Source: Lampris incognitus (Eukaryota; Chordata; Actinopteri; Lampriformes; Lampridae). Taken from it: a stretch of DNA of 64,000 nt. Below the pieces are notes generated by a model that worked only from the letters and a program-made list of their open reading frames with translations, was not told the DNA's origin and did no database searches. Below are positions 1-64,000 of this stretch, piece by piece (within the stretch, counting starts at the first letter, position 1; each line of letters opens with the position of its first letter). Both the position numbers and the translations under genes were made by a program. The stretch spans positions 89,501 through 153,500 of the forward strand of contig NC_079213.1 in assembly GCF_029633865.1 (NCBI RefSeq), written 5' to 3'.

Positions 1-2003
1 ACAGACACCAACTCTTCGCAGTAGCCAAGCTAACCATGGGAATGGCATTTCAGATGGAAAGTACCAAGCTTCTCGGAGTGAAAGTTTTGGATAACATTAA
101 TGGACAGCTCATTGTACATGTTTCGCTTAGCATTAGTGTTTTATCAGCTCAGGCAGTCAATCGCACAGAGAACACCACAGCAACAGAGACTAAATCTTCG
201 TAGTAGCCAAGCTTACTACGGAAATGGCATTCCTGATGGGAAGCACCAAGCTTCTCGAAGTGAAAGTTTTGGATAACATTATTGGACGGCTCTTTCTTCA
301 TGTTTCACTTATGGTAAGGGTTTTATCTGTTCAGTCGGACAATCGCGCAGAAATACAACAGCAACAGAGACTAACTCTTTGTGGTAGCCAAGCAAACCAG
401 GACAATGGCATTACTGAAGAAAAGTACCAAGATTCTCGGAGTGAAAGCTTTGGATAAAATTACTGGACAGCTCTTTCTACATGTGTCGCATAGTATAAGG
501 GTTTTTATCAGCTCAGGCAGACAATCGCACAGAGAACACCACAGCAACAGAGACTAACTCTTCGTAGTAGCCAAGCTAACTACAGCTATGGCATTCCTGA
601 TGGAAAGTACCAAGCTTCTCGGAGTGAACGTTTTGTATAACATTAATGGACGGCTCTTTCTAAATGTTTCACTTACGGTAAGGGTTTTATCTGTTCAGGC
701 GGACAAACCCACAGAAATACAACAACAACAGAGACTAACTCTCTTCGTGGTAGCCAAGCTAACCACAGCAATGGCATTTCTGATGGAAAGTACCAAGCTT
801 TTTGGAGGGAAAGATTTGGGTAAAATTAATGCCCGGCGTTTTTACATATTTCGCTTAGTGTAAGCGTTTTATCCATTTAGGCGGACAATCCCTCAGAAAT
901 ACAACAGCAACAGAGACCAACTCTTCGTGGTAGCCAAGCTAACCACGGCAATGGAATTTCTGAAGCAAAGAACCGAGCTTCTTGGACTGAATGTTTTGCA
1001 TAAAATTAACGGACGGCTCTTCCTACATGTTTTGGTTGGGTTAGGGCAAGTATGTTACCTGTGTAAGCAGACAATCGCAGAAATACAACAGCAACAGAGA
1101 CTAACTCTTCATTGTAGCCAAGCTAACTACGAAAATGGAATTTCTGATGGAAAGTACCAAGCTACTCGTAGTAAAAGTTTTGGATAAAATTACTGGACGG
1201 CTTTTTCTATATATTTCGCTTAGTTGTAAGGGCATTATCTGCTCAGGCAGACAATCGCACAGAGGATACCACAGCAACAGAGACCAACTCTTCGCAGTAG
1301 CGAAGCTAACCACCGCAATGGCATTTCTGAAGGAAAGAACCGACCTTCGACTGAACATTTTGGATGAAATAAACGGAGTGCTTTCTATATGTTTCGCTTA
1401 GAGTAATGGGTTTATCTGTTTAGGCGGACAATCCCTCAGAAATAGAACAGCGACAGAGACTTAACTCTTCGTGGTAGCCAAGGTAACCATGGCAATGGCA
1501 TTTTTGAAGGAAAAACCGAGCATCTTGGAGTGAAAGTTTTGGACAAAATTAACGGATGGCTCTTACATGTTTTGGTTGGGTTAGGGCAAGTGTGTTACCT
1601 GTTTAAGCAGATAATCGCACAGAGAATACCATAGCAACAGAGACTAACTCTTCATTGTAGCCAAGCTAACCACAGCAATGGCATTTATGATGGAAATTAG
1701 AGGTACTCGTAGTAAAAATTTTGAATAAAATTACTGAACGGCTCTCTCAACATATTTCAGTTAGTATAAGGGTTTTATCAGCTCAGGCAGTCAATCACAC
1801 AGAGAACACCACAGCAACAGAGACTAACTCTTTGTCGTACCCAAGCTAACGACGGCAATGGCATTCCTGATGGAAAGTACCAAGCTTCTCGGAGTGACAG
1901 TTTTGGATAACATTAATGGACGGCTCTTTCTAAATGTTTCACTTATGGTAAGGGTTTTATCTGTTCAGGCAGACAATCCCGCAGAAATACAACAGCAATA
2001 GAG
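1..2003 (+). repeat. Divergent monomers, about 11 copies
   Basis: Head-to-tail monomers of about 180 bp. Several have the alternative second half with GGCATTCCTGATGG, TTTCACTTA and CAGAAATACAACAGCAACAG, and one (from about 361) has GGCATTACTGAAGAAAAG. These look like the diverged relatives of the three-monomer cassette that is amplified, almost unchanged, from 25.5 kb onward. No spacer or gene is present. Confidence 0.85.
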
Positions 2004-2340
2004 ACTGTCTGCCTAAGCAGATAAAACCCTTATACTAAACCTATCCCAACCCTTACAAAAACATGTAGAAAGAGCCAGCCGCTAATTATATCTGAACCAA
2101 ACGCTCCGAATATTCCACCAGAAATGCCATTGCCGTGGTTAGCTTGGCTCCTGCTAAGACTTAATCCCACAAATAATACCATAGCAACAGAGACTGTCTT
2201 GGAGGTTGCCAAGCCAACAATAGCATTTCTGATGGAAAGTACAGAGCTTCTCGGTATGCAAGATTTGGATAAAACTAACAGACGGCTCTTTCAACACATT
2301 TGGGTTGGGTTTGTATTAGGGTAAAGGCTTTATCTGCTCA
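2004..2340. repeat. Composite module: inverted monomer joined to direct monomer
   Basis: From about 2004 to 2158 the sequence is a monomer on the minus strand (ACTGTCTGCCTAAGCAGATA, then GCCATTGCCGTGGTTAGCTT). It then switches at CTGCTAAG/ACTTAATCCCAC to a direct monomer. The two arms are imperfect reverse complements, so the module is a long, imperfect foldback. It shares its junction with 5731-6060, and the same junction appears in the opposite orientation in all ten B-type units. Confidence 0.8.
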
Positions 2341-2422
2341 GGCAGCAAATCCCACAGAAAACCCCTCAGCAACAGAGACCAACTCTTGGCAGTAGCCAAG
2401 CTAACCACAGCAACAGCATTTC

Positions 2423-2793
2423 AGATTGAAAATACTAGGTTAACTTTATGGTTAGGATTGAATGCCAGAGCCAACACATGTCAACTGAGCACCTCTGCCA
2501 ATGCCCAAGTGCTGGATTAGAAATACACCCAGGATTAGGGATATGGATAGATTGGTTAAGTCTAGGAGCAAATTGGGTGTTTATTCGTTATAACTGATCT
2601 CCCTTTGTCTTATATCTTGATTACTTTATCCCGTTTTAAACTTGAAAAGTTGTTGGTGGGGTTTGAAACAATGCAAGTGTTTTTTGTTTGTTTTTTTTTT
2701 AATTGAACTTTTCTGCAATTGCAATTTAATGTTTTAAGAGTTAAGACTAAGGTTTAGATCAAATTGATGATTTTCTGCACTTTTTTCCTTTTT
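2423..2793 (-). repeat. U3-linked spacer tail, left-domain copy
   Basis: A non-monomer sequence that, read on the minus strand, follows directly downstream of the U3 copy at 2794-3005. It joins the monomer at CATTTCAGATTGAAAATAC. Landmarks on the + strand are GTCAACTGAGCACCTC, ATCCCGTTTTAAACTTG, a T-rich tract near 2691-2700 and GCAATTGCAATTTAATG. The tail is close to the A-type tails at 39.6-63.3 kb. It has no coding potential. It may be genomic 3' flank of an ancestral U3 gene, but that is inference. Confidence 0.8.
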
Positions 2794-3005
2794 ACCATTC
2801 AGAACATGCCCCTTCTCTTGATGCTCCCATGAAAGGAACATTGAACATCATCTAAAGCACAGAGCGTGTGACTAAACCACGTCTCTGTACCCGCTTAGCG
2901 CTCAGGAAGAAGTACCCCAGCTCATCGTCGTGGGTGGCGGGACTCACTTAAGAAAAACATTTCTTACGATAAAACTAAAGAACCTATCCCTGAAAATAGG
3001 ATTAG
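2794..3005 (-). pseudogene. U3: U3 snoRNA-like copy 1 (full length, box-ordered)
   Basis: U3 is the box C/D snoRNA of the small-subunit processome; it pairs with pre-rRNA in the nucleolus. Read from 3005 down, this copy has TATTTTCAGGGATAGG (box A region), ACGACGATGAGC (box C' region, 2921-2933), CCTGAGCGCTAAGCGGG (box B, 2893-2906), AGATGATGTTC (box C, 2843-2853) and TTCTGAATGGT (box D and 3' end). The length of about 212 nt is close to vertebrate U3 (about 217 nt). Box A and the hinge are altered relative to animal U3, so I call it a pseudogene, though expression cannot be excluded. A TATAT at 3032-3036 lies about 30 bp upstream. Similarity was judged by eye. Confidence 0.72.
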
Positions 3006-3010
3006 GTTTG

Positions 3011-4883
3011 GCTAAACGTAACGGATGGCTCTATATCTTTGGGTTAGGGTAGGGGTTTCATCTGCTCTGGCACACAATCCTACAGAGAATACCACAGGAA
3101 GACACCAACTCGTCGCAGTAGCCAAGCTAACCATGGCAATGGCATTTCTGATGGAAAGTACTGAGCTTTTCAGAGTAAAAGATTTGCATAAAATGAACAA
3201 AGAGAGCTTTCTACATGTTTCACTTGAGATAAGGTTTGGGTTAGGGCTTATCTGCTCAGTCAGACAATCCCACAAAAAAATACGACAACAGAGAATAACT
3301 CTTAGCAGTAGCCAAGCTATCCATGACAGTCATTTCTGATGGAAATACTGAGATTTTCCAACTGAAAGGTTTGGATAAAATTAACAGATTGCCCTTTCTA
3401 CATCTTTCGTTTAGGGATGAGTTAGGCTAAGAGTATTGTCTGCTCAGGCAAACAATACAACAGACAATACCACATCAACAGCGACTACCTCTTCGCAGTA
3501 ACATTTCTGAACATGGAGTGATAGTTTCAGATAAAATTAATGGATTGCTCTTTCTAGATGTTTCGGTTGGGATAGGGTTAGGGTTTCACCTGCTAAAGCA
3601 GAAAATCTTACAGAGAATACCACTGCAACAGAGAATAACTTCGATAGACAAGCTAACCACGGTAATGGTATTTCTGATGGAATGTACCAAGCTGCTCAGA
3701 ATAAAATCTTGTGATAAAATTAATGGACGGCTCCTTCTACATGTTTCGCTTAGGGTAAGTGTTTTATCAGCTCAGGTAGACAATCAAACAGAGAATACCA
3801 CAGCAACAGAGTCTAACTCTTCATAGTAGCCAAACTAACCACAACAAAGTCATTTCTGATGTAAAGTACCGAGCTTCTCGGAGTGATAGTTCCGGATGAA
3901 ATTAACAGATGACTCTTTCTACATGTTTCACTTAAGAGAAAGGGTTTTATCTGCTCAGCCGGATAATCCCATAGAAGTACCACAGTACCAGACAGTGTTG
4001 GTGGTAGCCAAGCCAACCACGGCAATGGCATTTCTGACGGAGAGCAGCGAGCTTGTCGCAGCGATAGTTTTGGGTAAAATAAACGGATGGTTCTTTCTAC
4101 ATACATGTTTGGGTTGGGTTAGGGTCAGTGTTTTACCTGCTCAGGCAGACAATCCCACAGCGACAGAGACTACCACTTCGCGGTAGCCAAGCTAAACACA
4201 GAAATGACAATTTTGAAATAAAGTACCGAATTCTCGTAGTCAATTTTGGATCAAATTAACTGATGACTTTCTTCATGTTTTGGTTGACGTAGGGTTTGGG
4301 ATTGGTTAAGGGTTTTATCTACTCAGGCAAACAATCTCAGAGCAACAGAGACTAACTCTTCGCAGTAGCCAGGCTAACCACGGCAATCGGATTTCTGATG
4401 GAAAGTACCAAGCTTCTCGGAGTGAAAGTCTTGGATAAAATTAACGGACGGCTCCTTCCATGTTTCGCTTAGTTTAAGGGTTTTATCAGCTCAGGCAGAC
4501 AATCGCACAGAGAATACCACAGCAACAGAGACTAACTCTTCGCAGTAGCCAAGGTAACCACGGCAATGGCATTTCTGACAGAAAGTACCAAGCTTCTCGG
4601 AGTGAAAGTCTTGGATAAAATTAACTGACAGCTCTTTCTATATCTTTCGCTTAGTGTAAGGGTTTTATCAGCTCAGGCAGACAATCGCACAGAGAATACC
4701 ACAGCAATAGAGACTAACTCTTCGCAGTAGCCAAGCTAACCACGCCAATTGCATTCCTGAAGGAAAGAACCAAGCTTCTCGTAGTAAAAGTTTTGGAAAT
4801 AAATCAACGGATGGTCCTTGCTACATGTTTCGGTTGACATAGTGTTTGAGTTTAGTGTCAAGTGTTTCTGCTCAGGCGGACAG
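3011..4883 (+). repeat. Divergent monomers, about 10 copies
   Basis: Degenerate monomers with several short internal losses, for example near 3480-3520 where the GCCAAGCTAACC block is missing. The first copy begins at the U3 junction as GTAACGGATGGCTCTATATC. It carries GGTTTCATCTGCTCTGGCA, a form found again only at the far right edge near 63.5 kb. Nothing else is seen in this stretch. Confidence 0.8.
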
Positions 4884-5144
4884 TGCCCAAACACTGGCTC
4901 AGCGATACCCCAATATGAGAGTTATGGAGAGATTGATGGGTTCAATTTGGATATTTTTTGTTCTTTACAACTGATCTGCCACTGTCCTGTATTTTGATTA
5001 GTTTATCCCGTGTTAAACTTGAAAAATTGCTGGTGAGGTTTGGAGCATTATAAATCTTTTTTTTTTTTTTAAATTGAAGTTCTCTGCTATGGCAGTTTGT
5101 TGTTAGAGTTATGTTTCAATAAAATAGATAGATTTCTCCATTTT
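4884..5144 (-). repeat. Truncated U3-linked spacer tail (first of two in tandem)
   Basis: The tail starts abruptly inside the monomer GCTCAGGCGGACAG and lacks the outer GTTGAATGCCAGAGCC part. It continues with the shared blocks CCCAAACACTGGCT, TTTATCCCGTGTTAAACTTG, a poly-T tract and GGCAGTTTGTTGTTAGAG. It is the most diverged tail in the window. It is followed by a U3 3' fragment and then by a second, partial tail. Confidence 0.7.
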
Positions 5145-5190
5145 ACCAATCAGAGGATGCATCTTGCCTCAAAAGCACACAGCTTGAGAT
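5145..5190 (-). pseudogene. U3: U3 3'-end fragment
   Basis: On the minus strand it reads GCTTTTGAGGCAAGATGC and ends CCTCTGATTGGT. This matches the 3' terminal part, including box D, of the neighbouring copy at 5352-5525. The rest of U3 is missing and the sequence runs straight into a second spacer tail, so a break or recombination joined two U3-spacer copies here. Confidence 0.65.
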
Positions 5191-5197
5191 TATCCAC

Positions 5198-5351
5198 CGT
5201 TTATCCTGATTTAAACTTGAAAAGTTGTTGATGGGGTTTGGAGCATAAGTGATTTTTTTTTTAATTGAAATTCACTGCTATTGCAGGTTAATGTTTTTAG
5301 AGTTAGGTTTAAAATAAAAGTAATTGATGGCTTTCTCAATTTTTTTCTTTT
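5198..5351 (-). repeat. Second, partial U3-linked spacer tail
   Basis: It restarts at TTTATCCTGATTTAAACTTG, inside the tail, and runs through GATGGGGTTTGGAGC, a T-rich tract and TTGCAGGTTAATG up to the U3 3' end at 5352. With 4884-5144 it makes a direct repeat of part of the tail. Confidence 0.75.
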
Positions 5352-5525
5352 ACCACTCAGAGCACACTCTGCCTCAAAAGCAGAGCTTGTAATCAAATCA
5401 CTTCGCTGTACCTGCTTCATGCTCAGGAAGAAGCACCGCAGCTCATCATCGTGGGTGGCGGACTCACACTTAGAAACATTTTTCAAGCCAAGAACGACAG
5501 AAATGACCGCTGAAAGTGTAGTCTT
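5352..5525 (-). pseudogene. U3: U3 snoRNA-like copy 2 (best preserved 5' end)
   Basis: This copy has the clearest U3 signature in the window. Its 5' end reads AAGACTACAC then TTTCAGCGGTCATTTCTG, against vertebrate AAGACTATAC then TTTCAGGGATCATTTCTA (recalled from memory). CCACGATGATGAG (5442-5454) corresponds to the box C' region, CCTGAGCATGAAGCAGG (5411-5428) to box B, and CTCTGAGTGGT (5352-5362) to box D and the 3' terminus. The copy is only 174 nt, because about 40 nt around box C are gone. In their place CTCTGC and GCAGAG form a short stem before box D. The loss of a clear box C argues for a pseudogene. Its upstream flank differs from the other copies. Confidence 0.8.
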
Positions 5526-5730
5526 CTGAATCTTTTGGTTAGGATTAGGTTGGCATAATTTGATGGAAATGGCATTTCTGATGGAAAGTACCGAGCTTCT
5601 CGAAATGAAAGTTTTGGATAAAATTAATGGAGGTCTCTTTCTACATCTTTTGGCCAGGGTTGGCGTAGGGTTACAATGAGGGTTTTTCCTACTCAAAAGT
5701 AGTTCCACAGAGAATACCACAGCAGCAGAC
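5526..5730 (+). repeat. Single monomer between U3 copy 2 and the composite module
   Basis: A direct monomer with GGCATTTCTGATGGAAAGTA and TTTGGATAAAATTAATGGA. It enters after a short AT-rich junction (GGATTAGGTTGGCATAATTT) where the U3 5' flank would be. It ends at AGCAGCAGACACTGTCTGCC, where orientation flips. Confidence 0.8.
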
Positions 5731-6060
5731 ACTGTCTGCCTGAGCAGATAAAACTCTTATACTAAACCTATCCCAACCCTTACAGAAAGATGTAGAAAGA
5801 GCCATCCATTAATTATATCCAAACCTTAAGCTCCGTGACATTATTTTCCGTCAAATACCATTGCCGTGGTTAGCTTGACTTCTGCTAAGAATTAATCCCA
5901 CAAAGAATACCATAGCAACAGAGACTGTCTTGGCGGTTGCCAAGCTAACCATTGCAATGGCATTTCTGATGGAAAGTACAGAGCTTCTCGGTGTGAAAGG
6001 TTTGGATAAAAATCAACATACGGCTCTTTCAACACGTAAGGGTAGGGTTTGTGTTAAGGT
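5731..6060. repeat. Composite module: inverted monomer joined to direct monomer
   Basis: The inverted arm runs from ACTGTCTGCCTGAGCAGATA to TTCTGCTAAG at about 5889. The direct arm then begins AATTAATCCCACAAAGAATA and continues with GTCTTGGCGGTTGCCAAG. The reverse complement of this exact junction (TTGTGGGATTAATTCTTAG) is present in all B-type units, so the whole module was moved in the opposite orientation there. The arms could fold back on themselves. Confidence 0.85.
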
Positions 6061-6180
6061 AAAGGTTTTACCTGCTCAGGCAGAAAATCCCACAGCAACA
6101 GAGATGAACTCTTCATGTTAGCCACGCCAACCATGGCAATGGCATTTTTGATGGGAAATACTAGGCTTCTCCGAGTGAAA

Positions 6181-6547
6181 GGTAAGGGTTAGAGAATTGA
6201 ATGCCAGAGCCAACACATGTCAACCAGGCGCCTCAACAATGCCCAAATACTGGCTTACAGATACCCCCAGGTTTAGGGTTACGAATTTGGAGAGAGTTTG
6301 ATCGATTGAGTATAGGATCTATTTGGAGGTTGTTTATTCTTTACACTTGATCCCCCATTGTCTTCCCTCTTGATTAGTTTATCCCGTTTTAAACTTGAAA
6401 AGTTGTTGGTGGGGTTTGCAGCAATACAAGTGGATTTCTTTTATTGAATTGCACTTCTACAATGTTCATGTTTTTAGGGTTAGGACTAAGTTTTAGGGGT
6501 AGGTTTAGATAAAATTGATGAATTTCTACATTTTGCCCCTCCTTTTT
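6181..6547 (-). repeat. U3-linked spacer tail, third left-domain copy
   Basis: It joins the monomer at GAGTGAAAGGTAAGGGTTAG and carries GAATGCCAGAGCCAACACAT, ATCCCGTTTTAAACTTG and TTCATGTTTTTAGGGTTAGG. It is intermediate between the A-type tails (shared outer part) and the B-type tails (shared GTTTTTAGGGTTAGGACTAA). Confidence 0.8.
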
Positions 6548-6765
6548 ACCACACCGAACAGGCTCCTTCCTCTTGATAACTCCTTAAAAGCAACACTGAA
6601 CGGTCACCAAAAGCCCAGAGTGAGTGATTAAACCACTTCTCTGTACCTGCTTCGCGGTCAGGGAGAAGCACCCCAGGCTCATCATGGTGAGTGGCGAGAC
6701 TCGCACTTTAGAAAAACATTTCTCAAGATAAAAACTAAAGAAATTATCCCCGAAATTACTGTTGG
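6548..6765 (-). pseudogene. U3: U3 snoRNA-like copy 3
   Basis: Minus-strand landmarks are TTTCGGGGATAATTTCTTTAG (quoted in two parts: TTTCGGGGAT, AATTTCTTTAG; box A region), CACCATGATGAGCC (box C' region), CCTGACCGCGAAGCAGG (box B) and a degenerate 3' end GTTCGGTGTGGT where box D should be. Length is about 218 nt. Box A is closer to animal U3 here than in the amplified copies, but box D is damaged, so this is a pseudogene. Confidence 0.7.
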
Positions 6766-8582
6766 GTTTTGATAAACTCAATGGATGGCTCTATACCTTT
6801 CGGTTACGGTTGGGGTAAGAGTTTTATATGCTCTGGCAGACAATCCTACAGACAATACCACAGCAATAGAGACCAACTCGTCGCAGTAGCCAAGCTAACC
6901 ACGACAATGGTATTTCTGATGGAAAGTAGAGAGCTTCTCAGAGTAAAAGTTTCGCATAAAATTAACGGACAGCGCTTTCTACATGTTTGCTTGAGGTAGG
7001 ATTTGGGTTAGGTTAAGGGTTTTATCTGCTCAGCCACACAAACCCAAAGAAAATACCACACCAACAGAGACCAACTCTTCAGAGTAGCCTAACTAACCAC
7101 AGCAAAGTCATTTCTGATGGAAAGTACCGAGCTTCTCGGAGTGATAGTTCCGGATGAAATTAACAGACGACTCTTTCTACATGTTTCACGTAAGAGTAAG
7201 GGTTTTATCTGCTCAGCGAGATAATCCCAAAGAAATACCACGGCAACAGACAGTCTTGGTGGTAGCCAAGCCAACCATGGCAATGGCATTTCTGATGGAG
7301 AGTAGCAAGCTTCTCGCAGCGATAGTTTTGGGTAAAATAAACGGATGGCTCTTTCTACACGTTTCGGTTGGTTTAGGGTAATTGTTTTACCTGCTCAGGC
7401 AGACAATCCCACACAGAATATCAAAGCAACAGAGACTAACACTTCACGGTAGCCAAGCTAAACACAGCAATGAAAATTCTGAAATAAAGTACCGACTTTC
7501 TCGTACTCAAAATTTTGGATCAAACTAACTGACTTCATGTTTTGGTTGAGGTAGGGTTTGGGATTGGTTAAGGGTTTTATGTGCTCAGGCAAACAATCTC
7601 ACAGCAACAGAGACTAACCCTTCGCAGGAGCAAGCTCACCACGGCAATGGCATTTCGGATGGAAAGTACCCAGCTTCTCGGAGTGACAGTTTTGGATCTT
7701 ATTGACGTATGCTCTTGCTACAATGTTCCGATTAGGTTAGCGCAAGTGTTTTACCTGCTCAGACAGACAATCCCACAGCAACAGAGACTAACTTCGTCGT
7801 AGCCAAGCTAACCACAGCAATGGCACTGCTCTTTTCAAGTACCGGGTTTGGAAAAAGCTTCGGAAAAAAAATTTCACGGAGGCCGTTTCTACGTTTCACT
7901 TAGGGTAAGGGTTTTATCAGCTCAGGCAGGCAATCGCACAGAGAATACCACAGCAATAGAGACTAACTCTTCGTAGTAGCCAAGCTAACTACGGCAATGG
8001 CAGTACTGATGGAAAGTACCAAGCTTCTCGGAGTGAAAATTTTGGGTAAAATTAATAGACGGCTCTATCTACATGTTTCGCTTAGCTTTTTATCAGCTCA
8101 AGCAGTCAGTCACACAGAAAACACCACAGCAACAAAAACTAACTCTTCGTAGTAGCCAAGCTAACTACGGCAATGGCATTCCTGATGTAAAGTACCAAGC
8201 TTCTCGGAGTAAAAGTCTTGGATAAAATTAATGGACGGCTCTTTCTATGTTTCGCTTAGTGTAAGGGTTTTATCAGCTCAGACAGACAATCGCACAGAGA
8301 ATACCACAGCAACAGAGACTAACTCTTCGTAGTAGCCAAGCTAACCACAGCAATGGCATTTCTGATGTTAAGTACCAAGCTTCTCGGAGTGAAAGTCTTG
8401 GATAAAATTAATGGACGTTTCTTTTTATATGTTTCGCTTAGTGTAAGGATTTTATCAGCTCAGGCAGATCATCGCGCAGAGAATACCACAGCAACAGAGA
8501 ACAAGTCTTCGCAGTAGCCAAGCTAACCACGGCAATGGCATTTCTGATGGATAATATTGAGCTTCTCGGAGTGAAAGTTAAG
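6766..8582 (+). repeat. Transitional monomers, about 10 copies
   Basis: The first copies are diverged (GATAGTTCCGGATGAAATTA, also seen near 3885). From about 7900 they become the homogeneous type with TCTTGGATAAAATTAATGGA and TTAGTGTAAGGGTTTTATCA. This is the visible boundary between the old left domain and the homogenised array. No gene is seen. Confidence 0.8.
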
Positions 8583-8917
8583 GGTTGAATGCTGGGCCAG
8601 CGCGTGTCACCAGAGTGCCTCCGCCAGTGCTGGCTTAGAGATATCCCCAGAAATAGGGTTAGGGATGTGGATAGAGTTTGATGGATTAAGGATACGGTAA
8701 ATTTGGATGTTTCTTCTTTACAATTCACCTCCCATCTTGATTAGTTTATACTGCTTTAATTTTGAAAAGTTATTGATGGGGTTTAGAGTAATATTAGCTT
8801 CTTCTCTTTTTTTTGAAGTAGTCTGCTATTGCAATTTAATGTTTTTAGGGTAAGGGTTAGGACTAAGGTTTAGGTCTGGATAAAACTGGTGGATTTCTGA
8901 AATGTTCCCCCTTTTTA

Positions 8918-8957
8918 ACCCCTCAGAATGCGCTCCTTCCTCGAAGCTCCCATAAAG
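8918..8957 (-). pseudogene. U3: U3 3'-terminal 40-nt remnant in B unit 1
   Basis: On the minus strand it runs from CTTTATGGGAGCTTCG to ATTCTGAGGGGT, matching the end of U3 from the apical loop of the last hairpin through box D. Everything 5' of it is replaced by an A-rich linker. The same breakpoint is seen in all ten B units. Confidence 0.68.
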
Positions 8958-8990
8958 TAGCAAAAAAAAAAAAACCCAAAAAAAACAACA

Positions 8991-9345
8991 AATGTAGAAT
9001 GAGCTATCCGTTAATTTTATCCAGTCCTTTCACACCAAGAAGCTATGTACTTTCCATCAGAAACGCCACTGCAGTGGTTAGCTTGACAACCGCCAAGACA
9101 GTCTCTGTTACTATGGTATTCTTTGTGGGATTAATTCTTAGGAGTCAAGCTAACCATGGCAATGGCATTTCTGATGGGAAATACTGAGTGTCTTGGCGCT
9201 TTAGGTTGGTATACAATTAACAGATGGCTCTTTCTACATTTTAAAGGGTTGGGATAGGTTTAGTATAAGGGTTTTATCTGCACAGGCAGACAGTCTCTGT
9301 TGCTGACCAATAACCCTACACCAACCCTGACTGAAAAATGTAGAA
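8991..9345. repeat. Inverted/direct composite module in B unit 1
   Basis: An inverted monomer (AATGTAGAATGAGCTATCCG to ATTAATTCTTAG) is followed by a direct monomer from GTCAAGCTAACCATGG and a third, short inverted piece (TAACCCTACACCAACCCTGA to ATGTAGAA). It is the reverse complement of the module at 5731-6060 in arrangement. Confidence 0.85.
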
Positions 9346-10723
9346 CAAGATGGCTCTTTCTACATATTTCGCTTAGAGTATGGGTTTTATCAGCTCGGGC
9401 AGACAATGGCACAGAGAATACCACAGCAACAGAAACTAACTCTTCGCAGTAGCCAAGCTAACCACAGCAATGGCATTTCTGATGGAAGGACCAAGCTTCT
9501 CGAAGCGAAAGTTTTAGATAAAATTACTGGACGGCTCTTTCTATGTTTCGCTTAGGGTAAGGGTTTTATCAGCTCAGGCAGACAATCACACAAAGAATAT
9601 CACAGCAACAGAGACGAACTCTTCGCAGTAGCCAAGCTAACCACGGCAATAGTATTTCTGATGGAAAGTACTAAGCTTCTCGGAGTGAAAGTCTTGGATA
9701 AAATTAATGGACGTTTCTTTCTATATGTTTCGCTTAGTGTAAGGGTTTTATCAGCTCAGGCAGACAATCGCACCGAGAATACCACAGCAACAGAGACGAA
9801 CTCTTCGCAGTAGCCAAGCTAACCACAGCAGTGGCATTTCTGATGGAAGGACCAAGCTTCTCGAAGCGAAAGTTTTAGATAAAATTACTGGACGGCTCTT
9901 TCTATGTTTCGCTAAGGGTAAGGGTTTTATCAGCTCAGGCAGACAATCGCACAGAGAATACCACAGCAACAGAGACCAACTCTCTGCAGTAGCCAAGCTA
10001 ACCACAGCAGTGGCATTTCTGATGGAAAGTACCACGCTTCTCAGAGTGAAAGTCATGGATAAAATTAAGGGACGGCTCTTTCTATGTTTCGCTTAGTGTA
10101 AGGGTTTTATCAGCTCAGGCAGACAATCGCACAGAGAATAACTCTTTGCAGTAGCCAAGCTAACGACGGCAATGGCATTTCTGATGGAAAGTACCAAGCT
10201 TCTCGGAGTGAAAGTCTTGGATAAAATTAATGGATGTTTCTTTCTATATGTTTCGCTTAGTGTAAGGGTTTTATCAGCTCAGGCAGACAATCGCACAGAG
10301 AATACCACAGCAACAGAGACGAACTCTTCGCAGTAGCCAAGCTAACCACGGCAATGGCATTTCTGATGGATAATATTGAGCTTCTCGGAGTGAAGGTTGA
10401 ATGCCCGGGCCAGCGCGTGTCACCAGAATGCCTCCGCCAGTGCTGGTTTAGAGATATCCCCAGAATTAGGGATGTGGATAGAGTTTGATGGATTAAGGAT
10501 ACGGTAAATTTGGATGTTTCTTCTTTACAATTCACCTCCCATCTTGATTAGTTTACCCTGCTTTAAGCTTGAAAAGTTCTTGGTGGGGTTTAGAGTAATA
10601 TAAGCTTCTTCTCTTTTTTTTGAAGTAGTCTGCTATTGCAATTTAATGTTTTTAGGGTAAGGGTTAGGACTAAGGTTTAGGTCTGGTTAAAACTGGTGGA
10701 TTTCTGAATGTTCCCCCTTTTTA

Positions 10724-10763
10724 ACCCCTCAGAATGCACTCCTTCCTCGAAGCTCCCATAAAG
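10724..10763 (-). pseudogene. U3: U3 3'-terminal 40-nt remnant in B unit 2
   Basis: Same breakpoint and box D/3' end (ATTCTGAGGGGT on the minus strand) as the other B units; followed on the + strand by GATAAAAAAAAAAAAAA. Confidence 0.68.
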
Positions 10764-10785
10764 GATAAAAAAAAAAAAAACAACA

Positions 10786-11143
10786 AATGTAGAATGAGCT
10801 ATCTGTTAATTTTATCCAAACCTTTCACACCGAGAAGCTCTGTACTTTCCATCAGAAACGCCACTACAGTGGTTAGCTTGGCAACCGCCAAGACAGTCTC
10901 TGTTACTATGGTATTCTTTGTGGGATTAATTCTTAGCATGAGTCAAGCTAACCACGGCAATGGCATTTCTGATGGGAAATACTGAGTGTCTTGGAGCTTT
11001 AGGTTTGTATACAATTAACAGATGGCTCTTTCTACATTTTAAAGGGTTGGGATAGGTTTAGTATAAGGGTTTTATCTGCACAAGCAAACAGTCTCTGTTG
11101 CTGACCAATAACCCTACACAAACCCTGACTGAAAAATGTAGAA
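10786..11143. repeat. Inverted/direct composite module in B unit 2
   Basis: Inverted arm to about 10936, direct arm 10942-11106, short third inverted piece about 11108-11143. It carries TTCTTAGCATGAGTCAAG at the centre. Confidence 0.85.
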
Positions 11144-12512
11144 CAAGATGGCTCTTTCTACATGTTTCGCTTAAGGTATGGGTTTTATCAGCTCAGGCAG
11201 ACAATCGCACAGAGAATACCAGAGCAACAGAGACTAACTCTTCGCAGTAGCCAAGCTAACAAGGGCAATGGCATTTCTGATGGAAAGTACCAAGCTCCTC
11301 GGAGTGAAAGTCTTGGATAAAATTAATGGACGTTTCTTTCTATATGTTTCGCTTAGTGTAAGGGTTTTATCAGCTCAGGCAGACAATCGCACCGAGAATA
11401 CCACAGCAACAGAGACGAACTCTTCGCAGTAGCCAAGCTAACCACAGCAGTGGCATTTCTGATGGAAGGACCAAGCTTCTCGAAGCGAAAGTTTTAGATA
11501 AAATTACTGGACGGCTCTTTCTATGTTTCGCTAAGGGTAAGGGTTTTATCAGCTCAGGCAGACAATCGCACAGAGAATACCACAGCAACAGAGACCAACT
11601 CTCTGCAGTAGCCAAGCTAACCACGCCAATAGTATTTCTGATGGAAAGTACCAAGCTTCTCGGAGTGAAAGTCTTGGATAGAATTAATGGACGGCTCTTT
11701 TTATATGTTTCGCTTAGTGTAAGGGTTTTATCAGCTCAGGCAGACAATCGCACAGCAACAGAGACTAACTCTTCGCAGTAGCCAAGCTAACCACGGCAAT
11801 GGCATTTCTGATGGAAAGTACCACGCTTCTCAGAGTGAAAGTCATGGATAAAATTAAGGGACGGCTCTTTCTATGTTTCGCTTAGTGTAAGGGTTTTATC
11901 AGCTCAGGCAGACAATCGCACAGAGAATAACTCTTTGCAGTAGCCAAGCTAACGACGGCAATGGCATTTCTGATGGAAAGTACCAAGCTTCTCGGAGTGA
12001 AAGTCTTGGATAAAATTAATGGATGTTTCTTTCTATATGTTTCGCTTAGTGTAAGGGTTTTATCAGCTCAGGCAGACAATCGCACAGAGAATACCACAGC
12101 AACAGAGACGAACTCTTCGCAGTAGCCAAGCTAACCACGGCAATGGCATTTCTGATGGATAATATTGAGCTTCTCGGAGTGAAGGTTGAATGCCCGGGCC
12201 AGCGCGTGTCACCAGAATGCCTCCGCCAGTGCTGGTTTAGAGATATCCCCAGAATTAGGGATGTGGATAGAGTTTGATGGATTAAGGATACGGTAAATTT
12301 GGATGTTTCTTCTTTACAATTCACCTCCCATCTTGATTAGTTTACCCTGCTTTAAGCTTGAAAAGTTCTTGGTGGGGTTTAGAGTAATATAAGCTTCTTC
12401 TCTTTTTTTTGAAGTAGTCTGCTATTGCAATTTAATGTTTTTAGGGTAAGGGTTAGGACTAAGGTTTAGGTCTGGTTAAAACTGGTGGATTTCTGAATGT
12501 TCCCCCTTTTTA

Positions 12513-12552
12513 ACCCCTCAGAATGCACTCCTTCCTCGAAGCTCCCATAAAG
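12513..12552 (-). pseudogene. U3: U3 3'-terminal 40-nt remnant in B unit 3
   Basis: Matches the remnant of unit 2 base for base as far as I can see by eye. Confidence 0.68.
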
Positions 12553-12574
12553 GATAAAAAAAAAAAAAACAACA

Positions 12575-12932
12575 AATGTAGAATGAGCTATCTGTTAATT
12601 TTATCCAAACCTTTCACACCGAGAAGCTCTGTACTTTCCATCAGAAACGCCACTACAGTGTTTAGCTTGGCAACCGCCAAGACAGTCTCTGTTACTATGG
12701 TATTCTTTGTGGGATTAATTCTTAGCATGAGTCAAGCTAACCACGGCAATGGCATTTCTGATGGGAAATACTGAGTGTCTTGGAGCTTTAGGTTTGTATA
12801 CAATTAACAGATGGCTCTTTCTACATTTTAAAGGGTTGGGATAGGTTTAGTATAAGGGTTTTATCTGCACAAGCAAACAGTCTCTGTTGCTGACCAATAA
12901 CCCTACACAAACCCTGACTGAAAAATGTAGAA
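12575..12932. repeat. Inverted/direct composite module in B unit 3
   Basis: Same as unit 2 except for CAGTGTTTAGCTTGG in place of CAGTGGTTAGCTTGG, a variant shared with units 4 and 5 that marks their common origin. Confidence 0.85.
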
Positions 12933-15185
12933 CATGATGGCTCTTTCTACATGTTTCGCTTAAGGTATGGGTTTTATCAGCTCAGGCAGACAATCGCACA
13001 GAGAATACCAGAGCAACAGAGACTAACTCTTCGCAGTAGCCAAGCTAACAAGGGCAATGGCATTTCTGATGGAAAGTACCAAGCTCCTCGGAGTGAAAGT
13101 CTTGGATAAAATTAATGGACGTTTCTTTTTATATGTTTCGCTTAGTGTAAGGGTTTTATCAGCTCAGGCAGACAATCGCAAAGAGAATACCACAGCAACA
13201 GAGAACAAGTCTTCGCAGTAGCCAGCTAATCACGGCAATGGCATTTCTGATGGAAAGCACCAAGCTTCTCGGAGTGAAAGTCTTGGATAAAATTAATGGA
13301 CGTTTCTTTCTATATGTTTCGCTTAGTGTAAGGGTTTTATCAGCTCAGGCAGACAATCGCACAGCAACAGAGACGAATTCTTCGCAGTAGCCAAGCTAAC
13401 CACGGCAATGGCATTTCTGATGGAAAGTACCAAGCTTCTCAGAGTGAAAGTCTTGGATAAAATTAAGGGACGGCCCTATGTTTCGCTTAGTGCAAGGGTT
13501 TTATCAGCTCAGGCAGACAATCGCACAGAGAATACCACAGCAACAGAAACTAACTCTTCGCAGTAGCCAAGCTAACCACAGCAATGGCATTTCTGATGGA
13601 AGGACCAAGCTTCTCGAAGCGAAAGTTTTAGATAAAATTACTGGACGGCTCTTTCTATGTTTCGCTTAGGGTAAGGGTTTTATCAGCTCAGGCAGACAAT
13701 CGCACAAAGAATACCACAGCAACAGAGACGAACTCTTCGCAGTAGCCAAGCTAAGCACGGCAATAGTATTTCTGATGGAAAGTACTAAGCTTCTCGGAGT
13801 GAAAGTTTTGGATAAAATTAATGGACGTTTCTTTCTATAGGTTTCGCTTAGTGTAAGGGTTTTATCAGCTCAGGCAGACAAATCGCACAGAGAATACCAC
13901 AGCAACAGAGACGAACTCTTCGCAGTAGCCAAGCTAACCACGGCAATGGCATTTCTGATGGAAGGACCAAGCTTCTCGAAGCGAAAGTTTTAGATAAAAT
14001 TACTGGACGGCTCTTTCTATAGGTTTCGCTTAGTGTAAGGGTTTTATCAGCTCAGGCAGACAATCGCACAGAGAATACCACAGCAACAGAGACGAACTCT
14101 TCGCAGTAGCCAAGCTAACCACAGCAATGGCATTTCTGATGGAAGGACCAAGCTTCTCGAAGCGAAAGTTTTAGATAAAATTACTGGACGGCTCTATGTT
14201 TCGCTTAGGGTAAGGGTTTTATCAGCTGAGGCAGACAATCGCACAGAGAATACCACAGCAACAGAGACTAACTCTCTGCAGTAGCCAAGCTAACCACGCC
14301 AATAGTATTTCTGATGGAAAGTACCAAGCTTCTCGGAGTGAAAGTCTTGGATAGAATTAATGGACGGCTCTTTTTATATGTTTCGCTTAGTGTAAGGGTT
14401 TCATCAGCTCAGGCAGACAATCGCACAGCAACAGAGACTAACTCTTCGCAGTAGCCAAGCTAACCACGGCAATGGCATTTCTGATGGAAAGTACCACGCT
14501 TCTCAGAGTGAAAGTCATGGATAAAATTAAGGGACGGCTCTTTCTATGTTTCGCTTAGTGTAAGGGTTTTATCAGCTCAGGCAGACAATCGCACAGAGAA
14601 TAACTCTTTGCAGTAGCCAAGCTAACGACGGCAATGGCATTTCTGATGGAAAGTACCAAGCTTCTCGGAGTGAAAGTCTTGGATAAAATTAATGGATGTT
14701 TCTTTCTATATGTTTCGCTTAGTGTAAGGGTTTTATCAGCTCAGGCAGACAATCGCACAGAGAATACCACAGCAACAGAGACGAACTCTTCGCAGTAGCC
14801 AAGCTAACCACGGCAATGGCATTTCTGATGGATAATATTAAGCTTCTCGGAGTGAAGGTTGAATGCCCGGGCCAGCGCGTGTCACCAGAATGCCTCCGCC
14901 AGTGCTGGTTTAGAGATATCCCCAGAATTAGGGATGTGGATAGAGTTTGATGGATTAAGGATACGGTAAATTTGGATGTTTCTTCTTTACAATTCACCTC
15001 CCATCTTGATTAGTTTACCCTGCTTTAAGCTTGAAAAGTTCTTGGTGGGGTTTAGAGTAATATAAGCTTCTTCTCTTTTTTTTGAAGTAGTCTGCTATTG
15101 CAATTTAATGTTTTTAGGGTAAGGGTTAGGACTAAGGTTTAGGTCTGGTTAAAACTGGTGGATTTCTGAATGTTCCCCCTTTTTA

Positions 15186-15225
15186 ACCCCTCAGAATGCA
15201 CTCCTTCCTCGAAGCTCCCATAAAG
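15186..15225 (-). pseudogene. U3: U3 3'-terminal 40-nt remnant in B unit 4
   Basis: Same sequence and breakpoint as unit 3. Confidence 0.68.
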
Positions 15226-15246
15226 GATAAAAAAAAAAAAACAACA

Positions 15247-15604
15247 AATGTAGAATGAGCTATCTGTTAATTTTATCCAAACCTTTCACACCGAGAAGCT
15301 CTGTACTTTCCATCAGAAACGCCACTACAGTGTTTAGCTTGGCAACCGCCAAGACAGTCTCTGTTACTATGGTATTCTTTGTGGGATTAATTCTTAGCAT
15401 GAGTCAAGCTAACCACGGCAATGGCATTTCTGATGGGAAATACTGAGTGTCTTGGAGCTTTAGGTTTGTATACAATTAACAGATGGCTCTTTCTACATTT
15501 TAAAGGGTTGGGATAGGTTTAGTATAAGGGTTTTATCTGCACAAGCAAACAGTCTCTGTTGCTGACCAATAACCCTACACAAACCCTGACTGAAAAATGT
15601 AGAA
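15247..15604. repeat. Inverted/direct composite module in B unit 4
   Basis: Same as unit 3, including the CAGTGTTTAGC variant. Confidence 0.85.
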
Positions 15605-17857
15605 CATGATGGCTCTTTCTACATGTTTCGCTTAAGGTATGGGTTTTATCAGCTCAGGCAGACAATCGCACAGAGAATACCAGAGCAACAGAGACTAACT
15701 CTTCGCAGTAGCCAAGCTAACAAGGGCAATGGCATTTCTGATGGAAAGTACCAAGCTCCTCGGAGTGAAAGTCTTGGATAAAATTAATGGACGTTTCTTT
15801 TTATATGTTTCGCTTAGTGTAAGGGTTTTATCAGCTCAGGCAGACAATCGCAAAGAGAATACCACAGCAACAGAGAACAAGTCTTCGCAGTAGCCAGCTA
15901 ATCACGGCAATGGCATTTCTGATGGAAAGCACCAAGCTTCTCGGAGTGAAAGTCTTGGATAAAATTAATGGACGTTTCTTTCTATATGTTTCGCTTAGTG
16001 TAAGGGTTTTATCAGCTCAGGCAGACAATCGCACAGCAACAGAGACGAATTCTTCGCAGTAGCCAAGCTAACCACGGCAATGGCATTTCTGATGGAAAGT
16101 ACCAAGCTTCTCAGAGTGAAAGTCTTGGATAAAATTAAGGGACGGCCCTATGTTTCGCTTAGTGCAAGGGTTTTATCAGCTCAGGCAGACAATCGCACAG
16201 AGAATACCACAGCAACAGAAACTAACTCTTCGCAGTAGCCAAGCTAACCACAGCAATGGCATTTCTGATGGAAGGACCAAGCTTCTCGAAGCGAAAGTTT
16301 TAGATAAAATTACTGGACGGCTCTTTCTATGTTTCGCTTAGGGTAAGGGTTTTATCAGCTCAGGCAGACAATCGCACAAAGAATACCACAGCAACAGAGA
16401 CGAACTCTTCGCAGTAGCCAAGCTAAGCACGGCAATAGTATTTCTGATGGAAAGTACTAAGCTTCTCGGAGTGAAAGTTTTGGATAAAATTAATGGACGT
16501 TTCTTTCTATAGGTTTCGCTTAGTGTAAGGGTTTTATCAGCTCAGGCAGACAAATCGCACAGAGAATACCACAGCAACAGAGACGAACTCTTCGCAGTAG
16601 CCAAGCTAACCACGGCAATGGCATTTCTGATGGAAGGACCAAGCTTCTCGAAGCGAAAGTTTTAGATAAAATTACTGGACGGCTCTTTCTATAGGTTTCG
16701 CTTAGTGTAAGGGTTTTATCAGCTCAGGCAGACAATCGCACAGAGAATACCACAGCAACAGAGACGAACTCTTCGCAGTAGCCAAGCTAACCACAGCAAT
16801 GGCATTTCTGATGGAAGGACCAAGCTTATCGAAGCGAAAGTTTTAGATAAAATTACTGGACGGCTCTATGTTTCGCTTAGGGTAAGGGTTTTATCAGCTG
16901 AGGCAGACAATCGCACAGAGAATACCACAGCAACAGAGACTAACTCTCTGCAGTAGCCAAGCTAACCACGCCAATAGTATTTCTGATGGAAAGTACCAAG
17001 CTTCTCGGAGTGAAAGTCTTGGATAGAATTAATGGACGGCTCTTTTTATATGTTTCGCTTAGTGTAAGGGTTTCATCAGCTCAGGCAGACAATCGCACAG
17101 CAACAGAGACTAACTCTTCGCAGTAGCCAAGCTAACCACGGCAATGGCATTTCTGATGGAAAGTACCACGCTTCTCAGAGTGAAAGTCATGGATAAAATT
17201 AAGGGACGGCTCTTTCTATGTTTCGCTTAGTGTAAGGGTTTTATCAGCTCAGGCAGACAATCGCACAGAGAATAACTCTTTGCAGTAGCCAAGCTAACGA
17301 CGGCAATGGCATTTCTGATGGAAAGTACCAAGCTTCTCGGAGTGAAAGTCTTGGATAAAATTAATGGATGTTTCTTTCTATATGTTTCGCTTAGTGTAAG
17401 GGTTTTATCAGCTCAGGCAGACAATCGCACAGAGAATACCACAGCAACAGAGACGAACTCTTCGCAGTAGCCAAGCTAACCACGGCAATGGCATTTCTGA
17501 TGGATAATATTAAGCTTCTCGGAGTGAAGGTTGAATGCCCGGGCCAGCGCGTGTCACCAGAATGCCTCCGCCAGTGCTGGTTTAGAGATATCCCCAGAAT
17601 TAGGGATGTGGATAGAGTTTGATGGATTAAGGATACGGTAAATTTGGATGTTTCTTCTTTACAATTCACCTCCCATCTTGATTAGTTTACCCTGCTTTAA
17701 GCTTGAAAAGTTCTTGGTGGGGTTTAGAGTAATATAAGCTTCTTCTCTTTTTTTTGAAGTAGTCTGCTATTGCAATTTAATGTTTTTAGGGTAAGGGTTA
17801 GGACTAAGGTTTAGGTCTGGTTAAAACTGGTGGATTTCTGAATGTTCCCCCTTTTTA

Positions 17858-17897
17858 ACCCCTCAGAATGCACTCCTTCCTCGAAGCTCCCATAAAG
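17858..17897 (-). pseudogene. U3: U3 3'-terminal 40-nt remnant in B unit 5
   Basis: Same sequence and breakpoint as units 2-4. Confidence 0.68.
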
Positions 17898-17919
17898 GAT
17901 AAAAAAAAAAAAAACAACA

Positions 17920-18275
17920 AATGTAGAATGAGCTATCTGTTAATTTTATCCAAACCTTTCACACCGAGAAGCTCTGTACTTTCCATCAGAAACGCCACTA
18001 CAGTGTTTAGCTTGGCAACCGCCAAGACAGTCTGTTACTATGGTATTCTTTGTGGGATTAATTCTTAGCATGAGTCAAGCTAACCACGGCAATGGCATTT
18101 CTGATGGGAAATACTGAGTGTCTTGGAGCTTTAGGTTTGTATACAATTAACAGATGGCTCTTTCTACATTTTAAAGGGTTGGGATAGGTTTAGTATAAGG
18201 GTTTTATCTGCACAAGCAAACAGTCTCTGTTGCTGACCAATAACCCTACACAAACCCTGACTGAAAAATGTAGAA
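17920..18275. repeat. Inverted/direct composite module in B unit 5
   Basis: Same as unit 4 apart from loss of one CT in GACAGTCTGTTACTATGG. Confidence 0.85.
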
Positions 18276-20552
18276 CATGATGGCTCTTTCTACATGTTTC
18301 GCTTAAGGTATGGGTTTTATCAGCTCAGGCAGACAATCGCACAGAGAATACCAGAGCAACAGAGACTAACTCTTCGCAGTAGCCAAGCTAACAAGGGCAA
18401 TGGCATTTCTGATGGAAAGTACCAAGCTCCTCGGAGTGAAAGTCTTGGATAAAATTAATGGACGTTTCTTTTTATATGTTTCGCTTAGTGTAAGGGTTTT
18501 ATCAGCTCAGGCAGACAATCGCAAAGAGAATACCACAGCAACAGAGAACAAGTCTTCGCAGTAGCCAGCTAATCACGGCAATGGCATTTCTGATGGAAAG
18601 CACCAAGCTTCTCGGAGTGAAAGTCTTGGATAAAATTAATGGACGTTTCTTTCTATATGTTTCGCTTAGTGTAAGGGTTTTATCAGCTCAGGCAGACAAT
18701 CGCACAGCAACAGAGACGAATTCTTCGCAGTAGCCAAGCTAACCACGGCAATGGCATTTCTGATGGAAAGTACCAAGCTTCTCAGAGTGAAAGTCTTGGA
18801 TAAAATTAAGGGACGGCCCTATGTTTCGCTTAGTGCAAGGGTTTTATCAGCTCAGGCAGACAATCGCACAGAGAATACCACAGCAACAGAAACTAACTCT
18901 TCGCAGTAGCCAAGCTAACCACAGCAATGGCATTTCTGATGGAAGGACCAAGCTTCTCGAAGCGAAAGTTTTAGATAAAATTACTGGACGGCTCTTTCTA
19001 TGTTTCGCTTAGGGTAAGGGTTTTATCAGCTCAGGCAGACAATCGCACAAAGAATACCACAGCAACAGAGACGAACTCTTCGCAGTAGCCAAGCTAAGCA
19101 CGGCAATAGTATTTCTGATGGAAAGTACTAAGCTTCTCGGAGTGAAAGTTTTGGATAAAATTAATGGACGTTTCTTTCTATAGGTTTCGCTTAGTGTAAG
19201 GGTTTTATCAGCTCAGGCAGACAAATCGCACAGAGAATACCACAGCAACAGAGACGAACTCTTCGCAGTAGCCAAGCTAACCACGGCAATGGCATTTCTG
19301 ATGGAAGGACCAAGCTTCTCGAAGCGAAAGTTTTAGATAAAATTACTGGACGGCTCTTTCTATAGGTTTCGCTTAGTGTAAGGGTTTTATCAGCTCAGGC
19401 AGACAATCGCACAGAGAATACCACAGCAACAGAGACGAACTCTTCGCAGTAGCCAAGCTAACCACAGCAATGGCATTTCTGATGGAAGGACCAAGCTTCT
19501 CGAAGCGAAAGTTTTAGATAAAATTACTGGACGGCTCTATGTTTCGCTTAGGGTAAGGGTTTTATCAGCTGAGGCAGACAATCGCACAGAGAATACCACA
19601 GCAACAGAGACTAACTCTCTGCAGTAGCCAAGCTAACCACGCCAATAGTATTTCTGATGGAAAGTACCAAGCTTCTCGGAGTGAAAGTCTTGGATAGAAT
19701 TAATGGACGGCTCTTTTTATATGTTTCGCTTAGTGTAAGGGTTTCATCAGCTCAGGCAGACAATCGCACAGCAACAGAGATTAACTCTTCGCAGTAGCCA
19801 ATGCTAACCACGGCAATGGCATTTCTGATGGAAAGTACCAAGCTTCTCAGAGTGAAAGTCTTGGATAAAATTAAGGGACGGCCCTTTCTATGTTTCGCTT
19901 AGTGCAAGGGTTTTATCAGCTCAGGCAGACAATCGCACAGAGAATACCACAGCAACAGAAACTAACTCTTCGCAGTAGCCAAGCTAACCACGGCAATGGA
20001 ATTCTGATGTAAAGTACCAAGCTTCTCGGAGTGAAAGTCTTGGATAAAATTAATGGACGGCTCTTTCGATATGTTTCGCTTAGTGTAAGGGTTTTATCAG
20101 CTCAGGCAGACAATCGCACAGAGAATACCACAGTAATAGAGCCAAACTCTTCACAGCAGCCAAGCCAACCACGGTAATGGCATTTCTGATGGATAATATT
20201 GAGCTTCTCGGAGTGAAAGTTAAGGGTTGAATGCCCTGGCCAGCGCGTGTCACTAGAGTGCCTACGCCAGTCCTGGCTTAGATATATCCCCAGAATTAGG
20301 GTTATGGATGTGGATAGAGTTTGATGGATTAAGGATACGGTAAATTTGGATGTTTCTTCTTTACAATTCACCTCCCATCTTGATTAGTTTACCCTGCTTT
20401 AAGCTTGGAAAGTTATTGGTGGGGTTTAGAGTAATAGAAGCTTTTTTTTGAAGTAGTCTGCTATTGCAATTTAATGTTTTTAGGGTAAGGGTTAGGACTA
20501 AGGTTTAGGTCTGGATAAAACTGGTGGATTTCTCAAATGTTCCCCCTTTTTA

Positions 20553-20592
20553 ACCCCTCAGAATGCGCTCCTTCCTCGAAGCTCCCATAAAG
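20553..20592 (-). pseudogene. U3: U3 3'-terminal 40-nt remnant in B unit 6
   Basis: Second B subtype: GAATGCGCTCC and AAAGAAGC linker start on the + strand, with the same U3 breakpoint. Confidence 0.67.
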
Positions 20593-20614
20593 AAGCAAAA
20601 AAAACAAAAAAACA

Positions 20615-20970
20615 AATGTTGAATGAGCTATCCGTTAATTTTATCCAAACCTTTCACACCGAGAAGCTCTGTACTTTCCATCAGAAATGCCTGCAGTGGT
20701 TAGCTTGGCAACCGCCAAGACAGTCTCTGTTACTATGGTATTCTTTGTGGGATTAATTCTTAGCATGAGTCAAGCTAACCACGGCAATGGCATTTCTGAT
20801 GGGAAATACTGAGTGTCTTGGAGCTTTAGGTTTGTATACAATTAACAGATGGCTCTTTCTACATTTTAAAGGGTTGGGATAGGTTTAGTATAAGGGTTTT
20901 ATCTGCACAAGCAAACAGTCTCTGTTGCTGACCAATAACCCTACACAAACCCTGACTGAAAAATGTAGAA
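20615..20970. repeat. Inverted/direct composite module in B unit 6
   Basis: The inverted arm has ATGTTGAATGAGCTATCCG and AATGCCTGCAGTGG (short form), while the direct arm is still of the unit 2-5 type (TTCTTAGCATGAGTCAAG). It is a mosaic of the two subtypes. Confidence 0.85.
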
Positions 20971-23251
20971 CAAGATGGCTCTTTCTACATGTTTCGCTTA
21001 AGGTATGGGTTTTATCAGCTCAGGCAGACAATCGCACAGAGAATACCAGAGCAACAGAGACTAACTCTTCGCAGTAGCCAAGCTAACAAGGGCAATGGCA
21101 TTTCTGATGGAAAGTACCAAGCTCCTCGGAGTGAAAGTCTTGGATAAAATTAATGGACGTTTCTTTTTATATGTTTCGCTTAGTGTAAGGGTTTTATCAG
21201 CTCAGGCAGACAATCGCAAAGAGAATACCACAGCAACAGAGAACAAGTCTTCGCAGTAGCCAGCTAATCACGGCAATGGCATTTCTGATGGAAAGCACCA
21301 AGCTTCTCGGAGTGAAAGTCTAGGATAAAATTAATGGACGTTTCTTTCTATATGTTTCGCTTAGTGTAAGGGTTTTATCAGCTCAGGCAGACAATCGCAC
21401 AGCAACAGAGACGAATTCTTCGCAGTAGCCAAGCTAACCACGGCAATGGCATTTCTGATGGAAAGTACCAAGCTTCTCAGAGTGAAAGTCTTGGATAAAA
21501 TTAAGGGACGGCCCTATGTTTCGCTTAGTGCAACGGTTTTATCAGCTCAGGCAGACAATCGCACAGAGAATACCACAGCAACAGAAACTAACTCTTCGCA
21601 GTAGCCAAGCTAACCACAGCAATGGCATTTCTGATGGAAGGACCAAGCTTCTCGAAGCGAAAGTTTTAGATAAAATTACTGGACGGCTCTTTCTATGTTT
21701 CGCTTAGGGTAAGGGTTTTATCAGCTCAGGCAGACAATCGCACAAAGAATACCACAGCAACAGAGACGAACTCTTCGCAGTAGCCAAGCTAAGCACGGCA
21801 ATAGTATTTCTGATGGAAAGTACTAAGCTTCTCGGAGTGAAAGTTTTGGATAAAATTAATGGACGTTTCTTTCTATAGGTTTCGCTTAGTGTAAGGGTTT
21901 TATCAGCTCAGGCAGACAAATCGCACAGAGAATACCACAGCAACAGAGACGAACTCTTCGCAGTAGCCAAGCTAACCACGGCAATGGCATTTCTGATGGA
22001 AGGACCAAGCTTCTCGAAGCGAAAGTTTTAGATAAAATTACTGGACGGCTCTTTCTATAGGTTTCGCTTAGTGTAAGGGTTTTATCAGCTCAGACAGACA
22101 ATCGCACAGAGAATACCACAGCAACAGAGACGAACTCTTCGCAGTAGCCAAGCTAACCACAGCAATGGCATTTCTGATGGAAGGACCAAGCTTCTCGAAG
22201 CGAAAGTTTTAGATAAAATTACTGGACGGCTCTTTCTATGTTTCGCTTAGGGTAAGGGTTTTATCAGCTGAGGCAGACAATCGCACAGAGAATACCACAG
22301 CAACAGAGACTAACTCTCTGCAGTAGCCAAGCTAACCACGCCAATAGTATTTCTGATGGAAAGTACCAAGCTTCTCGGAGTGAAAGTCTTGGATAGAATT
22401 AATGGACGGCTCTTTTTATATGTTTCGCTTAGTGTAAGGGTTTCATCAGCTCAGGCAGACAATCGCACAGCAACAGAGATTAACTCTTCGCAGTAGCCAA
22501 TGCTAACCACGGCAATGGCATTTCTGATGGAAAGTACCAAGCTTCTCAGAGTGAAAGTCTTGGATAAAATTAAGGGACGGCCCTTTCTATGTTTCGCTTA
22601 GTGCAAGGGTTTTATCAGCTCAGGCAGACAATCGCACAGAGAATACCACAGCAACAGAAACTAACTCTTCGCAGTAGCCAAGCTAACCACGGCAATGGAA
22701 TTCTGATGTAAAGAACCAAGCTTCTCGGAGTGAAAGTCTTGGATAAAATTAATGGACGGCTCTTTCGATATGTTTCGCTTAGTGTAAGGGTTTTATCAGC
22801 TCAGGCAGACAATCGCACAGAGAATACCACAGTAATAGAGCCAAACTCTTCACAGCAGCCAAGCCAACCACGGTAATGGCATTTCTGATGGATAATATTG
22901 AGCTTCTCGGAGTGAAAGTTAAGGGTTGAATGCCCTGGCCAGCGCGTGTCACTAGAGTGCCTACGCCAGTCCTGGCTTAGATATATCCCCAGAATTAGGG
23001 TTATGGATATGGATAGAGTTTGATGGATTAAGGATACGGTAAATTTGGATGTTTCTTCTTTACAATTCACCTCCCATCTTGATTAGTTTACCCTGCTTTA
23101 AGCTTGGAAAGTTATTGGTGGGGTTTAGAGTAATATAAGCTTTTTTTTGAAGTAGTCTGCTATTGCAATTTAATGTTTTTAGGGTAAGGGTTAGGACTAA
23201 GGTTTAGGTCTGGATAAAACTGGTGGATTTCTCAAATGTTCCCCCTTTTTA

Positions 23252-23291
23252 ACCCCTCAGAATGCGCTCCTTCCTCGAAGCTCCCATAAAG
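23252..23291 (-). pseudogene. U3: U3 3'-terminal 40-nt remnant in B unit 7
   Basis: Same breakpoint; second subtype. Confidence 0.67.
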
Positions 23292-23313
23292 AAGCAAAAA
23301 AAAAACAAAAACA

Positions 23314-23666
23314 AATGTTGAATGAGCTATCCGTTAATTTTATCCAAACCTTTCACACCGAGAAGCTCTGTACTTTCCATCAGAAATGCCTGCAGTGGTT
23401 AGCTTGGCAACCGCCAAAACAGTCTGTTACTATGGTATTCTTTGTGGGATTAATTCTTAGCAGGAGTCAAGCTAACCACGAAAATGGCATTTCTGATGGG
23501 AAATACTGAGTGTCTTGGAGCTTTCGTTTTGTACACAATTAACAGATGGCTCTTTCTACATTTTAAAGGGTTGGGATAGATTTAGTATAACGGTTTTATC
23601 TGCACAGGCAGACAGTCTCTGTTGCTGACCATAACCCTACACCAACCCTGACTGAAAAATATAGAA
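23314..23666. repeat. Inverted/direct composite module in B unit 7
   Basis: Third version: TTCTTAGCAGGAGTCAAG at the centre and GGAGCTTTCGTTTTGTACAC in the direct arm, shared with units 8-10. Confidence 0.85.
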
Positions 23667-26600
23667 CAAGATGGCTCTTTCTACATGTTTCGCTTAGGGT
23701 ATGGGTTTTATCAGCTCAGGCAGACAATCGCAAAGAGAATACCACAGCAACAGACACCAAGTCTTGGCAATAGCCAAGCTAACCTTGACAATGGCATTTG
23801 TGATGGAAAGTACCAAGCTTCTCAGAGTGAAAGTCTTGGATAAAATTAATGGACGTTTCTTTCTATAGGTTTCGCTTAGTGTAAGGGTTTTATCAGCTCA
23901 GGCAGACAATCGCACAGAGAATACCACAGCAACAGAGACGAACTCTTCGCAGCAGCCAAGCTAACCACAGCAATGGCATTTCTGATGGAAGGACCAAGCT
24001 TCTCGAAGCGAAAGTTTTAGATAAAATTACTGGACGGCTCTTTCTATGTTTCGCTTAGGGTAAGGGTTTTATCAGCTCAGGCAGACAATCGCACAGAGAA
24101 TACCACAGCAACAGAGACGAACTCTTCGCAGTAGCCAAGCTAACCACGCCAATAGTATTTGATGGAAAGTACCAAGCTTCTCGGAGTGAAAGTCTTGGAT
24201 AAAATTAATGGACGTTTCTTTTTATATGTTTCGCTTAGTGTAAGGGTTTTATCAGCTCAGGCAGACAATCGCAAAGAGAATACCACAGCAACAGAGACCA
24301 AGTCTTCGCAATAGCCAAGCTAACCATGACAATGGCATTTGTGATGGAAAGTACCAAGCTTCTCGGAGTGAAAGTCTTGGATAAAATTAATGGACGTTTC
24401 TTTCTATAGGTTTCGCTTAGTGTAAGGGTTTTATCAGCTCAGGCAGACAATCGCACAGAGAATACCACAGCAACAGAGACGAACTCTTCGCAGTAGCCAA
24501 GCTAACCACAGCAATGGCATTTCTGATGGAAGGACCAAGCTTCTCGAAGCGAAAGTTTTAGATAAAATTACTGGACGGCTCTTTATGTTTCGCTTAGGGT
24601 AAGGGTTTTATCAGCTGAGGCAGACAATCGCACAGAGAATACCACAGCAACAGAGACTAACTCTCTGCAGTAGCCAAGCTAACCACGCCAATAGTATTTC
24701 TGATGGAAAGTACCAAGCTTCTCGGAGTGAAAGTCTTGGATAGAATTAATGGACGGCTCTTTTTATATGTTTCGCTTAGTGTAAGGGTTTCATCAGCTCA
24801 GGCAGACAATCGCACAGAGAATACCACAGCAACAGAGATGAACTCTTCGCAGTAGCCAAGCTAACCACGGCAATTCTGATGGAAAGTACCAAGCTTCTCG
24901 GAGTTAAAGTCTTGGATAAAATTAATGGACGTTTCTTTCTATATGTTTCGCTTAGTGTAAGGGTTTTATCAGCTCAGGCAGACAATCGCACAGCAACAGA
25001 GACCAACTCTTCGCAGAAGCCAAGCTAACCACGGCAATGGCATTTCTAATGGAAAGTACCAAGCTTCTCGGAGTGAAAGTCTTGGATAAAATTAATGGAC
25101 GGCTCTTTATGTTTCGCTTAGTGTAAGGGTTTTATCAGCTCAGGCAGACAATCGCACAGAGAATACCACAACAACAGAGACGAACTCTTCGCAGTAGCCA
25201 AGCTAACCACGGCAATGGCATTTCTGATGGAAAGTACCTAGCTAATCGGAGTGAAAGTTTTGGATAAAATTAATGGACAGCTCTTTCTACATGTTTCGCT
25301 TAGCGTTAAGGTTTTATCAGCTCAGGCAGTCAATCGCACAGAGAATACCACAGCAACAGAGACGAACTCTTCGCAGTAGCCAAGCTAACCACGGCAATGG
25401 CATTTCTGATGGAAAGTACCAAGCTTCTCGGAGTGAAAGTCTTGGATATAATTAATGGACGGCTCTTTATGTTTCGCTTAGTGTAAGGGTTTTATCAGCT
25501 CAGGCAGACAATCGCACAGAGAATACCACAGCAACATACTAACTCTTCGCAGTAGCCAAGCTAACCACGGCAATGGCATTTCTGATGGAAAGTACCAAAC
25601 TTCTCACAGTAAAGGTTTTGGATAAAATTACTGGACGTTTCTTTCTATACGTTTCGCTTCGTGTAAGGGTTTTATTAGCTCAGACAGACAATCGCACAGA
25701 GAATACCACAGCAACAGAGACCAACTCTTTGTAGTAGCCAAGCTAACTATTGCAATGGCATTCCTGATGGAAAGTATCAAGTTTCTTGCAGTGAAAGTTT
25801 TGGATAAAATTAATGAACGGCTATTCTACATATTTCACTTACAGTAAGGGTTTTATATGTTCAGTCGGACAATCCCGCAGAAATACAATAGCAACAGAAA
25901 CTAACTCTTCGTGGAAGCGAAGCAAACCAAGGCAATGTCATTACTGAGGAAAAGTATCAAGATTCTCTGAGTGAAAGTTTTGGATAAAATTACTGGACAG
26001 CTCTTTCCACATATTTCGCTTAGTGTAAGGGTTTTATCAGCTTAGGCAGACAATGACGCAGAGAATACCACAGCAACAGAGATGAGCTCTTCGCAGTAGC
26101 CTAGCTAACCACGGCAACGGCTTTTCTGATGGAAAGTACCAAGCTTCTCGGAGTGAAAGTTTTGGATAAAATTAATGGACAGCTCTTTCTACATGTTTCG
26201 CTTAGCGTTAGGGTTTTATCAGCTCAGGCAGTCAATCGCACAGAGAATACCACAGCAACAGAGACGAACTCTTCGCAGTAGCCAAGCTAACCACGGCAAT
26301 GGCATTTCTGATGGAAAGTACCAAGCTTCTCGGAGTGAAAGACTTGGATAAAATTAATGGACGGCTCTTTCTAGGCTTCGCTTAGTTTAAGGGTTTTATC
26401 AGCTCAGGCACACAATCGCACAGAGAATACCACAGCAACAGAGACGAACTCTTCGCAGTAGCCAAGCTAACCACGGTAATGGCATTTCTGATGGATAATA
26501 TTGAGCTTCTCGGAGTGAAAGTTAAGGGTTGAATGCCCTGGCCAGCGCGTGTCACCAGAGTGCCTCCGCCAGTCCTGGCTTAGATATATCCCCAGAATTA

Positions 26601-26854
26601 GGGTTATGGATGTGGATAGAGTTTGATGGATTAAGGATACGGTAAATTTGGATGTTTCTTCTTTACAATTCACCTCCCATCTTGATTAGTTTACCCTGCT
26701 TTAAGCTTGGAAAGTTATTGGTGGGGTTTAGAGTAATAGAAGCTTTTTTTTGAAGTAGTCTGCTATTGCAATTTAATGTTTTTAGGGTAAGGGTTAGGAC
26801 TAAGGTTTAGGTCTGGATAAAACTGGTGGATTTCTCAAATGTTCCCCCTTTTTA

Positions 26855-26894
26855 ACCCCTCAGAATGCGCTCCTTCCTCGAAGCTCCCATAAAG
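26855..26894 (-). pseudogene. U3: U3 3'-terminal 40-nt remnant in B unit 8
   Basis: Same breakpoint; second subtype. Confidence 0.67.
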
Positions 26895-26915
26895 AAGCAA
26901 AAAAAAAAAAAAACA

Positions 26916-27268
26916 AATGTTGAATGAGCTATCCGTTAATTTTATCCAAACCTTTCACACCGAGAAGCTCTGTACTTTCCATCAGAAATGCCTGCAGTGG
27001 TTAGCTTGGCAACCGCCAAAACAGTCTGTTACTATGGTATTCTTTGTGGGATTAATTCTTAGCAGGAGTCAAGCTAACCACGAAAATGGCATTTCTGATG
27101 GGAAATACTGAGTGTCTTGGAGCTTTCGTTTTGTACACAATTAACAGATGGCTCTTTCTACATTTTAAAGGGTTGGGATAGATTTAGTATAACGGTTTTA
27201 TCTGCACAGGCAGACAGTCTCTGTTGCTGACCATAACCCTACACCAACCCTGACTGAAAAATATAGAA
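26916..27268. repeat. Inverted/direct composite module in B unit 8
   Basis: Same version as unit 7; only the A-rich linker in front differs (15-A run instead of an A/C mix). Confidence 0.85.
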
Positions 27269-30200
27269 CAAGATGGCTCTTTCTACATGTTTCGCTTAGG
27301 GTATGGGTTTTATCAGCTCAGGCAGACAATCGCAAAGAGAATACCACAGCAACAGACACCAAGTCTTCGCAATAGCCAAGCTAACCTTGACAATGGCATT
27401 TGTGATGGAAAGTACCAAGCTTCTCAGAGTGAAAGTCTTGGATAAAATTAATGGACGTTTCTTTCTATAGGTTTCGCTTAGTGTAAGGGTTTTATCAGCT
27501 CAGGCAGACAATCGCACAGAGAATACCACAGCAACAGAGACGAACTCTTCGCAGTAGCCAAGCTAACCACAGCAATGGCATTTCTGATGGTAGGACCAAG
27601 CTTCTCGAAGCGAAAGTTTTAGATAAAATTACTGGACGGCTCTTTCTATGTTTCGCTTAGGGTAAGGGTTTTATCAGCTCAGGCAGACAATCGCACAGAG
27701 AATACCACAGCAACAGAGACGAACTCTTCGCAGTAGCCAAGCTAACCACGCCAATAGTATTTGATGGAAAGTACCAAGCTTCTCGGAGTGAAAGTCTTGG
27801 ATAAAATTAATGGACGTTTCTTTTTATATGTTTCGCTTAGTGTAAGGGTTTTATCAGCTCAGGCAGACAATCGCAAAGAGAATACCACAGCAACAGAGAC
27901 CAAGTCTTCGCAATAGCCAAGCTAACCATGACAATGGCATTTGTGATGGAAAGTACCAAGCTTCTCGGAGTGAAAGTCTTGGATAAAATTAATGGACGTT
28001 TCTTTCTATAGGTTTCGCTTAGTGTAAGGGTTTTATCAGCTCAGGCAGACAATCGCACAGAGAATACCACAGCAACAGAGACGAACTCTTCGCAGTAGCC
28101 AAGCTAACCACAGCAATGGCATTTCTGATGGAAGGACCAAGCTTCTCGAAGCGAAAGTTTTAGATAAAATTACTGGACGGCTCTTTATGTTTCGCTTAGG
28201 GTAAGGGTTTTATCAGCTGAGGCAGACAATCGCACAGAGAATACCACAGCAACAGAGACTAACTCTCTGCAGTAGCCAAGCTAACCACGCCAATAGTATT
28301 TCTGATGGAAAGTACCAAGCTTCTCGGAGTGAAAGTCTTGGATAGAATTAATGGACGGCTCTTTTTATATGTTTCGCTTAGTGTAAGGGTTTCATCAGCT
28401 CAGGCAGACAATCGCACAGAGAATACCACAGCAACAGAGATGAACTCTTCGCAGTAGCCAAGCTAACCACGGCAATTCTGATGGAAAGTACCAAGCTTCT
28501 CGGAGTTAAAGTCTTGGATAAAATTAATGGACGTTTCTTTCTATATGTTTCGCTTAGTGTAAGGGTTTTATCAGCTCAGGCAGACAATCGCACAGCAACA
28601 GAGACCAACTCTTCGCAGAAGCCAAGCTAACCACGGCAATGGCATTTCTAATGGAAAGTACCAAGCTTCTCGGAGTGAAAGTCTTGGATAAAATTAATGG
28701 ACGGCTCTTTATGTTTCGCTTAGTGTAAGGGTTTTATCAGCTCAGGCAGACAATCGCACAGAGAATACCACAACAACAGAGACGAACTCTTCGCAGTAGC
28801 CAAGCTAACCACGGCAATGGCATTTCTGATGGAAAGTACCTAGCTAATCGGAGTGAAAGTTTTGGATAAAATTAATGGACAGCTCTTTCTACATGTTTCG
28901 CTTAGCGTTAAGGTTTTATCAGCTCAGGCAGTCAATCGCACAGAGAATACCACAGCAACAGAGACGAACTCTTCGCAGTAGCCAAGCTAACCACGGCAAT
29001 GGCATTTCTGATGGAAAGTACCAAGCTTCTCGGAGTGAAAGTCTTGGATATAATTAATGGACGGCTCTTTATGTTTCGCTTAGTGTAAGGGTTTTATCAG
29101 CTCAGGCAGACAATCGCACAGAGAATACCACAGCAACATACTAACTCTTCGCAGTAGCCAAGCTAACCACGGCAATGGCATTTCTGATGGAAAGTACCAA
29201 ACTTCTCACAGTAAAGGTTTTGGATAAAATTACTGGACGTTTCTTTCTATACGTTTCGCTTCGTGTAAGGGTTTTATTAGCTCAGACAGACAATCGCACA
29301 GAGAATACCACAGCAACAGAGACCAACTCTTTGTAGTAGCCAAGCTAACTATTGCAATGGCATTCCTGATGGAAAGTATCAAGTTTCTTGCAGTGAAAGT
29401 TTTGGATAAAATTAATGAACGGCTATTCTACATATTTCACTTACAGTAAGGGTTTTATATGTTCAGTCGGACAATCCCGCAGAAATACAATAGCAACAGA
29501 AACTAACTCTTCGTGGAAGCGAAGCAAACCAAGGCAATGTCATTACTGAGGAAAAGTATCAAGATTCTCTGAGTGAAAGTTTTGGATAAAATTACTGGAC
29601 AGCTCTTTCCACATATTTCGCTTAGTGTAAGGGTTTTATCAGCTTAGGCAGACAATGACGCAGAGAATACCACAGCAACAGAGATGAGCTCTTCGCAGTA
29701 GCCTAGCTAACCACGGCAACGGCTTTTCTGATGGAAAGTACCAAGCTTCTCGGAGTGAAAGTTTTGGATAAAATTAATGGACAGCTCTTTCTACATGTTT
29801 CGCTTAGCGTTAGGGTTTTATCAGCTCAGGCAGTCAATCGCACAGAGAATACCACAGCAACAGAGACGAACTCTTCGCAGTAGCCAAGCTAACCACGGCA
29901 ATGGCATTTCTGATGGAAAGTACCAAGCTTCTCGGAGTGAAAGACTTGGATAAAATTAATGGACGGCTCTTTCTAGGCTTCGCTTAGTTTAAGGGTTTTA
30001 TCAGCTCAGGCACACAATCGCACAGAGAATACCACAGCAACAGAGACGAACTCTTCGCAGTAGCCAAGCTAACCACGGTAATGGCATTTCTGATGGATAA
30101 TATTGAGCTTCTCGGAGTGAAAGTTAAGGGTTGAATGCCCTGGCCAGCGCGTGTCACCAGAGTGCCTCCGCCAGTCCTGGCTTAGATATATCCCCAGAAT

Positions 30201-30456
30201 TAGGGTTATGGATGTGGATAGAGTTTGATGGATTAAGGATACGGTAAATTTGGATGTTTCTTCTTTACAATGCACCTCCCATCTTGATTAGTTTACCCTG
30301 CTTTAAGCTTGGAAAGTTATTGGTGGGGTTTAGAGTAATAGAAGCTTTTTTTTGAAGTAGTCTGCTATTGCAATTTAATGTTTTTAGGGTAAGGGTTAGG
30401 ACTAAGGTTTAGGTCTGGATAAAACTGGTGGATTTCTCAAATGTTCCCCCTTTTTA

Positions 30457-30496
30457 ACCCCTCAGAATGCGCTCCTTCCTCGAAGCTCCCATAAAG
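30457..30496 (-). pseudogene. U3: U3 3'-terminal 40-nt remnant in B unit 9
   Basis: Same breakpoint; second subtype. Confidence 0.67.
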
Positions 30497-30518
30497 AAGC
30501 AAAAAAAAAACAAAAACA

Positions 30519-30871
30519 AATGTTGAATGAGCTATCCGTTAATTTTATCCAAACCTTTCACACCGAGAAGCTCTGTACTTTCCATCAGAAATGCCTGCAG
30601 TGGTTAGCTTGGCAACCGCCAAAACAGTCTGTTACTATGGTATTCTTTGTGGGATTAATTCTTAGCAGGAGTCAAGCTAACCACGAAAATGGCATTTCTG
30701 ATGGGAAATACTGAGTGTCTTGGAGCTTTCGTTTTGTACACAATTAACAGATGGCTCTTTCTACATTTTAAAGGGTTGGGATAGATTTAGTATAACGGTT
30801 TTATCTGCACAGGCAGACAGTCTCTGTTGCTGACCATAACCCTACACCAACCCTGACTGAAAAATATAGAA
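30519..30871. repeat. Inverted/direct composite module in B unit 9
   Basis: Same version as units 7 and 8. Confidence 0.85.
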
Positions 30872-33800
30872 CAAGATGGCTCTTTCTACATGTTTCGCTT
30901 AGGGTATGGGTTTTATCAGCTCAGGCAGACAATCGCAAAGAGAATACCACAGCAACAGACACCAAGTCTTCGCAATAGCCAAGCTAACCTTGACAATGGC
31001 ATTTGTGATGGAAAGTACCAAGCTTCTCAGAGTGAAAGTCTTGGATAAAATTAATGGACGTTTCTTTCTATAGGTTTCGCTTAGTGTAAGGGTTTTATCA
31101 GCTCAGGCAGACAATCGCACAGAGAATACCACAGCAACAGAGACGAACTCTTCGCAGTAGCCAAGCTAACCACAGCAATGGCATTTCTGATGGAAGGACC
31201 AAGCTTCTCGAAGCGAAAGTTTTAGATAAAATTACTGGACGGCTCTTTCTATGTTTCGCTTAGGGTAAGGGTTTTATCAGCTCAGGCAGACAATCGCACA
31301 GAGAATACCACAGCAACAGAGACGAACTCTTCGCAGTAGCCAAGCTAACCACGCCAATAGTATTTGATGGAAAGTACCAAGCTTCTCGGAGTGAAAGTCT
31401 TGGATAAAATTAATGGACGTTTCTTTTTATATGTTTCGCTTAGTGTAAGGGTTTTATCAGCTCAGGCAGACAATCGCAAAGAGAATACCACAGCAACAGA
31501 GACCAAGTCTTCGCAATAGCCAAGCTAACCATGACAATGGCATTTGTGATGGAAAGTACCAAGCTTCTCGGAGTGAAAGTCTTGGATAAAATTAATGGAC
31601 GTTTCTTTCTATAGGTTTCGCTTAGTGTAAGGGTTTTATCAGCTCAGGCAGACAATCGCACAGAGAATACCACAGCAACAGAGACGAACTCTTCGCAGTA
31701 GCCAAGCTAACCACAGCAATGGCATTTCTGATGGAAGGACCAAGCTTCTCGAAGCGAAAGTTTTAGATAAAATTACTGGACGGCTCTTTCTATGTTTCGC
31801 TTAGGGTAAGGGTTTTATCAGCTGAGGCAGACAATCGCACAGAGAATACCACAGCAACAGAGACTAACTCTCTGCAGTAGCCAAGCTAACCACGCCAATA
31901 CTATTTCTGATGGAAAGTACCAAGCTTCTCGGAGTGAAAGTCTTGGATAGAATTAATGGACGGCTCTTTTTATATGTTTCGCTTAGTGTAAGGGTTTCAT
32001 CAGCTCAGGCAGACAATCGCACAGAGAATACCACAGCAACAGAGATGAACTCTTCGCAGTAGCCAAGCTAACCACGGCAATTCTGATGGAAAGTACCAAG
32101 CTTCTCGGAGTTAAAGTCTTGGATAAAATTAATGGACGTTTCTTTCTATATGTTTCGCTTAGTGTAAGGGTTTTATCAGCTCAGGCAGACAATCGCACAG
32201 CAACAGAGACCAACTCTTCGCAGAAGCCAAGCTAACCACGGCAATGGCATTTCTAATGGAAAGTACCAAGCTTCTCGGAGTGAAAGTCTTGGATAAAATT
32301 AATGGACGGCTCTTTATATTTCGCTTAGTGTAAGGGTTTTATCAGCTCAGGCAGACAATCGCACAGAGAATACCACAACAACAGAGACGAACTCTTCGCA
32401 GTAGCCAAGCTAACCACGGCAATGGCATTTCTGATGGAAAGTACCTAGCTAATCGGAGTGAAAGTTTTGGATAAAATTAATGGACAGCTCTTTCTACATG
32501 TTTCGCTTAGCGTTAAGGTTTTATCAGCTCAGGCAGTCAATCGCACAGAGAATACCACAGCAACAGAGACGAACTCTTTGCAGTAGCCAAGCTAACCACG
32601 GCAATGGCATTTCTGATGGAAAGTACCAAGCTTCTCGGAGTGAAAGTCTTGGATATAATTAATGGACGGCTCTTTATGTTTCGCTTAGTGTAAGGGTTTT
32701 ATCAGCTCAGGCAGACAATCGCACAGCAACAGAGACCAACTCTTCGCAGTAGCCAAGCTAACCACGGCAATGGCATTTCTGATGGAAAGTACCAAACTTC
32801 TCACAGTAAAGGTTTTGGATAAAATTACTGGACGTTTCTTTCTATACGTTTCGCTTAGTGTAAGGGTTTTATTAGCTCAGACAGACAATCGCACAGAGAA
32901 TACCACAGCAACAGAGACCAACTCTTTGTAGTAGCCAAGCTAACTATTGCAATGGCATTCCTGATGGAAAGTATCAAGTTTCTTGCAGTGAAAGTTTTGG
33001 ATAAAATTAATGAACGGCTATTCTACATATTTCACTTACAGTAAGGGTTTTATATGTTCAGTCGGACAATCCCGCAGAAATACAATAGCAACAGAAACTA
33101 ACTCTTCGTGGAAGCGAAGCAAACCAAGGCAATGTCATTACTGAGGAAAAGTATCAAGATTCTCTGAGTGAAAGTTTTGGATAAAATTACTGGACAGCTC
33201 TTTCCACATATTTCGCTTAGTGTAAGGGTTCTATCAGCTTAGGCAGACAATGACACAGAGAATACCACAGCAACAGAGATGAGCTCTTCGCAGTAGCCTA
33301 GCTAACCACGGCAACGGCATTTCTGATGGAAAGTACCAAGCTTCTCGGAGTGAAAGTTTTGGATAAAATTAATGGACAGCTCTTTCTACATGTTTCGCTT
33401 AGTGTAAGGGTTTTATCAGCTCAGGCAGACAATGACACAGAGAATACCACAGCAACAGAGACGAACTCTTCGCAGTAGCCAAGCTAACCACGGCAATGGC
33501 ATTTCTGATGGAAAGTACCAAGCTTCTCGGAGTGAAAGACTTGGATAAAATTAATGGACGGCTCTTTCTAGGCTTCGCTTAGTTTAAGGGTTTTATCAGC
33601 TCAGTCAGACAATCGCACAGAGAATACCACAGCAACAGACACCAAGTCTTCGCAATAGCCAAGCTAACCTTGACAATGGCATTTGTGATGGAAAGTACCA
33701 AGCTTCTCGGAGTGAAAGTCTTGGATAAAATTAATGGACGTTTCTTTCTATAGGTTTCGCTTAGTGTAAGGGTTTTATCAGCTCAGGCAGACAATCGCAC

Positions 33801-35480
33801 AGAGAATACCACAGCAACAGAGACGAACTCTTCGCAGTAGCCAAGCTAACCACAGCAATGGCATTTCTGATGGAAGGACCAAGCTTCTCGAAGCGAAAGT
33901 TTTAGATAAAATTACTGGACGGCTCTTTCTATGTTTCGCTTAGGGTAAGGGTTTTATCAGCTGAGGCAGACAATCGCACAGAGAATACCACAGCAACAGA
34001 GACTAACTCTCTGCAGTAGCCAAGCTAACCACGCCAATAGTATTTCTGATGGAAAGTACCAAGCTTCTCGGAGTGAAAGTCTTGGATAGAATTAATGGAC
34101 GGCTCTTTTTATATGTTTCGCTTAGTGTAAGGGTTTCATCAGCTCAGGCAGACAATCGCACAGAGAATACCACAGCAACAGAGATGAACTCTTCGCAGTA
34201 GCCAAGCTAACCACGGCAATTCTGATGGAAAGTACCAAGCTTCTCGGAGTTAAAGTCTTGGATAAAATTAATGGACGTTTCTTTCTATATGTTTCGCTTA
34301 GTGTAAGGGTTTTATCAGCTCAGGCAGACAATCGCACAGCAACAGAGACCAACTCTTCGCAGAAGCCAAGCTAACCACGGCAATGGCATTTCTAATGGAA
34401 AGTACCAAGCTTCTCGGAGTGAAAGTCTTGGATAAAATTAATGGACGGCTCTTTATGTTTCGCTTAGTGTAAGGGTTTTATCAGCTCAGGCAGACAATCG
34501 CACAGAGAATACCACAACAACAGAGACGAACTCTTCGCAGTAGCCAAGCTAACCACGGCAATGGCATTTCTGATGGAAAGTACCTAGCTAATCGGAGTGA
34601 AAGTTTTGGATAAAATTAATGGACAGCTCTTTCTACATGTTTCGCTTAGCGTTAAGGTTTTATCAGCTCAGGCAGTCAATCGCACAGAGAATACCACAGC
34701 AACAGAGATGAGCTCTTCGCAGTAGCCTAGCTAACCACGGCAACGGCATTTCTGATGGAAAGTACCAAGCTTCTCGGAGTGAAAGTTTTGGATAAAATTA
34801 ATGGACAGCTCTTTCTACATGTTTCGCTTAGCGTTAGGGTTTTATCAGCTCAGGCAGTCAATCGCACAGAGAATACCACAGCAACAGAGACGAACTCTTC
34901 GCAGTAGCCAAGCTAACCACGGCAATGGCATTTCTGATGGAAAGTACCAAGCTTCTCGGAGTGAAAGACTTGGATAAAATTAATGGACGGCTCTCTCTAG
35001 GCTTCGCTTAGTTTAAGGGTTTTATCAGCTCAGTCAGACAATCGCACAGAGAATACCACAGCAACAGAGACGAACTCTTCGCAGTAGCCAAGCTAACCAC
35101 GGTAATGGCATTTCTGATGGATAATATTGACCTTCTCGGAGTGAAAGTTAAGGGTTGAATGCCCTGGCCAGCGCGTGTCACCAGAGTGCCTCCGCCAGTC
35201 CTGGCTTAGATATATCCCCAGAATTAGGGTTATGGATGTGGATAGAGTTTGATGGATTAAGGATACGGTAAATTTGGATGTTTCTTCTTTACAATTCACC
35301 TCCCATCTTGATTAGTTTACCCTGCTTTAAGCTTGGAAAGTTATTGGTGGGGTTTAGAGTAATAGAAGCTTTTTTTTGAAGTAGTCTGCTATTGCAATTT
35401 AATGTTTTTAGGGTAAGGGTTAGGACTAAGGTTTAGGTCTGGATAAAACTGGTGGATTTCTCAAATGTTCCCCCTTTTTA

Positions 35481-35520
35481 ACCCCTCAGAATAAGCTCCT
35501 TCCTCGAAGCTCCCATAAAG
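35481..35520 (-). pseudogene. U3: U3 3'-terminal 40-nt remnant in B unit 10
   Basis: Same breakpoint. AATAAGCTCC replaces AATGCGCTCC. Confidence 0.66.
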
Positions 35521-35542
35521 AAGCAAAAAAAAAACAAAAACA

Positions 35543-35895
35543 AATGTTGAATGAGCTATCCGTTAATTTTATCCAAACCTTTCACACCGAGAAGCTCTGT
35601 ACTTTCCATCAGAAATGCCTGCAGTGGTTAGCTTGGCAACCGCCAAAACAGTCTGTTACTATGGTATTCTTTGTGGGATTAATTCTTAGCAGGAGTCAAG
35701 CTAACCACGAAAATGGCATTTCTGATGGGAAATACTGAGTGTCTTGGAGCTTTCGTTTTGTACACAATTAACAGATGGCTCTTTCTACATTTTAAAGGGT
35801 TGGGATAGATTTAGTATAACGGTTTTATCTGCACAGGCAGACAGTCTCTGTTGCTGACCATAACCCTACACCAACCCTGACTGAAAAATATAGAA
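35543..35895. repeat. Inverted/direct composite module in B unit 10
   Basis: Same version as units 7-9. No such module is seen to the right of this point. Confidence 0.85.
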
Positions 35896-38800
35896 CAAGA
35901 TGGCTCTTTCTACATGTTTCGCTTAGGGTATGGGTTTTATCAGCTCAGGCAGACAATCGCAAAGAGAATACCACAGCAACAGAGACCAAGTCTTCGCAAT
36001 AGCCAAGCTAACCTTGACAATGGCATTTGTGATGGAAAGTACCAAGCTTCTCAGAGTGAAAGTCTTGGATAAAATTAATGGACGTTTCTTTCTATAGGTT
36101 TCGCTTAGTGTAAGGGTTTTATCAGCTCAGGCAGACAATCGCACAGAGAATACCACAGCAACAGAGACGAACTCTTCGCAGTAGCCAAGCTAACCACGCC
36201 AATAGTATTTCTGATGGAAAGTACCAAGCTTCTCGGAGTGAAAGTCTTGGATAGAATTAATGGACGGCTCTTTTTATATGTTTCGCTTAGTGTAAGGGTT
36301 TCATCAGCTCAGGCAGACAATCGCACAGAGAATACCACAGCAACAGAGATGAACTCTTCGCAGTAGCCAAGCTAACCACGGCAATTCTGATGGAAAGTAC
36401 CAAGCTTCTCGGAGTTAAAGTCTTGGATAAAATTAATGGACGTTTCTTTCTATATGTTTCGCTTAGTGTAAGGGTTTTATCAGCTCAGGCAGACAATCGC
36501 ACAGCAACAGAGACCAACTCTTCGCAGTAGCCAAGCTAACCACGGCAATGGCATTTCTGATGGAACGTACCAAGCTTCTCGGAGTGAAAGTCTTGGATAT
36601 AATTAATGGACGGCTCTTTATGTTTCGCTTAGTGTAAGGGTTTTATCAGCTCAGGCAGACAATCGCACAGAGAATACCACAGCAACAGACTAACTCTTCG
36701 CAGTAGCCAAGCTAACCACGGCAATGGCATTTCTGATGGAAAGTACCAAACTTCTCACAGTAAAGGTTTGGGATAAAATTACTGGACGTTTCTTTCTATA
36801 CGTTTCGCTTAGTGTAAGGGTTTTATTAGCTCAGACAGACAATCGCACAGAGAATACCACAGCAACAGAGACCAACTCTTTGTAGTAGCCAAGCTAACTA
36901 TTGCAATGGCATTCCTGATGGAAAGTATCAAGTTTCTTGCAGTGAAAGTTTGGGATAAAATTAATGAACGGCTATTCTACATATTTCACTTACAGTAAGG
37001 GTTTTATATGTTCAGTCGGACAATCCCGCAGAAATACAATAGCAACAGAAACTAACTCTTCGTGGAAGCGAAGCAAACCAAGGCAATGTCATTACTGAGG
37101 AAAAGTATCAAGATTCTCTGAGTGAAAGTTTTGGATAAAATTACTGGACAGCTCTTTCCACATATTTCGCTTAGTGTAAGGGTTTTATCAGCTTAGGCAG
37201 ACAATGACACAGAGAATACCACAGCAACAGAGATGAGCTCTTCGCAGTAGCCAAGCTAACCACGGCAACGGCATTTCTGATGGAAAGTACCAAGCTTCTC
37301 GGAGTGAAAGTTTTGGATAAAATTAATGGACAGCTCTTTCTACATGTTTCGCTTAACGTTAGGGTTTTATCAGCTCAGGCAGTCAATCGCACAGAGAATA
37401 CCACAGCAACAGAGACGAACTCTTCGCAGTAGCCAAGCTAACCACGGCAATGGCATTTCTGATGGAAAGTACCAAGCTTCTCGGAGTGAAAGTCTTGGAT
37501 AAAATTAATGGACGGCTCTTTATGTTTCGCTTAGTTTAAGGGTTTTATCAGCTCAGGCAGACAATCGCACAGAGAATACCACAGCAACAGAGACAAACTC
37601 TTCGCAGTAGCCAAGTTAACCACGGCAATGGCATTTCTGATGGAAAGTACCAAGCTTCTCGGAGTGAAAGTCTTGGATAAAATTAATGGACGTTTCTTTC
37701 TATACGTTTCGCTTAGTGTAAGGGTTTTATCAGCTCAGGCAGACAATGACACAGAGAATACCACAGCAACAGAGACAAACTCTTCGCAGTAGCCAAGCTA
37801 ACCACGGCAATTGCATTTCTGATGGAAAGTACCAAGCTTCTCGGAGTGAAAGTCTTTGATAAAATTAATGGACGGCTCTATGTTTCGCTTAGTGTAAGGG
37901 TTTTATCAGCTCAGGCAGACAATCGCACAAAGAATACCACAGCAACAGAGACGAACTCTTCGCAGTAGCCAAGCTAACCACGGCAATGGCATTTCTGATG
38001 GAAAGTACCAAACTTCTCACTGTAAAAGTTTAGGATAAAATTACTGGACGTTTCTTTCTATACGTTTCGCTTAGTGTAAGGGTTTTATAAGCTCAGACAG
38101 ACAATCGCACAGAGAATACCACAGCAACAGAGACCAACTCTTTGTAGTAGCCAAGCTAACTATTGCAATGGCATTCCTGATGGAAAGTATCAAGTTTCTT
38201 GCAGTGAAAGTTTGGGATAAAATTAATGAACGGCTATTCTACATATTTCACTTACAGTAAGGGTTTTATATGTTCAGTCGGACAATCCCGCAGAAATACA
38301 ATAGCAACAGAAACTAACTCTTCGTGGAAGCGAAGCAAACCAAGGCAATGTCATTACTGAGGAAAAGTATCAAGATTCTCTGAGTGAAAGTTTTGGATAA
38401 AATTACTGGACAGCTCTTTCCACATATTTCGCTTAGTGTAAGGGTTTTATCAGCTTAGGCAGACAATGACAGAGAATACCACAGCAACAGAGATGAACAC
38501 TTCGCAGTAGCCTAGCTAACCACGGCAATGGCATTTCTGATGGAAAGTACCAAGCTTCTCCGAGTGAAAGTCTTGGATATAATTAATGGACGGCTCTTTA
38601 TGTTTCGCTTAGTGTAAGGGTTTTATCAGCTCAGGCAGACAATCGCACAGAGAATACCACAGCAACAGACTAACTCTTCGCAGTAGCCAAGCTAACCACG
38701 GCAATGGCATTTCTGATGGAAAGTACCAAACTTCTCACAGTAAAAGTTTTGGATAAAATTACTGGACGTTTCTTTCTATACGTTTCGCTTAGTGTAAGGG

Positions 38801-39611
38801 TTTTATAAGCTCAGAGAGACAATCGCACAGAGAATATCACAGCAACAGAGACGAACTCTTCGCAGTAGCCAAGCTAACCACGGCAATGGCATTTCTGATG
38901 GAAAGTACCAAGCTTCTCGGAGTGAAAGTCTTGGATAAAATTAATGAACGGCTCTATTTTTCGCTTAGTGTAAGGGTTTTATCAGCTCAGGCAGACAATC
39001 GCACAGAGAATACCACAGCAACAGAGACGAACTCTTCGCAGTAGCCAAGCTAACCACGGCAATGGCATTTCTGATGGAAAGTACCAAGCTTCTCGGAGTG
39101 AAAGTCTTGGATAAAATTAATGGACGTTTCTTTCTATACGTTTCGCTTAGTGTAAGGGTTTTATCAGCTCAGGCAGACAATCACACAGAGAATACCACCG
39201 CAACAGATACGAACTCTTCGCAGTAGCCAAGCTAACCACGGCAATGGCATTTCTAATGGAAAGTACCAAGCTTCTCGGAGTGAAAGTCTTGGATAAAATT
39301 AATGGACAGCTCTTTCTACATGTTTCGCTTAGCGTTAGGGTTTTATCAGCTCAGGCAGTCAATCGCACAGAGAATACCACAGCAACAGAGACGAACTCTT
39401 CGCAGTAGCCAAGCTAACCACGGCAATGGCATTTCTGATGGAAAGTACCAAGCTTCTCGGAGTGAAAGTCTTGGATATAATTAATGGACGACTCTTTATG
39501 TTTCGCTTAGTGTAAGGGTTTTATCAGCTCAGGCAGACAATCGCACAGAGAATACCACAGCAACAGACTAACTCTTCGCAGTAGCCAAGCTAACCACGGC
39601 AAGGGCATTTC

Positions 39612-42335
39612 AGATTGAAAATACTAGGTTAACTTTATGGTTAGGGTTGAATGCCAGAGCCAACACATGTCAACTGAGCACCTCCGCCAATGCCCAAGTG
39701 CTGGATTAGAAATACCCCAAAGATTACGGTTAGGGATAGAGTTTGATTGGTTAAGTCTAGGGGCAATTTGGGTGTTTATTCGTTACAACTGATCTCCCAT
39801 TGTCTTATATCTTGATTACTTTATCCCGTTTTAAACTTGAAATGTTGTTGGTGGGGTTTGGAACAATACAAGTGTTTTTTTGTTTTTGTTTTTTAAATTT
39901 AATTTTTCTGCAATTGCAATTTAATGTTTTAAGAGTTAAGACTAAGGTTTAGATCAAATTGATGAATTTCTGCACTTTTTTCCTTTTTACCACTCAGAAC
40001 ATGCCCCTTCTCTTGATGCTCCCATGAAAGGAGCATTGAACATCATCTAAGGCACAGAGCTTGTGATTAAACCACTTCTCTGTACCACATTAGCGCTCAG
40101 GAAGAAGCACCCCAGCTCATCATCGTGGGTGGCGGAACTCACTTTAGAAAAACATTTCTCACGATAAAACTAAAAGAACTTATCCCCGAAAGTAGGATTA
40201 GCTTTTGCTAAACGTAACGGATGGCTCTATATCTTTCGGTTACGGTTGGGGTAAGGGTTTCATCATCTCAGGCAGACAATCGCACAGAGAATACCACAGC
40301 AACAGAGACGAACTCTTCGCAGTAGCAGAGCTAACCACGGCAATGGCATTTGTGATGGAAAGTACAAAGCTTCTCAGAGTGAAAGTCTTGGATAAAATTA
40401 ATGGACGTTTCTTTCTATATGTTTCGCTTAGTGTAAGGGTTTTATCAGCTCAGGCAGACAATCGCACAGAGAATACCACAGCAACAGAGACGAACTCTTC
40501 GCAGTAGCCAAGCTAACCACGGCAATGGCATTTCTGATGGAAAGTACCAAGCTTCTCGGAGTGAAAGGCTTGGATAAAATTAATGGAGTTTCTTTCTATA
40601 CGTTTCGCTTAGTGTAAGGGTTTTATCAGCTCAGGCAGACAATCACACAGAGAATACCACCGCAACAGATACGAACTCTTCGCAGTAGCCAAGCTAACCA
40701 CGGCAATGGCATTTCTAATGGAAAGTACCAAACTTCTCACAGTAAAAGTTTTGGATAAAATTACTGGACGTTTCTTTCTATACGTTTCGCTTCGTGTAAG
40801 GGTTTTATAAGCTCAGACAGACAATCGCACAGAGAATACCACAGCAACAGAGACCAACTCTGTAGTAGCCAAGCTAACTATTGCAATGGCATTCCTGATG
40901 GAAAGTATCAAGTTTCTTGCAGTGAAAGTTTTGGATAAAATTAATGAACGGCTATTCTACATATTTCACTTACAGTAAGGGTTTTATATGTTCAGTCGGA
41001 CAATCCCGCAGAAATACAATAGCAACAGAAACTAAGTCTTCGTGGAAGCGAAGCAAACCAAGGCAATGTCATTACTGAGGAAAAGTACCAAGCTTCTCCG
41101 AGTGAAAGTCTTGGATAAAATTAATGGACGGCTCTATGTTTCGCTTAGTGTAAGGGTTTTATCAGCTCAGGCAGACAATCGCACAGAGAATACCACAGCA
41201 ACAGAGACGAACTCTTCGCAGTAGCCAAGCTAACCACGGCAATGGCATTTCTGATGGAAAGTACCAAGCTTCTCGGAGTTAAAGTCTTGGATAAAATTAA
41301 TGGACGTTTCTTTCTATACGTTTCGCTTAGTGTGAGGGTTTTATCAGCTCAGGCACACAATCGCACAGAGAATACCACAGCAACAGAGATGAACTCTTCG
41401 CAGTAGCCAAGCTAACCACGGCAATGGCATTTCTGATAGAAAGTACCAAGCTTCTCGGAGTGAAAGTTTTGGATAAAATTAATGGACAGCTCTTTCTACA
41501 TGTTTCGCTTAGCGTTAGGGCTTTATCAGCTCAGGCAGTCAATCGCACAGAGAATACCACAGCAACAGAGACGAACTCTTCGCAGTAGCCAAGCTAACCA
41601 CGGCAATGGCATTTCTGATGGAAAGTACCAAGCTTCTCGGAGTGAAAGGCTTAGATAAAATTAATAGACGGCTCTTTCTAGGTTTTGCTTAGCTTAAGGG
41701 TTTTATCAGCTCAGGCAGACAATCGCACAGAGAATACCACAGCAACAGAGACGAACTCTTCGCAGTAGCCAAGCTAACCACAGCAATGGCATTTCTGATG
41801 GAAAGTACCAAGCTTCTCGGAGTGAAAGTCTTGGATAAAATTAATGGACGTTTCTTTCTATACGTTTCGCTTAGTGTAAGGGTTTTATCAGCTCAGGCAG
41901 ACAATCACACAGAGAATACCACCGCAACAGATACGAACTCTTCGCAGTAGCCAAGCTAACCACAGCAATGGCATTTCTAATGGAAAGTACCAAGCTTCTC
42001 GGAGTGAAAGTCTTGGATAAAATTAATGGACAGCTCTTTCTACAGGTTTCGCTTAGCGTTAGGGTTTTATCAGCTCAGGCAGTCAATCGCACAGAGAATA
42101 CCACAGCAACAGAGACGAACTCTTCGCAGTAGCCAAGCTAACCACGGCAATGGCATTTCTGATGGAAAGTACCAAGCTTCTCGGAGTGAAAGTCTTGGAT
42201 ATAATTAATGGACGACTCTTTATGTTTCGCTTAGTGTAAGGGTTTTATCAGCTCAGGCAGACAATCGCACAGAGAATACCACAGCAACAGACTAACTCTT
42301 CGCAGTAGCCAAGCTAACCACGGCAAGGGCATTTC
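39612..42335 (+). repeat. A-type higher-order unit 1 (2724 bp)
   Basis: Tail 39612-39988, U3 copy 39989-40201, then about 12 monomers, including the three-monomer cassette near 40,730-41,090. The block ends with the CAACAGACTAACTC monomer that precedes every A spacer of units 2-4. Confidence 0.88.
39989..40201 (-). pseudogene. U3: U3 snoRNA-like copy in A unit 1
   Basis: Minus-strand order: CCTACTTTCGGGGATAAG (box A region), CCACGATGATGAGC (box C' region, TGATGA at 40117-40122), TTCCTGAGCGCTAATG (box B, diverged), hairpin GGTACAGAG/CTCTGTGCC (40051-40086), AGATGATGTTC (box C), perfect hairpin ATGCTCC/GGAGCAT (40016-40036), GTTCTGAGTGGT (box D and 3' end). Length 213 nt. Two 3'-domain hairpins that U3 should have are intact, while box A and box B differ from animal U3. 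Probably a pseudogene, but structure preservation keeps expression an open question. TATAT at 40229-40233 lies about 30 bp upstream. Confidence 0.75.
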
Positions 42336-44503
42336 AGATTGAAAATACTAGGTTAACTTTATGGTTAGGGTTGAATGCCAGAGCCAACACATGTCAACTG
42401 AGCACCTCCGCCAATGCCCAAGTGCTGGATTAGAAATACCCCAAAGATTACGGTTAGGGATAGAGTTTGATTGGTTAAGTCTAGGGGCAATTTGGGTGTT
42501 TATTCGTTACAACTGATCTCCCATTGTCTTATATCTTGATTACTTTATCCCGTTTTAAACTTGAAATGTTGTTGGTGGGGTTTGGAACAATAGTGTTTTT
42601 TTGTTTTTTAAATTTAATTTTTCTGCAATTGCAATTTAATGTTTTAAGAGTTAAGACTAAGGTTTAGATCAAATTGATGAATTTCTGCACTTTTTTCCTT
42701 TTTACCACTCAGAACATGCCCCTTCTCTTGATGCTCCCATGAAAGGAGCATTGAACATCATCTAAGGCACAGAGCTTGTGATTAAACCACTTCTCTGTAC
42801 CACATTAGCGCTCAGGAAGAAGCACCCCAGCTCATCATCGTGGGTGGCGGAACTCACTTTAGAAAAACATTTCTCACGATAAAACTAAAAGAACTTATCC
42901 CCGAAAGTAGGATTAGCTTTTGCTAAACGTAACGGATGGCTCTATATCTTTCGGTTACGGTTGGGGTAAGGGTTTCATCATCTCAGGCAGACAATCGCAC
43001 AGAGAATACCACAGCAACAGAGACGAACTCTTCGCAGTAGCAGAGCTAACCACGGCAATGGCATTTGTGATGGAAAGTACCAAGCTTCTCAGAGTGAAAG
43101 TCTTGGATAAAATTAATGGACGTTTCTTTCTATATGTTTCGCTTAGTGTAAGGGTTTTATCAGCTCAGGCAGACAATCGCACAGAGAATACCACAGCAAC
43201 AGAGACGAACTCTTCGCAGTAGCCAAGCTAACCACGGCAATGGCATTTCTGATGGAAAGTACCAAGCTTCTCGGAGTGAAAGGCTTAGATAAAATTAATG
43301 GACGGCTCTTTATGTTTCGCTTAGTGTAAGGGTTTTATCAGCTCAGGCAGACAATCGCACAGAGAATACCACAGCAACAGACTAACTCTTCGCAGTAGCC
43401 AAGCTAACCACGGCAATGGCATTTCTGATGGAAAGTACCAAACTTCTCACAGTAAAAGTTTTGGATAAAATTACTGGACGTTTCTTTCTATACGTTTCGC
43501 TTCGTGTAAGGGTTTTATAAGCTCAGACAGACAATCGCACAGAGAATACCACAGCAACAGAGACCAACTCTTTGTAGTAGCCAAGCTAACTATTGCAATG
43601 GCATTCCTGATGGAAAGTATCAAGTTTCTTGCAGTGAAAGTTTTGGATAAAATTAATGAACGGCTATTCTACATATTTCACTTACAGTAAGGGTTTTATA
43701 TGTTCAGTCGGACAATCCCGCAGAAATACAATAGCAACAGAAACTAAGTCTTCGTGGAAGCGAAGCAAACCAAGGCAATGTCATTACTGAGGAAAAGTAC
43801 CAAGCTTCTCCGAGTGAAAGCCTTGGATAAAATTAATGGACGGCTCTATGTTTCGCTTAGTGTAAGGGTTTTATCAGCTCAGGCAGACAATCGCACAGAG
43901 AATACCACAGCAACAGAGACGAACTCTTCGCAGTAGCCAAGCTAACCACGGCAATGGCATTTCTGATGGAAAGTACCAAGCTTCTCGGAGTTAAAGTCTT
44001 GGATAAAATTAATGGACGTTTCTTTCTATACGTTTCGCTTAGTGTGAGGGTTTTATCAGCTCAGGCACACAATCGCACAGAGAATACCACAGCAACAGAG
44101 ATGAACTCTTCGCAGTAGCCAAGCTAACCACGGCAATGGCATTTCTGATGGAAAGTACCTAGCTACTCGGAGTGAAAGTTTTGGATAAAATTAATGGACA
44201 GCTCTTTCTACATGTTTCGCTTAGCGTTAGGGTTTTATCAGCTCAGGCAGTCAATCGCACAGAGAATACCACAGCAACAGAGACGAACTCTTCGCAGTAG
44301 CCAAGCTAACCACGGCAATGGCATTTCTGATGGAAAGTACCAAGCTTCTCGGAGTGAAAGTCTTGGATATAATTAATGGACGGCTCTTTATGTTTCGCTT
44401 AGTGTAAGGGTTTTATCAGCTCAGGCAGACAATCGCACAGAGAATACCACAGCAACAGACTAACTCTTCGCAGTAGCCAAGCTAACCACGGCAAGGGCAT
44501 TTC
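42336..44503 (+). repeat. A-type higher-order unit 2 (2168 bp)
   Basis: The shortest A unit, with about 9 monomers. Its tail is 9 bp shorter than the others in the T-rich tract (near 42,590). The monomer run corresponds to A unit 1 with whole monomers missing. Confidence 0.88.
42704..42916 (-). pseudogene. U3: U3 snoRNA-like copy in A unit 2
   Basis: Identical to the copy in A unit 1 as far as can be judged by eye; 213 nt with the same boxes and the perfect ATGCTCC/GGAGCAT hairpin. Confidence 0.75.
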
Positions 44504-47500
44504 AGATTGAAAATACTAGGTTAACTTTATGGTTAGGGTTGAATGCCAGAGCCAACACATGTCAACTGAGCACCTCCGCCAATGCCCAAGTGCTGGATTA
44601 GAAATACCCCAAAGATTACGGTTAGGGATAGAGTTTGATTGGTTAAGTCTAGGGGCAATTTGGGTGTTTATTCGTTACAACTGATCTCCCATTGTCTTAT
44701 ATCTTGATTACTTTATCCCGTTTTAAACTTGAAATGTTGTTGGTGGGGTTTGGAACAATACAAGTGTTTTTTTGTTTTTGTTTTTTAAATTTAATTTTTC
44801 TGCAATTGCAATTTAATGTTTTAAGAGTTAAGACTAAGGTTTAGATCAAATTGATGAATTTCTGCACTTTTTTCCTTTTTACCACTCAGAACATGCCCCT
44901 TCTCTTGATGCTCCCATGAAAGGAGCATTGAACATCATCTAAGGCACAGAGCTTGTGATTAAACCACTTCTCTGTACCACATTAGCGCTCAGGAAGAAGC
45001 ACCCCAGCTCATCATCGTGGGTGGCGGAACTCACTTTAGAAAAACATTTCTCACGATAAAACTAAAAGAACTTATCCCCGAAAGTAGGATTAGCTTTTGC
45101 TAAACGTAACGGATGGCTCTATATCTTTCGGTTACGGTTGGGGTAAGGGTTTCATCATCTCAGGCAGACAATCGCACAGAGAATACCACAGCAACAGAGA
45201 CGAACTCTTCGCAGTAGCAGAGCTAACCACGGCAATGGCATTTGTGATGGAAAGTACCAAGCTTCTCAGAGTGAAAGTCTTGGATAAAATTAATGGACGT
45301 TTCTTTCTATATGTTTCGCTTAGTGTAAGGGTTTTATCAGCTCAGGCAGACAATCGCACAGAGAATACCACAGCAACAGAGACGAACTCTTCGCAGTAGC
45401 CAAGCTAACCACGGCAATGGCATTTCTGATGGAAAGTACCAAGCTTCTCGGAGTGAAAGGCTTAGATAAAATTAATGGACGGCTCTTTATGTTTCGCTTA
45501 GTGTAAGGGTTTTATCAGCTCAGGCAGACAATTGCACAGAGAATACCACAGCAACAGACTAACTCTTCGCAGTAGCCAAGCTAACCACGGCAATGGCATT
45601 TCTGATGGAAAGTACCAAACTTCTCACAGTAAAAGTTTTGGATAAAATTACTGGACGTTTCTTTCTATACGTTTCGCTTCGTGTAAGGGTTTTATAAGCT
45701 CAGACAGACAATCGCACAGAGAATACCACAGCAACAGAGACCAACTCTTTGTAGTAGCCAAGCTAACTATTGCAATGGCATTCCTGATGGAAAGTATCAA
45801 GTTTCTTGCAGTGAAAGTTTTGGATAAAATTAATGAACGGCTATTCTACATATTTCACTTACAGTAAGGGTTTTATATGTTCAGTCGGACAATCCCGCAG
45901 AAATACAATAGCAACAGAAACTAAGTCTTCGTGGAAGCGAAGCAAACCAAGGCAATGTCATTACTGAGGAAAAGTACCAAGCTTCTCCGAGTGAAAGTCT
46001 TGGATAAAATTAATGGACGGCTCTATGTTTCGCTTAGTGTAAGGGTTTTATCAGCTCAGGCAGACAATCGCACAGAGAATACCACAGCAACAGAGACGAA
46101 CTCTTCGCAGTAGCCAAGCTAACCACGGCAATGGCATTTCTGATGGAAAGTACCAAGCTTCTCGGAGTTAAAGTCTTGGATAAAATTAATGGACGTTTCT
46201 TTCTATACGTTTCGCTTAGTGTGAGGGTTTTATCAGCTCAGGCACACAATCGCACAGAGAATACCACAGCAACAGAGATGAACTCTTCGCAGTAGCCAAG
46301 CTAACCACGGCAATGGCATTTCTGATAGAAAGTACCAAGCTTCTCGGAGTGAAAGTTTTGGATAAAATTAATGGACAGCTCTTTCTACATGTTTCGCTTA
46401 GCGTTAGGGCTTTATCAGCTCAGGCAGTCAATCGCACAGAGAATACCACAGCAACAGAGACGAACTCTTCGCAGTAGCCAAGCTAACCACGGCAATGGCA
46501 TTTCTGATGGAAAGTACCAAGCTTCTTGGAGTGAAAGGCTTAGATAAAATTAATAGACGGCTCTTTCTAGGTTTTGCTTAGCTTAAGGGTTTTATCAGCT
46601 CAGGCAGACAATCGCACAGAGAATACCACAGCAACAGAGACGAACTCTTCGCAGTAGCCAAGCTAACCACAGCAATGGCATTTCTGATGGAAAGTACCAA
46701 GCTTCTCGGAGTGAAAGTCTTGGATAAAATTAATGGACGTTTCTTTCTATACGTTTCGCTTAGTGTAAGGGTTTTATAAGCTCAGACAGACAATCGCACA
46801 GAGAATACCACAGCAACAGAGACGAACTCTTCGCAGTAGCCAAGCTAACCACGGCAATTGCATTTCTGATGGAAAGTACCAAGCTTCTCGGAGTGAAAGT
46901 CTTGGATAAAATTAATCGACGGCTCCATGTTTCGCTTAGTGTAAGGGTTTTATCAGCTCAGGCAGACAATCGCACAGAGAATACCACAGCAACAGAGACG
47001 AACTCTTCGCAGTAGCCAAGCTAACCACGGCAATGGCATTTCTGATGGAAAGTACCAAGCTTCTCGGAGTGAAAGACTTAGATAAAATTAATAGACGGCT
47101 CTTTCTAGGTTTCGCTTAGTGTAAGGGTTTTATCAGCTCAGGCAGACAATCGCACAGAGAATACCACAGCAACAGAGACGAACTCTTCGCAGTAGCCAAG
47201 CTAACCACGGCAATGGCATTTCTGATGGAAAGTACCTAGCTACTCGGAGTGAAAGTTTTGGATAAAATTAATGGACAGCTCTTTCTACATGTTTCGCTTA
47301 GCGTTAGGGTTTTATCAGCTCAGGCAGTCAATCGCACAGAGAATACCACAGCAACAGAGACGAACTCTTCGCAGTAGCCAAGCTAACCACGGCAATGGCA
47401 TTTCTGATGGAAAGTACCAAGCGTCTCGGAGTGAAAGTCTTGGATATAATTAATGGACGGCTCTTTATGTTTCGCTTAGTGTAAGGGTTTTATCAGCTCA

Positions 47501-49018
47501 GGCAGACAATCGCACAGAGAATACCACAGCAACAGACTAACTCTTCGCAGTAGCCAAGCTAACCACGGCAATGGCATTTCTGATGGAAAGTACCAAACTT
47601 CTCACAGTAAAAGTTTTGGATAAAATTACTGGACGTTTCTTTCTATACGTTTCGCTTAGTGTAAGGGTTTTATAAGCTCAGACAGACAATCGCACAGAGA
47701 ATACCACAGCAACAGAGACCAACTCTTTGTAGTAGCCAAGCTAACTATTGCAATGGCATTCCTGATGGAAAGTATCAAGTTTCTCGCAGTGAAAGTTTTG
47801 GATAAAATTAATGAACGGCTATTCTACATATTTCACTTACAGTAAGGGTTTTATATGTTCAGTCGGACAATCCCGCAGAAATACAATAGCAACAGAAACT
47901 AAGTCTTCGTGGAAGCGAAGCAAACCAAGGCAATGTCATTACTGAGGAAAAGTACCAAGATTCTCTGAGTGAAAGTTTTGGATAAAATTACTGGACGTTT
48001 CTTTCTATACGTTTCGCTTAGTGTAAGGGTTTTATAAGCTCAGAGAGACAATCGCACAGAATACCACAGCAACAGAGACGAACTCTTCGCAGTAGCCAAG
48101 CTAACCACGGCAATGGCATTTCTGATGGAAAGTACCAAGCTTCTCGGAGTGAAAGTCTTGGATAAAATTAATGAACGGCTCTATTTTTCGCTTAGTGTAA
48201 GGGTTTTATCAGCTCAGGCAGACAATCGCACAGAGAATACCACAGCAACAGAGACGAACTCTTCGCAGTAGCCAAGCTAACCACGGCAATGGCATTTCTG
48301 ATGGAAAGTACCAAGCTTCTCGGAGTGAAAGTCTTGGATAAAATTAATGGACGTTTCTTTCTATACGTTTCGCTTAGTGTAAGGGTTTTATCAGCTCACG
48401 CAGACAATCACACAGAGAATACCACCGCAACAGATACGAACTCTTCGCAGTAGCCAAGCTAACCACGGCAATGGCATTTCTAATGGAAAGTACCAAGCTT
48501 CTCGGAGTGAAAGTCTTGGATAAAATTAATGGACAGCTCTTTCTACATGTTTCGCTTAGCGTTAGGGTTTTATCAGCTCAGGCAGTCAATCGCACAGAGA
48601 ATACCACAGCAACAGAGACGAACTCTTCGCAGTAGCCAAGCTAACCACGGCAATGGCATTTCTGATGGAAAGTACCAAGCTTCTCGGAGTGAAAGACTTA
48701 GATAAAATTAATAGACGGCTCTTTCTAGGTTTCGCTTAGTGTAAGGGTTTTATCAGCTCAGGCAGTCAATCGCACAGAGAATACCACAGCAACAGAGACG
48801 AACTCTTCGCAGTAGCCAAGCTAACCACGGCAATGGCATTTCTGATGGAAAGTACCAAGCTTCTCGGAGTGAAAGTCTTGGATATAATTAATGGACGACT
48901 CTTTATGTTTCGCTTAGTGTAAGGGTTTTATCAGCTCAGGCAGACAATCGCACAGAGAATACCACAGCAACAGACTAACTCTTCGCAGTAGCCAAGCTAA
49001 CCACGGCAAGGGCATTTC
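44504..49018 (+). repeat. A-type higher-order unit 3 (4515 bp)
   Basis: Starts as unit 2 and continues with about 22 monomers. The three-monomer cassette occurs twice (about 45,610 and 47,590). From about 48,000 it resembles the end of B unit 10 (about 38,760-39,610). Confidence 0.88.
44881..45093 (-). pseudogene. U3: U3 snoRNA-like copy in A unit 3
   Basis: Same as the copies in A units 1 and 2; 213 nt. Confidence 0.75.
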
Positions 49019-49395
49019 AGATTGAAAATACTAGGTTAACTTTATGGTTAGGGTTGAATGCCAGAGCCAACACATGTCAACTGAGCACCTCCGCCAATGC
49101 CCAAGTGCTGGATTAGAAATACCCCAAAGATTACGGTTAGGGATAGAGTTTGATTGGTTAAGTCTAGGGGCAATTTGGGTGTTTATTCGTTACAACTGAT
49201 CTCCCATTGTCTTATATCTTGATTACTTTATCCCGTTTTAAACTTGAAATGTTGTTGGTGGGGTTTGGAACAATACAAGTGTTTTTTTGTTTTTGTTTTT
49301 TAAATTTAATTTTTCTGCAATTGCAATTTAATGTTTTAAGAGTTAAGACTAAGGTTTAGATCAAATTGATGAATTTCTGCACTTTTTTCCTTTTT

Positions 49396-49608
49396 ACCAC
49401 TCAGAACATGCCCCTTCTCTTGATGCTCCCATGAAAGGAGCATTGAACATCATCTAAGGCACAGAGCTTGTGATTAAACCACTTCTCTGTACCACATTAG
49501 CGCTCAGGAAGAAGCACCCCAGCTCATCATCGTGGGTGGCGGAACTCACTTTAGAAAAACATTTCTCACGATAAAACTAAAAGAACTTATCCCCGAAAGT
49601 AGGATTAG
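49396..49608 (-). pseudogene. U3: U3 snoRNA-like copy in A unit 4
   Basis: Same as the copies in A units 1-3; 213 nt. Confidence 0.75.
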
Positions 49609-50640
49609 CTTTTGCTAAACGTAACGGATGGCTCTATATCTTTCGGTTACGGTTGGGGTAAGGGTTTCATCATCTCAGGCAGACAATCGCACAGAGAATA
49701 CCACAGCAACAGAGACGAACTCTTCGCAGTAGCAGAGCTAACCACGGCAATGGCATTTGTGATGGAAAGTACAAAGCTTCTCAGAGTGAAAGTCTTGGAT
49801 AAAATTAATGGACGTTTCTTTCTATATGTTTCGCTTAGTGTAAGGGTTTTATCAGCTCAGGCAGACAATCGCACAGAGAATACCACAGCAACAGAGACGA
49901 ACTCTTCGCAGTAGCCAAGCTAACCACGGCAATGGCATTTCTGATGGAAAGTACCAAGCTTCTCGGAGTGAAAGGCTTAGATAAAATTAATGGACGGCTC
50001 TTTATGTTTCGCTTAGTGTAAGGGTTTTATCAGCTCAGGCAGACAATCGCACAGAGAATACCACAGCAACAGACTAACTCTTCGCAGTAGCCAAGCTAAC
50101 CACGGCAATGGCATTTCTGATGGAAAGTACCAAACTTCTCACAGTAAAAGTTTTGGATAAAATTACTGGACGTTTCTTTCTATACGTTTCGCTTAGTGTA
50201 AGGGTTTTATAAGCTCAGACAGACAATCGCACAGAGAATACCACAGCAACAGAGACCAACTCTTTGTAGTAGCCAAGCTAACTATTGCAATGGCATTCCT
50301 GATGGAAAGTATCAAGTTTCTTGCAGTGAAAGTTTTGGATAAAATTAATGAACGGCTATTCTACATATTTCACTTACAGTAAGGGTTTTATATGTTCAGT
50401 CGGACAATCCCGCAGAAATACAATAGCAACAGAAACGAAGTCTTCGTGGAAGCGAAGCAAACCAAGGCAATGTCATTACTGAGGAAAAGTACCAAGCTTC
50501 TCCGAGTGAAAGTCTTGGATAAAATTAATGGACGGCTCTATGTTTCGCTTAGTGTAAGGGTTTTATCAGCTCAGGCAGACAATCGCACAGAGAATACCAC
50601 AGCAACAGAGACGAACTCTTCGCAGTAGCCAAGCTAACCA

Positions 50641-51240
50641 CGGCAATGGCATTCCTGATGGAAAGTACCAAGCTTCTCGGAGTGAAAGACTTAGATAAAA
50701 TTAATAGACGGCTCTTTCTAGGTTTTGCTTAGTGTAAGGGTTTTATCAGCTCAGGCAGACAATCGCACAGAGAATACCACAGCAACAGAGACGAACTCTT
50801 CGCAGTAGCATAGCTAACCACGGCAATGGCATTTTTGATGGAAAGTACCAAGCTTCTCGGAGTTAAAGTCTTGGATAAAATTAATGGACGTTTCTTTCTA
50901 TACGTTTCGCTTAGTGTGAGGGTTTTATCAGCTCAGGCACACAATCGCACAGATAATACCACAACAACAGAGATGAACTCTTCGCAGTAGCCAAGCTAAC
51001 CACGGCAATGGCATTTCTGATATAAAGTACCAAGCTTCTCGGAGTGAAAGTTTTGGATAAAATTAATGGACAGCTCTTTCTACATGTTTCGCTTAGCGTT
51101 AGGGCTTTATCAGCTCAGGCAGTCAATCGCACAGAGAATACCACAGCAACAGAGACGAACTCTTCGCAGTAGCCAAGCTAACCACGGCAATGGCATTTCT
51201 GATGGAAAGTACCAAGCTTCTCGGAGTGAAAGGCTTAGAT
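50641..51240 (+). repeat. Monomer block repeated 3592 bp downstream (54,233-54,832)
   Basis: Shared rare variants mark the pair: CGCAGTAGCATAGCTAACC (50801 and 54393), GGCATTTTTGATGG, GGTTTTGCTTAGTGTAAGG and GAGTTAAAGTCTTGG in the same order. The copies differ at a few bases, for example CTGATATAAAG against CTGATAAAAAG. Confidence 0.8.
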
Positions 51241-52245
51241 AAAATTAATAGACGGCTCTTTCTAGGTTTTGCTTAGCTTAAGGGTTTTATCAGCTCAGGC
51301 AGACAATCGCACAGAGAATACCATAGCAACAGAGATGAACTCTTCGCAGTAGCCAAGCTAACCACAGCAATGGCATTTCTGATGGAAAGTACCAAGCTTC
51401 TCGGAGTGAAAGTCTTTGATAAAATTAATGGACGTTTCTTTCTATACGTTTCGCTTAGTGTAAGGGTTTTATCAGCTCAGGCAGACAATGACACAGAGAA
51501 TACCACAGCAACAGAGATGAACTCTTCGCAGTAGCCAAGCTAACCACGGCAATGGCATTTCTGATGGAAAGTACCAAGCTTCTCGGAGTGAAAGTCTTGG
51601 ATATAATTAATGGACGGCTCTTTATGTTTCGCTTAGTGTAAGGGTTTTATCAGCTCAGGCAGACAATCGCACAGAGAATACCACAGCAACAGAGACTAAC
51701 TCTTCGCAGTAGCCAGGCTAACCACGGCAATGGCATTTCTGATGGAAAGTACCGAGCTACTCGGAGTGAAAGTTTTGGATAAAATTAATGGACAGCTCTT
51801 TCTACATGTTTCGCTTAGCGTTAGGGTTTTATCAGCTCAGGCAGTCAATCGCACAGAGAATACCACAGCAACAGAGACGAACTCTTCGCAGTAGCCAAGC
51901 TAACCACGGCAATGGCATTTCTGATGGAAATGCCCAAGCTTCTCGGAGTGAAAGACTTAGATAAAATTAATAGACGGCTCTTTCTAGGTTTCGCTTAGTG
52001 TAAGGGTTTTATCAGCTCAGGCAGACAATCGCACAGAGAATACCACAGCAACAGAGACGAACTCTTCGCAGTAGCCAAGCTAACCACGGCAATGGCATTT
52101 CTGATGGAAAGTACCAAGCTTCTCGGAGTGAAAGTCTTGGATATAATTAATGGACGGCTCTTTATGTTTCGCTTAGTGTAAGGGTTTTATCAGCTCAGGC
52201 AGACAATCGCACAGAGAATACCACAGCAACAGACTAACTCTTCGC

Positions 52246-54393
52246 AGTAGCCAAGCTAACCACGGCAATGGCATTTCTGATGGAAAGTACCAAACTTCTC
52301 ACAGTAAAAGTTTTGGATAAAATTACTGGACGTTTCTTTCTATACGTTTCGCTTCGTGTAAGGGTTTTATAAGCTCAGACAGACAATCGCACAGAGAATA
52401 CCACAGCAACAGAGACCAACTCTTTGTAGTAGCCAAGCTAACTATTGCAATGGCATTCCTGATGGAAAGTATCAAGTTTCTTGCAGTGAAAGTTTTGGAT
52501 AAAATTAATGAACGGCTATTCTACATATTTCACTTACAGTAAGGGTTTTATATGTTCAGTCGGACAATCCCGCAGAAATACAATAGCAACAGAAACTAAG
52601 TCTTCGTGGAAGCGAAGCAAACCAAGGCAATGTCATTACTGAGGAAAAGTACCAAGCTTCTCCGAGTGAAAGTCTTGGATAAAATTAATGGACGGCTCTA
52701 TGTTTCGCTTAGTGTAAGGGTTTTATCAGCTCAGGCAGACAATCACACAGAGAATACCACAGCAACAGAGACGAACTCTTCGCAGTAGCCAAGCTAACCA
52801 CGGCAATGGCCTTTCTGATGGAAAGTACCAAGCTTCTCGGAGTGAAAGACTTAGATAAAATTAATAGACGGCTCTTTATGTTTCGCTTAGTGTAAGGGTT
52901 TTATCAGCTCAGGCAGACAATCGCACAGAGAATACCACAGCAACAGAGACGAACTCTTCGCAGTAGCCAAGCTAACCACGGCAATGGCATTTCTGATGGA
53001 AAGTACCAAACTTCTCACTGTAAAAGTTTTGGATAAAATTACTGGACGTTTCTTTCTATACGTTTCGCTTAGTGTAAGGGTTTTATAAGCTCAGACAGAC
53101 AATCGCAAAGAGAATACCACAGCAACAGAGACCAACTCTTTGTAGTAGCCAAGCTAACTATTGCAATGGCATTCCTGATGGAAAGTATCAAGTTTCTTGC
53201 AGTGAAAGTTTTGGATAAAATTAATGAACGGCTATTCTACATATTTCACTTACAGTAAGGGTTTTATATGTTCAGTCGGACAATCCCGCAGAAATACAAT
53301 AGCAACAGAAACTAAGTCTTCGTGGAAGCGAAGCAAACCAAGGCAATGTCATTACTGAGGAAAAGTACCAAGCTTCTCCGAGTGAAAGTCTTGGATAAAA
53401 TTAATGGACGGCTCTATGTTTCGCTTAGTGTAAGGGTTTTATCAGCTCAGGCAGACAATCACACAGAGAATACCACAGCAACAGAGACGAACTCTTCGCA
53501 GTAGCCAAGCTAACCACGGCAATGGCCTTTCTGATGGAAAGTACCAAGCTTCTCGGAGTGAAAGACTTAGATAAAATTAATAGACGGCTCTTTATGTTTC
53601 GCTTAGTGTAAGGGTTTTATCAGCTCAGGCAGACAATCGCACAGAGAATACCACAGCAACAGAGACGAACTCTTCGCAGTAGCCAAGCTAACCACGGCAA
53701 TGGCATTTCTGATGGAAAGTACCAAACTTCTCACTGTAAAAGTTTTGGATAAAATTACTGGACGTTTCTTTCTATACGTTTCGCTTAGTGTAAGGGTTTT
53801 ATAAGCTCAGACAGACAATCGCACAGAGAATACCACAGCAACAGAGACCAACTCTTTGTAGTAGCCAAGCTAACTATTGCAATGGCATTCCTGATGGAAA
53901 GTATCAAGTTTCTTGCAGTGAAAGTTTGGGATAAAATTAATGAACGGCTATTCTACATATTTCACTTACAGTAAGGGTTTTATATGTTCAGTCGGACAAT
54001 CCCGCAGAAATACAATAGCAACAAAAACTAAGTCTTCGTGGAAGCGAAGCAAACCAAGGCAATGTCATTACTGAGGAAAAGTACCAAGCTTCTCCGAGTG
54101 AAAGTCTTGGATAAAATTAATGGACGGCTCTATGTTTCGCTTAGTGTAAGGGTTTTATCAGCTCAGGCAGACAATCGCACAGAGAATACCACAGCAACAG
54201 AGACGAACTCTTCGCAGTAGCCAAGCTAACCACGGCAATGGCATTCCTGATGGAAAGTACCAAGCTTCTCGGAGTGAAAGACTTAGATAAAATTAATAGA
54301 CGGCTCTTTCTAGGTTTTGCTTAGTGTAAGGGTTTTATCAGCTCAGGCAGACAATCGCACAGAGAATACCACAGCAACAGAGACGAACTCTTC
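52246..54393 (+). repeat. 716-bp four-monomer repeat, three tandem copies
   Basis: The order CAAACTTCTCAC, TATTGCAATGGCATTCC, GGAAGCGAAGCAAACC, then an AGACTTAGATAAAATTAATA monomer recurs with an exact 716-bp step (marker positions 52606, 53322 and 54038). The copies differ at only a few bases. This is a local higher-order repeat inside the larger unit. Confidence 0.9.
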
Positions 54394-54719
54394 GCAGTAG
54401 CATAGCTAACCACGGCAATGGCATTTTTGATGGAAAGTACCAAGCTTCTCGGAGTTAAAGTCTTGGATAAAATTAATGGACGTTTCTTTCTATACGTTTC
54501 GCTTAGTGTGAGGGTTTTATCAGCTCAGGCACACAATCGCACAGAGAATACCACAGCAACAGAGATGAACTCTTCGCAGTAGCCAAGCTAACCACGGCAA
54601 TGGCATTTCTGATAAAAAGTACCAAGCTTCTCGGAGTGAAAGTTTTGGATAAAATTAATGGACAGCTCTTTCTACATGTTTCGCTTAGCGTTAGGGCTTT
54701 ATCAGCTCAGGCAGTCAAT

Positions 54720-56870
54720 CGCACAGAGAATACCACAGCAACAGAGACGAACTCTTCGCAGTAGCCAAGCTAACCACGGCAATGGCATTTCTGATGGAAA
54801 GTACCAAGCTTCTCGGAGTGAAAGTGTTGGATAAAATTAATGGACGTTTCTTTCTATACGTTTCGCTTAGTGTAAGGTTTTTATCAGCTCAGGCAGACAA
54901 TGACAGAGAGAATACCACAGCAACAGAGACGAACTCTTCGCAGTAGCCAAGCTAACCACGGCAATTGCATTTCTGATGGAAAGTACCAAGCTTCTCGGAG
55001 TGAAAGTCTTTGATAAAATTAATGGACGGCTCTATGTTTCGCTTAGTGTAAGGGTTTTATCAGCTCAGGCAGAAAATCGCACAGAGAATACCACAGCAAC
55101 AGAGACGAACTCTTCGCAGTAGCCAAGCTAACCACGGCAATGGCATTGCTGATGGAAAGTACCAAGCTTCTCGGAGTAAAAGACTTGGATAAAATTAATG
55201 GACGGCTCTTTCTAGGTTTCGCTTAGTGTAAGGGTTTTATCAGCTCAGTCAGACAATCGCACAGAGAATACCACAGCAACAGAGACGAACTCTTCGCAGT
55301 AGCCAAGCTAACCACGGCAATGGCATTTCTGATGGAAAGTACCAAGCTTCTCGGAGTAAAAGTCTTGGATAAAATTAATGGACGTTTCTTTCTATACGTT
55401 TCGCTTAGTGTGAGGGTTTTATCAGCTCAGGCAGACAATCGCACAGAGAATACCACAGCAACAGAGATGAACTCTTCGCAGTAGCCAAGCTAACCACGGC
55501 AATGGCATTTCTGATGGAAAGTACCAAGCTTCTCGGAGTGAAAGTCTTGGATAAAATTAATGGCCGGCTCTATGTTTCGCTTAGTGTAAGGGTTTTATCA
55601 GCTCAGGCAGACAATCGCACAGAGAATACCACAGCAACAGAGACGAACTCTTCGCAGTAGCCAAGCTAACCACGGCAATGGCATTTCTGATGGAAAGTAC
55701 CAAGCTTCTCGGAGTGAAAGTCTTGGATAAAATTAATGGACGTTTCTTTCTATACGTTTCGCTTAGTGTAAGGGTTTTATCAGCTCAGGCAGACAATCAC
55801 ACAGAGAATACCACCGCAACAGAGACGAACTCTTCGCAGTAGCCAAGGTAACCACGGCAATGGCATTTCTGATGGAAAGTACCAAGCTTCTCGGAGTGAA
55901 AGTCTTGCATAAAATTAATGGACGGCTCTTTATGTTTCGCTTAGTGTAAGGGTTTTATCAGCTCAGGCAGACAATCGCACAGAGAATACCACAGCAACAG
56001 AGACGAACTCTTCGCAGTAGCCAAGCTAACCACGGCAATGGCATTTCTGATGGAAAGTACATAGCTAATCGGAGTGAAAGTTTTGGATAAAATTAATGGA
56101 CGGCTCTTTATGTTTCGCTTATTGTAAGGGTTTTATCAGCTCAGGCAGACAATCGCACAGAGAATACCACAGCAACAGAGACGAACTCTTCGCAGTAGCC
56201 AAGCTAACCACGGCAATGGCATTTCTGATGGAAAGTACCAAGCTTCTCGGAGTGAAAGTCTTGGATATAATTAATGGACGGCTCTTTATGTTTCGCTTGG
56301 TGTAAGGGTTTTATCAGCTCAGGCAGACAATCGCACAGAGAATACCAGAACAACAGACCAACTCTTCGCAGTAGCCAAGCTAACCACGGCAATGGCATTT
56401 CTGATGGAAAGTACCAAACTTCTCACAGTAAAAGTTTTGGATAAAATTACTGGACGTTTCCTTCTATACGTTTCGCTTAGTGTAAGGGTTTTATAAGCTC
56501 AGACAGACAATCGCACAGAGAATACCACAGCAACAGAGACCAACTCTTTGTAGTAGCCAAGCTAACTATTGCAATGGCATTCCTGATGGAAAGTATCAAG
56601 TTTCTTGCAGTAAAAGTTTTGGATAAAATTAATGAACGGCTATTCTACATATTTCACTTACAGTAAGGGTTTTATATGTTCAGTCGGACAATCCCGCAGA
56701 AATACAATAGCAACAGAAACTAACTCTTCGTGGAAGCGAAGCAAACCAAGACAATGTCATTACTGAGGAAAAGCATAAAGATTCTCTGAGTGAAAGTTTT
56801 GGATAAAATTACTGGGCAGCGCTTTCCACATATTTCGCTTAGTGTAAGGGTTTTATCAGCTCAGGCAGAC
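54720..56870 (+). repeat. Left copy of a multi-monomer duplication
   Basis: Shares rare variants with 60,500-62,460: AAAGTGTTGGATAAAATT (54821 and 60601), AATGGCCGGCTCTATG (near 55560 and 60978), TTGGTGTAAGGG and CAGAACAACAGACC. The offset between the copies changes from 5780 to 5418 and then to 5600 bp. These steps equal about two monomers and one monomer, so whole monomers were lost or gained afterwards. Confidence 0.85.
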
Positions 56871-58580
56871 AATCACACAGAGAATACCACAGCAACAGAG
56901 ACGAACTCTTCGCAGTAGCCAAGCTAACCACGGCAATGGCCTTTCTGATGGAAAGTACCAAGCTTCTCGGAGTGAAAGACTTAGATAAAATTAATAGACG
57001 GCTCTTTATGTTTCGCTTAGTGTAAGGGTTTTATCAGCTCAGGCAGACAATCGCACAGAGAATACCACAGCAACAGAGACGAACTCTTCGCAGTAGCCAA
57101 GCTAACCACGGCAATGGCATTTCTGATGGAAAGTACCAAACTTCTCACTGTAAAAGTTTTGGATAAAATTACTGGACGTTTCTTTCTATACGTTTCGCTT
57201 AGTGTAAGGGTTTTATAAGCTCAGACAGACAATCGCACAGAGAATACCACAGCAACAGAGACCAACTCTTTGTAGTAGCCAAGCTAACTATTGCAATGGC
57301 ATTCCTGATGGAAAGTATCAAGTTTCTTGCAGTGAAAGTTTTGGATAAAATTAATGAACGGCTATTCTACATATTTCACTTACAGTAAGGGTTTTATATG
57401 TTCGGTCGGACAATCCCGCAGAAATACAATAGCAACAGAAACTAACTCTTCGTGGAAGCGAAGCAAACCAAGGCAATGTCATTACCGAGGAAAAGTATCA
57501 AGATTCTTTGACTGAAAAGTTTTGGATAAAATTACTGGACAGCTCTTTCCACATATTTCGCTTAGTGTAAGGGTTTTATCAGCTTAGGCAGACAATGACA
57601 GAGAATACCACAGCAACAGAGATGAACTCTTCGCAGTAGCGTAGCTAACCACGGCAATGGCATTTCTGATGGAAAGTACCAAGCTTCTCAATGTAAAAGT
57701 TTTGGATAAAATTAATGGACAGCTCTTTCTACATGTTTCGCTTAGCGTTAGGGTTTTATCAGCTCAGGCAGTCAATCGCACAGAGAATACCACAGCAACA
57801 GAGACGAACTCTTCGCAGTAGCCAAGCTAACCACGGCAATGGCATTTCTGATGATAAGTACCAAGCTTCTCGGAGTGAAAGACTTGTATAAAATTAATGG
57901 ACGGCTCTTTCTAGGTTCCGCTTAGTGTAAGGGTTTTATCAGCTCAGTCAGACAATCGCACAGAGAATACCACAGCAACAGAGACGAACTCTTCGCAGTA
58001 GCCAAGCTAACCACGGCAATGGCATTTCTGATGGAAAGTAGGAAGCTTCTCGGAGTGAAAGTTTTGGATAAAATTAATGGACGGCTCTTTCTACATGTTT
58101 CGCTTAGCGTTTTGTCAGCTCAGGCAGTCAATCGCACAGAGAATACCACAGCAACAGAGACCAACTCTTCGCGGTAGCCAAGCTAACCACGGCAAGGGCA
58201 TTTCAGATTGAAAATACTAGGTTAACTTTATGGTTAGGGTTGAATGCCAGAGCCAACACATGTCAACTGAGCACCTCCGCCATACCCTAGTGCTGGATTA
58301 GAAATACCCCAAAGATTACGGTTAGGGATAGAGTTTGATTGGTTAAGTCTAGGGGCAATTTGGGTGTTTATTCGTTACAACTGATCTCCCATTGTCTTAT
58401 ATCTTGATTACTTTATCCCGTTTTAAACTTGAAATGTTGTTGGTGGGGTTTGGAACAATACAAGTGTTTTTTTGTTTTTGTTTTTTAAATTTAATTTTTC
58501 TGCAATTGCAATTTAATGTTTTAAGAGTTAAGACTAAGGTTTAGATCAAATTGATGAATTTCTGCACTTTTTTCCTTTTT

Positions 58581-58792
58581 ACCACTCAGAACATGCCCCT
58601 TCTCTTGATGCTCCCATGAAAGGAACATTGAACATCATCTAAGGACAGAGCTTGTGATTAAACCACTTCTCTGTACCACATTAGCGCTCAGGAAGAAGCA
58701 CCCCAGCTCATCATCGTGGGTGGCGGAACTCACTTTAGAAAAACATTTCTCACGATGAAACTAAAAGAACTTATCCCCGAAAGTACGATTAG
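58581..58792 (-). pseudogene. U3: U3 snoRNA-like copy in A unit 5
   Basis: 212 nt, same box order. It differs slightly from units 1-4: GGAACAT instead of GGAGCAT (an imperfect last hairpin, as in the left-domain copy 1), AAGGACAGAGC and AAAGTACGATTAGG. Confidence 0.74.
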
Positions 58793-59993
58793 GTTTTGCT
58801 AAACGTAACGGATGGCTCTATATCTTTCGGTTACGGTTGGGGTAAGGGTTTCATCATCTCAGGCAGACAATCGCACAGAGAATACCACAGCAACAGCGAC
58901 GAACTCTTCACAGTAGCAGAGCTAACCACGGCAATAGCATTCCTGATGGAAAGTATCAAGTTTCTTGCAGTAAAAGTTTTGGATAAAATTAATGAACGGC
59001 TATTCTACATATTTCACTTACAGTAAGGGTTTTATATGTTCAGTCGGACAATCCCGCAGAAATACAATAGCAACAGAAACTAGCTCTTCGTGGAAGCGAA
59101 GCAAACCAAGACAATGTCATTACTGAGGAAAAGTATAAAGATTCTCTGAGTGAAAGTTTTGGATAAAATTACTGGACAGCTCTTTCCACATATTTCGCTT
59201 AGTGTAAGGGTTTTAGCAGCTCAGGCAGACAATCGCACAGAGAATACCACAGGAACAGAGACGAACTCTTCGCAGTAGCCAAGCTAACCACGGCAATGGC
59301 ATTTCTGATGGAAAGTACCAAGCTACTCGGAGTGAAAGTTTTGGATAAAATTAATGGACAGCTCTTTCTACATATTTCGCTTAGTGTAAGGGTTTTATCA
59401 GCTCAGGCAGACAATCGCACAGAGAATACCACAGGAACAGAGACGAACTCTTCGCAGTAGCCAAGCTAACCACGGCAATGGCATTTCAGATGGAAAGTAC
59501 CAAGCTTCTCGGAGTGAAAGTCTTGGATAATATTAATGGACGGCTCTTTATGTTTCGCTTAGTGTAAGGGTTTTATCAGCTCAGGCAGAATATCGCACAG
59601 AGAATACCACAGCAACAGAGACGAACTCTTCGCAGTAGCCAAGCTAACCACGGCAATGGCATTTCTGATGGAAAGTACGAAGCTTCTCGGAGAGAAAGAC
59701 TTGGATAAAATTAATAGACGGCTCTTTCTAGGTTTCGCTTAGTGTAAGGGTTTTATCAGCTCAGGCAGACAATCGCACAGTGAATACCACAGCAACAGAG
59801 ATGAACTCTTCGCAGTAGCCAAGCTAACCACGGCAATGGCATTTCTGATGGAAAGTACCAAGCTTCTCGGAGTGAAAGTCTTGGATAAAATTAATGGACG
59901 TTTCTTTCTATACGTTTCGCTTAGTGTAAGGGTTTTATCAGCTCAGGCAGAAAATCACACAGAGAATACCACAGCAACAGAGACGAGCTCTTC

Positions 59994-60175
59994 GCAGTAG
60001 CCAAGCTAACCACGGCAATGGCATTTCTGATGGAAAGTACCAAGCTTCTCGGAGTGAAAGTCTTGGATAAAATTAATGGACGGCTCTTTCTACATGTTTC
60101 GCTTAGCGTTAGGGTTTTATCAGCTCAGGCAGACAATCGCACAGAGAATACCACAGCAACAGAGACGAACTCTTC
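59994..60175 (+). repeat. Reference full-length satellite monomer (182 bp)
   Basis: This copy can serve as the type monomer. It runs from one GCAGTAG to the next and carries every landmark, including the HindIII-type AAGCTT and the longer middle section CTCTTTCTACATGTTTCGCT. Shorter variants lose bases at that place (CTCTATGTTTCG, for example 60720-60895, 176 bp). I see no internal half-repeat, so about 180 bp is the true basic period rather than a dimer of a shorter unit. It contains no usable open reading frame of its own length. Confidence 0.9.
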
Positions 60176-60499
60176 GCAGTAGCCAAGCTAACCACGGCAA
60201 TGGCATTTCTGATGGAAAGTACCAAGCTTCTCAGAGTGAAAGTTTTGGATAAAATTAATGGACAGCTCTTTCTCCATGTTTCGCTTAGCGTTAGGGTTTT
60301 ATCAGCTCAGGCAGTCAATCGCATAGAGAATACCACAGCAACAGAGACGAACTCTTCGCAGTAGCCAAGCTAACCGCGGCAATGGCATTTCTGATGGAAA
60401 GTACCAAGCTTCTCGGAGTGAAAGGCTTAGATAAAATTAATAGACGGCTCTTTCTAGGTTTTGCTTAGCTTAAGGGTTTTATCAGCTCAGGCAGACAAT

Positions 60500-62460
60500 C
60501 GCACAGAGAATACCACAGCAACAGAGACGAACTCTTCGCAGTAGCCAAGCTAACCACGGCAATGGCATTTCTGATGGAAAGTACCAAGCTTCTCGGAGTG
60601 AAAGTGTTGGATAAAATTAATGGACGTTTCTTTCTATACGTTTCGCTTAGTGTAAGGTTTTTATCAGCTCAGGCAGACAATGACAGAGAGAATACCACAG
60701 CAACAGAGACGAACTCTTCGCAGTAGCCAAGCTAACCACGGCAATTGCATTTCTGATGGAAAGTACCAAGCTTCTCGGAGTGAAAGTCTTTGATAAAATT
60801 AATGGACGGCTCTATGTTTCGCTTAGTGTAAGGGTTTTATCAGCTCAGGCAGAAAATCGCACAGAGAATACCACAGCAACAGAGACGAACTCTTCGCAGT
60901 AGCCAAGCTAACCACGGCAATGGCATTTCTGATGGAAAGTACCAAGCTTCTCGGAGTGAAAGTCTTGGATAAAATTAATGGCCGGCTCTATGTTTCGCTT
61001 AGTGTAAGGGTTTTATCAGCTCAGGCAGACAATCGCACAGAGAATACCACAGCAACAGAGACGAACTCTTCGCAGTAGCCAAGCTAACCACGGCAATGGC
61101 ATTTCTGATGGAAAGTACCAAGCTTCTCGGAGTGAAAGTCTTGGATAAAATTAATGGACGTTTCTTTCTATACGTTTCGCTTAGTGTAAGGGTTTTATCA
61201 GCTCAGGCAGACAATCACACAGAGAATACCACCGCAACAGAGACGAACTCTTCGCAGTAGCCAAGGTAACCACGGCAATGGCATTTCTGATGGAAAGTAC
61301 CAAGCTTCTCGGAGTGAAAGTCTTGCATAAAATTAATGGACGGCTCTTTATGTTTCGCTTAGTGTAAGGGTTTTATCAGCTCAGGCAGACAATCGCACAG
61401 AGAATACCACAGCAACAGAGACGAACTCTTCGCAGTAGCCAAGCTAACCACGGCAATGGCATTTCTGATGGAAAGAACCTAGCTACTCGGAGTGAAAGTT
61501 TTGGATAAAATTAATGGACAGCTCTTTCTACATGTTTCGCTTAGCGTTAGGGTTTTATCAGCTCAGGCAGTCAATCGCACAGAGAATACCACAGCAACAG
61601 AGACGAACTCTTCGCAGTAGCCAAGCTAACCACGGCAATGGCATTTCTGATGGAAAGTACATAGCTAATCGGAGTGAAAGTTTTGGATAAAATTAATGGA
61701 CGGCTCTTTATGTTTCGCTTATTGTAAGGGTTTTATCAGCTCAGGCAGACAATCGCACAGAGAATACCACAGCAACAGAGACGAACTCTTCGCAGTAGCC
61801 AAGCTAACCACGGCAATGGCATTTCTGATGGAAAGTACCAAGCTTCTCGGAGTGAAAGTCTTGGATATAATTAATGGACGGCTCTTTATGTTTCGCTTGG
61901 TGTAAGGGTTTTATCAGCTCAGGCAGACAATCGCACAGAGAATACCAGAACAACAGACCAACTCTTCGCAGTAGCCAAGCTAACCACGGCAATGGCATTT
62001 CTGATGGAAAGTACCAAACTTCTCACAGTAAAAGTTTTGGATAAAATTACTGGACGTTTCCTTCTATACGTTTCGCTTAGTGTAAGGGTTTTATAAGCTC
62101 AGACAGACAATCGCACAGAGAATACCACAGCAACAGAGACCAACTCTTTGTAGTAGCCAAGCTAACTATTGCAATGGCATTCCTGATGGAAAGTATCAAG
62201 TTTCTTGCAGTAAAAGTTTTGGATAAAATTAATGAACGGCTATTCTACATATTTCACTTACAGTAAGGGTTTTATATGTTCAGTCGGACAATCCCGCAGA
62301 AATACAATAGCAACAGAAACTAACTCTTCGTGGAAGCGAAGCAAACCAAGACAATGTCATTACTGAGGAAAAGCATAAAGATTCTCTGAGTGAAAGTTTT
62401 GGATAAAATTACTGGGCAGCGCTTTCCACATATTTCGCTTAGTGTAAGGGTTTTATCAGC
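60500..62460 (+). repeat. Right copy of the multi-monomer duplication
   Basis: Counterpart of 54,720-56,870. It lacks two monomers near 60,900 (the AAAAGACTTGG and GTAAAAGTCTTGG members present near 55,180-55,400) and has one extra monomer near 61,480. Confidence 0.85.
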
Positions 62461-62909
62461 TCAGGCAGACAATCGCACAGAGAATACCACCGCAACAGAG
62501 ACGAACTCTTCGCAGTAGCCAAGCTAACCACGGCAATGGCATTTCTGGTGGAAAGTACCAAGCTACTCGGAGAGAAAGTTTTGGATAAAATTAATGGACA
62601 GCTCTTTCTACATATTTCGCTTAGCGTTAGGGTTTTATCAGCTCAGGCAGACAATCACACAGAGAATACCACCGCAACAGAGACGAACTCTTCGCAGCAG
62701 CCAAGCTAACCACGGCAATAGCATTTCTGATGGAAAGTACCTAGCTACTCGGAGTGAAAGTTTTGGATAAAATTAATGGACAGCTCTTTCTACATGTTTC
62801 GCTTAGCGTTAGGGTTTTATCAGCTCAGGCAGTCAATCGCACAGAGAATACCACAGCAACAGAGACCAACTCTTCGCGGTAGCCAAGCTAACCAGGGCAA
62901 GGGCCTTTC

Positions 62910-63275
62910 AGATTGAAAATACTAGGTTAACTTTATGGTTAGGGTTGAATGCCAGAGCCAACACATGTCAACTGAGCACCTCCGCCAATGCCCAAGTGCT
63001 GGAAAGAAATACCCCAAAGATTACGGTTAGGGATAGAGTTTGATTGGTTAAGTTTAGGGGCAATTTGGGTGTTTATTCGTTACAACTGATCTCCCATTGT
63101 CTTATATCTTGATTACTTTATCCCGTTTTAAACTTAAAATGTTGTTGGTGGGGTTTGGAACAGTACAAGTGTTTTTTTTTTTAATTGAACTTTTCTGCAA
63201 TTGCAATTTAATGTTTTAAGAGTTAAGACTAAGGTTTAGATCAAATTGATGAATTTCTGCAATTTTTTCCTTTTT
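62910..63275 (-). repeat. U3-linked spacer tail of A unit 6
   Basis: Like the other A tails, but with GTGCTGGAAAGAAATACC and a plain T run before AATTGAACTTTTCTGC, as in the left-domain tail at 2423-2793. It is therefore closer to the old copy than the tails of A units 1-5 are. Confidence 0.8.
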
Positions 63276-63487
63276 ACCACTCAGAACATGCCCCTTCTCT
63301 TGATGCTCCCATGAAAGGAACATTGAACATCATCTAAGGCACAGAGATTGTGATTAAACCACTTCTCTGTACCAGCTTAGCGCTGAGGAAGAAGCACCCC
63401 AGCTCATCATCATGGGCGGTGGAGCTCACTTTAGAAAAACATTTCTCACGATAAAACTAAAGAACTTATCCCCGAAAGGAGGATTAG
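63276..63487 (-). pseudogene. U3: U3 snoRNA-like copy in A unit 6
   Basis: 212 nt with boxes in order. Box C' region is TGATGATGAGC, box B CCTCAGCGCTAAGCTGG, box C AGATGATGTTC, 3' end GTTCTGAGTGGT. Box B retains more of the U3 pattern (CTAAGC) than in units 1-5 (CTAATG). The flanking monomer has GGTTTCATCTGCCCTGGCA, a form otherwise seen only beside copy 1 at 3050. Confidence 0.75.
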
Positions 63488-64000
63488 GTTTTGCTAAACG
63501 TAACGGATGGCTCTATATCTTTCGGTTACGGTTAGGGTAAGGGTTTCATCTGCCCTGGCACACAATCCTAGAGAGAATACCACAGCAAGACACCAACTCG
63601 TCGCAGTAGCCAAGCTAACCACGGCAATGGCATTTCTGATGGAAAGTACTAAACTTCTCGGAGTGAAAGTCTTGGATAAAATTAATGGAGGGCGCTTTCT
63701 AGGTTTCGCTTAGTGTAAGGGTTTTATCAGCTCAGGCAGACAATCACACAGAGAATACCACCGCAACAGAGACGAACTCTTCGCAGTAGCCAAGCTAACC
63801 ACGGCAATGGCATTTCAGATGGAAAGTACCAAGCTTCTCGGAGTGAAAGTCTTGGATAATATTAATGGACGGCTCTTTATGTTTCGCTTAGTGTAAGGGT
63901 TTTATCAGCTCAGGCAGACAATCGCACAGAGAATACCACAGCAACAGAGACGAACTCTTCGCAGTAGCCAAGCTAACCACGGCAATGGCATTTCAGATGG
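63488..64000 (+). repeat. A-type higher-order unit 6, monomers cut by the window edge
   Basis: About three monomers after U3. The first keeps the ancestral junction form (CACACAATCCTAGAGAGAAT, GACACCAACTCGTCGCAG) and the others are the homogeneous type. The array clearly continues beyond the window. Confidence 0.85.

Follow-up and report, generated by a model that had tools for sequence, protein, structure and literature searches.

A U3 snoRNA-derived insert in a subtelomeric satellite of Lampris incognitus, with nearly fixed polarity at many chromosome ends

The stretch of DNA analysed here, called the window, comprises 64,000 nucleotides (C3:89501-153500) of the 1.48-Gb, 537-contig assembly of Lampris incognitus. 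RAG1, matched in two pieces in this assembly, scores higher against the zebrafish protein (PDB 3jbw; 523 bits) than against mouse RAG1 (467 bits), which points to a jawed vertebrate and probably to a ray-finned fish; COX1 gave no match. A plus-strand tandem array with a monomer of about 182 bp, detected with TRF, extends across all of it (1-64000). Matches to the monomer found with nhmmer number 208, including 12 on the minus strand; a consensus of 182 nt was built from 196 monomers. The repeat thus forms the long head-to-tail arrays that define satellite DNA. Monomer coverage is interrupted by 19 spacers of 359 to 678 bp each, and alignment in the U3 orientation shows that all 19 hold a single type of insert, namely a sequence derived from the U3 snoRNA followed by a body of about 350 bp.

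A search of the window with the Rfam U3 model (RF00012), run at the gathering threshold, returned nine minus-strand matches, each spanning model positions 1-219, with E values from 5.6e-19 to 1.9e-11; they score 63-92 bits, where the gathering score is 34. Four score 92.3 bits (39989-40201, 42704-42916, 44881-45093 and 49396-49608), and the others score 86.9 (63276-63487), 86.1 (58581-58792), 74.0 (2794-3005), 72.9 (6548-6763) and 63.1 bits (5352-5525, a copy that keeps the +1 end and has lost the box C region). Four of the nine copies are identical in sequence, and the most divergent pair is 66% identical. These nearly full-length matches bear out the first-pass annotation, made from the letters alone, which had placed U3-like sequence on the minus strand of nine spacers at the same coordinates, save that it extended the 6548 copy to 6765. 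No other Rfam family reached its own gathering score in the window; matches to vertebrate telomerase RNA (in the monomer), mir-651 and VR-RNA were weak and fell far under gathering.

Motifs that we take to be the GAC box at the 5' end and boxes A, C', C and D can be assigned in these copies, and the U3 box order first reported is right, as is the deletion of box C from the 5352 copy. The 3' end originally given for all of them, TCTGAGTGGT, is exact in seven of the nine long copies; the copies at 2794 and 6548 instead have TCTGAATGGT and TTCGGTGTGGT, respectively.

The body lies on the minus strand downstream of U3, and its limits follow from the gaps in monomer coverage and from alignment. Next to the nine long U3 copies it occupies positions 2467-2793, 4885-5351, 6197-6547, 39630-39988 (the query for the genome-wide body search), 42367-42703, 44535-44880, 49050-49395, 58241-58580 and 62942-63275; the interval at 4885 includes, in tandem, one more partial U3 end with body sequence. 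Most long inserts have an A-rich run (AAAAAGGAAAAAA or similar) between U3 and body, directly after TGGT. It does not form a clean poly(A) tail.

Only nine spacers had been credited with U3, and all nine are real, but ten more hold the same minus-strand insert with a 5'-truncated U3, of which just the last 39-42 nt are left. These inserts, delimited in the same way, lie at 8617-8956 (U3 remnant 8918-8956), 10400-10765 (10724-10765), 12189-12554 (12513-12554), 14862-15227 (15186-15227), 17534-17899 (17858-17899), 20254-20591 (20553-20591), 22953-23290 (23252-23290), 26554-26893 (26855-26893), 30156-30495 (30457-30495) and 35180-35519 (35481-35519). Local alignment scores of the remnants are 24-27, compared with a maximum of 13 in 500 shuffles. 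All ten inserts are joined to inverted monomers.

In 11 of the 19 spacers the insert has its left junction at monomer position 91-92; in seven it is at position 71, which we read as later loss beside the same insertion site. On the other side, the monomer restarts at 94-99 in eight of the nine long-U3 spacers, while in the ten short-U3 spacers the array continues from position 121-126 of an inverted monomer. The 5352 spacer has undergone rearrangement (junctions 135/45). Where the monomer is interrupted at 92/94, no target-site duplication is visible and the flanks have diverged. Eighteen of the 19 inserts are therefore compatible with a single site within the 182-bp monomer, and we read the whole set as one ancestral insertion followed by local changes.

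Counts across the genome, allowing up to three mismatches, gave 353 matches to a pattern from the U3 box C' region (which may include a few canonical genes), 312 to the insert body and 4278 to the monomer, with none for the reversed-pattern control in each case; the exact monomer pattern had no match in collections of viral contigs and of genome contigs. The monomer itself contains no U3, outnumbers it about 12-fold in these pattern counts (4278 versus 353) and is interrupted at one position, so that U3 is unlikely to have seeded the satellite, as had been suggested. The companion proposal, that U3 sits inside the satellite and was amplified together with it, is supported. The term higher-order repeat, used in the same annotation, is loose for an arrangement in which the distance between spacers varies irregularly from 1.3 to 9.2 kb.

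Where in the genome does this repeat occur? Of 8272 first-look candidates for RF00012, 63 were scored, so that the genome-wide U3 counts are lower bounds. For 50 of the 63, the nearest contig end is at a distance of 9 to 210 kb, with a median of 87 kb; these matches are spread over 25 contig ends, a total that includes two on the short contigs C42 and C527. The other 13 are interior and consist of ten canonical-looking genes and three retrocopies. The companion patterns have the same distribution: judged by eye, 99 of the 100 listed body matches (of 312) are near contig ends, the other, at C11:62,535,164, not being placed relative to an end, and the 100 listed monomer matches (of 4278) are likewise end-proximal or fall on an unplaced contig. 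The U3-bearing repeat is subtelomeric.

The end-proximal copies also share a direction. Outward orientation, with U3 reading 5' to 3' toward the telomere, is found in 47 of the 50 scored matches, with those on C5, C11 and C21 counted as low-end by position, and the other three are all at the low end of C2. Among 100 listed matches (of 353) to the U3 pattern, 84 point outward, seven inward (again all at C2 low) and nine are unassigned. At the high ends of C1 and C3, telomeric TTAGGG tracts are found beyond the U3 arrays, and no zero-mismatch telomeric tract at C1 low or C3 low is among the 100 matches listed. At C2 low, a plus-strand telomeric tract at 245.8 kb lies beyond plus-strand U3 copies at 182-211 kb. 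The entire C2 low end thus appears to have been flipped as one unit, either during assembly or on the chromosome itself, and U3 copies there likewise face telomeric repeats. Having correctly recognised a U3 satellite, the first-pass annotation had missed its subtelomeric location, its polarity toward the telomere and the ten truncated copies.

The three interior retrocopies are of different kinds. One (L019) is a near full-length U3 between CTCTTGTAGCTTC and CTCTTGTAGATTC, a 13-bp repeat with one base different; another (L018) is joined to a LINE, with a LINE frame that matches the endonuclease family PF03372; the third (L023) is truncated. Such U3 retrocopies, and the U3/LINE fusion in particular, raise the possibility that the satellite insert is a SINE, in which a U3 head and the body would be followed by a tail like that of a LINE, and which landed in the satellite several times. 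A U3 head joined to a constant body would fit such an element, as would truncation on the U3 side in ten spacers. Considering that a SINE should be dispersed, however, it is difficult to reconcile this explanation with the body matches just described, or with the body search, in which the 40 candidates scored (of 751 at first look) are, again by eye, close to contig ends or on the unplaced contig C378. Moreover, the same monomer site recurs, and all three interior retrocopies are without the body. We consider a U3-headed SINE unlikely, and we rejected it on the grounds that no dispersed bodies occur among the matches listed (100 of 312, and 40 of 751).

The ten canonical-looking genes are the best-scoring loci, at 146 to 166 bits. 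One is on C6 and nine are on C26, six of the latter in one tandem cluster. The genes on both contigs begin AAGACTAT, and those on C26 have upstream sequence in common. The 5352 copy begins AAGACTAC, at the same point as the RNA start, and its sister at L015:3923 also keeps GACTAC. The exact 5' end is visible in few copies because the first 8 nt of U3 have been swapped for a TAATCCT-like sequence in 18 of 25 distinct copies; apart from the two with GACTAC, most copies read TAATCCT or TCATCCT at this place.

The earlier annotation had envisaged capture of a U3 gene. Flanks of five U3 genes (the C6 gene and C26 genes at 28.5 Mb and 10.5 Mb) were searched for, with an E cutoff of 0.01, in the window and in 16 of the loci L011-L056, namely L011-L026. 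The 300 nt upstream of these genes had no match there, and the sole match to a downstream flank was a U3-like fragment that matches U3 itself. Capture of a gene together with its promoter was rejected on this upstream result. A gene might also have been captured at the DNA level and have lost its flanks afterwards. This alternative would be in keeping with a body that directly follows the U3 3' end, with the lack of a visible target-site duplication at the insert and with an A-rich run that falls short of a clean poly(A) tail. The absence of gene flanks beyond U3 where they were searched for, and a 5352 copy that starts where the RNA does, argue against it, and we regard it as quite unlikely. 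The same two observations fit a copy derived from RNA better than one derived from a gene. An RNA origin is also in line with the A-rich run just after TGGT and with the interior retrocopies, by which U3 has been copied to other places in this genome. The inserts resemble U3 retropseudogenes in having mature RNA ends without gene flanks, the 5' end being seen in the 5352 type only, and what was captured was probably an RNA copy, presumably made by reverse transcription.

Sequence comparisons used 25 distinct satellite copies, taken from the window and from L011-L026 (without the three interior retrocopies L018, L019 and L023) as stretches of at least 140 nt; identical copies were merged and shorter ones dropped, and nine of the loci had been preselected by an RF00012 match. 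In a tree rooted, by our choice, on the C6 gene, all 25 fall into one group with an ultrafast bootstrap of 87. The truncated retrocopy L023 is placed inside this group with weak support, and the group adjoins the C26 cluster as well as the retrocopies L018 and L019. A gene of the C26 type is therefore the probable ancestor, in preference to one of the C6 type, although a chosen root leaves this short of proof. Given that 18 of the 19 window inserts fit one site and that the 25 distinct copies group together, U3 was likely captured only once.

How could a single insertion reach so many chromosome ends? Eight ends were compared; C6 high is not among the matches listed and C3 high is there in part. 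Among those matches, the high end of C25 is 97.8% identical to C13 high over 8.3 kb, 98.7% to C27 low over 8.0 kb, 97.3% to C10 high over 7.9 kb, 95.1% to contig C42 over 8.0 kb and 90.9% to C1 high over 3.7 kb. Non-homologous ends thus have in common the outer part of the array and sequence beyond it. Since such near-identical blocks lie on non-homologous ends, we infer that exchange between chromosome ends likely spread the repeat.

The U3 copies have diverged. They are 69-82% identical to a C26 gene, compared with 88-90% for L018 and L019, two of the interior retrocopies. Differences are about twice as frequent at CpG positions (0.41 versus 0.14-0.21). At the 5' end, GACTAC is kept in two of the 25 distinct copies, replaced in 18, and partial or unaligned in five. 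Box C, TTGATGA, is changed or deleted in all 25 (one satellite-specific variant is TAGATGATGTTC), and box A reads GGATAATTTCTTTAGT in the satellite consensus versus GGATCATTTCTATAGT in the gene. TGATGA, the core of C', survives in 22 of 25, and CTGA is found at box D in 20 of 25, where the C26 genes have CAGA. Conservation of C' and D is ordinary in that 15-37% of same-length windows vary as little.

Stems give a mixed picture. Relative to the gene, the 25 copies have 117 broken stem pairs versus 244 expected, and none of 1000 column permutations was as low; relative to the satellite consensus the numbers are 81 versus 115 (P 0.014). A 40-copy set, biased because 30 of its loci were picked by a pattern over the C' region, gave 224 versus 439 (P 0.001). 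This depletion could reflect constraint, and it is not proof of it because the permutation ignores relatedness among copies and parent-gene differences that predate capture. Compensatory double changes are not in excess relative to the gene (33 versus 23.9 expected, P 0.25), relative to the satellite consensus (5 versus 4.8, P 0.48) or in the 40-copy set (62 versus 41.7, P 0.23). At non-CpG sites, the boxes, with the 5' end excluded, differ from the gene less than the remainder does (0.142 versus 0.208); in the 40-copy set, where the 5' end was included among the boxes, the order is reversed (0.229 versus 0.192). Among the satellite copies themselves, boxes vary more than the remainder (0.114 versus 0.083), and variation is also higher at paired sites (0.103) than at unpaired sites (0.080). 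Strong selection on boxes or stems was rejected in view of these mixed statistics.

The good covariance-model scores, the retained C' and D motifs and the depletion of broken stem pairs might nevertheless be taken to mean that the satellite copies function, either as additional U3 genes or by giving rise to a U3-like RNA. For a working U3 one would not expect box C to be altered in every distinct copy and the 5' end to be replaced in most of them, with box A changed in the consensus as well. In addition, the search of the window and L011-L026 revealed no upstream gene sequence, conservation of C' and D is unremarkable, and no compensatory excess was detected. A functional role is very improbable on this evidence, and the copies are most likely decayed passengers. 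A more elaborate possibility is that the arrays are transcribed toward the telomere and that the U3 segments bind box C/D proteins via C' and D, so tying chromosome ends to the nucleolus. This idea would rest on the intact cores (22 of 25 and 20 of 25) and the stem-pair depletion, for motifs whose conservation is not exceptional, and we hold it to be extremely doubtful. Transcription in that direction would match the polarity of telomeric-repeat RNA.

The history that we favour, and consider probable, has an RNA copy of U3 entering one satellite monomer and spreading as a passenger by exchange within arrays and between ends. A U3 snoRNA would have been copied, most likely by reverse transcription, and the copy would have lodged inside one monomer of the 182-bp subtelomeric satellite, joined to the body of about 350 bp. 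Unequal exchange within arrays could then have multiplied the interrupted monomer and its neighbours, and exchange between non-homologous chromosome ends could have carried U3 copies to at least 25 contig ends, with a nearly uniform polarity of 5' to 3' toward the telomere. As passengers, the copies would have diverged into several families, some of them becoming truncated, inverted or deleted.

Among fish, a satellite related to a small RNA gene is already known; it is 5S-derived and, unlike the satellite described here, is not known to carry U3. This is the 5SHindIII satellite of Hoplias malabaricus (PMC2713275). The nearest analogue that we found is the PcP190 satellite of frogs, a 5S rDNA-derived tandem repeat of about 190 bp, with evidence of transcription announced in the title of the report (PMC11675491). 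As in the present case, part of a tandem repeat is conserved and resembles what is transcribed from a small structural RNA gene. The RNA in PcP190, however, is 5S, and the RNA-like part belongs to the repeat unit, while the U3 insert occurs once in kilobases (PMC11675491). Two other systems resemble single steps of the proposed history. U3 is involved in 8.5% of 253 catalogued chimeras; U3/LINE-1 chimeric insertions, like U3 retrocopies, place U3 sequence through LINE machinery, but these are single LINE-1 insertions without satellite amplification (PMC13174262). SINE-derived satellites of scaled reptiles likewise arose by tandem amplification of a retroposed element, but that element is a SINE and involves no snoRNA (PMC10702118).

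A satellite that contains small-RNA-gene sequence is thus of a known kind, and the original annotation, made without searches, knew of none with the present make-up. We found no satellite with U3 in the open-access literature, a body of work that excludes most subscription papers. What appears to be new is that the RNA concerned is U3, that many chromosome ends carry it and that its polarity hardly varies. The case illustrates how a structural RNA, once copied, can turn into a widespread, oriented part of numerous chromosome ends. Because the U3 insert occurs once per several kilobases and falls into distinct families, it offers a landmark for tracing exchange between non-homologous ends. There is also a practical consequence, in that automatic Rfam annotation would call numerous U3 'genes' near chromosome ends in this assembly, whereas the canonical-looking U3 genes among the scored matches are ten loci on two contigs.

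The plus-strand array of the approximately 182-bp satellite monomer in the window holds twelve monomers in minus-strand orientation, at window positions 2002-2166, 5732-5897, 8986-9133 and 10781-10942, with eight more up to 35681. Ten of the twelve adjoin truncated U3 inserts, the spacers that carry only the last 39-42 nt of U3 together with the body. At the high end of C3, the contig that holds the window, an internal segment of the U3 copy near position 1425 of locus L041 looks inverted by eye, bounded by CTTTAG and CTAAAG arms.

On a larger scale, the satellite U3 copies nearly all point toward the contig end, the low end of contig C2 being the exception. There, TTAGGG is found at 245.8 kb, beyond the U3 copies at 182-211 kb, and the entire subtelomere appears to be inverted relative to the contig end, through either a real inversion or an assembly error.

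The canonical-looking U3 genes outside the satellite fall into two diverged classes, the C26 genes (L002-L008) having CAGA at the box D position and the single C6 gene (L001) having CTGA; sequence identity between the C6 copy and a C26 gene is 75%. Among the interior U3 retrocopies are L018 and L019. In L018, a LINE is fused to U3 at 5016-5225, with an endonuclease frame downstream, a junction similar to those of U3/LINE-1 chimeras. The near full-length retrocopy at L019:4770-4979 is flanked by a 13-bp repeat, with one difference between the repeats, and is adjoined by a gene that by eye resembles a hAT transposase.

The ends of C25 and C9 (L057 and L058) both terminate, without telomeric repeats there, in one common sequence that is hAT-like by eye. 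The start of C3 (L009-L010) contains reverse-transcriptase-like sequence similar, again by eye, to Penelope-like elements, and C3 reads N over a stretch that begins near 15 kb and reaches 20 kb or further.
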